This document shows positions 1-64,000 of a stretch of DNA of 64,000 bases, one piece after another. Positions within the stretch are counted from its first letter, which is position 1. Every line of letters starts with the position of its first letter. Position numbers and translations under genes: made by a program. A model generated the notes under the pieces. The model searched no databases. It was not told the DNA's origin and saw only the letters and a list, made by a program, of their open reading frames with translations. Source of the stretch: Sipunculus nudus (Eukaryota; Annelida; Sipuncula; Golfingiida; Sipunculidae); contig CM049319.1 of assembly GCA_026874595.1 (NCBI GenBank), forward strand, positions 63,062,917 through 63,126,916, given 5' to 3'.

Positions 1-184
1 AGTCCAAGTCCCTAAAAATGTAGACTCAGTCCAAGTCGAGTTTGAGAGTCACATACAATTGAAGCGTTCAAAGGTGACGTTTCAAAGTTTGAAAGGTTAT
101 GTAAAATGTAATATATCGTGTACACGATTATCTCATTTTAGTTAAATGCTGTCAGCTGTAAGCGCAGTTTTTGATTGGTTAGTT

Positions 185-420
185 TGAGATAGTCGGCAGT
201 ACTCTGTGATTGCTTCCTTAACCAGCTTCGACGCTCTCGCGGTCCTACAGCTAGAAACTCTGGTGTCGCATCGAACGCTCGGACACCCAGAACCGAGCGT
301 CCGACAGCGATTAACTGTGACCGTTTCAGACGCTTATCCCCGTGTCCTGAAAGTCCTGGGTCCTTCCATCGTATTATGTATGAGGATTTATGTACCGTCT
401 TCTCTTTGCGCAGAACCCTG
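185..420 (+). repeat. Dispersed repeat R1, copy 1
   Basis: This stretch resembles 15725-15900. Both begin with agtcggcagt, then carry a 'gctagaaa' block, an 'accgagcgtc' block and an 'acagacgct/tcagacgct' block in the same order. Similarity is patchy, so both are old copies. The 71-codon open frame here is not conserved between copies and looks incidental. The family is not recognised. The flanks at 1-184 and 421-1625 are AT-rich with no gene or named repeat that I can see. Confidence 0.5.
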
Positions 421-1625
421 ATTCGTTCTCGATCCCGCTTTATCTTATGGTAGGTTCAACTTAAATAACCTGTGAATCTAAGCGCCAAAGAGGATTTCTC
501 CGTAAACAAAAATATATCCAGCTTTGGACAGATCGCCAAAATACGCCCTTTACAGTTACTAATTTTCAACGGAAATATGCGTTAAATAATATATAATATT
601 CTAGAGGACAATGACGTCACTCCACGTGCCGTTTCCTTGAAAGGGATCAGTATATCAACCTACAACATGGGGGCCATGGTTATTGTTCGTTGTGTTTATA
701 GTCACGGGCAACAATACCACGATGTCTAAGAGCGCTTTTTAATGATTTTAATTGAAAAGTTCTCAGGAGACACAGGTTTAGTTAACATTCCATGGCTCCT
801 ACTATCGTCAGCTCATGGTTGTCGACTTTTCGTCTACATATCGAACGTTCTTTTTTTCAAATATTATTATCTGCAGTCAGACATGCATACATAGACAATA
901 AAAAAGTCAATATGAACATTCATACTGTCAGATGATATTATGAAATTTATTTATCTATGCGGTAAATACACCACCTGTGTTATAGCATTACACGTATATT
1001 CATTTACATATATATACATATATACATATATTTTTCAGTTTACTGGCAAGCGCGTGTGGCTCCCTTGCATGCAGAATGCACAGATAAATATCTTTTGAAG
1101 TACAAAGTAACATCATTTATAAAAGGAGTATACTATTTCTGATGATCTTCCCCTAATTTCACTGTGCAAACTTTAACAGAACAGGTCGTAGTCAGTCATA
1201 ATTTACTGGTTCATTAAAAATATTTGTAACATGTAGACATCAATAAAGGTCAAAGGTCGGAGGACCTGTCAAAATCAACATGGTCGCTTAAAGCAATAAG
1301 AAAAGGGGTAGGCCTTGGAAAATCGAGTCGTTACCAGAATATCGAAAGCAAACACACGTACCCTAAACACAAAAGTACACGTTTACCGAAAAAAAACCGC
1401 TATTCATACATATTAAGGCCTTATCAAACTGGATAAAATAAGGACTCTTGCTTTTGTACGTAGTAAGCTACTTACCATAAACACTATATTCAAATGACTG
1501 AGAAATTTGGTATTAACTGTCCATTTTTATCGTATGAACCCATTGGTAAAAATATTCTCTTGCGTTAAATAAATATTTTGTAAATTATATTATGTAAATT
1601 ATATGTGCACATATTTCCCATTGGT

Positions 1626-1731
1626 TTATTTCTTGGGAAATGTCTCAATCGGCGTTGTCTCATTGATCTGTTTATTGCCGTCAGAGGTCGCTGGAGGCGG
1701 TCTTCTCAGGGGCGGAAGTCCGTTTGGTTTC
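1626..1731 (-). CDS. Possible 3'-terminal coding exon downstream of SLC9C1
   Basis: On the minus strand a pyrimidine-rich tract and a tag acceptor at 1733-1732 precede an open frame of about 34 codons. It is proline-rich at first, ends in PIETFPKK and stops with TAA at 1626-1628. AATAAA overlaps the stop codon. Composition is more coding-like than the flanks. It would need a donor exon ending two bases into a codon, whereas exon R at 9594 could donate only in phase 0, so at least one more exon would be needed between them and I cannot find it. It could also be the last exon of another gene, or chance. Confidence 0.25.
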
Positions 1732-3380
1732 CTACAATCAGAGATGCAGGAAATGAATAATTTAAAAAAATGAGACACATCTTTAATTATGAAAGAGGCT
1801 GAATTCAAATTTATTTGAAGGGGCAGCACAGGAATTAATAGCCTTTGCAAATACTGTCGCAAAGTTGGTGCAGTTTTATAAGTTCCTTAAATAATATTAA
1901 ACTAGAAAGAGATTGTATTCCAATGGAAAACCAGATATGATTCCCCTCAATATGGGCCTCCTATCCCCAGATTTAGGGAAAAAAATACGGACTACTTTAA
2001 AAGTTTCAAAATTCACAAATAATTTCTATTCCGGCTGAGTTGACCTTGAAGGTCAAGGTCACCGGTTTTGGACACTTCCGAGATTTGGGTAGAACATTTC
2101 ACGAAACCCTTCCCACAAAATATTTACCCAAATTCGTTTATTGATATAGAAATTAACCAGTATAACCTTCAAACTTATATAAGTATTACAACCGAGTGCG
2201 GGGTTTAAGAGAAATCCTGCTTTCTACAGATAAGAGATGGTCAGGTCAGTGGCCACTCAGGCAAAATGTGACGGAAATCCAGTAGTACCAGATAATGAAC
2301 TTTCCCGCCAAAATAACCTCAGAAGTGTCACCCCCATTAGCGCTAAGAAGTTCAACGAACCAGTGGCGTTTCATAAGGTCACTGGCATTACAGATATTTT
2401 TACACCGTATAATATTAAGCACTGTTTTACATACTGACTTTTAAGCGTATAATTTTTAAGTTCAGAAGACATGAGATGCACTAAAAGGCGAGAAGAGGGG
2501 CAGACGAATGAACTAACGAAGCTCGTTCATTTGTGGCTTCCTAGGCCATTCAGGTGAGAACGTCATTAGCAGGGCGTATTGTGATATTGTTTTGTTAATA
2601 TCATTAATGGATAGTTGCTGGACATCCTGCACTTGAGTCCCGACAATTCATTAATGAAAGTTTGATATATGATATGTATCCAGCAATTAGGACGTGGTGC
2701 ATGGTGGTCAGTCGTCTTGTAACAGGTCTGGGATGGGGTCTCCGACTCAGTCATGGGCCTTAATACGTGAAGCAAATAACATTTTTGCAAGCTAATTCCC
2801 GTTTGTGTGTGTATGTTTCTGTGTATTTGTGTGTGGTATTGTTATAATTATTATTGTTGCAAATAGAAAAGTGGTATGAGACTACATGTTTACCACCGCC
2901 ATTATCAAAAAACAAAATTTGCCGTGAGCTACACAATGTCTCACAGTTCCCCAGATCCATGGTTGGATGATGGGTAAACAAAGGGGGCAACATGACACCA
3001 GTGAATTGCTTTGGCCGATAAATAAAATGCCTTATCTCGAAATGGTATAAAATACCTTTTGTTGAAAAAGACATTAAAGTGATCCAGCTTACCTCCAAAA
3101 TGAGGTTTTATCCAAACCCTTCAGAAAATTCCGTTAAAATCAGTGAACATTAATTTTGAAGTATAGGGGCTAACAAACAAACGAATGAAGCTACCAACCA
3201 AGATCAAAACAATACCTCATCACTGACGGCGTTTTAACTATATCTTACGCATTGTGTGTACATTTAAATCATCAATATGTGACTGCTTACCTATGTCCAA
3301 TCATTTCTTCTTCTGATCCCGTTTCACTAATTCTTCCTTGTTTGCTTTTCTTCAGATTTATATGCGAACTCTGTAGCAAA

Positions 3381-3381
<1 letters not shown>
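1732..3381. other. AT-rich stretch without recognised gene
   Basis: No convincing coding exon is visible. Around 2038-2110 there is one monomer-like piece with the palindromic core 'ttgaccttgaaggtcaagg', related to the type-B repeats at 25200-26180. The minus-strand open frames at 2566-3098 lack coding character. Confidence 0.4.
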
Positions 3382-3447
<66 letters not shown>

Positions 3448-3800
3448 TATTATTATTATTATTATTATAGAAATGCTGCTGCTACAACTACTGCTTCTGC
3501 TACTATTACTAATACTTGTACTTCTTCTATTACTAAAAATAATACTTGGAGATAATAATAGCATTAATAATTGCTTATGATTAAAATAATGATTAAAATT
3601 ATGATGATATGGTTCATGAACTTGACATATTTATTTTTAAATTATTTCTGTTCATTTCAGAAAAAGTAAAACCATATTAATAGAAATAATGATGATGATA
3701 ATAATTATAATAATAATAATAATAATCAAATTAAAAATAAAAATAAAAAAAATTATAATAATGATAATAATAATAATTATTATTATTATTAGTATAGTAA
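3382..3800. repeat. (AAT)n/(ATT)n microsatellite and degenerate trinucleotide region
   Basis: A run of AAT triplets from 3382 to about 3447 flips to ATT triplets until about 3469, giving a potential hairpin. Degenerate CTG/CTA/CTT triplets follow, and AAT-rich patches continue to about 3800. Homopolymeric peptides from this region are artefacts. Confidence 0.9.
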
Positions 3801-4570
3801 TAATTAGATGACAGTAATAAAATTATCAATTTACTCTTCTGATTGTTATTAATTATTTTAGGTCAGTGATTCCAAATAAACTACATGTATTTATTTCCCC
3901 AGAACGATGTCATTGACCAAAGTCAGCGATTCAAAATGAGCTATAGGTGCAGAGCGGTGTCATTGATCAGAGAGCTGACAAAGCCCATTGCCTAAAGGAG
4001 CGGTCATCACTGGCACAAACACTCAGCTGAAGTGAATTTCCTAGGCGTAGCCTTGTAGTTAAGGCGTTGAACCTTGGACTCCGCCCTGGGCCTTGCTTCG
4101 AGGATTTTAAAGATTTTACAGCGAATTTTGACAGAGATGCCCTCTAATGTATGAGCTTAAGGTAAAGATGTCTGAACCAAAGCCAAAGAAATTATAAATA
4201 TTATTGTAGGGAATCACCGTTCATATTTTCAAGAATAATATGAGGAAGAATAAAGTATTTCCGGTTTTCTACAATTCTCCTAAAGAAAACCATAAACATT
4301 TTATAAGAAAACTTGAGTCAAAATTATCGGAGTTTATGGGAGATTTAAAAAAAAATATAGGCAAAATACTTAGGCTTTCATTGCATGCCACGTTTTACCT
4401 AGTTATTTATTTTACCATAACCATGCTCCCAGCAGCATAAAAGGTCTGCTTAATTTGCTTAATAAACTAACCCAGACAGTTCTACAAAACAGCCGAATCT
4501 GTACAATGACGACGGAAAAAAATAACAATATTGGCAGATTTATAAGGAGAACGATTGTGCTGTGAAAAGA

Positions 4571-7500
4571 GATTTAGGAAATTATGGTCTAAATTCTGGA
4601 TTGTATAAGAAAATATAAGAGAATATGTCTAGATACTAGAAAATTTAAGGAAACTATTGGATATTTGTCTATATACTGGAAAATATAGGAAAATATTAGA
4701 GATTATAGTCTAAATACTGGAACATATATGAAACTACTAGAGATTATGGTCTAAATACTGGAAAATATAGGAAACTATTGGAGATTATGGTCTAAATACC
4801 GGAAAATAAAGGAAACTATTGGAGATTATGGTCTGAATACTGGAAAATATAGAAAACTATTGGAGATTATGGTCCAAATACCGGATAATATAGGAAAAGA
4901 TTGGAGATTATGGTCTTAATACTGGAAAAATAGGAAACTAGTGGAGATTATGGTCTAAATACTGGAAAAAATAGGAAACTATTGGAGATTATAGTACAAA
5001 TACCGGAAAATCTAGGAAACTATTGGAGATTATAGTCTAAATACTGGAAAATAAAGGAAACTATTGGAGATTATGGTCTAAATACTGGAAAAAATAGGAA
5101 ACTATTGGAGAATATGGTCCAAATACCGGATAATATAGGAAACTATTGGAGATTATGGTCTAAATACTGGAAAATATAGGAAACAATTGGAGATTATGGT
5201 CTAAATACTGGAAAATGGAGGAAACTATTGGAGATTATGGTATGAATACTGGACATAATAGGAAACTATTGGATATTATGGTCCAAATACCGGATAATAT
5301 AGGAAACTATTGGAGATTATGGTCTTAATACTGGAAAATATAGGAAACAATTGGAGATTATGGTCTAAATACTTGATATAATAGGAAACTTTAGGAGATT
5401 ATGGTCAAAATACTGGAAAATATAGGAAACTTTTGGAGATTATGGTATGAATACTGGACATAATAGGAAACCATTGGATATTATGGTCCAAATACTTGAA
5501 AATATAGGAAACTATTGGAGATTATAGTCTCAATACTGGAAACTAAAGAAAACTATTGGAGAATATTGTCTAAATACTGGCTTTAATAGGAAACTATTGG
5601 AGATTATGGTCTATATACTGGAAAATAAAGGAAACAATTGGAGATTATGGTCTAAATACTTGATATAATAGGAAACTTTAGGAGATTATGGTCCAAATAC
5701 TGGAAAATATAGGGAACTATTGGAGATTATGGTCCAAATACTGGAAAATGAAGGAAACTATTGGAAATCATTGTCTTAATACTGGAAAATGTAGGAAACT
5801 ATTGGAGATTATGGTCTAAATACTGGAAAATATAGGAAACTATTGGAGATTATGGTCTAAATACTTGATATAATAGGAAACTTTAGGAGATTATGGTCAA
5901 AATACTGGAAAATATAGGAAACTTTTGGAGATTATGGTCCAAATACTGGAAAATGAAGGAAACTATTAGAGATTATGGTCTAAATACTGGAAAATATAGG
6001 AAACTATTTGAGATTATGGTCTAAATACTGGAAAATATAGGAAACTATTGGAGATTATGGTCTTAATACTGGATATAATCCGATACTTTTGGAGATTACG
6101 GTCCAAATACCGGAAAATCTAGGAAACCATTGGAGATTATAGTCTAAATACCGGAAAATAAAGGACACTGTTGGAGATTATGGTCTAAATACTGGAAAAT
6201 ATAGGAAACTATTGGAGATTATGGTCTCAATACTGGAAAATATAGGAAACTATTGGAGATTATGGTCTAAATACTTGATATAATAGGAAACTTTAGGAGA
6301 TTATGGTCAAAATACTGGAAAATATAGGAAACTTTTGGAGATTATGGTCCAAATACTGGAAAATGAAGGAAACTATTGGAGATTATGGTCAAAATACTGG
6401 AAAATATAGGAAACTATTTGAGATTATGGTCTAAATACTGGAAAATATAGGAAACTATTGGAGATTATGGTATGAATACTGGACATAATAGGAAACTATT
6501 GGATATTATGGTCCAAATACCGGATAATATAGGAAACTATTGGAGATTATGGTCTTAATACTGGAAAATATAGGAAACAATTGGAGATTATGGTCTAAAT
6601 ACTGGAAAATGGAGGAAACTATTGGAGATTATGGTATGAATACTGGACATAATAGGAAACCATTGGATATTATGGTCCAAATACTTGAAAATATAGGAAA
6701 CTATTGGAGATTATAGTCTCAATACTGGAAACTAAAGAAAACTATTGGAGAATATTGTCTAAATACTGGCTTTAATAGGAAACTATTGGAGATTATGGTC
6801 TATATACTGGAAAATAAAGGAAACAATTGGAGATTATGGTCTAAATACTTGATATAATAGGAAACTTTAGGAGATTATGGTCCAAATACTGGAAAATATA
6901 GGGAACTATTGGAGATTATGGTCCAAATCTTGGAAAATGAAGGAAACTATTGGAAATCATTGTCTTAATACTGGAAAATGTAGGAAACTATTGGAGATTA
7001 TGGTCTAAATACTGGAAAATATAGGAAACTATTGGAGATTATGGTCTAAATACTTGATATAATAGGAAACTTTAGGAGATTATGGTCAAAATACTGGAAA
7101 ATATAGGAAACTTTTGGAGATTATGGTCTTAATACTTGAAAATGAAGGAAACTATTAGAGATTATGGTCTAAATACTGGAAAATATAGGAAACTATTGGA
7201 GATTATGATATGAATACTGGACATAATAGGAAACTATTGGAGATTATGGTCCAAATACTTGAAAATATAGGAAACTATTGGAAATTATAGTCTCAATACT
7301 GGAAACTAAAGAAAACTATTGGAGAATATTGTCTAAATACTGGCTTTAATAGGAAACTATTGGAGATTATGGTCCAAATACTGGAAAATGAAGGAAACTA
7401 TTGGAAATCATTGTCTTAATACTGGGAAATGTAGGAAACTATTGGAGATTATGGTCTAAATACTGGAAAATATAGGAAACTATTGGAGATTATGGTCTAA

Positions 7501-8265
7501 ATACTTGATATAATAGGAAACTTTAGGAGATTATGGTCAAAATACTGGAAAATATAGGAAACTTTTGGAGATTATGGTCCAAATACTGGAAAATGAAGGA
7601 AACTATTAGAGATTATGGTCTAAATACTGGAAAATATAGGAAACTATTTGAGATTATGGTCTAAATACTGGAAAATATAGGAAACTATTGGAGATTATGG
7701 TCTTAATACTGGATATAATCCGATACTTTTGGAGATTACGGTCCAAATACCGGAAAATCTAGGAAACCATTGGAGATTATAGTCTAAATACCGGAAAATA
7801 AAGGACACTGTTGGAGATTATGGTCTAAATACTGGAAAATATAGGAAACTATTGGAGATTATGGTCTTAATACTGGAAAATATAGGAAACTATTGGAGAT
7901 TATGGTCTAAATACTTGATATAATAGGAAACTTTAGGAGATTATGGTCAAAATACTGGAAAATATAGGAAACTTTTGGAGATTATGGTCCAAATACTGGA
8001 AAATGAAGGAAACTATTGGAGATTATGGTCTAAATACTGGAAAATATAGGAAACTATTTAAGATTATGGTCTAAATACTGGAAAATATAGGAAACTATTG
8101 GAGATTATGGTCTAAATACTGGATATAATCCGAAACTTTTGGAGATTACGGTCCAAATACCGGAAAATCTAGGAAACCATTGGAGATTATAGTCTAAATA
8201 CCGGAAAATAAAGGACACTGTTGGAGATTATGGTCTAAATACTGGAAAATATAGGAAATTATAGA
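4571..8265. repeat. Long minisatellite, unit about 41 bp
   Basis: About 90 tandem units of roughly 41 bp, each built from 'ggagattatggtctaaatac' followed by 'tggaaaatataggaaactat'. Variant units (with 'cttgatataata', 'ctggctttaatagg' or 'ggatataatccgatac') recur at fixed distances, notably about 410 bp (10 units) and about 1,188 bp (29 units), so there is higher-order structure. All units contain stops in every frame, so it is not coding. The right flank (tttttaaacaggaaa, then agtcagcggaaa) also follows a single-unit relative at 48428-48545. Confidence 0.95.
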
Positions 8266-8829
8266 AGAGTCTTTTTAAACAGGAAAATATAAGAGTCAGC
8301 GGAAACCCTGTTATTGGGAACAATGTTGTTTTTCTCTGGGCTGTCATAATCCTATTTAAAGTACATAACATTTCAATAATACTTTGCTGTGTAGTTATAC
8401 ACTTCGTCGTCCTTTTTTACCGTTGCTTTGTATGGCAAGGTTCTCCGTGTCGTGTCACCAGGGTGGGCCAGAACTAAGAATTATAATCAGATAAATGAGA
8501 GCTTAGTATCACATTTTGCATCCAGCTGCAGATTTTAAACATGCGACTCCCGCTGTCGCCAGTGTGATATAACAGCTCCTAAAACAGGGCCAAGAATCAG
8601 ACCAACGACACCGGGTATCTAGGTGTGATCAGACCAATAAGAGCTAGTGTCGTATTAAAAAATTGAATTTCCGCTTTCTGGGTAAACCTCCCAACTCTGG
8701 TCCCCCTTAGTAATAAACCTTTGTCATAATTCTGGATCCTGTTCTACTCCCGATAGAAGTAACCGTTTCCCTTAGCCCGGATCCTCCATGGTTCTGATAT
8801 AAGTTCCCCTTTCTATGATCGTTGATCTT
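8266..8829. other. Unique-looking intergenic or intronic stretch
   Basis: It lies between two tandem arrays. I see no exon with matching splice sites and no recognised repeat beyond the minisatellite tail at its left end. Confidence 0.4.
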
Positions 8830-9290
8830 ACCAGCACATAATAAGGTTTGATATTCTTATATGTTCCTTATAGCGCCTCAATTCCCTATCAGTCTGGATA
8901 TTCATTTGTCCCTGATAGCCCCCCCCCCCCTTTTAGGTGTGGATATCCACCAGACTCAAATAGTCCACCTACAATCATGTCTTGATATACCGCTGTCCCT
9001 GACAGAATCCCCCTTCCCTTTAAGTCTGGATATATTCCTCTGTCCCTGACGGAGTCTCCCCTTTAAGTTTGGATATTAATCTGTCCCTGATAGAATCCCC
9101 CTTCCCTTTAACTTTAGGTATCCTCTGCCCCTGATAGAGTCCCCCCTTTCAGTCTGGATTTTAATTTGTCCCTGGTAGTTCCCCCTTCTCTTTAAGTCTA
9201 GATATTTCACTGACCCGGATAGTCTCCCTTCCCCATGCGTCTGATTATTTTGCTGTCCCTGATAGAGTCCCTTATTTGATTCTGACCGCC
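8830..9290. repeat. Degenerate tandem array, unit about 45 bp
   Basis: About 9-10 diverged units, each containing 'agtctggatat', 'ctgtccctgatag' and 'tccccctt'. A C12 run lies at 8919-8930. The pyrimidine bias and frequent indels make it non-coding. Confidence 0.85.
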
Positions 9291-9320
9291 TACTCTTTGG
9301 GAAAAAGGCCTCTATGGGGG

Positions 9321-9500
9321 CCTGGACAGTGGAGGGGTGAAACGCTTGGCTCCTTCCGTTGGCGAATAGGGTTCGATCCCCGGCGTGACTATGCGTGTGG
9401 GCTGTAGTTGCCCGTCCGAGGCTGGTGGTTTTGTCTGGGTTGTCCGGTTTCCTACACCTCTACAGACTACCAAACGGCATCATCTGAGCCGTGGAGAATG
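9321..9500 (+). repeat. tRNA-derived SINE, family S1, copy 1
   Basis: The B-box-like core gggttcgatcccc is at 9369-9381, preceded by a tRNA-like 'gtgaaacgcttggct' segment. The body ends with 'cctacacctctacagactac'. The same order of blocks occurs on the minus strand at 58421-58596, which defines a dispersed family. An RNA polymerase III promoter is expected for such elements. The A box is degenerate here, so this copy is probably inactive. Confidence 0.7.
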
Positions 9501-9581
9501 CCACGATTTGTTATTTAAACTATTTGGACCATCCATGTAACAGTTTATATATAAAAAATATGTTCCCTGTGTTCCTCTTGG

Positions 9582-9998
9582 TTATAGACGTACCGTTGCA
9601 CTGCCTGAAGAAGAAACACTCATATCACTTATTCTGGCCAGTAATTCTGTACGATGTTTTGAGGCGTGCCTCAGACAGAAATGGCTGCCTGGGTCGATGA
9701 CGCTACCCCTGCGGAACCCCGTGGCAGACCCTCTCCGCTCATGTATGCCCGATTCTCTGGGGACGAAAAGGAGAATTGGTTTTTGTGAATTATCGTGTTT
9801 GGGGATGAGCTTTTCTTGTGCTATATGAATGGCACATGGTCCTTTGTATATGTCCCTTGTTGTATTGCTGACAACCGTGCCGTTGATAAGACACAAATCC
9901 GACATGGCGCTTGGGTCGACTTCAAAGTCTAGGCAGTTACTCAGGTCCACAACAACACATTGTTCCAGGTGTAGGCGGACTTTGTCTTGTGTCCAGCC
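9582..9998 (-). CDS. SLC9C1: SLC9C1 exon R: C-terminal cytosolic tail
   Basis: The exon starts after ttttcag with GGC TGG ACA in phase 0, joining ...QPSFY to GWTQDKVRLHLEQC. It encodes residues 852-989 of the visible product and is read to TAA at 9582-9584. It holds the end of the CNBD C-helix region and a tail rich in Ser, Arg and His (GSATGFRRGSVIDPG, SDMSVSSSGSA) with candidate phosphorylation sites. A perfect donor, GTACGT, lies at 9593-9588 exactly in phase 0, four codons before the stop. The true exon may therefore end at 9594 and splice further downstream. No AATAAA is evident just after the TAA on the minus strand. Confidence 0.85.
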   Translation of the reverse strand, partial: GWTQDKVRLHLEQCVVVDLSNCLDFEVDPSAMSDLCLINGTVVSNTTRDIYKGPCAIHIAQEKLIPKHDNSQKPILLFVPRESGIHERRGSATGFRRGSVIDPGSHFCLRHASKHRTELLARISDMSVSSSGSATVRL

Positions 9999-10267
9999 CT
10001 GAAAAGACAGTGTAAAAATAACATAAGTGAAAATACTGTAGATTTAAATACCGTAAAATACCGTTAAAATCGTAATATAGAGTAAAATACCGTAGAATAA
10101 ATAGCTATACCGTAAAAAAATTTAAAAAATATTTCAAAAGCTACACTAAGGCTACACGCTGTCCCTGTGTTTAAAACCTATGCAAACGATATTACCGATT
10201 ATTATGCATGTAAATAAACGCATATACACACACGGGGGGGGGGGGGGGGGGAGAATGTTGTACTTAC
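9999..10267 (-). other. Intron with 'taccgtaaaat' repeats
   Basis: A short intron. At 10030-10125 the motif 'aaataccgtaaaat' recurs five or six times with small changes. A G18 run lies at 10234-10251, and (CA)n just before it. Confidence 0.8.
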
Positions 10268-10405
10268 GTAAAACGATGGTTGGCTCATCAGGATGCTGAC
10301 AGAAAGACGGAGTGCGCAGACCCGCCACAGACGGTGTTCGAGGGAGGGTTCTTCCCTATACAAGTCAAGAGCGACACGCATGGCCTCCAAACTGACGAAA
10401 TATAG
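10268..10405 (-). CDS. SLC9C1: SLC9C1 exon Q: end of CNBD, C-helix
   Basis: I placed the acceptor at tattttag (10407-10406), which keeps phase 0 after exon P and gives LYFVSLEAMRVALDLY. Using the nearer 'cgtcag' would break the frame. The 46 codons (visible residues 806-851) cover the last beta strand and the amphipathic helix following the phosphate-binding cassette, ending RVCALRLSVSILMSQPSFY before a GTAAGT donor. Confidence 0.9.
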
Positions 10406-11283
10406 CTAAAATAAATAAAAAAGTTTTTTATATGCAACACTGAATCAAAGGATTATTAATTTTGGAATAAGGGTTGTAGTCGTATTTTAGAAATTACTGA
10501 GAGAACTGGCTTTTAAGAATCAAAACTAGAAATTATTGCGACCATGAAGGTCCTCAATCATAGGGTCCCTCAATGAACTCCAAGATGGCTGCCGGGATGT
10601 AATATTGGACTTCTAATAGGAGTGGAAATCAATAGCACACATCCGTTCAAAGTACGAACTTCAGTAACAAAATCATAGCAATTGCTCACACAAATCTCAA
10701 GAATATGCATAGAAATAAAAACTAAAACGCTCTTACGTAGTTCATGTAGTTTCTGACAGATAAAGCTTTGATAAAATGTCAAATGTCTTAGGATTTAAGT
10801 GAAATTATGGAAAATGCCCCCCCCCCCCCACCTAGCGGGACACATTTGGTACGAGAGTTCAGGAATAAAAGCGTTTTGATCCAAGGCGCTGCAATAGAGG
10901 TAGTGCGTGACAAAAGTCGAATGTCACAAACGTACATTATAATATGATATGAAGACAACTTGGGCGGGGATGCGGGGAAGCGAAAGTCTCAGTGTGCGTG
11001 TGTGAATTGCGGGGGGGGGGGGGGGGGGGCGTGTAAAGTGGCTCAGTCGTGATGCTTTCCCCTTGCTATATGGCAGCATTTACGACTTTGTGGGACATCT
11101 GTTGGTATACTATAAATAACTACTTCAAATTCCTACCCAAATTCCTATCCTGAGCCAGTTTAAAAATTCATGACTCAGTTAGATCTTTCAAGTTGCGCTA
11201 TAACGTGTTAGTTACACATTTTAGAGGCAAATAGAATAACTATTAGTCTAGAGGGGATTGAGGGGGAGGGGGTGTGTACGTAC
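10406..11283 (-). other. Intron, no gene recognised
   Basis: Holds a C13 run (10817-10829) and a G19 run (11011-11029) amid otherwise unremarkable AT-rich sequence. The minus-strand open frame at 10570-10782 lacks coding character. Confidence 0.6.
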
Positions 11284-11472
11284 CTGTACAGCGGTCTCAC
11301 ATATAACAGTTGCTTTGCGTTGCTCACCAGTTAGAACGGCCATCTCACCTAGAACGTTACCAGTGGTTAGATAATCACAGAATTTTTCTTGGACCTTTTC
11401 AAATTGACCCTTGTCATGGTGCATGTTTGTGATGCTTGAACCCCTCTGACTGTAATTCAAACATTTGTCCAC
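11284..11472 (-). CDS. SLC9C1: SLC9C1 exon P: CNBD with phosphate-binding cassette
   Basis: Phase 0 at both ends (acceptor tttttcag, donor GTACGT), 63 codons, visible residues 743-805. It contains TTGNVLGEMAVLTGEQRKAT, the phosphate-binding cassette: Gly-Glu-Met-Ala followed by Leu and an Arg before Ala-Thr, the pattern that contacts the cyclic nucleotide phosphate in CNBDs. Upstream is a hydrophilic insert (NYSQRGSSITNMHHDKGQ) in the loop between beta strands, longer than in HCN or CNG channels. In the family this domain binds cAMP; nucleotide specificity cannot be read here. Confidence 0.95.
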
Positions 11473-12383
11473 CTGAAAAAAGAGGAATATAATTATCAGA
11501 TTATAGTTAATTGAAGGGAAAGGTCAGTTGACATCATCGTTTATCTGGTTTGAAGAAGTCGGCAATAGGCAGTGACTATTACAACAGCAGGCTGTCATCC
11601 TCTCATATTTGTTCTACAGAATAAACTTTGGCCTACCTATTATTTCTACAGACTTAACAGTGGCCTACCTATTATTTATACAGATTAAACTTTGGCCTAC
11701 CTATTATTTCTACAGATTTAACAGTGGCCTACTTTTTATTTCTACAGATTTAAGAGTGGTTTACCTTTTATTTATACAGATTTAACTTTGGCCTACCTAT
11801 TAGTTCAACAGATTAATATTTGGCTTACCTTTAGTTCTAGATTTAACTTTGGCCTAGCTATTAGTTCTACAGAATAAACTTTGACCTGCGTATTAGTTCT
11901 ATAGATTTAAATTTGGGCTCACTATTATTTCTATAAATAAAACTTTGGCCTGCCTACTAGTTCTACAAATTAACTTTAGCCTACCTATTAGTTCTACAAA
12001 TTAACTTTAGCCTACCTATTAGTTCTACAGATCAAACTTTGGCTTACATTTTAGTTCTACAGATTAAACATATGCCTACCTGTAATTCCTACAGATTAAA
12101 CTTTAGCCTACCTATAGGTTCTACACCTTTAACTCTGGTTTACCTGTAAGTTCTACATATTTAACTTGGGCCTATATGTGGGTTCTATAACGAAGAACAT
12201 TCTAAAAGCGGAATCATTGGTCAGGGAAACACATTCATGGGGCACAGTCTTCCCAATAAGCCCGCAGAGCGTTCACCTGGACAGGGACCGGCCATGAAAA
12301 CTCTCACCGCTCCACGGCTGAGATTCAACCCTATGATTTCCAAGCATTACTCCACCTTCTAAAGCACAGAAGCCAATGCCTAC
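11473..12383 (-). repeat. Intron filled by tandem repeat of about 32 bp
   Basis: From about 11610 to 12195 there are roughly 17-18 diverged units carrying 'ttctacagat', 'taaactttgg' and 'cctacctattag'. In the minus-strand transcript these read as 'ctaataggtaggc' repeats, several of which resemble GTAGGT donors. The rest of the intron shows nothing recognisable. Confidence 0.88.
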
Positions 12384-12500
12384 CTGTACGGTTCTTTGGA
12401 CTTTTATGAGTCCAGACACGACGATATAAATGCCGCCGGTCGGGTCTCCCTCCTTCATGATCGTCTCCCCAGGTCCAAGGGATATCAGCTCGGCGTGATG
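12384..12500 (-). CDS. SLC9C1: SLC9C1 exon O: start of cyclic-nucleotide-binding domain
   Basis: 39 codons in phase 0 (acceptor tgttcctcag, donor GTAGGC), visible residues 704-742. The sequence SLGPGETIMKEGDPTGGIYI continues into VVSGLIKVQ, the classic CNBD beta-roll opening: Gly-Glu/Asp, EGD, then Y-I-V-x-x-G. It follows exon N directly in frame. Confidence 0.95.
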
Positions 12501-13162
12501 CTGAGGAACAAAATAAACAAACAATAGTAATAATAATGATGATAATCATACGACATAAAACGAATACTTGGTGCGTTATATAACGAAGTTAGGTAAACAC
12601 TTCTAGTATTTCAACCTTCTAACAATATCGACATTACAGATGAACTACTCTGATATGTTCTGAAAAACTTGTACTCATATCTTTTATATTTCCGTCCGTT
12701 GGTCCGTTCGCTCGTGAATGAATGTATGAATGGATGAATGAATGAACGAACGAACACGTGATCGAACAAACGAACGAAAGAACGAATGAACGAAGGAATG
12801 AATTTATGAATGTAAAGTTGGTGACCAAGCTGCATTGCTGGCTCAGTCAAAGACCGGAGACAGACACAAAACATCAAGCGCAGTCAGAGACCATACCGTG
12901 GGCCGGGAGAGAAGACGTCCGGGTCGGGAGAGCAACAACAACCACACCTAAGCACCATCTAGAACTCAATGAATGATGACGATCCATCTTTGTTCTGATC
13001 ATCATGGGTGTGTTGCAATAAAAGTGACTTCAGCTCAGTGTCATCTGCACGTCACCATAGTTACCATTATCACGTCACTATTTAGGCCCGTTACTGGGCT
13101 TAAGTCCAGTATAATGTTATTGCATAAGGCCCTAATATATCAATATAGTTTATATAACTTAC
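12501..13162 (-). other. Intron with GAAT/GAAC tetranucleotide tract
   Basis: A degenerate (GAAT/GAAC/GAAG)n tract spans about 12714-12810. The overlapping Ser/Phe-rich and Asn/Arg-rich open frames are products of this tract. No exon is seen. Confidence 0.7.
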
Positions 13163-13288
13163 CTTGATATAAGCGATCAGGTCCACGTCATTGGCCACCC
13201 AGGTAAGGTTGCTGACCACGTGATCTGGAGGCGGGGGCGGGATGAGAGGCGGAATCTTCAATAGACGCTTCATCCTGACTTCCACCAT
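13163..13288 (-). CDS. SLC9C1: SLC9C1 exon N: linker before CNBD
   Basis: 42 codons, phase 0 at both ends (acceptor tcactgtag, donor GTAAGT), visible residues 662-703. It begins MVEVRMKRLLKIPPLIPPPP; the Met is internal, not a start. A five-proline run is followed by NLTWVANDVDLIAYIK. The Trp-containing helix preceding the CNBD matches the family's layout. Confidence 0.93.
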
Positions 13289-13739
13289 CTACAGTGATGA
13301 CGTCATACAGTAAAACCTGGACCATTCATTAACTCCACAGGAGAAAATGTGTATTTGTTATGAAAACAGGTGTAAATATCTGGTGTCAGTTAAATATTAA
13401 TAACATTAACCAACAATTGGACCTTAAATTACCACTGTTTGTTATATATAGGATCTGCATGACACTTTGCTTAGAATTATACCGTAAGATAAGTTAAATA
13501 AGCTTATACCGTTCCATACATTTCTGAAAAAAAAAACATGGTAAAATATCCTAAAGGGCGCATGCAGTTGATTTAGCACTATATGGGACAAGATAGCATT
13601 GCCGTATTATCTATCGGTGATTTATTCCTGTATCAACACCAAATGATCGCCTTATCATCTTCGTATCATTGTCGTGTTAATGTGGCATCAACGTCTTATA
13701 GTTGATAAATCATCATGTTAACGTCGTATCAAGAGTTTA
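13289..13739 (-). other. Intron segment, no feature recognised
   Basis: AT-rich sequence leading into the 77-bp array. Scattered 'gtatcatt/gtcgta' words at its end look like decayed edge units of that array. Confidence 0.5.
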
Positions 13740-14460
13740 TCATAGCTGTATCAGTGTCGTATTATAATTATATCATTACCGTATCATAGCTGAATCATTG
13801 TCGTATTATATTTGTATCATTACCGTATCACAGCCGTATCATTGCCGTTCTATAATTGCATCATTACCGTATCACAGCCGTATCATTGTCGTATTATAAT
13901 TGTATTATTACTTTATCATTGTCGTACTATAATTGTCTCATTACCCTATCGCAGCCGTATCATTGTCGTATTATAATTGTATTATTACTTTATCATTGTC
14001 GTACTATAATTGTCTCATTACCCTATCGCAGCCGTATCATTGTCGTATTATAATTGTATTATTACTTAATCATTGTCGTACTATAATTGTCTCATTACCC
14101 TATCGCAGCCGTATCATTGTCGTATTATAATTGTATTATTACTTTATCATTGTCGTACTATAATTGTCTCATTACCCTATCGCAGCCGTATCATTGTCGT
14201 ATTATAATTGTATCATTACTTTATCATTGTCGTACTATAATTGTCTCATTACCCTATCGCAGCCGTATCATTGTCGTATTATAATTGTATTATTACTTTA
14301 TCATTGTCGTACTATAATTGTCTCATTACCCTATCGCAGCCGTATCATTGTCGTATTATAATTGTATCATTACTTTATCATTGTCGTACTATAATTGTCT
14401 CATTACCCTATCGCAGCCGTATCATTGTCGTACTATAATTGTCTCATTGCCGTATCATCG
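13740..14460. repeat. 77-bp tandem satellite array
   Basis: From about 13876 to 14445 there are roughly seven near-identical 77-bp units. Each contains 'gcagccgtatcattgtcgta', 'ttataattgtattattact', 'ttatcattgtcgtactataa' and 'ttgtctcattaccctatc'. The unit itself is built of shorter related words (gtatcattgtcgta), and diverged units extend left to about 13740. Because 77 is not a multiple of three, the long overlapping open frames rotate through frames and are not genes. Confidence 0.95.
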
Positions 14461-14634
14461 CCGTAGCATTGACGTATATTCACTATATTGGTATCATCAT
14501 CGTATCATCGTTATATTGCTGCTTATCATTGTCGTCTGACTCCTCTCCTTACCGTATCATCGCCGTTTGTCACATCATCGTATGATTACATGTCGTATGT
14601 TCGTCGTATCAGTAAATGCTCATGTACGCATCAA

Positions 14635-14719
<85 letters not shown>

Positions 14720-16075
14720 CATAGTATGTCCGTCATTTGTTCCCTACCGTATCATCGTATTATTGACGAATCAAAGCCGAATCATCGTGGTCGTTTCGTC
14801 GTCCTAAAAATTTCATTCATTTCTATGTCCTGCGTGTGTTTGACTTTATGAAAATGTCAAATATGTCCTTGAAAAATGGGTTATTCTATGAAAACACATC
14901 TGCGAAGATATGTTTCTTATGTGTTCTAAAGGACGATATTTTAGATGATGATGAAAGTGCTCCTTAACGTTGGTTATCGGTATTCTTGGCCTTCAAAGTA
15001 TTAGTTAATGTACTAGCAAAACTTGTTATAACTGATAATGTTATGATCATCTTATTATGTAACACTAACCGATAATGTAATAAGAAATCAATCAATATTG
15101 TAACACAAACTGATTACGTAATAATAAATCAACTGATAATGTAATACTAACAGATAACGTGATAATATTATAGCCGATAATGTAACACTAACCAATAATA
15201 CAAATTCAACCGATAATGTAACAACATTTGCTCACCGATAACGTAACACGAATTTAACCGACAATTTAACAAAGTTCCCTTACCGTTAATGTAAAATAAT
15301 ATTAATCGCTAATGTAACATTACTTAAACAAACCTGTCCAATCAAAGAAGCCACTTTGAATCCAATGATAACCCAACGTGTAAGACCTTCCACATTTGTC
15401 ATGGATTTAGCAGTCCATTAGATGCATCATTGTGAGCTCAGTTGACCATAGATCATCTAGGCTTAATGATTACCCCTTGTCCGTACAAGCACAAATCGTA
15501 AGATGATTATTACATTATTAGATGTAACAAAGCTTCCAAAAGGAAGAAAAATTGAAGTGTCTGGGGCGCTCAGAAATAAAAATATTTTAGGATCACATGG
15601 CTATTAGGAGCGTCAAAACGGATTGGTGATCTGTTTTAAAGTTTTATTGGTTGTGTAAAATTTAATCTTTATTTTGAAACATTTTCATATCGTTACATAG
15701 TTGAATATTGTGTCAATATATTAATTTTTTAGTCGGCAGTGGTATGTCACTGCCACAAAAGCCACCTTTGATCCTCTCGGTCTATATGCTAGAAATTTCG
15801 CGCAAACGGTCGGACGCCTGGGCCCCCAGGACCGAGCGTCAAGGTGAGATTTCGAGCGTCACAGACGCTAATCCCGCTTTTCCGAAAACCCTGAGATAGC
15901 CTAAAAAATGACCTAAAATTTGTGTTGTACATATGTAAAAGATGTGAAGAACATTTTTATGTTTTTCCGTTTTATCTCGAATGATAAATTAAAATAAAAA
16001 TACTCTGGGCCCTATGTCAGTAAAATAATTATTTTGGTGTGGCCTAAGGACAGGAGCTTCAAATGACTAACTGAC
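14461..16075 (-). other. Intron: (TA)n tract and decayed repeats
   Basis: A long (TA)n tract runs from 14636 to 14717. At about 15030-15330 a loose array of 'accgataatgtaacactaac'-like words recurs. 15725-15900 is dispersed repeat R1 copy 2. The rest shows no gene. Confidence 0.75.
15725..15900 (+). repeat. Dispersed repeat R1, copy 2
   Basis: Related to 185-420: shares agtcggcagt, 'gctagaaa', 'ggaccgagcgtca' and 'cacagacgctaatccc' in order. This copy has a local inverted repeat, 'gcctgggcccccagg'. Family unknown; probably the remains of a non-autonomous transposon. Confidence 0.5.
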
Positions 16076-16224
16076 CACATTGAGTTTTCCAGCCTCCGTT
16101 TCGTCTAGGACACCCTCCCCTCGCAGTTCAAATATTTTGTCTCGGACATTGTTGAGAATTCTTCTAGCAGCCTGCTGAGTTTTCACTGACACTGCGATTC
16201 CCGGATGTTCACGAGCAAGTATTC
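16076..16224 (-). CDS. SLC9C1: SLC9C1 exon M: post-voltage-sensor cytosolic region
   Basis: 149 bp (two bases completing a Gly codon, then 49 codons), acceptor cttttaag, donor GTCAGT, visible residues 612-661. It reads ILAREHPGIAVSVKTQQAAR then ILNNVRDKIFELRGEGVLDE. The 'HPxxAVxVKTxQA' pattern with a downstream Gly-hydrophobic-Asp-Glu-x-E helix is typical of the helical linker in SLC9C proteins. Phase joins exactly to exon L upstream and exon N downstream. Confidence 0.93.
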
Positions 16225-16483
16225 CTTAAAAGACAAAAAAAAAAAAAAACAAGAATGCTGACATACAAATAAATGTGAAACATAAGTGGTGTGTTATATA
16301 GGTCACTGAGCAGTAGAATGGTCTTGTTAGTAGCCATTATGTTTCAGAAATGAAATATATATTTTTTTAATAAAGAAAATGGTCGTAGGCAGTCATGTTA
16401 GTGGGAGGTGTTTTAGGATAATTAACATTAGAATTATCCGGACCAAAAAAAGTGGTCGTCTCAGCGGGGTGGTCGTGAGAGGG

Positions 16484-16521
<38 letters not shown>

Positions 16522-16984
16522 ATATATATATATTTATATATATATATGTATATATATATGTATATATAGATATTTATATATAGATAGATAGTGTTCCTAT
16601 GAATCGATTATTTGTAGTTTTCTTGTACAATTGATATCATAGACTGCAGTTTTTAATTATTGTTTAACCTAAACGATTATGTATGCACATGCAAAATAGT
16701 CATAATATCCAGAAAAAAATGTTTTAATCTTTTAAGAGATATATAAAAAACCGTACACAAAATTGCAGGCAGCTTTAAATTGAACCTTGTGCAGGGAACA
16801 AGTGTCAATATTGTAAACAACCTGGCCGTAACATTAAACTTTCAGCGTGAATTACAAATCAAGCTGAATAAATCGGTTAATAAATTAAGTATATTTATAT
16901 ACAGCAAATTTTATGGTAATATGTGAGTTCATTTAATAATCGATTGATAAATTGATCATCGTTCGTTTTTCTTCTTTCAATCCC

Positions 16985-17065
<81 letters not shown>

Positions 17066-17990
17066 GGAATTTTTACCAGCAATATTAACCAATATTTACA
17101 AGCGAGACATTGACTAGATAAGAACGGACCAGTGAGCTCGACATGCAAGATCATTGCTCATGGCGCTCAAAGAAAAATCGAGGCCTTGGCATGACACGCA
17201 TTGAAAGTGTTTTGCCATAGACCCGAGCGTAATAGCGAGAGAGACACAGGTGGCGGTAATTCAGGTAATCAGTTCTGCAGCCAATTCGCAAAAAAGTGCA
17301 CAAGCGATACGTGTAAATCTTCATTATTATAATTAGTACGGATGTGTATTAGACATTTAAATCAAGGATAACCAGGAACAAGTTGAAATTAAATTATGAA
17401 AAAAACTGAATTGCTTTTTATTCACTTCTCCTTGGCTCCTGAAGATTATCCCTTCCATTGGTATTCAGTGAAGGAAATCTAGATATACCAAGCACAGCAG
17501 TAAGAAATGTAGGTCAAGTCGCCGCTCTGACCAGCGTACTACCGTCAGAGTTCCTTTACACCTTGCATAGAGGACTGCACTGTAACGTTATATTAGGATT
17601 CAAATATTTTCGTCATTTTGACAACGGCTCATGGCATATTAGTACTCTTTCACTTGACATAAACCAGACCGGTCGGTCGTTAGCTGTTTTAGTATATGAC
17701 TCTAATCTAGTAATACAAGTTTTTTTCTATTCTTCCCTGATAATATGGTGCTGGCTGTATCAGAAATAAGCTTTTGATGATATCTAGAATTTTTAGTCAC
17801 GGAGGATTTGCCTGTAGCTGAAGTCAGAGCCGAGTTGACAATGCTCGCCGCTGTGCCAGTATTTGTTAAGCAAATCACACATTTTTTTGTATGTGGAAAA
17901 TTAAAAAGAAAAAAGTTTTCATCTTGGAATTGGGTACAGTTTATGCAATAAATATGTAAAATAATTTTCAAAGGCAAATGTGTTATATTA
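16225..17990 (-). other. Intron: TA and GA microsatellites
   Basis: Poly-A at 16233-16249, TA-rich at 16487-16600, (TA)n at 16988-17032 followed by (GA)n at 17033-17064. The 103-codon plus-strand frame at 17458-17769 matches no family I know and lacks splice or codon evidence. No exon found. Confidence 0.6.
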
Positions 17991-18004
17991 TATGATAATA
18001 TAAT

Positions 18005-18193
18005 GAGATTTGGAATACGTTTGCGTGACCAAACTCTGCCAAGATACCAAAACAGGTATGCAAAGAGAGCCTATGCAGTCACGGCCCCAATCCTGTGGAA
18101 CTCTATACCAAGTGCAATGAAAGACAAAATGTGCTTCACAACTTTAAATCACGTCTTAAGACATATTTAGATAAAGATTTCTTTAGTTTTTAG
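18005..18193 (+). pseudogene. LINE (CR1/L2/jockey-like) 3'-end ORF remnant
   Basis: The plus-strand reading RAYAVTAPILWNSIPSAMKD, then after a one-base frameshift near 18130 HNFKSRLKTYL and a stop at 18191-18193, is the characteristic C-terminal tail of non-LTR retrotransposon polymerases (A-x-R-x-W-N-S-(I/L)-P ... F-K-x-x-L-K-T). Only this tail remains; the rest of the ORF is absent, as expected of 5'-truncated LINE insertions. Short TTATTA repeats at 18345-18420 may be the element's 3' tail. Confidence 0.75.
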
Positions 18194-18705
18194 CTCTAAC
18201 ATGGTCTTTATGCTAGATTATAACCTGGTCCGTTTTCTTTCGGTGATACATGTTTTTCAAATTTTAATCATTTAAGCTGCACATATTTTCATTTTATGTT
18301 TTTAACATTACATTACAGTGTTAAGGAACTTTGGTTTTTAAGAAATATATTATTATTATTTTTATTATTATTATTATTATCATTATTATTATTATCATTA
18401 CTATTATTATCATTATTATAATCATTATAATTTTAATTTTAGATGGTCACCCGGTAAAATACAGTGAAAGGTTAATCTACAGGCATATTAAGCTATAAAA
18501 CCACTTTGAAAACACGTTAGAAAAGGTTGTAATATAATCAAAGATTTTTTTTTCAAATTTCAGAAAGAAATCAATTCAATCCGTCTGGTAACTAGTACGT
18601 CACACATTTTATGGCTCGATTCTTTTGGTGCATTGCTTATCGTCTGCTTAATTCTATTCGCTGTAAATTGGTAAATAATCTTCTAAAAACATTACAGGAA
18701 TTGTT
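18194..18705. other. LINE 3' UTR-like sequence and flank
   Basis: Probably includes the 3' untranslated part of the adjacent LINE remnant and its TTATTA-type tail (18345-18420), then unremarkable intron. Confidence 0.4.
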
Positions 18706-18955
18706 ACGAAGACAAATAAATGAGGGGAAAAACCCTAGCCGCTCCGGGAGTCGAACCCAGGTCGGTGGCGCACAAGTCCGGCGTCCATACCGCTTCGCTA
18801 GCAGTTCGGTCCGCTTTTAAAGTTAACCCGTAACACACCCCCCTAAGAGCGTTCTGCTATCAGAACAAGACTAATTATCCCAGGAGTCACACTTTGGTGA
18901 GCTTATTCCCTGGGCCACAAAGTTAACCGTCACGTTAGACGAGCCCCCATTTTGA
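18706..18955 (-). repeat. tRNA-derived SINE, family S2, first half of a dimer
   Basis: On the minus strand an A box (tagcgaagcgg) and a perfect B box (ggttcgactcc, within 18744-18758 complement) are spaced as in a tRNA. This is followed by a non-tRNA body shared with the next copy. No acceptor-stem pairing is possible, so it is not a functional tRNA. The unit repeats directly 250 bp later. Confidence 0.75.
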
Positions 18956-19212
18956 TACGAAGAAAAATAAATGAGGGGAAAACCCTGGGCCGCTTCGGGA
19001 GTCGAACCCAGGTCGGTGGCGCACAAGTCCGGCGTACTAACGGCTTCGCCAGCAAAGCAAGCTTCTCTAGCGAAACAGTTCGGTCCGCTTTTATGTCACC
19101 CCGTAACACCCCCTCTTATGAGCGTTCTGTTATCATAACAAGACTAATTATCCCAGGAGTCACACTTTGGTGAGCTTATCCTCCGGGCCACAAAGATAAC
19201 CGTCACGTTAGA
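18956..19212 (-). repeat. tRNA-derived SINE, family S2, second half of a dimer
   Basis: Same blocks as 18706-18955, including 'ataaatgaggggaaaa', 'gtcgaacccaggtcggtggc', 'acaagtccggcgt' and 'gactaattatcccaggagtc'. A short insertion of 'aagcaagcttctctagcg' type breaks the A-box side. Head-to-tail dimers may come from tandem insertion or unequal exchange. Confidence 0.75.
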
Positions 19213-20270
19213 GAATACATAATGCTGACCGCTAACAAAGAACTTGAGAGAATTGTTTACCTAATCTTTCATAAGTCTTTCGGAAGGTAAGACACAGGCC
19301 GTCGGAATGGTCATTAACACTCGTTAAATTACCATGTCAGCATGAGAGTGTCATATAATATGGCCTTATTGTTGTACCCATATTTGTACGAGGGTATTTT
19401 TAAACAAGTGTTAATGGCAATTCAAGGGGCTTATCGGATGGGTCAGCACGTGGGTTCCATGGACATTGGGTCATCCAAGATGAATTGCGCCGGATGACAT
19501 CACTAATGCGGTCAGCGTCCGAAAGGTCACATAGGATGACGTTGTAAGAACATCGAATGCCATCGCGTAGAAATGTGTGAATGGTAATGTCCCTTCATTA
19601 ACATAGTTAAAGAAATTTAACGGAGGTTATATGTTCACCCATGTTTTTTGGCATAGATTTCTAACTCCTTTAGGTCTGGTTAGTTGTCCGTTTACAAAAA
19701 AAAAAAATAAATAAATAAAATGGATGAATGCAAATATGAATAAATACATAAATGAGCCAATAAATGAAGGAACAAACAGATATACGAATAAAAAATAAAT
19801 GAAATTAAAACGAATCGTTATAAGGAATGCGGGAGCATATGTAATCGAGAGGGGCAATGGTATTTCATTCTTCCCTTAAAAAAACCGGCCGAAATAAAAT
19901 AGTGAAATATTTTTGCAGAGGGACTTAATTATTTTTTCTTTCATTCTTGAATTGGTTCATATGAAAAACTATCAATTCAATCTAGAAATTCAAATAAGAA
20001 AACAGACTGTAATGAAGCACCTGGGCTCGTGACCCAGTGGTCACATTATATTCGTTCTACCTGATTTCATATACACACTGCTTGAAAATCCTGCCTTTAC
20101 AGTGTACGACCGCCAAGGCAGCATAACAGGACTGAGAACGTTCCGACCAATGAAAGAGCGGGATAGTACGGGTTCTGAATCCGAAGACATTATGTCTAAA
20201 TAGGAATCTACGCTGTCTAGTTTTATGAAAACTTAATGGATATTTGGATAAATGATATAAAAATAAGAAA

Positions 20271-20322
<52 letters not shown>

Positions 20323-20341
20323 AAAAATTCATTAAAGTTAC
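19213..20341 (-). other. Intron segment before exon L
   Basis: Contains A-rich and 'aatgaatgaa'-like words at 19690-19800 and a (TA)n tract at 20274-20320 only about 20 bp beyond the exon L donor. No other feature recognised. Confidence 0.6.
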
Positions 20342-20543
20342 CTAAAGCTCTGATAATTTGAAGACGACCGTCCTCTAACACTGTCTTCATCTCGTCAGCG
20401 ATACGTTTGTTGTCGACCATGTGATCCACCAATTTCGCCACTTCCTCTTCGCCCATGACGTAACCCATACCTACGTCATATCCGAAACGCAACTGTATGC
20501 TAATGCGACCATTAAGCCATCCGATCACTTGAGGAATTAAACC
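20342..20543 (-). CDS. SLC9C1: SLC9C1 exon L: cytosolic region just after S4
   Basis: Acceptor tttcatag, donor GTAACT, 67 codons plus one base, visible residues 545-611. GLIPQVIGWLNGRISIQLRF is followed by GYDVGMGYVMGEEEVAKLVD. The 'GYD(I/V)GxGYVxGEEE' signature is diagnostic for SLC9C exchangers. It joins exon K in phase 0. Plus-strand MITE copy a begins only about 30 bp upstream of the acceptor, so the branch-point region abuts or lies inside the insertion. Confidence 0.96.
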
Positions 20544-20573
20544 CTATGAAAGAGAAAACAAAGTTCTTCATAC

Positions 20574-21010
20574 TTAAAGTGACCTTCTCCGAAATCTGAC
20601 GACTATTAACTAAAGACCATCCCTTCAAAGCCGATCCCAAGCTGTTAGAGCTGTTCGTTTCGTTTATATCCATGTTTTTGTGACATGGGGGGGGGGGGGG
20701 GGCATATAATCAAACCATTCAACAAGAACATCTATAGTGCATTAAGACGAACCACAGGTTTTCAAAGGGCGTTTTGCTCTCAACTTCCGCACACATGCAT
20801 CCAACCACCTGAGGTTACGTTTTTTTCCCTGTTTGTCAACAATGCTGTGTTTACTAACTACTTGCAGATAAACAGACTCATACATCTCTTTCACAGTGTG
20901 TTTTATGAACATTTCTTAACAGGATTTACCCGGAGTTCATAAATATGCATTGAGAGTATGCCAGAAATCATTTATATTAGATAGAAAATGTATGTGAATA
21001 GCTGACTTTA
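20574..21010 (+). mobile_element. TTAA-type MITE, copy a
   Basis: Starts TTAAAGTGACC at 20574 and ends 'gtgaatagctgactttag' near 21010. The interior shares 'attcaacaag(a/g)(a/g)catct', 'cgttttgc', 'gtcaacaatgctgtgttta' and 'agataaacag' blocks with copies at 42124, 63126 and (reverse) 39007. A G16 tract at 20687-20702 interrupts it. No protein is encoded; the open frame at 20685-20942 is not conserved. Confidence 0.7.
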
Positions 21011-23822
21011 GTTAAAAAAACCGCATGATATAGGATTAAATTTGATAACAGGTAAAGTCTGAGCTTTACATACAAAAAAGCATATCATAACACATACGTC
21101 TTAAACACAACTGTTTATGACATATATATACCCTGATTGTATTACGTTTCCACCGATTGTTGATAACTACCGTTGCATGGATTCATACAATGTTTCTCAT
21201 AGCAAAACAACAGTCGCGACTTAATTAATTTTTTTATGAAGTTACTCAAGGACAGAGGAATGACCGGTGTTGCCGAGGGTAGTTATTGTTCCGTTCATTG
21301 TTAAAAAGGACTCAGTGTTAACAGACAAATTGTGATTTAATTTCTGCTCATAGTTTAGTTACTGCCAGTGCAGTCACACTCAACAGGCTTCCTTGGTGGG
21401 TTACATGTCCCGCCATCTGTCGGATTTAAACCGAGTCTGAGTTGGCTGCTGGTCACGGGTTGCCATTAATAATGTGGTTGCTTTTTAGTCGCATGGGTTT
21501 CAAAATCGTGGTATTAGAGAAAGAAAAATTAAATGACCCGAGAAATAAAACCTTCGTGAATAAGAGTTTAAATAAGGCAATTTTAAAAAAGAAAAAGATT
21601 GACATTATGCAAAAAAAAAAAAAAAAAAAAATGACCGTGTATGTTCAAAGATTATTTTTTTAAATGAAAATATCTGCCATTAAAGAACAAAATTTTTAAT
21701 AAGATTTTGTGCACAAAATATTTGATAAAATTTATTCAAATAATAATGGTCTTACCCTGTGTATAGGTCTTGTTTTGTGAAATTGCAAAAATTGGAACCT
21801 TCGCGAAAAAAATGGAAAAGTGAAAATCGCGAAATTTTAACCCCGCGAATATGAAGCCGACAACAGTAAGTATTCCATGAGTCACGACACTGACGATATA
21901 GAGAAGTGAATGGTTTGCTGTGGTTGGCTCTAGTCATTATGCCAGGCTGTATTAAAAAATGTTTGATTGTAACGTGTGTCTAGCATAATTTCAACCAATA
22001 CTGACCGCGTTGTTCAGTAGTTTTAAATATGTTGCAGATCAAAGAAATGTTGTCCAAATGCCTGTTTGAGATTGACTGGAAGGCTCATTTTGGTTTCACT
22101 GTGTCGGGGAAAGAATTATTATCTTAGAAGATCTAGAATCTTCCCGCAAAATAAAAAGAGAATTCTCAGTCTTTCTGGGATAAATATGAATTGCATTCTC
22201 TTCCGGGAGGATTGAGAATTCCAATAATTACCAGAAGAGACTAAAACATGGAATAAATGACGTTTGTCATTTATCCCGGGAATAACAAAAATCATTTTAT
22301 GCCAGCTTTGAATCGGCTAAATGCACCTATAACGTTCGGTAATCAAACGACTTTATTGTATTTTCGACATTAACATTGCGTTCAAGGCAATCCTGTTTCA
22401 AGTATAGTCTGTGTTAACTGCCAAACTTCTGTGGTAAACATAAACCCTTCTTATTGTCCTGTTATTGTCTATAAATACGATATATTTACATATATTGTCA
22501 AACATAATAATAAGCTGTGATTATTTTTATTATGTCTTTATTGATTCTGTCAGCATGTATATACAAAGTTTATTAGTGATACTTACGATCAATCCTTTTC
22601 ATATATAATACATGTTCTCTTGTAATTAACAAATTAATGCATGGATTTGCCAACATAGCATTTGTATCACTCATAAATATCTTATTGCCATTCCCCCTTA
22701 ATTCACACAATATTATACCAAGTTTTACGGTCCCAGTTCCATAAAACAGAGGGAGTTCACTGCTAAAAGCGTGGGTGACAACTAAGCCGCAGGTCACGCA
22801 TATTGTCATGTAATGTCACATAATGGCGAAGCTTTTCCACAGGTGTCGAGGCAAATGGAATTTCCTTGAACGTAACCCATGCATTCATTAACACTTCAAA
22901 AGACAAATTTTCTGCTTGTATTCGTTTTTTACATTAAAGTTCACCAGTACTTTCAGTTACAAACCGTAATGTATGATATTAGCATGTGGGCGATTTAACC
23001 TTTGTTTTACTGGCCGCGTCGATTCCAACCAGACTTTCAACTACGCGCTTGTACACAAAAATCTCAGAAAAGTAGCAACATGATATAGAAAATCATAAAT
23101 TAACCAAAAAGGTTAAGGTATTTAAAATGCAAAAAAAAGTAAATTTATAACATGTAAATAATGTAAAATTGCAACATTAGGCCGATAGATTAAAGCGTTT
23201 TAAATCATACCACACTACGTTCAATACTAGAAAGCAGAGAACGCATGCCTCCACCAATATTCTGGATCACCAGATTATACCAGGATCCTGAACCAAAGAA
23301 GGAATGTGCTGCGTAAGCGCAGGAACTACATGAATCCAAGATGTTTTCATAATCCCCCTGTGATCTCTTTTTCTCAGCCACTCGTTAATGACTGGTGTCT
23401 CACACGTGCTTTCCTAGCCTATACTTCGCGTCATCAAGAAGTTTCCATGTACAAATAATTTCTTTTCTTTCGATTCTTGCTCAAAACATCTACTACTTTA
23501 TTGTTTGCTGCTGGAATTTCATTTGGGGTACCAGCATAATACATAAATGGTCGCGATATATCCTTTCTAAGTCGTACAACTAGAACACTGCTTGCAGAGA
23601 GAGAATATGCCGAAATTTTACAGCACTCTCAACTTTTAACTTTGTATATGTTCAAAAGTTTTACTGTGATCTTAACGTGCTCCTTTTTAATTTTTGAAAC
23701 ATGTCATAGACAATGCCACTGAATATATATGTATATATGTATAATAGTAGGCGTTTAATCAAAACGTTAAAGTTTCAAGGAAATATGCCGATGATAACTA
23801 AATATCCGTGAGTCTAACACTG
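21011..23822 (-). other. Intron segment, little recognisable
   Basis: AT-rich. Poly-A at 21610-21630. 22100-22280 contains inverted words (gggataaat / atttatccc; gagaattc) that could be a decayed palindromic element. I see no exon. Confidence 0.5.
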
Positions 23823-26679
23823 ATTTTTAGTTCAGCTGAATGAAAGTCATCTGAGCTACAGCGATCACTCTTTGTCCGTCTGGTCGTCTGTCGGTCCGTT
23901 AACAGGGCACAAATCTTAACTGCTGGACCTGAAATCTTCTCACTTGGCATCCTCGGAGGTCCATAGAAATCTCTTTGGAAACCTCAAATTAGGTCTCTGA
24001 TAACCATTCTCCGAGCTATGGGTCTCGTAAGTACCCCCCAGAATAATCAAAAGTTTGATACAAAAGCTCACGTATCTGAATAACTACTGCATCGATCACT
24101 ATGATTCTTTGCATGAATATTGATCATGGAATGTTCCATCAGTTCCTGCAAACCGGTGGCGCCACCTGTATTTGTTTTCTTATTTTTACGATTTTTTTCT
24201 CTATTTTTGAGACCTTCAAAGAAGTCGTCAATTGTTAACAAGGCGTACATCGTGAACGCTGGTCTTGGAATCTTCTTACTTGAGGAAAAGTCTATGTGGA
24301 AATGTGAAATTAGGTATCTGTTACCCATATTCTTGGAGCTATGGGGCTCAAAAGAACCCCTCAGAATAATTATAAATTTAATACAAAAGTTCCAGTATCT
24401 GAATAACTAATGCATTAATCACCATGATTTTTTGCATGCATAATGATCATGGTCTGTTTCTTAAGTTCTGCATACTGGTGGTGCCACCTGTATTTTTTTT
24501 TCGAATTTTCACGCATTTTTTCCTCTACTTTTGAGACCTTCAAATAAAGCCTAATTTGTTAACAAGCACAAATCGTGAACGCTGGACCTAGAATCTTCAT
24601 ACTCGACATCGAGTGAGATCATTGAAAAATATCCTTGTAAACCTGATATTAGGTCTCTGTTACCTATATTCTCTAGGCTATGGGGCTCGAAAGTACCTCA
24701 CAGTATAATTATCTGAATAACTACTGCATTGATTGCTGTGATTCTTTGCATGCTTTTCGATCATGGAGTGCTTCATCAGTTCCTGTAGACTGGTGGCGCG
24801 ACCTGTATTTTTTTTTATTTTTCATGCATTTTTTCTCTATTTTTGATACTTTCGAATGAAGCAGTCATCTGTTAACAAGGCACAAATCGTCAATGTTTGA
24901 CCTAGAATCTTTTAACTTGACAATCAGGGAGGTCCATAAAAAGTCTTTATGGAAACCTGAAATTAGGTCTCTTTTACCCATATCCTCTGAGCAATGAGGC
25001 TCGTAAGTACCCCAAGAATAATTAAAAATGTGATACAAAAGCTTCTGTTTTTGAATAACTAATGCATTGATTGCTATGATTCTTAGCATGCTTTTTTGAT
25101 CATGGAGTGCTTCATCAGTTCCTAGAGTGGTGGCTACACACCCCGCCCCCCCCCCCCCATCATGAGGCCATGAGGCATGTTGTTTTCAGTGCCGTCGTCT
25201 GTCATCGCCGTCCTCATCTGTAGGATATCTTGTGAACGCGATAACTTTTGAAGGGCTGCATATTTTCTGCCTAAATTTGAAACACTCAATTGTTCATACC
25301 AAAATCGCGCATGAGTTTGAAAACCAGTGACCTTGGCCTTCATCTTCAAGGTAAAATCTGCCAAAATGTGAATTTTTTTGTGAACCCCATACCTTTTGAA
25401 GTATTCCACATTTTTTCCTCAAATTTGGTACATATATTATTTCTGCCAAGTTCTTGGAAGATTTCGAAAACCGGTGACCTTGACCATCATCTTCAAGGTC
25501 AAATCTGCCAAAATGTAAAATAATAACCCCATAACTTTTGAAGTATTATATATTTTGTCCTCGAATTTGATACAACAATTGTTCCTACTAAATTCAAGGA
25601 CAAGTTAAAAAAAAAGTGACCTTGACCTTCATCTTCAAGGTCAAATCTGCAGAAATATGACAGTTTTTGTGAACCCCATAACTTTTGAAGTATTTTACAT
25701 TTTGTCCTCAAGTTTGATAGACCAACTGTTTCTACAATGTTCTCTTACAAGCTCAAAACCTGGTGACCTATACCTTTCTCTTTAAGGTTAAATTGCCGAA
25801 ATGTAACATTTTATGAACCCCATAAGTTTGTAGTATTCCAATTTTTTCCTCAAATTTGGTACACCAATTGTTACATCAAGCTCTCGGACGAGTTTGAAAC
25901 CTGGTGACCTTGACCAATATCTTCAAGGTCAAATCAGTGGAATTATAGTTATTGTCCTGTGGACAAGATAATTTTTGAAATCTTGGACGTGATAGAAATC
26001 CTGTGACCTTGACTTTGATCTTTAAGGTCAAATTTATGCAATTCTAGGCATATTTTTACCCCAATAACTTTGTACACAAGTTCTTTCTGCTAAAATGTTA
26101 TCAGAGTTTGAAAAGCGGTGACCTTGACCTTCAAGGTCTTATCTGCTTAGATCGAGATTCATTGTTTAAAGATATTGCATATTTTACTCCTAATGTTATG
26201 GGATGACCCATAGGGGGAGACATATATATGTTTAGCGCTGCAAAAACAGAGCCATTCTAGTTTCAATTATTTACACATTTTATGTCTATTTTTGAAAACT
26301 TCAAATGAAGCTATATTTCGCAAATTAGGAGAGAAAACATGATTTTGAAGCACCAAGTGAGTCAGATGAGGCATAAATTGTATCCATTTGGCCTAAAATC
26401 CTCATACATGACTTTCAGGTAGGTCCCTTAAAAACTCCTTGGAAATCTGAAATGTCACTCTGACCCATTTTCTACAAGCTGTGTGAAAGAACTTGATTTT
26501 AACACTAAATTAGTCAGGAGGGCATAAATGGTAGCAGCTGCATGTAGATTAAGGTCACTGTAACCTATATCTAAGGGCTATTGGCAAAATGCATGATTTT
26601 GACTCTGAGAGTCTTTTTGCCCATTGTTCAAGGCTCCTTGAATTCAGCTGAGCGTCATGGCCTACGGGCCACTTGTTTT
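23823..26679 (+). mobile_element. Helentron-like non-autonomous element E1
   Basis: The 5' terminus 'tttttagttcagctgaatg' leads into 'agtcatctgagctacagcg' and 'atcactctttgtccgtc'. The 3' terminus reads 'ttcagctgagcgtcatggcc', then tac and 'gggccacttgttt', a GGCC-loop-GGCC hairpin just before the end. The same two termini, with different but still paired hairpin bases, bound the element at 28268-31824. Inside are about four type-A units (23880-25130) and about seven type-B units (25200-26180). No Rep/helicase is present. A subterminal TCAGCTGA near each end plus a 3' hairpin is the layout known for Helentron/HINE elements; the assignment is inference. Confidence 0.65.
25200..26180 (+). repeat. 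Type-B tandem array, unit about 145 bp
   Basis: About seven units, each with 'ccttgaccttcatcttcaag' (an imperfect palindrome), 'gtcaaatctgccaaaatgt', 'aaccccataacttttgaagt' and 'cctcaaatttggtac'. Divergence increases toward the right end. It lies within E1. Confidence 0.9.
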
Positions 26680-28267
26680 CAGTTGGGTCTGCGATATATG
26701 CATTTCAATATTGAGTTAAGTACTAATTACAAATCAAGTAAACCAAACATAATATACGAAGCACGAGCCAGCATGTGAGAGAACCGCTAATTGAATTAAT
26801 TGATTAACATGTCTGCAGGCGAGGAGAGTTTCAGATCACTGTAAATTAGACAGTACCCATCTGGTCTGTTTTTGTACTGTACAGCCACAAAGCAGTCTCT
26901 TCTTAAGAAGCACTGCATCAGTTCTGACCAAAACTGAAAGATTATTACAACGTGCGATGTATTTTGACCACCAGTGGGCGATCATTATGTTGTAACATTC
27001 AGTTATTAAATTTATTATGCAAATGTAAAAGTTAGGTTCCCTGTATTACCATTAGTACTATTACTTTCAGTGTTTCTTCACTTTCTACATGAAATTATTG
27101 TGTAGTTTATCCTAATCTGGTACAAAACATTAAAATACTGTACAGCAAATTACTGTACTTGTTGTATTTATCTTAATAATTGGTACCTAACCATGGCCTT
27201 TTCAACTTGACCTTTCGTTATAAATAACGCTTTAAGAGCTGATCTCGGTACCAGAGGCGCAATTTTCTTACGCAGTGTTGGTGGTGGTGGTGGGCGCCGG
27301 GGGGGGGGGGGGGGGGTATTTTCAAGCAGGGGCAACCGTCGAGGGTGCAGTGGCGCGAACTATCTTCATTGGGGGATGACTTGCAGTGGGAGGGTAATCA
27401 AAGTCAACTTTTTTTTATTAATGCACACACACACACATACAAGGTTTTATGGGGCGACCGTCGAGGGTGCAGTGGCGCGAATTATCTTCATTGGGGGATG
27501 ACTTGCAGTGGGAGGGTAATCAAAGTCAACTTTTTTTATTAATACACACACACACACACATACAAGGTATTATGTTTTCCATATAGGTTACTTCAGATCC
27601 AGGTTTAGATGTATAATATTTCATAGTAGACTCAGAAATGGAATCAAAATCTGTATTTCTAATTATTAAAATATTTAATTTCCAGTATATAAATATAATT
27701 CTCTGTATACCAGGGTAGATGATTACACTGACCATGCCCCCCCCCATGCCTTGCTGAAGTGTGTGGTGTAGGAATTTGGGGGGGGGGGGGGGGTCAGGGT
27801 GGCGGTGACGTGGTAGTCATGCCCCCCCCGTGCGTTTTGGAAATCTATAAAAATTTCATTCAAGATATAAGCAATATTGGAGCGATTTGAAAATAAAGAA
27901 CAGGGAAAAGTTTTGCTTCAGAAACCAACTAAAAGTAAAACCACATTGCCTTAAACGTTCTAATCTATAAAACCGGCATGATTTTTTTTTAATTTGAGCA
28001 ATTTGACTGGATATTACGTTGTCATAGGACATCTGAATCATGTCATATTGTTAGTCATATTGGTATTTTATCCATCTTTATTTCATTATATCTTAAAGAC
28101 TGCGGTTCATTGATAGTTGAGGAACATTGCAAGAAAGTGGCACATTCGTATTAAAAGGTTGTATTTTACAAATTGCAAATCGAGCCTTTTTTAATGACAA
28201 AATAACATTAAATTTACTAAATGCGGGGGCGGATAGGGGATATAACATGATATGTCCCCGATAGTTG
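26680..28267 (-). other. Spacer between E1 and E2 with a 118-bp tandem duplication
   Basis: 27331-27445 and 27453-27570 are near-identical copies (core 'accgtcgagggtgcagtggc' ... 'gatgacttgcagtgggaggg') each ending in (AC)n and 'acatacaaggt'. G-runs lie at 27299-27316 and 27778-27793. No coding exon recognised. Confidence 0.8.
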
Positions 28268-31200
28268 AAACAAGTGACCCTTGGGTCATGACGCTCAGCT
28301 GAATGGGAAGAGATTAGCTAAAGGAAATTTTATCATCTGAATGGTAGTATATACCCATTCAACTGAAGCATCAAACAGATTAACCAACAGGCCAAGATTG
28401 TGTCTGTTTTTATATATCTCAAAAAAAGAGAAAAAGTGCGTAAAAAATACAGGTTGCTCCACCAGTCTGCAGAAACTCAAAAAAGACTTAATGGTCAATA
28501 TGCATGCAAAGAATCATGGTGATCTCTGCATTAGTTGTTCAGATACTTCAGCTTTTGTATCAAATTTTCCATTATTCTGAGGGATACTTCGGAGTCCTAA
28601 AGCTTGAAGGATACGGGTAACAGAGACCTAATTTCAGGTTGCCACAGACACTTTTCATGGGCCTCCTTGCATGACAAGAATGAAGATTCTAAGTCCAGTT
28701 GTTACGATTTGTACCCTGTTGACAGATAACCTATTCTTTAAAGGTCTCAAAAATAGAGAAAAAAAATCGTAAAAATTTGAAAAAAATAGAGGTGGCACAC
28801 CCAGTCTGCAGAAACTGATGGAACACCTCATGATCAATATTTATGCCAAAAATCATGACCATCAGTGTTGTAGTTATTAAGATTCTGCTGTTTTTGTATC
28901 AAATTTTTCATTATTATGGGGGGTATTTTGGAGCCATACAGCTTAAAGGATATGGGTAACAGAGACCTAATATCAGGTTTCCATTGAGGCTTTTCATGGG
29001 TCTCCCTATGTGTCAAGAATGAAGATTCTAGGTCAAGTTGTTATGATTTGGGCCCTGTTAACAGATGTTCATATCTTTATAGGACTCAAAAATAGAGAAA
29101 AAAATCGTAAAAAAGCTGAACAAATGCAGGTGGTGCCACCAGTCTGCAGAAACTGATGAAACACTCCATGATCAATATCCTTGCAAACAATTATGGTGAT
29201 CTCTGCATTAGTTGTTCAGATACTTCAGTGTTGTATCAAATTTTCCATTATTCTGAGCTGTACTTTGGAGTGCCATAGCTCAAAGGATATGGGTAACAGA
29301 GACTTAATTTCAGGTTTCCATGGAGACTTTTCATAGGTCTCTCACTGTGTCAAGAATGAAGATTCTAGGTCCAGTCTTTACGATTTGTGCCCTGTTAACA
29401 GATGTTCACATTTTTAAAGGTCTCAAAAATTGAGAAAACTATTCGTAAGTAAACGAAAAATACACATGGCGCCACCAGTCTGCAGAAACTGATGAATCAC
29501 CTCTTGATCAATATGTATGCCGAAAATCATGACCATCAGTGGTGTAGTTATTGAGATGTTGCAGTTTGTTTTTATCAAATTTTTCATTATTCTGGGGGGG
29601 GGGGGGGGGTGGTAATTGGGAGCCACACAGCTCAAAGGATATGGGAAACAGAGAGACCTTATTTCAGGTTTCCATGGAGACTTATCATAGGTCTCTCAAT
29701 GTGTCAAGAAGGAAGATTCTAGGTCCAGTCTAAACGATTTGTGCCCTGTTAACAGATGTTCACATTTTTAAAGACCTCAAAAACAGGGAAAACAATTCTT
29801 AAAGAATCTAAAAATACAGGTGGCGCCACCAGTCTGCAGAAACTGATGGAACATCTCATGATCAATATGTATGCAAAAAATCAGTATGAAATTTTTGACT
29901 ATTTTGGGGGGGGGGGGGGTACTTTGGGGCCCCATAGCTCGAAGGATTTGGGTAACAGAGACCTAATTTCAGGTTTCCATGGAGACTTTTCATAGGTCTC
30001 TCACTGTGTCAAGAATGAAGATTCTAGGTCCAGTCTTTACGATTTGTGCCCTGTTAACAGATGTTCACATTTTTAAAGGTCTCAAAAATTGAGAAAACTA
30101 TTCGTAAGTAAACGAAAAATACACATGGCGCCACCAGTCTGCAGAAACTGATGAATCACCTCTTGATCAATATGTATGCCGAAAATCATGACCATCAGTG
30201 GTGTAGTTATTGAGATGTTGCAGTTTGTTTTTATCAAATTTTTCATTATTCTGGGGGGGGGGGGGGGGGTGGTAATTGGGAGCCACACAGCTCAAAGGAT
30301 ATGGGAAACAGAGAGACCTTATTTCAGGTTTCCATGGAGACTTATCATAGGTCTCTCAATGTGTCAAGAAGGAAGATTCTAGGTCCAGTCTAAACGATTT
30401 GTGCCCTGTTAACAGATGTTCACATTTTTAAAGACCTCAAAAACAGGGAAAACAATTCTTAAAGAATCTAAAAATACAGGTGGCGCCACCAGTCTGCAGA
30501 AACTGATGGAACATCTCATGATCAATATGTATGCAAAAAATCAGTATGAAATTTTTGACTATTTTGGGGGGGGGGGGTACTTTGGGGCCCCATAGCTCGA
30601 AGGATTTGGGTAACAGAGACTTAATTTCAGGTTTCCATGGAGACTTTTCATAGGTCTCTCACTGTGTCAAGAATGAAGATTCTAGGTCCAGTCCATACGA
30701 TTTGTGCCATGTTAACAGATGATCACATTTTTAAAGGTCTCAAAATTAGAGAAAAATATTCGTAAAAAATCGAAAAATACAGGTGGCGCCACCAGTTTGC
30801 AGGAACTGATGGAACATCTCATGATCAATATTTATGCCGCAAATCAAGACCATCAGTGTTGTAGTTATTGAGATGTTACAGTTTGTTTTTATCAAATTTT
30901 TCATTATTCTGGGGAGTAATTGGGAGCCCTACAGCTCAAAGGATATGGGTAACAGAGACCTAATTTCACGTTTCCATAGAGACATTTCATAGTCCCCTTA
31001 ATGTGTCAAGAATAAAGATTCAAGGTCCAGTCTATACGATTTGGGCCTTCTTAACAGATGTTCACATTTTAAAGGGTCTCAAAAATAGAGAAAACAATTC
31101 GTAAAGAATTGAAAAATACAGGTGGCGCCACCAGTCTACAGAAACTGATGAAACACTCCATGATCAATATGTATGCCAAACATCATGACCATCAGTGATG

Positions 31201-31824
31201 TAGTTGATGAGATATTGAAGTTTTTGTATGAAATTTTTGTCTATTTTCGGGGGTAATTTGGGGCCCCATAGCTCAAAAGATATGGGTAACAGAGACCTAA
31301 TTTCAGGTTTCCATGGAGACTTTTTATAGGTCTCTCACTGTGTAAAGAATGAAGATTCTAGGTCCAGTTTCTACGATTTGTGCCTGGTTAACAGATGATC
31401 ACATTTTTAAAGGTCTCAAAAATTGAGAAAACTATTCGTAAAAAATCGAAAAATACATGTGGCGCCACCAGTCTGCAGGAACTGATGGAACATCTCATGA
31501 TCAATATGTGTGCAAAAATCATAACCATCAGGGATGTAGTTAATGAGATATTGAAGTTTTTGTATGAAATTTTTGACTATTCTGGGGGGTACTTTAGGGC
31601 CCCATAGCTCGAAGAATATAGGTAACAGAGACCTAATTTCTGGTTTCCAAGGAGATTTTTATGGACCTCTCAGAATCTCAAGTTACAAGATTCTAGGTCC
31701 AGTGGTTACGATTTGTGCCTGGTTAACAGACAGACAGACGGACGGACGGACGGACGGACAGACAAACGACGGACAAAGAGTGATCGCTATAGCTCAGATG
31801 ACTTACAGTCAGCTGAGCTAAAAA
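28268..31824 (-). mobile_element. Helentron-like non-autonomous element E2 (inverted)
   Basis: Read on the minus strand it starts 'tttttagctcagctgactg', 'agtcatctgagctatagcg', 'atcactctttgtccgtcg', then (GTCC)n at about 31765-31728. It ends 'cagctgagcgtcatgaccca' and 'agggtcacttgttt' at 28268. The interior has ten type-A units of about 320-350 bp, each with 'ggtggcgccacc', 'ctgttaacag' and 'atgatcaatatgtatgc'. Same family as E1 but without the type-B array. Several units are interrupted by G14-G16 runs. Confidence 0.65.
29340..30650 (-). repeat. Recent about 657-bp two-unit duplication within E2
   Basis: 29340-29996 and 29997-30650 are almost identical across two type-A units, including the odd 'cgtaagtaaacgaaaaat' variant and the 'atgtatgcaaaaaatcagta' variant. 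They differ mainly in G-run length. Other neighbouring units are much more diverged, so this is a recent unequal-exchange event. Confidence 0.85.
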
Positions 31825-31825
31825 T

Positions 31826-31920
31826 GGGGGGGGGGGGGGGAGACATGTCCCCACCAATGCTTTGTACACGGGGGGGGGGGGGGGGGAGGAGACATGTCCC
31901 CACCAATGCTTTGTACACGG
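31826..31920. repeat. Duplicated poly-G plus 'acatgtccccaccaatgctt' unit
   Basis: Two direct copies of a G15-G17 run followed by 'agacatgtccccaccaatgc' and 'tttgtacac', immediately beyond the E2 terminus. Confidence 0.9.
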
Positions 31921-33499
31921 CAATGGATGCCTTACTTCAGAGACAGCAGGCGTTTCATTCCCGATGATACTGAAGAAAATAGTAGTCCTCACAGTATTAC
32001 ATAAAGTGATTAATCCAAAATCTTTCCTAGGGTCTTTTATTAATTACATTTCAGAAAACGCAGGGTTATTATCAAGACAGGGGGTCAACAGTTGTTCTAT
32101 TACTATTACTATTACTTTCAAATCCTGATATTACTATTAATTATACTGATCGAAGGATTCTAGACCGTGCGCAGCCAATAGTGCTTTAAACTAGCAATCC
32201 ATGTATTATGTATTATTACAATCACATATATAAATAATATTAAAAGCATCCATATCACACTGTTACTTATACAATTTTCTTATTTTGTGTCTCTCATTTA
32301 CAGAAGGCCTAATGAAACTGGAGATCTTTATCATTTCTGCTTCATTATTTCTGTTCTTTTATATTTTGAAACCTCAATGATATTTGTACATTTTTTCTTC
32401 ATATTAATTTCACATAAATTTATTTTATAGTACATACTTCAGTTTAAATTTTATCTTCTTTCTCATACTTTTTAAGGATAGGTCGAAGGCCTATTCTATT
32501 GAATGAGGATGAAGGTATCAATATGATAAGAATGATATATTCTAGATTTCAGAAAAGTATCATAATAGTATCATGAGTGACAATTATTAAGGTTTATTAT
32601 TTTTATAAACGGTTGAAAATACTATTGAAGAAAATAAACCTTTTATCCATGGCGAGAATCTAAATGTTTAATAAATCCGTACTGAAACACTGTACTTGTA
32701 TGTCTCTTATCAAAGTTTTGACGAAATATTGTGGTTTTTTTTTCAGGTTAGACCCAAGAAACCGCCTTTTAAATTTTAGAGGCATTCTGGATCACGATAA
32801 TTTATTTTCATTTACCCTGGAGTAAGGGACCCCTTTGTTCCAGAAGCGGATCAAGCGGAGGATCTAGGGGGTCCGGAACCCCCCCCCCTTTTCAGCCGCT
32901 GCAACATTTTTAAAGGTTTTCTGACCAATTTTCCCGGCTTGGGCCCCCCTTTTTTCGGACCTTTTTTAGGCTTTGTCCTTAGTCCTCTCGAGTTGGACCG
33001 ATCCTTTTCCTCAGCCCCTGTGTTCTAGAGTTCGCTTGCGACTGAACCATGGAGCTGGTTGACCGTGGCACACATTTTTTTCCTGTGAATAACACGGTAA
33101 AGTTTGACAAGGAAACCGGTTTCTGTAGGTTTCAAAGCCGGGATATAGATGCTAATGCAAATAAATGGTTTAGCCACTTCGTATCTGTGTGATAGGTTTC
33201 CTATGCCTAAAGATACTCACCGTTATTATACAGGCTTAACCCATAACAATAACTGTTTCCTTTCAAACCAACGCTTCGAATTATTCAAGGTTATTCATTT
33301 TATGAAAGCAGTGTCTTTTGGAACGCCTCTTCCCCTCAACATCAAATTCGCCACAATTGTTTACAGCGTTTTGATTAATATCGCGTCCATACTTCATCAG
33401 TCTTGAAGTTTTCATGGTCATTATATCGAATATAATCGTTTGCTTGTTGCTATCGTGGTGCTCTTAGTTCACCGAAATGTACATTATAACCTAAAGCTT
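31921..33499 (-). other. Intron segment, no gene recognised
   Basis: AT-rich. The 85-codon plus-strand frame at 33149-33406 is unrecognised and has no supporting context. 32820-33010 is unusually C/T-rich. Confidence 0.5.
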
Positions 33500-33700
33500 T
33501 TTAAAGTCTAATTTATTATTTTGTATTAGTTCTCCTTCTTATTATTTATTTTACATTTGTATTGTAACTTGTATTTTTATATCATTGTAATTGATCAAAT
33601 TTTCTTTTAATTTATATTGGGCACAAAGGTCTTGTTTACAACATAAGTATTCAGCTGTTGCAGGCTACCCTGCAATATGCTGAAATAAATTAATAAATCG
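33500..33700 (+). repeat. LINE-type 3' tail with terminal stem-loop
   Basis: An A/T-rich 3' UTR-like stretch ends with the stem-loop 'gttgcaggctaccctgcaat' at about 33656-33675 followed by 'atgctgaaataaattaataa'. A hairpin directly before an A-rich, short-repeat tail is the usual 3' end of CR1/L2-type LINEs. No ORF tail is recognisable upstream. Confidence 0.45.
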
Positions 33701-36700
33701 TGAGTTCGAATCTCAACCTAGGAACGGTAAGATTTTACATGGTTGGCCCCAACCCAGGGCGAGCACTTATTGGGGAGACTGTGTTCCATTGTTCGATTTC
33801 ACTCAAAAAAAGAGTGCGCCTTTCGGGGGTCTCTCGATTTTATGGCCAAGCAATGGGGATGACACACACCCAGGACCCGCAGAGTGGTACACCGAGTCTG
33901 GTTGACGCCAGGATTATCGCGTGTAATCACCTGTGACGCAGTTTGAAACCTGAATTTAATTCTGTGCATAGTACTTAGTTAAGGAAGCATTAAAAAGTGG
34001 AAGCGATGAACAAAACAACGAAATACCTTATTAAAGGGTTTGCATAGGATCCTGGCGGAAAATTATATGTTGTCTCATATTAATTTTCTGGTTTAAATAA
34101 GTTTTATTAAATGTTCACTCTGAACTCAAAGCGTGGGCCGTTATTCTTTAAAAACATAGTGTCTTGAACATAGGACGGACGCCATTAACACCACCATACC
34201 ACCGGAAATTAAATATTTCGATTACAAATAGTTAGACTTACCGAGTATCAGATAAAACGATAACTGGCGCACCAATGACGTTTCCGTTTCACAGATATCA
34301 ACCTGTTATCTTATTTTATCTATAAATTAGTCAGGTTAGTATACCGTAATTTTATTAATTTCACATTGCCAGAATAATTAGTATATCAAACCAGTAATTT
34401 GTTATCTGTGTGGTTGAAATCAATGCCTTCTAAGTCGTTCTTGATTGGATTGTGGTCATGTGTCGTGGTTCAGACAGATCTGATTTTGAAACAGGGCATT
34501 AACCTAAATGTCTGTTCTGACGGTATTAAGAAAATTATTGGTGAACCGCGAAAAATATTCATCACTGATTTCCTTTACAGTCGGGCGGGAATCAGCGAGT
34601 TATGCATAACCGCAGCCGCTCACGCACTGCAAACATAAATGTTAGATGCGTGTAAAATCAAGTCCTTATATTGAAAGAAGTTGAGAAGCTCATTGCCTTA
34701 TAGGGCAGACAGGATATTAATTTCATGGAAAGCTTTTGACGTAAATAAACTTTCCTTTTTGTAGGAAATGAAGGAACAAAGTTGTGATTGAATTGATTTA
34801 TACCTATTACGTTAATTTACATATACAAGGTTTAAGTCTAAAACTAGCGTTAAACAGTATATCTCTCTGAATATTTGATAAATCTCCAAATACAAATTAA
34901 TTATTAATAAATAAAATAGTAGAACGAAGCTATACTTTAAGAATTATTTAATTTGGCCAAGAGAATTGTATTTAACCTCAAAATAACAGCTATGACTTCT
35001 GAAATATTCAAAACGTTAATTAAAATCTTAAAATTAAACTAAAGAGATATTTAAAATATATTTAAAAATAGGTTTATTGAAAACAGACGGGATATTGAGT
35101 TTTCTCCTTAAGATATTATGTTACCTGCCAACATTTCGCTCTTAAGCCGTTTGCTTACTCCTGTACACACGTGGAAACAAACTTCCATCGAGCGCGAACA
35201 GTGGTGCAAAATATAAACAAATATACCGCGCGACTTAAGAAATAGAGGTTTTCAAGATTTTAAAGATGTTCAAGATTGGGAGTAGCCGCTCATGCGCAAG
35301 AACGGACATCTATTCACGCCGTCTTGCTAAGGTAAACAGACACACGTGGACTGTGTTTGCTCACACACAGAACCATAACAACAAATAGAACAGGCGAATG
35401 GGGTGCCTTTCAACACGATGATTGTTATGGTTACCGCCGCTTTTGCTTCTCAGCGCCACCTAGTATTCAAACGTTGATCGATTTAGAGGTTTAGGATATC
35501 TATCCTTCTGATTAAACGTAAGCTTTAATTCAACAATTAAATGAGACTTACCTGTAAGTTGAAATTTGATGGGAATTCTACTGAAACATAGCTGAGTACG
35601 AAGGTTAGCTAGTGTCCGAAAAAAACAACCGCAGCCCTGTTAGTAACAGCAGCCAGGTTGCTTAATACGAAGCGATCTTGAGAAAATATGAATGGTAAAG
35701 ATAATCCAGAACCGAACAAACTGTACTAGAGCGTCTTAATCCGTCCGTAATCCAAATTGATAATGACTGAAATGACCAACGTGACCTCCCGGCGAGAATC
35801 CGCGAACGCATTGGCCTCCGCGAGATCTCGGCGCAATCTCGCGTGACCCTGTAGTACGAAAAGCTATGTTGAGGTAGAATCATATTTCAGCTCAACGAGT
35901 TGAAACGTTATATATTCTCTTTGGCAATCCACTCAAATGTATAAGAGTACTGCTACAGGTGCCCTTTTTATTGTGTGCAGCGGTCTTACAGATGATTGTT
36001 TTATTGTGCACACGGATGTTCAATGTGTTGTTTGCGTTTGGTTTTGTGCCATGCGTAGCTCGTGTTGTAGCGGCCTCGCCTGGCTGGATGTTGCAGGCTG
36101 GGTTTTATCCTCATTGGTTGAACCCTAGATACACAGCGTTCTTTGTTCTAGTATGTTCTTTGATCGTGTGCACTGTGTTAGATTCTTTAGATTGTTCGAG
36201 AAATGGAAAATTCTCGGCTTGAGGTGAAAAGTTATAAAAAAGGCTGTGTTTTAGTGCCGGGAGAGAGGTGAGAGAATATTCCAGCGGTCACAGAAGCGTG
36301 TATGTCAATTTGTGGGACTCATTCCGATACGTGTGGCAATTATAGGTTTTCTTCAGATTTTCTTCTGGATTTGTGACGAATCTTATTTGGTCTTCAGTTT
36401 ACTTTCGGGATTGTAATAAGGGCTTTACATTGGACTGTTATTCTCCGAGATAATGTGTGTGAACTGTTCGTCTGGCTTATACATGTTGAAGGACTTATCA
36501 CTGTGACAGTGGTGGTAACCAGGTACTGTGCACTTTGTTTATTTTACTGTGTGATTGTATTGATTTGTTGTTATACTACTGTTATACTACTGTAATTGTA
36601 TTGATTTAGTGTTTTGTAAAGTTAGGGTTGTTTTAGGAATAAATTATAGTTATTTGTAAACAAAAAACCACTGACTTCTTCATGCATTCCCCTGGACATT

Positions 36701-37503
36701 CCACGCTGCCTAGTGTTGCGGAATCTGTTTTTTTGTCTCCTTGACAAAATGTTTTGTTCATCACGCATACGTGATCTGTTGATATTAGGTTCCGTGACAG
36801 TATACAAAGGAATTAGCCAGTTTTAATGCCTCACTCAAACGTAATGTTTCACTAAATGCACACAAGATAGCGCTGACATGCAATTGTGGTTTACTGTAGA
36901 TAATAATGAAGACATATGCTGAGTTACCCCACTGGAGTTAGTAAACCCATATGCCGGGATGGTTTTACCTGGAAAGTTTTGTACCCAGCCAAAACGAGCT
37001 AAAGGCGTGAGATAATGCACATATTCTTGCAAATATTCACGCATCTTTAAGGTCACGGGGTGATATGTCGTATAGTAACGGGAAATTGTACTTTTCTATT
37101 TACGGGTATAAATCTTTAGAGGGTATCGGTACAACGGGATTGTGATACTTTTCTTCTTAATTTTTAGTTTCATCAAATCTTTTGTTTCTGCAAATGATAA
37201 ACAGTGTCATGCTTAAAATGCACTATCTTGTACAGAAATGAAACAGCCAGGTAATTAGCCCACTAGATTAGATACCTAAATCGCTCTTTTCAGTGAACGA
37301 CGCAGTGTGGAGTCCATTGTCATTAAACATAGATTTCCCCTGTAGCTGCATATAATTATATCACTTCGTAAACAGTAGTATAAAATCACGTAATTCCATT
37401 GATTTATGTCCAGTAAACTATCCGCGGTGACTGGCCAGCCATAAAAAGTGCCTTATTCTCTACTCGTTATTTGCATTCAGGGAACAAAAAATACTTGCAT
37501 AAA
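33701..37503 (-). other. Intron segment with possible decayed retroelement pieces
   Basis: 33700-33930 has a 'gtgagttcgaatctcaac' T-arm-like word and a GC-richer body, possibly a SINE tail. 35740-36110 is GC-richer and CpG-containing. A TATA-like 'ttataaaa' at about 36230, AATAAA at about 36640 and 'gtgaca' at 36505 and 36799 suggest LTR debris, but no second boundary was found. No exon recognised. Confidence 0.4.
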
Positions 37504-37588
37504 ACACAGGCCTGAGTGTGATACGTTATACACAGGCCTGAGTGTGATACGTTATACACAGGCCTGAGTGTGATACGTTATACACAGG
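37504..37588. repeat. 26-bp direct repeat, three copies
   Basis: 'cacaggcctgagtgtgatac' plus 'gttata' occurs three times head to tail, then a partial 'cacaggc'. Identical copies imply recent expansion. Confidence 0.95.
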
Positions 37589-37666
37589 CGCTAATTCGTT
37601 TTGCCATTTCCTTGCTTGTAAATTTAACCGGGATAATGAGGCATATTCATTTGCAATAACTTGTGT

Positions 37667-37694
37667 GGGGGGGGGGGGGGGGGGGGGGGGGGGG
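37667..37694. repeat. G28 homopolymer close to exon K
   Basis: An uninterrupted run of 28 G on the plus strand, about 57 bp beyond the exon K donor, so poly-C in the gene's transcript. Confidence 0.9.
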
Positions 37695-37751
37695 CCTGCG
37701 TGCAATCTTAGTTTGTGTAATGCATCATGTGTTATTTATTTCAACACTTAC

Positions 37752-37955
37752 TTTTACAAGTTTGAGACTTCTGAGAAGACGCAATAAGCGGAAGATCTTG
37801 ACCAATCGAAGGATGCTAGGGCTGATGAAATCCATGATTTCCGCATTATTGAGAACAGTGAGGTCAAGGATTAGGTCAACGATGGACATGATGATGATGA
37901 CCAAGTCGAACTGGTTCCAGTGGTCGAAGAAGTACCATTTGTTGAAGGCGAGGAT
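37752..37955 (-). CDS. SLC9C1: SLC9C1 exon K: voltage sensor S3-S4
   Basis: 68 codons, phase 0 (acceptor ttctgttacag, donor GTAAGT), visible residues 477-544. It opens ILAFNKWYFFDHWNQFDLVI, where 'WNxFD' marks the start of S3, with acidic residues in S3 as countercharges. S4 is RLVKIFRLLRLLRSLKLVK: seven Arg/Lys at every third position, as in voltage-gated cation channels and sea urchin SLC9C1. S4 transfers the membrane-potential signal to the exchanger domain; hyperpolarisation activates the family member that has been studied. Confidence 0.97.
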
Positions 37956-38625
37956 CTGTAACAGAAAACTGTCGGATCAGGAACAGTTATTTTTTATTGA
38001 TACTAGCGATATACCTATAATATCGACATGCGACCTAAACATCAGGGTTTTGGTGTATCAAAACTAGCAGCCCAATAAAGTGAAGTGAAGCTGCCAGGGT
38101 TATATAAAATCACCTGGATTCGACACAAAAGTACTCCGAGTACATTGTTCTAGCGCGAATCTGTCTGCGGAAAGTGTTTGGTGACAGGGACACGTGCATC
38201 GGCAAAAAGCGGTTATTAAGGACCACGCTCAATTCGTCTAACTGTAGTAATATAATAATCAGTGGCGGATTTGCTTATGGGCAAATCCAGTATTATAAAA
38301 TTGCCTATTTTTCAAGAAGTGATTTTAAAAAAGAAAATAGATCTTAAATTATGACATTTCTTTACTAATTTAATTTATGTTAGTAGATTCTTAATATTTC
38401 TTTATCACTGTATATTATAAAGTTCCTCGAATCAACATTTTGTACGACGGTAAAACAACTTCTGCTGAAACATGCATGGCAAGAAAAAGAATCTTTGCAC
38501 ATCACCCAGTAAACAGATTCAGTTACACAACTCAAAAACTTACCAAGTGATAGTCATGTAAATCGCACAGTATTGTAACAAGCAGAGTAACAGCAAAGTA
38601 AGTATGATAAATATCACTAAAAAAG

Positions 38626-38672
<47 letters not shown>

Positions 38673-38690
38673 AAATATATATATATAAGC

Positions 38691-38734
<44 letters not shown>

Positions 38735-39006
38735 AACAATCAAGTATTAGTCTCTAATTCCAATTATTGATTTATTTTATTTCAAGTAAATCTTACTTCC
38801 TGAATTTCAGGGGGGAGGTGATTAAATTTATCATCCCCCCTTGCCAAGATGTGGGGCTTTAATAACCCCCCCCCCCCAGCACACGTATTGACGCCCCTGC
38901 TCAAAAAGTTAAATTCACGGGTAGCTATATGTTCAGGGTCACTGCATCTTGAGTATAAAGAGAACATTGGGACGGTTCGGGCTGAAAATAAACGAGGAAA
39001 TTTTGC
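37956..39006 (-). other. Intron segment: (TA)n tracts and poly-C
   Basis: (TA)n tracts at 38629-38670 and 38695-38727 and a C12 run at 38866-38877. A 'gacgcccctg' word here recurs near 43195 beside another poly-G stretch, possibly a minor repeat family. Confidence 0.6.
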
Positions 39007-39492
39007 TTAAAGCCAGCTATTCACCTTCTTCTTTTGAATCTGTGATTTCTGGCTAACTATGTGTACTTATTTATAAACTGTACGTAATATTTGTCAAGAA
39101 AAGTTCTTAAAATGCTTCTGTGACGGATGTATGCGGTTTGCTTATCTACAAATGGTTAGTAAACATGGTATACACGCGCCAGTGTTGACAAACCGAAAAA
39201 AAACAGTAACCTGAGGTGGATGGCTGCATACATGCAGAAACTGAGAGGTCATAAGTTGCAAAACGTCCTTTGAAAAACTCTGGTTCTATTAATTTGCCTC
39301 CAGATGTCCTTGTTGAATTTGTTTCGATTATTTGGCGGCCCCGCACATGTTATAAATACATTTGTAAGTGAATATAAACAGAACGCACAGCCTGTGTACA
39401 ATTGGGATCGGCGTTTCCGGCCAATTTTCAAAGAATGTTCATATAATTATCTTTAGTTAATTGACGTCAGATATCGGTATAGGCCCCTTTAA
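39007..39492 (-). mobile_element. TTAA-type MITE, copy b (inverted)
   Basis: TTAA at 39007-39010 and at 39489-39492. Read on the minus strand it begins TTAAAGGGGCCTATACCG and ends 'gtgaatagctggctttaa', like copies a and c. The interior shares 'caaattcaacaagg(a/g)catct', 'cgttttgcaactta' and a 'gtttgtcaacactg' block. The tandem duplication described below begins inside it. Confidence 0.75.
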
Positions 39493-40417
39493 GTTTAAGT
39501 TTTACAATCATGTATGTTAACCTTCTTGGTATGAGTGACAGGTTAACATTGCTTTAGGTCATTGAGATGACAGCGTAAAAGTATTATTCATTATTAACCA
39601 TTAATAACATTTGACCAAAAATAAGGTCGGTTTGTTGATCGTAAATTGGATAATACATCTTCACATATTAGTGGGTACATCCCACCCCTTACCACATTAG
39701 AGAAAAGAATTTGCACCTTTGACGAAAGGTAAGCATTTGTATGATACCAATGGGATGGACCCCCTCCCCTAACCACACACACACACACACACACATACAA
39801 AGACTTTTCAACCTATGCATAGATACAATATTCAAGATTTAAAACACACCTCCTCTATTGTTTTGTGAACAAAAAGAATGTAAACTCCCAAAAAAATTTA
39901 AATTCTGCTTTAAATCCATAAAATTGCAACATTTAATTTTAGCTTTTAATGGCTGAATGTCTCGATGTTGCTGAAGAGAATGAATTTTGTCCTATCGTTT
40001 GTGTCAGCTTCACATGAAACGCCGTGCGGATTGTCTTTTAAATATACACCATGGGTATTTTTGCAAGGAAAAGATAACCCACTGCAATATTTTGGAAATG
40101 TCTGAGACTGCAATGCACAGAAAATTTCTTAAACTGCATGAACAGATAATTTCTGAGACTGTGATACACAGATAGTTTCTGAGACTGCTCTGCAGCACTG
40201 TGACGCTTGACTGTTACTAATATAACTCCTATGTTAATTGTTCAAATCAGCGCTAAATGGTTCTGGTGAATTGGCATTCTTTTAATTTGCAAATCGGGGG
40301 CAGGGCTTATAATATGCCAAATCTGTGAGGGGTCGCGGTTGAGTGAGTGGGTGTGGAGAATCCCTCCCATCCCCTCACCTACGTCTCCCAAGAAACCGCG
40401 GCCATGTTTGATACCAA
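39267..40417. repeat. 1.15-kb tandem duplication, copy 1
   Basis: Nearly identical to 40418-41570. It starts at 'cctttgaaaaactctgg' inside MITE b. It carries over the exon J donor sequence at its right end (accaac at 40413-40418 next to ctt), so a decoy donor sits in the intron. Junctions share only 'ccttt', consistent with microhomology-mediated duplication. The two copies differ by a handful of changes and (CA)n length. Confidence 0.95.
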
Positions 40418-41570
40418 CCTTTGAAAAACTCTGGTTCTATTAATTTGCCTCCAGATGTCCTTGTTGAATTTGTTTCGATTATTTGGCGGCCCCGCACATG
40501 TTATAAATACATTTGTAAGTGAATATAAACAGAACGCACAGCCTGTGTACAATTGGGATCGGCGTTTCCGGCCAATTTTCAAAGAATGTTCATATAATTA
40601 TCTTTAGTTAATTGACGTCAGATATCGGTATAGGCCCCTTTAAGTTTAAGTTTTACAATCATGTATGTTAACCTTCTTGGTATGAGTGACAGGTTAACAT
40701 TGCTTTAGGTCATTGAGATGACAGCGTAAAAGTATTATTCATTATTAACCATTAATAACATTTGACCAAAAATAAGGTCGGTTTGTTGATCGTAAATTGG
40801 ATAATACATCTTCACATATTAGTGGGTACATCCCACCCCTTACCACATTAGAGAAAAGAATTTGCACCTTTGACGAAAGGTAAGCATTTGTATGATACCA
40901 ATGGGATGGACCCCCTTCCCTAACCACACACACACACACACACACACATACAAAGACTTTTCAACCTATGCATAGATACAATATTCAAGATTTAAAACAC
41001 ACCTCCTCTATTGTTTTGTGAACAAAAAGAATGTAAACTCCCAAAAAAATTTAAATTCTGCTTTAAATCCATAAAATTGCAACATTTAATTTTAGCTTTT
41101 AATGGCTGAATGTCTCGATGTTGCTGAAGAGAATGAATTTTGTCCTATCGTTTGTGTCAGCTTCACATGAAACGCCGTGCGGATTGTCTTTTAAATATAC
41201 ACCATGGGTATTTTTGCAAGAAAAAGATAACCCACTGCAATATTTTGGAAATGTCTGAGACTGCAATGCACAGAAAATTTCTTAAACTGCATGAACAGAT
41301 AATTTCTGAGACTGTGATACACAGATAGTTTCTGAGACTGCTCTGCAGCACTGTGACGCTTGACTGTTACTAATATAACTCCTATGTTAATTGTTCAAAT
41401 CAGCGCTAAATGGTTCTGGTGAATTGGCATTCTTGTAATTTGCAAATCGGGGGCAGGGCTTATTATATGCCAAATCTGTGAGGGGTCGCGGTTGAGTGAG
41501 TGGGTGTGGAGAATCCCTCCCATCCCCTCACCTACGTCTCCCAAGAAACCGCGGCCATGTTTGATACCAA
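40418..41570. repeat. 1.15-kb tandem duplication, copy 2
   Basis: This copy adjoins the genuine exon J. It repeats the MITE b fragment (to about 40650), a (CA)n tract (40925-40950) and a 'cagaaaatttcttaaactgc' / 'cagataatttctgagactgt' mini-repeat. Open frames within it appear in both copies but show no coding character. Confidence 0.95.
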
Positions 41571-41571
41571 C

Positions 41572-41769
41572 CTTTAACCCAGCTTCTAAGACGTAGATGC
41601 TGATGAATACGTAGTTGACTGCTGGGAATACCACGGTCTCTAGGTAAGGATGCATTGGCTCCGCCTGGTTGTCGAGCACCACCTCCCAGATGATGGGTAT
41701 CATGTTTAACACAATCAGGGCCGACATGATGCCCTCAAATATGTCCGACGAACAAATCTTGTACAGCAC
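41572..41769 (-). CDS. SLC9C1: SLC9C1 exon J: voltage sensor S1-S2
   Basis: 66 codons, phase 0, acceptor cttaacccag, visible residues 411-476. S1 is in FEGIMSALIVLNMIPIIWEV and S2 in FPAVNYVFISIYVLEAGLK. The Glu near the end of S2 is the usual S4 gating-charge partner. The donor is GTTGGT; reading past it gives VGIKHGRG and then a stop, so I chose the donor that joins ...EAGLK to ILAF, reproducing the S2-S3 pattern of voltage sensors. Confidence 0.95.
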
Positions 41770-42123
41770 CTGGGTTAAGAAAAGCAGACCACGTGTTAGC
41801 AAGAAATCACTGACTTCTGTAACCAACTGTAATATTATGTTATTTAAAAGAATTTTATATAATATCTGCCTTTATTAAGACCGGTCCGGTCCGGTCCAAA
41901 ATCTTGGGCTGGACCGGACCAGACCGTTAACACAAACTACCGCAGCTCTTATTCCTTGTCCGGACCGGTCCGGAAAGCTCTACCTATAAGTATATACTAA
42001 ACAGATGATTTTTAGAATTCAGTTTCAACCAACATATCGTCTTATGAGCTAGGAGTAATTAACCACTCAAAGAAGGACTCATTTGCTATGGAAAATGTAT
42101 TTAACGTAGGCAGCTGCAAAAGT
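41770..42123 (-). other. Intron segment with GGTCC-rich inverted words
   Basis: 41879-41975 holds 'accggtccggtccggtcc' facing 'ggaccggaccagaccg' and a third 'tccggaccggtccgg', able to form alternative hairpins. Function unknown. Confidence 0.7.
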
Positions 42124-42596
42124 TTAAAGGGGTCCAATCACCTATCTGACCTTTATAAACAAAAGGTAACCCCTTTGGGCTTCTATAAAAAGAGTCCAGA
42201 AAATGTGGATATCGCCACACAAAGGCTGATTGTATTTTTTATATCAGCGTGTTTATAATATGTGGGGGCCTGCCAAAATAAACAAAACAAATTCAACAAG
42301 GGCATCTGAAGGCAAGTCCAATAAGCCAGAGCTTTGCAAATGGCATTTTGCAACAAATGACCTTTCTGCCTCTGCATATATGCAACCTACTCCCTTGGTC
42401 AACATGTTTTTCTACTTTGTCAACAATGCTGTGTTTACAAACATGTTGTTGATAAACAAGTGCATACATCCATTCACAAAGGCCTTATGACAACTTTTCA
42501 AAATCAGAATTATCCTAAGACCATTAATAAATACACGGAGGAAGCAAGAAATCACATACATTTTTTTTCAAAAGGAATGTGAATGGGCACCTTTAA
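42124..42596 (+). mobile_element. TTAA-type MITE, copy c (most complete)
   Basis: TTAA at 42124-42127 and 42593-42596. The imperfect terminal inverted repeat is AGGGGTCCAATCACC at the left and, reversed, AGGTGCCCATTCACA at the right. Length is about 470 bp with no coding capacity. TTAA duplication with short inverted ends is the piggyBac-superfamily hallmark, so a piggyBac-type transposase elsewhere probably moved it. Confidence 0.75.
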
Positions 42597-43707
42597 TTTT
42601 CATGTGCATTATTGTACACTTTTCTCTGATTAACAGTTAAGGGTCATAAGTTATTAACTTATGATTGAAGTGACATGTTCAGCATTAGATCATTGTCATC
42701 TGCTGTGTTGCGCCAAGCTGATACCTTTCCTCTGTATCACTGTGTATCACAGTAAAATGAGACCAATTTCTAAACGTTACAAACATTAAATATACTCTAT
42801 ATAAAAAAAATCATCTTTTTAGCGTCTGTATGACACATTTTCAATATATATATATATACTTAATCACATTTCAAATATATATTTTTAATCACATTTCAAA
42901 TATAATAATACAATTCAGTATAAAGTTTTAGAAAATAAAATATTATGATTCCAGTCAAAGTTTATTCTAAAACAGGATAAGATATTATATTTCATAGTAA
43001 TCTCATAAATTAAACCAAGTTATATAATTTTCTATATTAATAAATTTCATTTGCACACCGGTATAAATATTATTCTCTTAATATTTGGGGGTGGGGGGGG
43101 GGGGGGATGATAACATTGAACATCCGACCCTTGCCAAAAAAGGGGGGGGGGTATATACCCCTATCTCCCCAATATATCCCCATTCCTATACTGACGCCCC
43201 TGTTTATAGGTCTGCATTTGTATATAATGAATACAGTTGCATAATATTCACTTGCTTTAAAAAAATAAGTGATTGCCTCATATATGTTTTATCACGTATA
43301 TTACGTTTATAATACCATAGACACATGAAGCTTGATTTTAAAAAGTGTACACTCAATATTTCAATTAAAATCTTTTATATTCATATAATCTGGTTCTCAA
43401 GGGAAATTTCGTTCCCAAATAGATATTCTCGTTTCAGCGAGATTAAATTGAGTTTCTACAAAATGTTAATAATTAATAAATCTTAATATCAACTCTTCGG
43501 CAAGTAAAATAATACCAAGTGTGGTCCATATGTTTATAGGTCATGTATAACATGAATATCAATGACGTATTTGGCATTTACGTAGAACTTTACCCCGTTA
43601 TCCACGCACAGGACTAAGGACTAAAACGTATCTTTTTTACACGTCCTTGTACAGGTTTGTAAATATTGGAGGAATAGAAATTTAAAAAAAGGAAACAAGA
43701 AGATAAG
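42597..43707 (-). other. Intron segment, no gene recognised
   Basis: AT-rich with short 'catttcaaatat' repeats at 42840-42905 and G-runs around 43087-43150. Confidence 0.5.
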
Positions 43708-43971
43708 GCGAAAAGTAATTTTCAACTGAACTTCTCATATTGACTCTAATGAATAAAAAGGAAATGACCTTCCTCGGCTAAGCTGCATTTGGAATATATG
43801 CTAATGTGGATTTTTTAAATAGTGTTATTCAGTGGTAAAGCGAAAAGTAATTTTCAACTGAACTTCTAATATTGACTCTAATGAATAAAAAGGAAATGAC
43901 CTTCCTCGGCTAAGCTGCATTTCGAATATATGCTTATGTGGATTTTTTAAATGGTGTTAAGTAGTGGTAAA
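43708..43971. repeat. 132-bp tandem duplication
   Basis: 43708-43839 and 43840-43971 share 'gcgaaaagtaattttcaact', 'gactctaatgaataaaaagg' and 'ttcctcggctaagctgcatt' with only a few mismatches. Confidence 0.95.
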
Positions 43972-44284
43972 GGTCTTTAACCGTCAAACTGGCTTGCTCA
44001 ATTTAGCTTTACATTTTATATTCAAATGAATATTAGCCCATACAAATAAAGTAATAGTTGTGGCTATGACATTTTATTTTAATTTCGTGCAAAATATTTC
44101 ATATCTGCATGGCGGTCAGTGTGCATGTAGTAACTGCGTTACCTGGAAGAACATACAAACATCACCAAACATTTTATTGTATATTTATATTCTTTCCATC
44201 TTCTTGAATTTTATTTTAAAAATTTGGGTGATAAACAGACGGTTGTTCGTAAAATATGGCCTGTATCTGCTTTATAAAATAAAT

Positions 44285-44710
44285 ATAAAAAATAAACGCT
44301 ATAAAAATATAAATAAACGCTATAAAAATGAATTAACGCTATCAAAAACATGAATAAACGATATAGAAAAAAACGCTTTCGAAAACATAAAAAAGAAGTT
44401 ATCGAAAAAATAAATATACGCAGTCGAAAAAAAATAGCTAAACGCTATCGAGAAAATGTATAAACGCTATAAAAAATAATTAAACGCTCTCTGTAAAATG
44501 AATAAAAGCTATCGTAAAAAGAAATAAACGCTATAAAAATGGAATAAACGCTATCGAGAAATATGAATGATCTCTATCGCAAAAGAAATAAACGCTATAG
44601 CAAAAAAATAAATAAAAGCTATTGAGGAAATAAATAAACGCTTTAAATAAAAAACTTTAAAATTAATAAACAATATCGAAAAAATAAAATAAACGCTATA
44701 AAAAAATAAA
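44285..44710. repeat. Degenerate array of 'aataaacgctat' units
   Basis: About 18-20 copies of a roughly 20-24-bp unit containing 'aataaacgctat(a/c)(a/g)aaa', with variable A-runs. Non-coding. Confidence 0.9.
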
Positions 44711-45664
44711 CTTAAGTATTTTAAAATCCTTTTCCAAACATGTGGAAATTTAGAAAAGCATTATTTATAATTGTTTTGGAGAGAAATTCGCCTAAAGAGC
44801 GTGAAATGAGGTGATAAAGGTGCTGAGAAAATGACCATACACTGTTTTGAACGAATTGTTTTTTTTTTCTGGCTTAGTAAATGATATGTGAGCGAAAGTG
44901 ACAAATCCATAACGCGAATCTGTTCTATGATTTGGTTTTCTCAGCCCTGGATTAGTCTGAATAATTAATCATATATAAACCAGTGATTTTAATGCCAAGT
45001 CTGTGAAAGTCAGAAGGGGGCGGAACTTGTCATCCAGAGGTCTGCCCAAATGTAATAAGGCACCCTGGCTTGCACTAATTAGTGTCAATAAAAAGGGCCC
45101 ATCATATCAAGATCAGCATGCCCGCTCGGTCTCACCTGCTTTGCTCGGTACAAAGACAATTAAGAATGTGTCGGGACTGTCAGACCTATCAGTTCATATA
45201 CACGCCATGCACCTGGGGCTGAAAAGTCAGTTTAAGTTTTTTTTTATGGTGAACTACGTTGTTGGCAACACATTTTTCCGACAAGATAGATATAACAGCG
45301 ACCAAGCAGTTCAACAGTTTATAAGGAAAAGCATGATCTTTAAATACAACAGTTTTTCTTTAGCAAAGTTATTGTGAACCAGTCAGAATGCTAAGCTTAC
45401 TATATGCATATTAAATTTGCATGTCATGCATAGGCATGGGTGTGTGGGTACTCTGTGTTGCCTCTAACGTTGCCCCTTGGCATGCGGAATACTGTATAAG
45501 ACGTGAATAAAATTGAGCAATTAACTGTTACAGTTGAATTCTCGAACCGCGCGGTTTGCCATCATGGGACCTGGTATACATGTGATGTATGGTATACATG
45601 TGATGCAGCCTGTTCTAGCGCTTTATGACATCGCCGTTCCCATACCACAGTATTTTACTGCCCT

Positions 45665-45747
<83 letters not shown>

Positions 45748-47019
45748 TACGCAAAATTATACCGCATATCGCATAACCGGTTTCAGTTCGCAATCTACAT
45801 CCCGCATTACAACTATACGTAGCTTTGGAAGCGGAAAAGATAAATTGAAAACTTACTCTAGCTAATCTATTTTTTTTATTATTATGAAAGAGGCTTTGTT
45901 GAATTTATTTACAAAGTGACAAGAACAAGTCAATAGTAAAAGTACTAAAACGACTTCATGAAATAAACAGAGGTCTTCAACCCCCAGTCGATGACAGGGG
46001 AAGACTACAACATACCTTCGCCTGCATCTCTAACGTATACAGCTCCATAAATACACCTTTGAAAGTTCCCTGGAGGTTACAAGACCTTGACTTTTGATTG
46101 TGAGTGGTATTTTGTGGCATAAAATAAAATATTTAAGGGGGCAAGCTCTCCATCGAAGTAATCCGAGTCAAAATCAATTAAGCGATAAGGAAATTATCAG
46201 TCGTTCACGACCTTGAAAATTAGGTCAAGGTAAAAAAATCTGTTACCATTGATCTGACTATAGATAGGGTTGCCAGCAGCCAACTCTGACAATATTCCTG
46301 ACTTTTAGCTGATTTTCAAGGATAAACAAACCTGCTTAATTCAAATTCGGTCTCCAAAACATTTTAAAATTCTTTAAAAACTCTTTAAAAATATTGTAAC
46401 TGGAATGCTGCAGAAAGCACAGCAAACTAAAACCAGAAATTTGGAATTGACAATGCAACCTTCAAAGAACATTACTCTGATATTATACAGTTATCATGTT
46501 TATAATTTTATCACACAATAACAACAAATACCTTCAACGGATCAAAGTAACTACACTGTGTTCAGCCTTTGTAGTTTGTAATCTATGCAGGTTCATATAC
46601 TATATATTAGTTGCATATTACTGCTTAGAAACAGTTGGCCTATCATTAATGGTTGGTGATATATATTTTGTGTATCCATAATACTCTGCATCTTGAACCT
46701 ACATATGTGTACAAAAATCATGGGGACACAAGATCAAGCCTAAAGACACAATACAACTTTAATTGAAAAGAAAAGTGAATATGTAGTATGAAATTATCAG
46801 GAGTGAGAGATGCCAAAGTCTTCCTACCTGATAATAAACTACAGTCACCTGAGCCATTAATGATTCCCTGACTTTTTTCCTTACCGCTGGCAACCCTGAA
46901 AGATCAACAGTGATGTAGGTCTGGTGCAAACAATGGGCAGAAGAAAAACAGAAACACGGAAGGAAGGTCACACGTGCTGCACTTTTACCCTTACACTTTT
47001 AAAACGTGAGAGTGTTTAC
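44711..47019 (-). other. Intron segment
   Basis: A short direct repeat of 'ggtatacatgtgatg' lies at 45572-45605 and a long (TA)n tract at 45666-45747. The 124-codon plus-strand frame at 45003-45377 is unrecognised and not supported by splice signals. 'gaccttgaaaattaggtcaagg' near 46210 recalls the type-B palindrome. No exon found. Confidence 0.5.
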
Positions 47020-47253
47020 CTTCAGTCCTTTGATCTTAGACACGGGTGTTTTGGTGTCTTTGGTGCTGTATTTGATTGTCTCGAGGCGCTTTTTTAGGTG
47101 CGCGTAAAGACCTCGGATCTGCCAGGTTTTTTTTACTTCCGTAAGGTCTATGAAGGCGTCTTCCTTGTCGGTGGCTACTTCCGCTGCTTCCACCAACTTC
47201 CGGACCGCCTCACGTGACAACATGCCATGTTCAAACTGCTTCCAGTAACTTGT
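47020..47253 (-). CDS. SLC9C1: SLC9C1 exon I: cytosolic linker before S1
   Basis: 78 codons, phase 0 (acceptor accacag, donor GTAAAC), visible residues 333-410. It begins TSYWKQFEHGMLSREAVRKL and continues with a long charged helix (VEAAEVATDKEDAFIDLTEV), then a basic segment KKRLETIK and SKIKGLK just before S1. The 'SYWKQFExGMLxxEAVxxL' helix is also present in other SLC9 proteins, where it follows the membrane domain. Confidence 0.95.
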
Positions 47254-48349
47254 CTGTGGTATTACAAATATACATATGTATAAATTGAAAGGAAACGGTG
47301 AAAAATACAAACCATAAGCGATATGACGCCGCTATTCTGAACATGTGTTTTATTTTAAATTCATATTTAGTTCCCAAAGCCAGCTAGTACGTTACAAAGG
47401 ATTCCAGGTTTTTTTTCATGAACCGATACGTCCATACATGTATTAGGTAAAACATATATCAAATAATATTACAATATAATGATAATCTTGAGTATACTTA
47501 TAATATTAGTAAGTATAATATTTATGTTTATAATGTTTTGTAAGACAAATAGAAACCGTCATCATTTTACGCAATATTAATACATTTTGAGGATATTAAA
47601 GAACATATCGTGCGTAAAAGTAAATTGTAAGTATATACTTTAGCATATACCATCTGATACATTCTGGGGAAGTTTAAGGCACCAAGGCAATCAGACCGCA
47701 TTTTTGTCATCCCTAGTATTTCTAATATGATGTATATGTGTGTACAAGATAAATAACTGCTATTTTAAAACAAGATGTTAAACATATCCGGTATGCTGTT
47801 ATGGGAATCCAAAAGTGGTTGACATTCATTAAGGACCTCATATAGTATACATTATTTTAAACCTGGTAACGTGACCTTTCTGATGGTATACATATTCTTT
47901 TAATTTTTAATTAATTTTTACATGACACACTTTGAAAAAGTGTCTGCAAAGTGTCTGGGGTTTTGTGTAGTTCGTGCCAAATAATTCCAATTTTATATAT
48001 ATACCGATGTGAAGAATATCTTGTTAAATTGTAGGCTTCTGCCAGGCTTTTGAAGAAACATAGGAATTTTAATTTTAATGGAGCATCATGACAAAACTAT
48101 AGGAGTTTATTGGAGGTTTAAGCCAAAAATATTAGAAAAAATAAAGGAATTTTCACTGCACGATCATGCGTGACCTGATTACTTATCATGACCACCAGTC
48201 CTCCATTCAGCACGTAAAGGTCAGTTTATTCGGTTTCGAGGGCTGGGCATTGTTTACTGTGGACAATTTTACAAAAGAGCATATATGTTCATGTTAAGAG
48301 TCATAAAAACAAGTAGTATTCAATAGTAACAATTACTTCAGAAACATGA

Positions 48350-48417
<68 letters not shown>

Positions 48418-48567
48418 AATGAAAATGTAGGAGGTTATGGTCTAAATACGGAAAAAAATAGGAAATTATAAGGGACGATTTTTAAACAGGAAACAGTAAG
48501 AAAATATAGGAAATACAGGGAGTCAGTGAAAACACTGCCATAATCTGTGTTGTCACATTGTACTCAC
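47254..48567 (-). other. Intron with (TA)n and a minisatellite relative
   Basis: (TA)n at 48355-48414, then the single-copy relative of the left-end minisatellite at 48428-48545. The remainder is AT-rich without recognised features. Confidence 0.6.
48428..48545 (+). repeat. Single-copy relative of the 4571-8265 minisatellite
   Basis: 'ggttatggtctaaatacgga', 'aaaaataggaaattataa', 'tttttaaacaggaaa' and 'gtcagtgaaaac' correspond in order to the last unit and right flank of the big array (8225-8310). The array therefore grew inside a dispersed element that exists here unexpanded. Confidence 0.75.
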
Positions 48568-48711
48568 CTTCTCAGCTTTGAGGACTCGCATACGTGCCTC
48601 GTTACGCATTTCCTGCATTTCTTTCTTTGTGGGTTCATTGGGCACCTCTGTATCACAGGTAGGACACTTGCTAAACCGGTCGTACGTGTCAGAAAGGCTG
48701 TTTAACTGAGC
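48568..48711 (-). CDS. SLC9C1: SLC9C1 exon H: cytosolic linker with CxxC
   Basis: 48 codons, phase 0 at both ends (acceptor tgttatcag, donor GTGAGT), visible residues 285-332. It reads AQLNSLSDTYDRFSKCPTCD then a helical, charged segment EMQEMRNEARMRVLKAEK. The CPTC pair is a potential metal or redox site, but a second pair is not visible in this exon. The charged helix could form a coiled coil in the dimer. Confidence 0.94.
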
Positions 48712-49662
48712 CTGATAACATAATAGAGCAATGGCATTAGTCGACAAAAAATATCATGATTATCAATATGTACAGTGTCGACTTGTTAATACGAATTTCG
48801 TTAATCCGAAATTCAGATACACGAACTTTATGTTTAACTCGTAGATCCACGCAGCTGTTTCATGCATACACCTATAGGATAATTACTCGCTTTATTCCGC
48901 TTATATCTGGATAAGTTTAGGTTGTCAGGTTACTGGTTTGTAAAAGATTGGCTATACCCTGCGATAGCATTATTTCAATTTCATACGCGCAGCATTTGAT
49001 TTGTAAGGGGTGTAATGGAACTGTCCATATAAAAAAATATATAAACAGATTTATGCTAAGCGATCATTGGAAATCTCCCTCCCCTCCCTCTCCCTCCCAA
49101 ATGGTCGATAACCGGGGATCGGATATGAAGTGTGCGACCTTGGGAATCAGGTCAAAGTCAAAAATAAATATCAGGTGAAAATCTGACCCTGGATTGAAAT
49201 TGTGCCCATATTTCAGCTCTTGTCATATTAGAGATCAAACAGAATATGACAGAAGAAATAAAAGGAAAGGATAAAATATTGAAATCGATGATTTTCCACC
49301 TGGGGGGGGGGGGGGGGGGGGGGGGCTAAGTAGATCCATCCACAAAATGTTTGTAGTCTAACAACAACCTGATGAAAACGTTAACTGTAACCACAGATAT
49401 TGGGTTTACGTATTATTTTTTTTTATTTGCATTTTTTCTTTTGTGTGAATGTCTCTCTCAATCGTAGTGTTAAATTTACCGTCCATGAACAACGATATCT
49501 TTTAAATGATGTGGGCGGCAACTGCAGTGCAGTTTTCAGCAAGAGTGGCTTCATGAGTCGAGGTAGGCCATCTGGGTGCACTGCAAATACGTATTGGATC
49601 GTGTATTCAAGGTTATTTGATTCCACCTACTGATTTAACAATGTAACAATGATTTAACTTAC
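48712..49662 (-). other. Intron with a G24 run
   Basis: A G24 run at 49302-49325. The overlapping small frames at 49400-49633 are not supported. No other feature seen. Confidence 0.6.
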
Positions 49663-49741
49663 CTCTTCATCCAAAGTATGATATGGATCTTCAATATCTG
49701 TGAATTTTTTCACGACATCCCAGTCCGCATCTGCCAGAAAC
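49663..49741 (-). CDS. SLC9C1: SLC9C1 exon G: linker
   Basis: 79 bp: one base completing an Arg codon, then 26 codons. Acceptor tattttcag, donor GTAAGT, visible residues 258-284, sequence FLADADWDVVKKFTDIEDPY then HTLDEE. 'DADWDxV' followed by an acidic stretch is typical of the region after the last exchanger helix in this family. Too short to stand out as an open frame; found by phase-matching between exons F and H. Confidence 0.93.
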
Positions 49742-50062
49742 CTGAAAATATAATAAAAATGTACAGAGAGGCCACAAACATGACCAATGGTGGTGGTGGT
49801 CATAACTGGATGGTCGTGTTACCGTGTCGGTAGTCATAGTGGGGTGGTCGTGTCACCGTGGTGGTAGTCATAGTTGGGTGGCCGTGTCACCGTCGGGTGG
49901 CCGTGTCACCGTTGGGTGGCCGTGTCACCGTGGTGATGATCACAGGGGGATGGGCGTGATATTATTCGTGACCGTATTTATGACATGTTCGTTAATTAAG
50001 CTTGTTGGTCATGCCATCTGAACGTTGCCGTAGCTGAATGGTTGTCGGTTGACATCATATTC

Positions 50063-50108
<46 letters not shown>

Positions 50109-50570
50109 GAATTGTGACATAAGGGCTGTCGTATTTTCGGGGTGTAATTTTAGCGGGAGGCTTCTTTATATACTATCTACGTCTCTGCAGCCAACGCACA
50201 TTCCGTCATGTTACATGAGGCAAAATAAATAAAATTTAAAACTTCCTTCAAATGTTAAGGCGAATTTAGGCAAAAGCTTGCATGTTTAGGTAATATTTAC
50301 TGAATACCCCTGTCTTTATCCTGTATCACGGCTGAGCAGTCTGCTTGTCTCTGAAGACCTACTTTGTTGACCCACAACTGGGTCTGGTGGTCACTGAAAT
50401 AATGTTTAATAAACAAAGATTTCGTTAATTTTATTATCAAGACTTTCCTTTTATAAGTATTAGGGTAAATACTGATATGGAGAAATTTTAAAATGCTAAA
50501 TTGAGTAGTGAGTATGTTTCTCTTTTTAAATTTCGATAAATTTATTAACATTTTGTGTTTTCCAACTCAC
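49742..50570 (-). other. Intron with 'ggtggccgtgtcaccgt' repeats
   Basis: 49780-49945 carries five or six short units such as 'gggtggccgtgtcaccgt' and 'ggtagtcatag'. (TA)n lies at 50068-50105. No exon. Confidence 0.8.
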
Positions 50571-50673
50571 CGGTCTGTGCGAAGGATGTTTAGGGAAACA
50601 CCGGCCCAGTCTTTCAGCGTCCGCACTGCGGTCGCCATGGCCATTCTTTTAGGACCCGAAATATCGCTCATAC
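50571..50673 (-). CDS. SLC9C1: SLC9C1 exon F: post-membrane linker
   Basis: 103 bp (2 + 33 codons + 2), acceptor cttgcag, donor GTGAGT, visible residues 224-258. It encodes GMSDISGPKRMAMATAVRTL then KDWAGVSLNILRTDR. The basic, amphipathic helix lies immediately after the final exchanger helix on the cytosolic side. The internal Met codons are not start sites. Confidence 0.94.
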
Positions 50674-52478
50674 CTGCAAGAAAATCAAGCTAGCTAATTA
50701 ACGAGAGACAAACAGACAGACAGAGACAGAGAGAGAGAGAGAGAGAGACAGACAGAGACAGACAGAGACAGAGAGAGTTTGAATAGGATTAATTTTTCCC
50801 GGATAGTGGACGAGAGCTGGTATTGCAAAAATATGTCAGTTATGAAAACATATTTAAGTCATTACTGGCACCGTCACATGTGTACATGGTGCCTGGTTTA
50901 CTTTGGATATTAGAAAATATAAATAAATATTACCATTGTGTTTTTATATCTGACCAATGAACGGGTTCCAGAAACAAATATGTTATCTGGCCATCTAGCA
51001 TAAAAGTAGTATTTATACAAAAATCTTCGTCGTGCCAGCTACCTTGGTCAACATTTTGTGCGGTCAATAAATAAAAATGCATATCTAATATACCAGGTTA
51101 CGGGTCATAGAGTTCATTAATGCCTGACACGAGGACTAATGGTAGATATATCAAGAGAAGTTAGTGACAAATTGCAGGAATTTTTGTTTATGTCGAATTT
51201 GGGCCCAAAAGTCCTTGTACTTGAAGTACTCGTACTCTTGAGTACTATTTAGAGTACTTAGTATTCGTACTCGAGTACTTTCTTCAATCTGACCTACTTA
51301 TTTTTATACCAGTACTTGAGTACTAAGTAAACGAGTAATTTATGAGTACTTTTGAGTAAATATATATAATAATAAAATAATATATATTTATATACATCCT
51401 TCCATCCATACATTCACCCATCCATGCATCCACACATCCATCCATATGCATGATGGGAATTGAAAAAAGTAGGGAGCTCTCATAGTGGTCCAATGTGTCG
51501 TACATATTATACTACTTGGTTCCTGTCCGCCACTTTTCGGGATCTCATGACCAATAACGTGACAGCAACATGACCGATATATCCGACAAAATTAATATGT
51601 CAGTTCCGTATTCACGCTATGCCGACGCCGATCTTGTCGTGGGATTTTGCCGATAATTCGCAAAGAATTGTTTGATGCCAATTATTTCGTAGGGCAGGGT
51701 AAAAATCGTGTCGGATATTAGCCCGACAACGCCCACGATTTATTAATTATGTCATTTCCGGTGTTATATGCAGCACTTGGTCACTGGGACTGTTTTTTTT
51801 TTCACCGGGACTTTTCCTATCACATTCTGCTTAGGGCCACTGAAATATTCTATGAGCACCTGAAACCTACACTGGGGTGATTTCTGAGATTTGTAAGAGG
51901 GGTAGCTTTTGTAACAGTACACCGATCACTAATACTTCACGATACAAAGTCAGATATTCCATCGGTATCGTCATCGATGCCCTGAAACATGGATGCGTTA
52001 ACGATATTTGATCATTCGGTGGAAAGTGGTGAACGAAATGATATAATAGTTTAATATTGCGCCATATCGGCCTCTGACATTAGTCTACTACCAGCGGACT
52101 ATCTGTCAAGTGCGGCTAACCAGCCCAATATTACGCTCCCGAGGCAGCGGAAATCTTACGCTTTTAAAGCGCTGTGTAAAGAGCGTAGCCCAATATACTC
52201 ATGGCTAAGTTTTATATTCAGCCGTAGCGCCGTATAAGATATGCACAGTGAAACGTCATCAGTCGAATCATTTCTCTAAAGCTTAAAATATAAAAGGGAC
52301 ATGATCAAGAACAATATTATGCTTATTATTTCACACTTTCAGTTCATTTTGCTTTAAACTAAAGTTTTCCAGCAGAACCATCCCAGCACTCAGTTTCAGT
52401 ACCTGCAATACGGTTGTTAAACACCTTGTTATTGTTCTGCGTGTTAGTAAACACAGTCCATGCGTGCCTGTTAACCAT
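50674..52478 (-). other. Intron segment before the LTR element
   Basis: (GA)n-rich 50710-50780. 51215-51350 contains many 'gagtact/agtact' words forming overlapping palindromes. The rest has no recognised features. Confidence 0.6.
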
Positions 52479-53409
52479 TGTCACCAGAAAATCGGTGACA
52501 ATATGTACGGTGTTTTGTATCATAGTTTAACGAAGTCTGTTCTCTATTGATATTGACGTGAAGCGTCATCCTAAAGCGTTGACAGGTCTTGCATTGTATA
52601 TATATTGTGTATTATTATTTGAAATCCCATCGGCTATCAGCTGATTCATCTGTGTCACGCATTGCGTGTATTACATCTGGTATGTGGGTCGCCATGGTGA
52701 CGCTAGCAGTCATACTAGATCACATATATCCTTATATGTGACACTTGAGCCATAAGCCAATCAGAGAACCGGATCGCCGTACACAGTGCACAGGCGATTG
52801 TGACGTCGGAGTTCAGTGAGAGACGCGGGACGCTGCTTCAGTTGGGTCTTGAAGCTTGAAGAGGCAGCACGCACGCACGGCAGAAAGAACATTGAAACGC
52901 TTAAACCCGCCAGGAACGGCATAGAAGCAAGCTTCTACATGAGGCAAGGGCCCAGCTCACGAGATCACAGCCGTGCTGCCGACAGAGCATCGTATTGGCG
53001 GTAAAGTAAGTGCGCACGCGTCACCTGCTGGCCTAGTTCAGCTTGACCTTGATACATAATCGCTGTAAGCCGTGAAACAATTGCTACACGAGTAAGGTCA
53101 AGGACTCTACGCTCATATGTAAACAAAGAGAGCTATTACCATTCATGTAAACGTAAACCTACCCGGATCGCTGTCAAGCAAGATCAGTTGAAGATCGCTA
53201 AACTCAGAAAGACTATATGGTACTAGCCATACGCTAGATTCTACACAAAACAGTAACCAGAGATCTCTGAAGGAACTGGACTTTATTGTTTTCATACAAA
53301 CCATTGACTCAGTAAATATCCTGTATTTTTAATGTGAAGGACTGTCGTATTGACACATCAACGCACACACACTCACATCTATGTCTCTGTATGTATTGTC
53401 TGTGTGACA
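52479..53409 (+). mobile_element. 5' LTR of a Gmr1-like retrotransposon
   Basis: 931 bp, beginning TGTCAC and ending GTGACA, which are mutually inverted ends. It matches 56032-56952 with about 27 differences counted by eye, including small indels. A tata-rich 'attgtatatatattgtg' lies near 52595. A 62-65 codon frame is shared by both LTRs, probably by sequence identity alone. The putative primer-binding site tggcgagcgtgctagga follows at 53415-53431. Confidence 0.92.
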
Positions 53410-54135
53410 TTGAATGGCGAGCGTGCTAGGATATAATTAGCCTTAAAAAAAAAAAACTGGCTAATTACAGTAAGTTTCAGAAATTTTGAACTGAGAAAAC
53501 AGTACTGAAACCAGACATTCATATACTCAAACTAGAGTTGATCTGAATTAATAATTGGATATGACACCAAACTGATGTTATAGTGTATACTTGCACAATG
53601 AAATTACCCCCACTTTTAGGAGTTAATATTTATTCAGTGAGAATATTACCTGAAGCACAACATTGTTTCAGGATTAGCATATACATTGTAGATTTGGCTA
53701 AAACACATGCATGTTTTGTGAGTAATGCTAGTTCAGTGATACCTGAACATCATTTCTGGTTTGATATAAACCCAGATTAGAGTGAAAATTTTTGATGTTG
53801 TAAGATACGCCCTGGTATAATTTTTTCTACACTGGTTTGTGATTGGTCACGTGGTAGGGTCTCTTGACAGGTAAGTTTACCCCTTCCGATTGGCATGGTA
53901 ATCATAGGTGCATGATGTTTATTGATATCTTGTTATCCATCCGTCCATCCGTCTGACCCTTCGTCCGACCTTCCGTCCGTCCGTCCGTATAAGTAGATTT
54001 TGATGCGTAGAGCTACCGTAGTGTAATTGTACGGATACCGCCGGTTCGTTAGGTTGGCTTTAGAAGTACGTATTTACGGATTTTTAAGAGCGGATATTAC
54101 TAGATACTGGAATCTTACTAGGTTAGAGCGTTACC
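53410..54135 (+). other. Retrotransposon leader region
   Basis: Starts with the putative primer-binding site (53415-53431), which begins TGG as expected for pairing with a tRNA CCA end. A CCGT/CCGA-rich tract lies at 53937-53990. No coding sequence before the gag ATG at 54136. Confidence 0.7.
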
Positions 54136-55966
54136 ATGGAGTCGTTAAGTTCACTTGTTAGATGCGGACAGGCCTTGGGACTTAAGGACCAGGCTTTACA
54201 AGATTATGTTGAGGCTAGACGGCGTGCGGATGAGGAACGTGAGGAAAGAGCTAGGCAACGTGAAATAGAGAGTGAACAGCGGGAATTAGAGCGCGAGCGA
54301 GAGGCTAGAGCCCACGAATTAGAGGTTCTAAGGTTAAAGTCTGACTCTGGGGTTAAAGAAGAGAGAAGTAGGGATGTATTCCCGAAAATCCAGCTTCCAC
54401 CTTTTGATGAGGCTCACGATCAGCTAGATGCGTTTCTTGAGCGATTTGAACGGTTAGCTGTATGTCAAGGCTATGATAGGGAGAATTGGGCGTTACACCT
54501 GAGTCCGTTACTGCGGGGTAAGGCGCTAGGGACTTACACACAGTTTTCGGTTAGTGAGGCCATGGATTACGATAAGTTAAAGATAGCCTTGTTAAAGCGA
54601 TACCAAATGAGGGTTATCGACACAAGTTTCGGACTTGTAGGCCTGAGCGAGGCGAAACGCCGAGTCAGTTTGCGGTGAGACTAAGTGGATACCTAGACCA
54701 TTGGATAGGGATGGCAGGGGTCGGAGGTGACTACGACGGGGTAGTTAACCTGTTGATGTGCGAGCAGTACGCAAACTGCTGTAGTAGGGATCTCTCTATG
54801 TTTTTGAAAGAGAGACGGTGTCGTGACTTTGATAGTATGGTAGACTTAGCCGAGAGTTATACGGAGGCTCACGGTGTACACAGCCTTACAGCAGGTCCTA
54901 GTTATGGCAATAATGTGCCGCGTCCAGCGCAACCGGTATCTCAGCCTAGAAAGAAGCGAGAGGTTGGGCGCAGTCCGGGCGGTCAGACATTTAAGCCATC
55001 AGGAGGCATCAGATGTTACTTATGTAATCAACTGGGACATAAGGCGCGGGTGCGTAAGACTAGTGTCCGGTCGAGGCCTAGGTTTTCCCCTCAAGTAGGG
55101 CGTGCTGCTGGCGATCAGCAGAGGTATAGGACTAATTTTAGCCCCCCGTATAGCCCAAAACAGAAGCCTGAGACTATGTCAATGGCAGGAGTCGAGGCGG
55201 AAACGGAGACAGTCGGTGCGGTGAAACCGGAAGTAGAGAGTCCGAGTCAGTCGTTAGGATTTGCTGCCCAGACAGAAGGCGGAAACTCGTTACCTGTGTG
55301 TGAAGGGCTGGTGAATGGTAAGTCAGCGAGGGTGCTGCGGGATTCGGGATGTTCCTCGGCAGGAATACGTGAGTCGTACGTCGAGCCGAATCAGTTCACC
55401 GGACACCAGGTCGAGTGTAGGTTGTTCGACGGGTCTGTAAGACAATTTCCTACGGCTAGTATTAATGTGGACTGTGCGTTCTTTGTCGGTACTATCGAGG
55501 CAATGGTGGTCGGGGATGCTGTATGTGATTTAGCGCTAGGTAACGTAGCGGGAGCGCGTGATCCGTATGATCCGGACCCTACGTGGAAGTCTGAGCGGTC
55601 CTCAGGCATAGTGTGTGACGGTGTAGAGTCACAAAAGGAGGTGTCGTCCGCGGTGGAGACACGGAGCGCTGCACGTGAGAAACAGATACCGACGCGTAGC
55701 TTGAATGTTGCAAGCCCAGTTGCCGATGTGAGTCCGGCCGAATTTTTGAATGCGCAGGAGGAGGATCAGTCTTTAGCGCCGTATTGGAGGCTAGCTAGAG
55801 AGCTAGAAATGATAGTCCATTTAGAATTGAGGACGGATATTTAGTTCGGGTTGTGAGTGATAAACGGGGAGATCAAGATGGATCTCGAGTGGTGGTACCT
55901 CAGACGTTACGGTACGACGTCATGAGGATGGGCCATGAAGCGGTTATGGAAGGCCATCAGGCATAG
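54136..55966 (+). pseudogene. Broken gag-protease-integrase fragment of a Gmr1-like retrotransposon
   Basis: From ATG 54136: a strongly charged coiled-coil region (to about codon 75), then a gag/SCAN-related helical domain (LPPFDEAHDQLDAFLERFER). A frameshift at about 54610 moves the frame to that of 54675-55844. It continues with a zinc knuckle CYLCNQLGHK whose fourth ligand is lost (Arg instead of Cys), then an aspartic protease with RDSGCSSAGI. A second frameshift near 55810 leads to RVVVPQTLRYDVM and an H-x6-H pair, the start of the integrase zinc finger. The frame stops at 55964. Reverse transcriptase, RNase H and the rest of integrase are missing. Inactive. Confidence 0.88.
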
Positions 55967-56031
55967 ACAAAACGCACGACCGCGTGAGAACTCAGTTTTT
56001 CTAGAAAGGGATGTATAATGACATTGCTGAG
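55967..56031 (+). other. Residual 3' internal region with purine tract
   Basis: Only 65 bp separate the broken integrase start from the 3' LTR, so most of pol was deleted. A purine-rich agaaaggga at 56003-56011 may be the former polypurine tract, though it lies about 20 bp from the LTR. Confidence 0.6.
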
Positions 56032-56952
56032 TGTCACCAGAAAATCGGTGACAATATGTACGGTGTTTTGTATCATAATTTAACGAAGTCTGTTCTCTAT
56101 TGATATTGACGTGAAGCGTCATCCTAAGGCGTTGGCAGGTCTTGATTGTATATATATTGTGTATTCTTGTATGAAATCCCATCGGCTGTCGGCTGATTTA
56201 TCTGTGTCACGCATTGCGTGTATTACATCTGGTATGTGGGTCGCCATGGTGACGCTAGCAGTCATACTAGATCACATATATCCTTATATGTGACACTTGA
56301 GCCATAAGCCAATCAGGGAACCGGATCGCCGTACACAGTGCACAGGCGATTGTGGCGTCAGAGTTCGGGGAGAGACGCGGGACGCTGCTTCAGTTGGGTC
56401 TTGAAGCTTGAAGAGGCAGCACGCGCGCACAGCAGAAAGAACATTGAAACGCTTAAACCCGCCAGGAACGGCATAGAAGCAAGCTCCTACATGAGGCAAG
56501 GGCCCAGCTCACCAGATCACAGCCGTGCTGCCGACAGAGCATCGTATTGGCGGTAAAGTAAGTGCGCACGCGTCACTGCTGGCCTAGTTCAGCTTGACCT
56601 AGATACATAATCGCTGTAAGCCGTGAAACAATTGCTACACGAGTAAGGTCAAGGACTCTAAGCTCATATGTAAACAAAGAGAGCTATTACCATTCATGTG
56701 AACGTAAACCTACCCGGGTCGCTGTCAAGCAAGATCAGTTGAAGATCGCTAAACTCAGAAAGACTATATGTTACTAACCATACGCTAGATTCTACACAAA
56801 ACAGTAACCAGTGATCTCTGAAGGAACTGGACTTTATTGTTTTCATACAAACCATTGACTCAGTAAATATCCTGTATTTTTAATGTGAAGGACTGTCGTA
56901 TTGACACATCAACGCACACACACTCACATCTATGTCTCTGTATGTATTGTCT
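56032..56952 (+). mobile_element. 3' LTR of the Gmr1-like retrotransposon
   Basis: Begins TGTCACCAGAAAATCGG like the 5' LTR and matches it to 'tatgtattgtct', but lacks the last eight bases (gtgtgaca). No target-site duplication can therefore be recognised. The truncated end suggests a rearrangement after insertion. Confidence 0.9.
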
Positions 56953-58199
56953 TGAATAACCTGATGTCTCATAGTTTCTATTGATCTGGGTGTATGATTG
57001 TCTGGTATTTTTATACACGTCCTTAAAAGAACCTGGAAATGTCACCTGTAATGACCGGGATCTAATTTCCTGATTAGTGAAATCAAGTGGCGAGCGTAAA
57101 CCCATCCTATTGTTTTATAGGATATATCCGTTGTAAAGTTATCACGTTAAGTCAGGGGTGACAACCATATGCATAACAATGCCGCGTGTCCGTGAAGGTC
57201 CGATTTTGCGTATGCGCGACAGATCCGAAACTAGTCCATTCATATATATGGACCTTCATGTCCTTCGATATATCTCTGCTTCATTGACATTACGGACCTT
57301 TGGCCGAATGTAAATTCATTTTAGAACCTGTCGCCACGGATCTGTAAGAAGTATCCAGGGGCCTCAGCTGAAATGACACGCACAGTGTGTGCCCGTGTAT
57401 CGGGTCCCTGAGCCACCGCAAAACACGATGTTTCAAATAGCGTCAACATGTATTACATTTTTGGGGGCCAAGTCAGTTAGGGTATCTCCTGATTGATAGG
57501 TGTTGTGGCTCAGGCGGTGAAAGGATTTCAAGGCGCTATGTTTATATTGACGCCTGTGACCGCGCCAGGTCCACTTTCTTTTTATACTCGTGTACAGGAG
57601 TAAGCCAACGGTTTCAGGACAATGTTTTTTCAGGTACCAATTTTAAAAAATGCTTTAAGGTGATGAGGCCCCTTTGTCCATAGTATTACTTACATTCAAA
57701 GTATCGTGTGTCGCACGGTGAGCGATTTCTGAGAGACATATCGTATTGTGAGATAAGGTATCGTTACCGCCTGTGATGAGTAAGGGTATTCAGAGATGGG
57801 AGATGGTCTTTTTTGTGATAGCATACATTTAGAACAAACCGGGGGGGGGGGGGGGGGGGGGGGGCTCCCAGGGCTTATTAGTAAGTCAAGCATGGTACAC
57901 AGCCCTAGTATCAACTGATCCTCACAATCGACCTACCCCTCCGTCGTCCAGTATTGTAGCGGGTGAGTAGGTGTAAGCCTCTGTTGGATCATAAGTATCG
58001 TAACGTGTGTCGTATGGAGAGTGAATAAACGAGATACCGTATATCGTGTCGCAAGATCACGTTTCGTATGGTAAGATAATGCACCGCTACAGCCTTAATA
58101 ACCATTGGTTGTGAAAACATTACTTGTGGCCAGTTACATATGTAGACGAGTAGTATAATTGCCTCTGTTGGATTCTGTCGGACACTGCCGGTGACTTAC
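56953..58199 (-). other. Intron segment after the LTR element
   Basis: At 57087 'tggcgagcgt' repeats the first ten bases of the element's primer-binding site. A G24 run lies at 57841-57864. 57700-57760 and 57985-58080 share loose 'gtatcgtgtgtcg' words. No exon. Confidence 0.5.
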
Positions 58200-58281
58200 C
58201 TAGGACTTTTAAGAGATGTCTGATGGAGGTAGCGTTGAGGACCAGAGTAAGTAACACGATTCCGGCCGTGTGGAATAAAAT
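58200..58281 (-). CDS. SLC9C1: SLC9C1 exon E: last exchanger membrane helix
   Basis: 82 bp (27 codons + 1), acceptor gttttgtag, donor GTAAGT, visible residues 197-223. ILFHTAGIVLLTLVLNATSI then RHLLKVL matches the final membrane helix of SLC9 exchangers ('xxFxxxGIVxLTLxxNGxT', here N-A-T), followed by a basic cytosolic turn. Too short to appear as a long open frame; located by phase and homology. Confidence 0.95.
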
Positions 58282-59969
58282 CTACAAAACACATAAACAA
58301 AGCAAGTGAGTCAACCAGTACCGGACATGATATCATCATTTAAATTTTTATCCTTATTTTCAAACTTTAAACTATATTTATTTTACATTGATTGTACAAC
58401 AAGCTATAATAACTAATACAGGGCACTCTCTATGGCTCGGTGGTTGCGTTTGGTAGTCTGTATAGGTGGAAGAAACCGGAGGACCCGGAGAAAACCGACC
58501 TTGGCAGGACCATAACACCTGCTCTCATGGCGGATCGAACGAGGGTCGCCAGCGGAAAGAGCCGAGCGTTTTGTCCACTCGACTGTCAAGGTCCTAACAT
58601 CAACATATAGTTCATACTTTCAAATTAAAAATCCGGAGTCAAATCTCAAGATAATAAGATTTGTATACCTAAAGGGACTTTATGACGACCTGTGAGTTAG
58701 CCACTAGGTGTTACAGCCAATTCAACAAAAGGCTGTTGCGAAATTAAGCCATTTTGGAAATCACCTTTTCATACAAAAAAAGTAAATTGTAATCGATGAA
58801 TAAAACATGAGCCAATTTTACTGGAACAGAACATTTCCCGTTAAATATTATACCAATTCCAGTATCGCAAGCTATACTATTTATCAATGACACTCAAAAT
58901 CATTTAAGCAAATCTCGTTTTTATCTATCTTTTTAAAATTGAATCTTCAAATTGTTTTAATTCCATGTTTGGTAAATCATAAAATTGTAATGGGATACCT
59001 GGTACAATGTCTTATATAATGGTATGCATATCGATGACATTTACATTCAATTTTGTATGACATTTGAATAAAAAATTGTCAGAATTAAATGTTAATAAAG
59101 CGAATCATTTTAAGCATCCATTAAGAACAAGATACTTATAACTTTGCTCATGTTTCAATTACATATGAAAAATATCCCAAAGTGATTTTTTCTCTGTCAT
59201 ATTTCATTTGTGTTGAAAACGGAAAAAAATCATTTGGTTAAAATAAAATAAAATAAAATTTTTTACAAAAACATGATGGAGACAACAGACGGTTCCGGAA
59301 TATTATACGTGAAAGGGGTGTTTGTCATGTATGTGAAGTTAATAAAGATAAAAATATGTCGGTTAAGTATTAGGACGAACGTGTTACTTTATAAATCATT
59401 GGGTACCGTTGGAAAAACAGATTTTCTGCCTATGAGACATCCAAATTGCAGTCTGGGGACATGCAAACCAAAGCCGATAATTTGTCCTCTCTCTAGCAGA
59501 GGGCAGCACGGGATTGGTTTACAACTTCACATAGCTGGTTTCTGATTACAGGGTCCTATTATTTAACAATCGTCAAGAAGCCGAGGTTATGTCCGCTAAT
59601 GGTTTGACTGGCTCTGGTTGACTGTAGGCTTTCATTACTCTCTTGCATTTCAACTGGCATTAAAGAAAACGCCTGAATTATTTTATTTGTGTTAAATGCT
59701 TTGTATAATCTCAGGAAAAATGGACAATATTGTAAAGTATTTTCACCCATTGCTAGTCAAAAGAATAGTGTTCAGTCGGACACTATTTGCGTGACTCTAT
59801 AGATCACATATAATTGGCCAGGAGCAGCGGTAAAACAATTTAATGCTAATGGTCGAGTATACCAGTCTATGGCCGAGTAGCGAGACTCCGTGACCACGTG
59901 ATCGCATGACTGGTCATCTGACCTTGTCTGATCCAACCATGTGACCTAGCGACTGGTCTTGTGACCTAC
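58282..59969 (-). other. Intron; contains SINE S1 copy 2
   Basis: Apart from the SINE at 58421-58596 this intron is AT-rich with no recognised element. The 90-codon plus-strand frame at 59273-59545 is unsupported. Confidence 0.5.
58421..58596 (-). repeat. tRNA-derived SINE, family S1, copy 2
   Basis: On the minus strand it starts 'gtcgagtggacaaaacgctc', which resembles a Leu/Ser-type tRNA head (GTCGAGTGG A-box pattern). A B-box-like gttcgatcc lies at complement 58532-58540, and the body ends 'ctatacagactaccaaacgc'. Matches 9321-9500 in block order. Confidence 0.7.
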
Positions 59970-60141
59970 CTTATTACCGACCACCAGCTGATTCACGGAA
60001 CTGTCCTGAGCTACAAGTAAAGCCAGGGTGAGGCCGACAGCACCCCTCAGACCGCCCCACGTCATCACGGCACCATTCTGCCACGACAATCCGTACCCGA
60101 TACGCATCAACAGTGGACTAAACAGAGCGATGGTCACTCCT
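59970..60141 (-). CDS. SLC9C1: SLC9C1 exon D: exchanger core, WGGLRG motif
   Basis: 172 bp, acceptor tttatttcag, donor GTAGGT, visible residues 139-196. It contains GVTIALFSPLLMRIGYGLSW and TWGGLRGAVGLTLALLVAQD. The 'W-(G/S)-G-L-R-G' segment with its Arg is the most conserved SLC9 signature (equivalent to the TM11-12 region of mammalian NHEs) and is needed for folding and transport. Its first half and 5' intron are duplicated upstream at about 60211-60330. Confidence 0.97.
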
Positions 60142-60210
60142 CTGAAATAAATTGAAAAAAAAATTTACAGTGATTTTAATATGTCCAGTGTAGGTTTAAA
60201 AGTAAAAGAA

Positions 60211-60330
60211 AATCCGTACCCGATACGCATCAACAGTGGACTAAACAGAGCGCTGGTCACTCCTCTAAAATAAATTGAAAAAAAAAATTACGGTGATTTT
60301 AATATGTCCCGTGTAGGTTTAAAAGTAAAC
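60211..60330 (-). pseudogene. Partial duplicate of exon D 5' half plus flanking intron
   Basis: This is a direct copy of about 60088-60208. It repeats 'aatccgtacccgatacgcat', 'caacagtggactaaacagag' and 'tcactcctct(g/a)aaataaat', with about five substitutions. The acceptor AG is retained (tttag instead of ttcag). The copied coding part would carry ATC to AGC (Ile to Ser) and lacks the rest of the exon and its donor. Confidence 0.93.
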
Positions 60331-60445
60331 GGCATGTGAATGGATGAATGAGCCATCTACATGGGCTACAAATGTTCCGCGTTTTCGCAGATGTCTATTA
60401 AATTTATTGCTATTGTTAAGGCTACTGACACTGTTTCAACTTAAA

Positions 60446-60486
<41 letters not shown>

Positions 60487-60915
60487 TATAATAATTATTA
60501 AAATCATCATATTAATCATAATTTCCATCATAATTAGAATAATCATAATCATTATTTGGATCATTGTCATAACATTCGATAACAATAGTTAAACATGCAC
60601 AATTCTACCATGAGACTTTATAGTATCACTTCAAATAAAATATATTTGTACCATATCGTTTAATGCCATATATGAAGCCCAAACATAAAGGCAAACAAGG
60701 AAAAACAAAAAAAAAACAAAAAAAAAAAACGCCATATGATGGCCATTAACCTTCGATTTTGCAGTTGTACGCATACATTGGCGCCACCTGAGGCTTGTTT
60801 TAATTATAACTAAATGAGCTACGAGAGGGGATATGAAAGACTCTGACAGTCATCGGAATATTAATAAAACAAGCTCATATTATATAAAGGGATCATTATT
60901 CCGTCAGCATTATAC
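60331..60915 (-). other. Intron segment with (AAT)n
   Basis: (AAT)n at 60446-60487 grading into degenerate ATT/ATC triplets to about 60580, and A-rich runs at 60700-60730. No exon. Confidence 0.7.
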
Positions 60916-61059
60916 CTGATAATATTGATAGCACAGTATAATGCCACCATGTAGAACCAGTCACTTCCCGACATGCCTTGCACGGCACGCTGCGTGATGA
61001 CCACGCCCACAACCATGAAAATAAGAGTATTACACAGATACGCCAACATCTCCCAGAAT
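60916..61059 (-). CDS. SLC9C1: SLC9C1 exon C: exchanger membrane helices
   Basis: 144 bp, acceptor tatattttcag, donor GTATAA, visible residues 91-138. Sequence FWEMLAYLCNTLIFMVVGVV, then an extracellular or re-entrant loop ITQRAVQGMSGSDWF and a helix YMVALYCAINIIR. 'FWEMxxYxxNTxIFxxxGV' is a strong SLC9 motif. Confidence 0.97.
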
Positions 61060-62446
61060 CTGAAAATATAAAAAAATATATGCGTATGGTACCCTTTGAT
61101 CCAAGCAACAGGCAAAGCAGTGGTATATAATAAAACTGTACCGATATATTTTATATAAAAATAACCCTTAACGCCTCCAGTATAGACCTTGCCTCAATTT
61201 ACAGTCCACTTTGGCCTTGACCTCCACACTTCACCCTGTGTAAGTGTCTTCACTATGCAAAACCGAACGTATCAGAAGTCTTTTTATTCTTATTTCATTG
61301 GGGTCTCCAATGTAAAATCCGGTATTTATTCTCATAAAATTATCCCACATACATCCCAGGGAGTTCAAGCCGTGTTTGTAGCGACGATTTGTTGACAAGA
61401 GAAGGCAGTGCATATGTACGTGTCCGTTCTGTAAATTTATGTACAGGAGAACCTCTCATCCCTGCTACTGCCACCTCGCTATAACAGGCTCATGTCTGTT
61501 ATGGGCACGTAAATAAAGTTTTCCAGGAAATATGTAAAATATAAAAAATGCAGTACGCAGATAACGCACACTGCGTCGGGAACTGGCTCGAAACGATTAC
61601 GTGGGCAGGTCGTAGGTACTGCCATCTAGCGGTAATTTATATAACTAATTCATTAGCTCGGGGCAATCAATTTTAAGTGGCATTCCATACTGTGTTCACA
61701 GGATGCGTGCTGCGTGAGAGAGAAAAAAGGCTGCAGTATGAATACCCTAGCTGTCACTAACGTCAAAATTGGGATACCCCATCTGTTACTTCATATTCCT
61801 CATTTGTTACAATTTTAACTCCCTGCATAAAAAATATTGATTTTCATCTCTCAAGAAGATAAAATTATACAATTTTGAAGTCATCCATGTTATATAGTGA
61901 TTTTACTTGTTTAGAAAAAAATATGTTGTTATCATGCTTTTTCCCTGATCATATAACATTTTTATCGAAACATACAAAAAAGGTAATAAAAAACTGCCCG
62001 CCTGCACCGATTTCCGAAAAAAATGCCTGAGATCCATACCTTTTTTTTTTGCCTTAATGGAATCAATACATATAATATGTGACCAACTTCTAGGTGCATA
62101 CGCACCGCATATGTCCTGCATAGGCATGTATGAAAAGCCACTTCTGTACGTGTGCGTATGCATTATCATAACGCCACGATTGCCCACTGAGGCGATTGAA
62201 ACGCATATATATATATATATGTCCGCTTTGAAACGGCTAGATGAATTCAATAAACGTCTCTGCGTTGGTATTCCCCGGGCAGATGACTTCTCATCTTCTG
62301 CAACGCTTGACTATGTTCCCATTTTCGCTGCTTATGTACAACATACACAGACATATTAATGGAACCATAGGCGTCCGTTTTCTTACTAGTTGTATACGTA
62401 TGATAATGAACCCTAGCTTCAGCCATACCGACAGTGCCAGTCTAAC
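61060..62446 (-). other. Intron, nothing recognised
   Basis: AT-rich, with a short (TA)n at 62206-62220 and a T-run at 62041-62050. No repeat family member or exon seen. Confidence 0.5.
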
Positions 62447-62555
62447 CTGTGTAAGAATTTTTCCACCTCAGGGCTGATACTGGTTCTCTCAGCACTGAGT
62501 ACCAGGCCTAGTACTACCACAGCCAGAACACCAGATACCTTCATTATCGCCTCCC
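62447..62555 (-). CDS. SLC9C1: SLC9C1 exon B: exchanger membrane helix
   Basis: 109 bp, acceptor ttccctag, donor GTTAGA, visible residues 55-90. Encodes GEAIMKVSGVLAVVVLGLVL followed by SAERTSISPEVEKFLHR. The 'SGVLAVVxxGLxL...R..ISPEVExFLHRFWE' run across exons B and C is characteristic of SLC9C proteins. Phase joins A (one base) and C (two bases) exactly. Confidence 0.96.
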
Positions 62556-62628
62556 CTAGGGAAACAGAACAGTCCAGCATTAAAAGTAAATCGTGATATA
62601 AGGAATTTCAGCTATATTGTTTATATCA

Positions 62629-62688
<60 letters not shown>

Positions 62689-62696
62689 TATGTATG

Positions 62697-62731
<35 letters not shown>

Positions 62732-63125
62732 ATTATTATTAATAATAAGTCCGACAAGGAGCGTGGCGGTTAGCTGTGCCTTGTGGATTCGACACTGCTA
62801 AGTGATACCTTTTCAATTGCGTGGTGTGTGTGTGATGGTATGTGTGTGGTTATGGGGGGGGGGGGGGGGGTCAGTTATATACGCAATGGGCGAGCAGAAA
62901 TTGATACAGATCTCATACTCAAAAATGCGAAGGCTTATTAAATATGTACATTTAATTGTAACACATGTCATTCATGTACAGCTACTGTTGTGTTGGGGGC
63001 CGATGAGTCAGTATTGCATATCGCGAGTTTTGTCAAGTGAAATTGTATACAAACCAGGGACCCTGACAAAAACATCGCCATTATCTTGTAGTCGAGACCG
63101 AATTTGTAACTACAATCACTTGTGA
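62556..63125 (-). other. Intron segment with microsatellites and G17
   Basis: (TA)n at 62632-62682, (AAT)n to about 62750, and a G17 run at 62854-62870. No exon. Confidence 0.7.
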
Positions 63126-63580
63126 TAAAAGGGTCCCAATGACCTATCCGACCATAAAAAAACTAAAGATAATCCCTTGGAGCTTTTGTAAAAAAATAGG
63201 CCAGTAAACGTAGGTATCACTGCACCCAGGCTGCTTGTTTTGCTTATATCAACCTGTTTGTAATATATGGGGGATCACCAAATAATCAGAACAAATTCAA
63301 CACGGGCATCTGGCAGCAAGTCAGATAAGCCAGAGCTTTGCCAATGGCGTTTTGCAACAAGTGACCTTTCTACCACCACATATATACAATCTTAGGTTAC
63401 ATTTTCCCCCATTTATCAACAATATTGTGTTTACAAACATGATGTTGATAAACAAATTCAAACATCCTTTACGAAGGCGTTTTAAGAACTTTTCACAACC
63501 AAAATTACCCTTAGATCATTAAATATACACAGAGGAAGCCAGAAATCACGTAAATTCTTTTTAAAAAAGTAGATGAATGA
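63126..63580 (+). mobile_element. TTAA-type MITE, copy d
   Basis: Aligns by block order with copy c: 'gggtcccaatgacctatc' at the left, then 'caaattcaacacgggcatct', 'ccagagctttgccaatggcg', 'caacaagtgacctttct' and 'gaggaagccagaaatcacg' near the right end. Its ends are more decayed than those of copies b and c, so the exact boundaries are uncertain. Confidence 0.65.
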
Positions 63581-63836
63581 ATAATTCAACAAATCTGATC
63601 TTATTTGTCAGTGTAACTGACTCGTAGACTCAGTGTCAGATGTCACCGGCACGAGGCGCTTGAGGTTGAAAGGTGCATTATTTATGCACGAAATTTCAAA
63701 GACAAGAAAAAGAATCAACCTCTAAACGGTCAAGCGCATAAACGCAGCAGTGTGGAAATATATGTAAATTCGATATAGTGCTATAATGTATTTGGGACCA
63801 GCTGTGTGTGTGTGTGCGTGTATGTCGACAACTCAC

Positions 63837-64000
63837 CAACATAGAATGTGATGTAGGTGGCAGCCAGCGTAATGGTGATCTCAGTCAGGGCGTCATTGAA
63901 GATATTAACCAACCAAAAAGTAGTGATCTTCCCCATGAGGAACCCGAACGCTGGCCCGCCCAGCGCCACCTGCACGAAGGACTTAATCACATAGCCAGCT
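63837..64000 (-). CDS. SLC9C1: SLC9C1 exon A: exchanger membrane helices (cut by window edge)
   Basis: The exon continues beyond 64000; 54 codons plus one base are visible, with donor GTGAGT at 63836-63831. VIKSFVQVALGGPAFGFLMG is followed by FNDALTEITITLAATYITFY. The Asn-Asp and Thr-Glu-Ile-Thr residues in consecutive helices fit the SLC9C exchanger domain. No start codon is assigned because the true N-terminus lies upstream. Confidence 0.95.

Follow-up and report, generated by a model that had tools for sequence, protein, structure and literature searches.

An intact-looking 3′ portion of a putative SLC9C1 Na+/H+ exchanger gene in 18 exons

SLC9C1 is a known sperm protein that exchanges sodium for acid under voltage and cAMP control. 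On the minus strand of the window, by which we mean the whole 64,000-base stretch of DNA analyzed here, 18 exons running from 64000 to 9582 make up the part of an SLC9C1 gene that lies within it. As the original prediction had it, these exons join in phase: in the hand model all introns are GT-AG (17/17), phases agree at every exon junction, and the spliced frame comprises 989 codons with a single terminal TAA, whose last base is 9582. Read in the two remaining frames, the spliced sequence contains 60 and 51 stops. The gene had been described as almost complete, which overstates its extent, as ~264 N-terminal residues fall outside the window, beyond base 64000; what is present is about three quarters, the 3′ part, of an intact-looking SLC9C1. 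The exons are given below with sea urchin SLC9C1 numbering (Sp) and their support, where "both alignments" stands for the Sp alignment and the splice-aware alignment.

63837..64000, minus strand: exon 1 of the window, Sp 265-315; reaches the window edge; 30/51 identical
62447..62555, minus strand: exon 2, Sp 316-351; hand model and both alignments
60916..61059, minus strand: exon 3, Sp 352-399, ends within the R399 codon; hand model and both alignments
59970..60141, minus strand: exon 4, Sp 400-454, WGGLRG with R431; hand model and both alignments
58200..58281, minus strand: exon 5, Sp 455-482, exchanger domain end; hand model and both alignments
50571..50673, minus strand: exon 6, Sp 483-516; top-scoring of the phase-compatible candidates, both alignments
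49663..49741, minus strand: exon 7, Sp 517-544, FLADADWD; hand model and both alignments
48568..48711, minus strand: exon 8, Sp 545-591; possible alternative start at 48705 (splice-aware alignment)
47020..47253, minus strand: exon 9, linker, Sp 592-669; hand model and both alignments
41572..41769, minus strand: exon 10, voltage sensor first part, Sp 670-750, Y743 and E746; hand model and both alignments
37752..37955, minus strand: exon 11, voltage sensor second part, Sp 751-815, D767 and the seven S4 charges; hand model and both alignments
20342..20543, minus strand: exon 12, Sp 816-883; hand model and both alignments
16076..16224, minus strand: exon 13, Sp 884-932; hand model and both alignments
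13163..13288, minus strand: exon 14, Sp 933-974; hand model and both alignments
12384..12500, minus strand: exon 15, CNBD first part, Sp 975-1009; hand model and Sp alignment
11284..11472, minus strand: exon 16, Sp 1010-1064, CNBD including the phosphate-binding cassette with R1053 retained; hand model and Sp alignment
10268..10405, minus strand: exon 17, CNBD C-helix, R1097, Sp 1065-1110; hand model and both alignments
9582..9998, minus strand: exon 18, C-terminal domain, Sp 1111-1244, TAA stop; splice-aware alignment reaches 9603

The splice-aware alignment that had been proposed as a check, a dynamic programming alignment with sea urchin SLC9C1 that was blind to the hand-model borders, likewise returned 18 exons, with borders identical to the hand model in 13. 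The remaining five differ at one border each: the outer ends of exons 1 and 18, the start of exon 8 (6 bases apart), the end of exon 15 and the start of exon 16. The start given for exon 1 is provisional, the splice-aware alignment beginning at 63978. The 3′ border of exon 15, inside a variable loop, and the 5′ border of exon 16 are uncertain; the splice-aware alignment ends the former exon at 12402 and starts the latter at 11445. A donor-like GTACGT site is found at 9593, just ahead of the exon 18 stop.

When the sea urchin stretch was searched against the window with tblastn, 20 matches were obtained, every one on the minus strand. They cover all 18 exons, 15 of them at E < 0.001, with weaker values for exon 2 (E 0.002), exon 11 (E 0.12) and exon 14 (E 0.012). 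The two matches besides the exons are a duplicated exon 4 piece (E 0.010) and a chance match in intron 11 (E 7.5). As controls, the reversed window gave zero matches, and each of five order-1 Markov simulations yielded one or two, with a best E of 1.2 and none below E 1.

Alternative borders and candidates were considered for three exons. In the gap between exons 5 and 7, 298 phase-compatible candidates for exon 6 were scored; two reached 26, and these share their end, the second differing from the first in being shorter. Among unrelated candidates the highest score was 11. An acceptor at 41826 would lengthen exon 10 by 19 residues and is open and in phase, but a start at 41769 is most likely, because its pyrimidine tract is better by eye, sea urchin SLC9C1 aligns there without an insertion, and the splice-aware alignment chose it. 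The exon 4 acceptor is duplicated (~122 bp), giving a second acceptor at 60264, which was rejected as the main form since its use would terminate the frame after 33 codons. A 7.5-kb intron between exons 5 and 6 contains a retroelement, and a 17.2-kb intron separates exons 11 and 12. Outside the exons, 30 open frames, selected from the 420 that are 50 aa or longer, were searched for neighboring genes, without a Pfam match at E 0.01. No tRNA was predicted in the window by ARAGORN under the bacterial code, and Rfam gave nothing there at the gathering threshold.

The original prediction placed the product in the SLC9C family, and comparison of the full translation with PDB chains agrees. Sea urchin SLC9C1 is the best match, at E 1.2e-299 (8otq, 8u6z) and 1.1e-299 (8pd2), in a single 979-residue alignment spanning Sp residues 265-1244, with 494 of 951 aligned residues identical (52%). 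The next kind, SOS1-type exchangers, follows at E 2e-59 and weaker and is confined to model residues 1-361. For sodium and calcium channels, the best stretches fall on the voltage sensor (first partial query; best 60 of 73 matches). Among PDB matches at E 1e-30 or better, only eight SLC9C1 sequences span the exchanger, voltage sensor and CNBD, and none is human SLC9C1. Pfam on separate segments gave Na_H_Exchanger (1e-27), Ion_trans (8.6e-17) and cNMP_binding (9.6e-17). Unlike this segment-alone search, a Pfam scan of the whole 989-aa protein did not list the exchanger model at E 0.001; NCBIfam exchanger models scored below their cut-offs. The predicted fusion of an exchanger to a voltage sensor and a CNBD in one polypeptide is thus borne out by the three Pfam segments and the one long alignment, with the C-terminal part of the exchanger lying within the window. 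Judged by its sequence, the gene is one more unremarkable example of a known gene, SLC9C1.

A paralog resembling SLC9C2 is an improbable alternative. SLC9C2 has the same domain order as SLC9C1. The comparison drew on a library of solved structures, with sea urchin SLC9C1 as the sole SLC9C reference. The extent of identity to sea urchin SLC9C1 speaks against such a paralog, weakly, given that single reference.

Are the residues on which SLC9C1 function depends retained? We checked 21 functional positions against sea urchin SLC9C1, for which the roles of R399, R803 and R1053 have been measured, as reported in PMC6052114, and structures have been described in PMC10620092 and PMC10620091. Sixteen match exactly, four show conservative substitutions and one is changed. 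R399 (TM11) and R431 (TM12) are both kept, the latter within an intact WGGLRG as predicted, and Y743, E746 and D767 of the charge-transfer center are identical. The S4 charges also proved intact: seven of seven positions are positive, five of them identical (K797R, K800, R803, R806, R809, R812K, K815). In the CNBD, F1032, L1036, E1044, M1045, the cAMP-anchoring R1053 and R1097 of the C-helix are kept, while L1008 is replaced by Val and I1042 by Leu. The one changed position is N1054, next after the anchoring arginine, which is Lys here. With these three substitutions, the preference between cAMP and cGMP could differ. The claim of an intact phosphate-binding cassette therefore holds for its arginine but not for position 1054. 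The broader statement that all key elements look intact holds for WGGLRG, S4 and the cassette arginine; it does not extend to the ion site (D209, N237 and D238 in sea urchin, with the ND motif N237-D238), which precedes Sp 265 and so lies beyond base 64000.

From the undisturbed 989-codon frame and the 52% identity, it is a fair inference that the gene is likely functional. A very improbable alternative is an SLC9C gene that is decaying or was silenced recently, with exons in the window that still look intact. In its favor, sNHE pseudogenes are reported from one bird and from the fruit fly (PMC6660944), the exon 4 acceptor is duplicated, and the N-terminus lies beyond the window; against it, the frame has no internal stop, all 17 introns keep GT-AG ends and 16 of the 21 functional positions are identical. 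SOS1-type exchangers and voltage-gated channels match parts of the product, but a SOS1-like exchanger or cation channel having one domain in common with SLC9C1 is extremely improbable given the single alignment over all three domains, which among those PDB matches only SLC9C1 sequences span, and the Ion_trans match and S4 between exchanger and CNBD.

The window thus very probably contains an SLC9C1 (sNHE) ortholog, of which it covers the 3′ three quarters and which would work as in the sea urchin. By analogy with sea urchin SLC9C1, the product would be a dimeric Na+/H+ exchanger expressed in sperm, controlled by voltage and cAMP, and shut at resting voltage. Hyperpolarization would move the positively charged S4 inward and release the exchanger, cAMP binding to the CNBD would shift gating to milder voltages, and the resulting exchange would export H+ and make the cell alkaline. 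A role in sperm motility is predicted by carrying over reports on sea urchin (PMC6052114) and mouse (PMC12557800). CatSper is reported absent from some lineages, such as Mollusca (PMC6660944). In these, SLC9C1 would need a different output, whether soluble adenylyl cyclase or some other target. It is a speculative and improbable idea that, if the source animal belongs to such a lineage, SLC9C1 and a pH-sensing soluble adenylyl cyclase form a voltage-pH-cAMP loop that persists in the absence of the calcium channel normally serving as its output, the Lys at 1054 altering the cAMP/cGMP preference. Should the source animal lack CatSper, it would offer a way to examine what alkalinization by SLC9C1 controls in such sperm. 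Existing knowledge of the SLC9C1 family is unchanged by this gene, which adds one more well-preserved sequence for comparing gating residues between the sea urchin and the source animal: R399, R431, the charge-transfer center, S4 spacing and R1053 are the same in both, and position 1054 and the loops are variable.

How does the product compare with known systems? The PDB entries for sea urchin SLC9C1 are 8otq, 8pcz, 8pd2, 8u6z and 8xpq; 8PD2 is named SpSLC9C1 in PMC10620091, and we judged the other four to be the same protein from their length and alignment rows. The product shares with it the order of exchanger, linker helices, voltage sensor, CNBD and C-terminal domain. It differs in that the window model has no residues before 265 and no counterpart for the last ~80 residues (8u6z chain, 1325 residues), in the segment that links the first and second helices of the voltage sensor, which is 15 residues shorter, in the Lys at N1054, and possibly in a CNBD loop, which has 12 extra residues net under the hand model and is shortened under the splice-aware borders. 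With SOS1-type exchangers (7y3e, 8jd9, 8iwo), the exchanger domain and the start of the linker align. The titles of 7y3e and 8jd9, which we take to be plant SOS1, read "Sodium/hydrogen exchanger 7", and 8iwo is OsSOS1. Arabidopsis SOS1 is described in PMC6660944 as having a CNBD and no voltage sensor; unlike it, the window product has a voltage sensor.

The spliced hand model comprises 18 exons on the minus strand, running from base 64000 to base 9582, with borders fixed from splice sites and phase agreement. All 17 introns are GT-AG, with lengths of 269 to 17,208 bases, and the spliced frame reads through 989 codons to a single stop; the same splice gives 60 and 51 stops in the two alternative frames. 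Exons have a G+C content of 0.488, rising to 0.565 at third positions, and introns one of 0.372. A splice-aware dynamic-programming alignment with sea urchin SLC9C1, suggested along with the original prediction and run with no borders supplied, also returned 18 exons. Thirteen have exactly the hand-model borders, and five disagree at one border each: the outer ends of exons 1 and 18, a 6-base difference at exon 8, and the mutual junction of exons 15 and 16, inside a variable loop. Borders are confirmed as firm for most exons, and the original prediction was right in both its count of eighteen and its phase continuity. The C-terminal end of the model is level with sea urchin residue 1244. Since a donor-like GTACGT lies at 9593, directly ahead of the stop, an additional spliced tail is possible.

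Exon 4 (59970..60141) overlaps a ~122 bp tandem duplication (60085-60206 / 60208-60329, 95% identity) that copies its acceptor and first bases; the outer acceptor, at 60264, would if used give a stop after 33 codons. A 1.16-kb tandem duplication (39267-40422 / 40418-41575, 99.5% identity) ends four bases inside exon 10 (41572..41769), so the exon 10 donor occurs twice; this duplication is either recent or an assembly effect. Intron 5 contains a retroelement-LTR-like direct repeat pair of ~920 bp (52479-53401 / 56032-56952, 97% identical) enclosing gag-like frames oriented opposite to the gene. One such frame (54579-55841) matches Pfam SCAN at 27.1 bits, barely above the cut-off of 27, while the remaining three frames scanned in this element gave no Pfam matches. 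Repeats of roughly 310-340 bp lie at 23874-25134 and 28421-31751 in the 17-kb intron 11, with opposite orientations at the two places, and a 41-bp minisatellite of ~90 copies (4577-8262) lies past the 3' end of the gene.

Over residues 265-1244, sea urchin SLC9C1 matches the 989-residue product (E 1.2e-299), and 494 of 951 aligned residues are identical. In a tblastn search of the window with this sea urchin stretch, all 20 hits were on the minus strand, covering 18/18 exons (15 at E < 0.001); the duplicated exon 4 piece scored E 0.010 and a single chance match E 7.5. With the same stretch, the reversed window returned no hits, and five order-1 Markov simulations returned 1-2 apiece, the best at E 1.2. 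Pfam searches of three separate segments found Na_H_Exchanger (1e-27), Ion_trans (8.6e-17) and cNMP_binding (9.6e-17). When the 989 residues were scanned as one sequence, Pfam at E 0.001 reported only the latter two, with Na_H_Exchanger absent, and NCBIfam listed CPA1 exchanger models, all under their cut-offs. Among PDB sequences at E 1e-30 or better, eight SLC9C1 sequences ranked at the top. SOS1-type exchangers came next (2e-59 and weaker), their alignments confined to model residues 1-361. With a first, partial query, the sodium and calcium channels among the 60 listed matches (of 73) aligned best over the voltage sensor. The gene is confirmed as an intact-looking member of the well-studied SLC9C family, as originally called.

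Identity to sea urchin SLC9C1 by domain (limits set by us)
Exchanger part: 140/216
Linker: 104/194
Voltage sensor: 53/129
Helices after the voltage sensor: 81/140
CNBD: 67/141
C-terminal domain: 49/131

Drawing on PMC6052114, PMC10620092 and PMC10620091, we compared 21 functional positions with sea urchin SLC9C1, whose numbering is used here (S4 numbers, R803 excepted, were counted by us from the printed sequence). Sixteen are identical (R399, R431, Y743, E746, D767, K800, R803, R806, R809, K815, F1032, L1036, E1044, M1045, R1053, R1097) and four conservative (K797R, R812K, L1008V, I1042L). The single non-conservative change, in exon 16 (11284-11472), places Lys at N1054, a residue that PMC10620091 describes as stabilising cGMP. 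The TM12 arginine is numbered R441 in that paper and R431 in PMC10620092; the Arg of GGLRG is 431 by the printed sequence, agreeing with the latter. Coverage starts at about residue 265, and calling the gene 'almost complete' was too strong. The ion-site residues D209, N237 and D238 (PMC10620092, PMC10620091) have their equivalents before this point, outside the window, so intactness of 'all key elements' cannot be claimed from it; with Lys at N1054 as well, that statement was too strong.

Most probably, by a wide margin of confidence, the gene is an SLC9C1 orthologue with its 3' three quarters in the window, operating as in the sea urchin. In the sea urchin protein, replacing R803 reduced gating charge, R399A abolished exchange and R1053Q abolished the cAMP shift (PMC6052114). 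Because all three residues are kept here, the sea urchin scheme is the best reading, and voltage gating (R803), exchange (R399) and the cAMP shift (R1053) would operate as they do there. In sea urchin sperm, according to PMC12867704, the loop is mutual: alkalinisation by the exchanger activates soluble adenylyl cyclase, and cAMP then shifts the exchanger. Both gene and mechanism are already known, and occurrence across Metazoa has been published. PMC6660944 reports sNHE (SLC9C1) in Metazoa only, mostly alongside CatSper but without it in Mollusca and some arthropods, and as a pseudogene in a bird and in the fruit fly; whether CatSper accompanies sNHE here depends on the animal.
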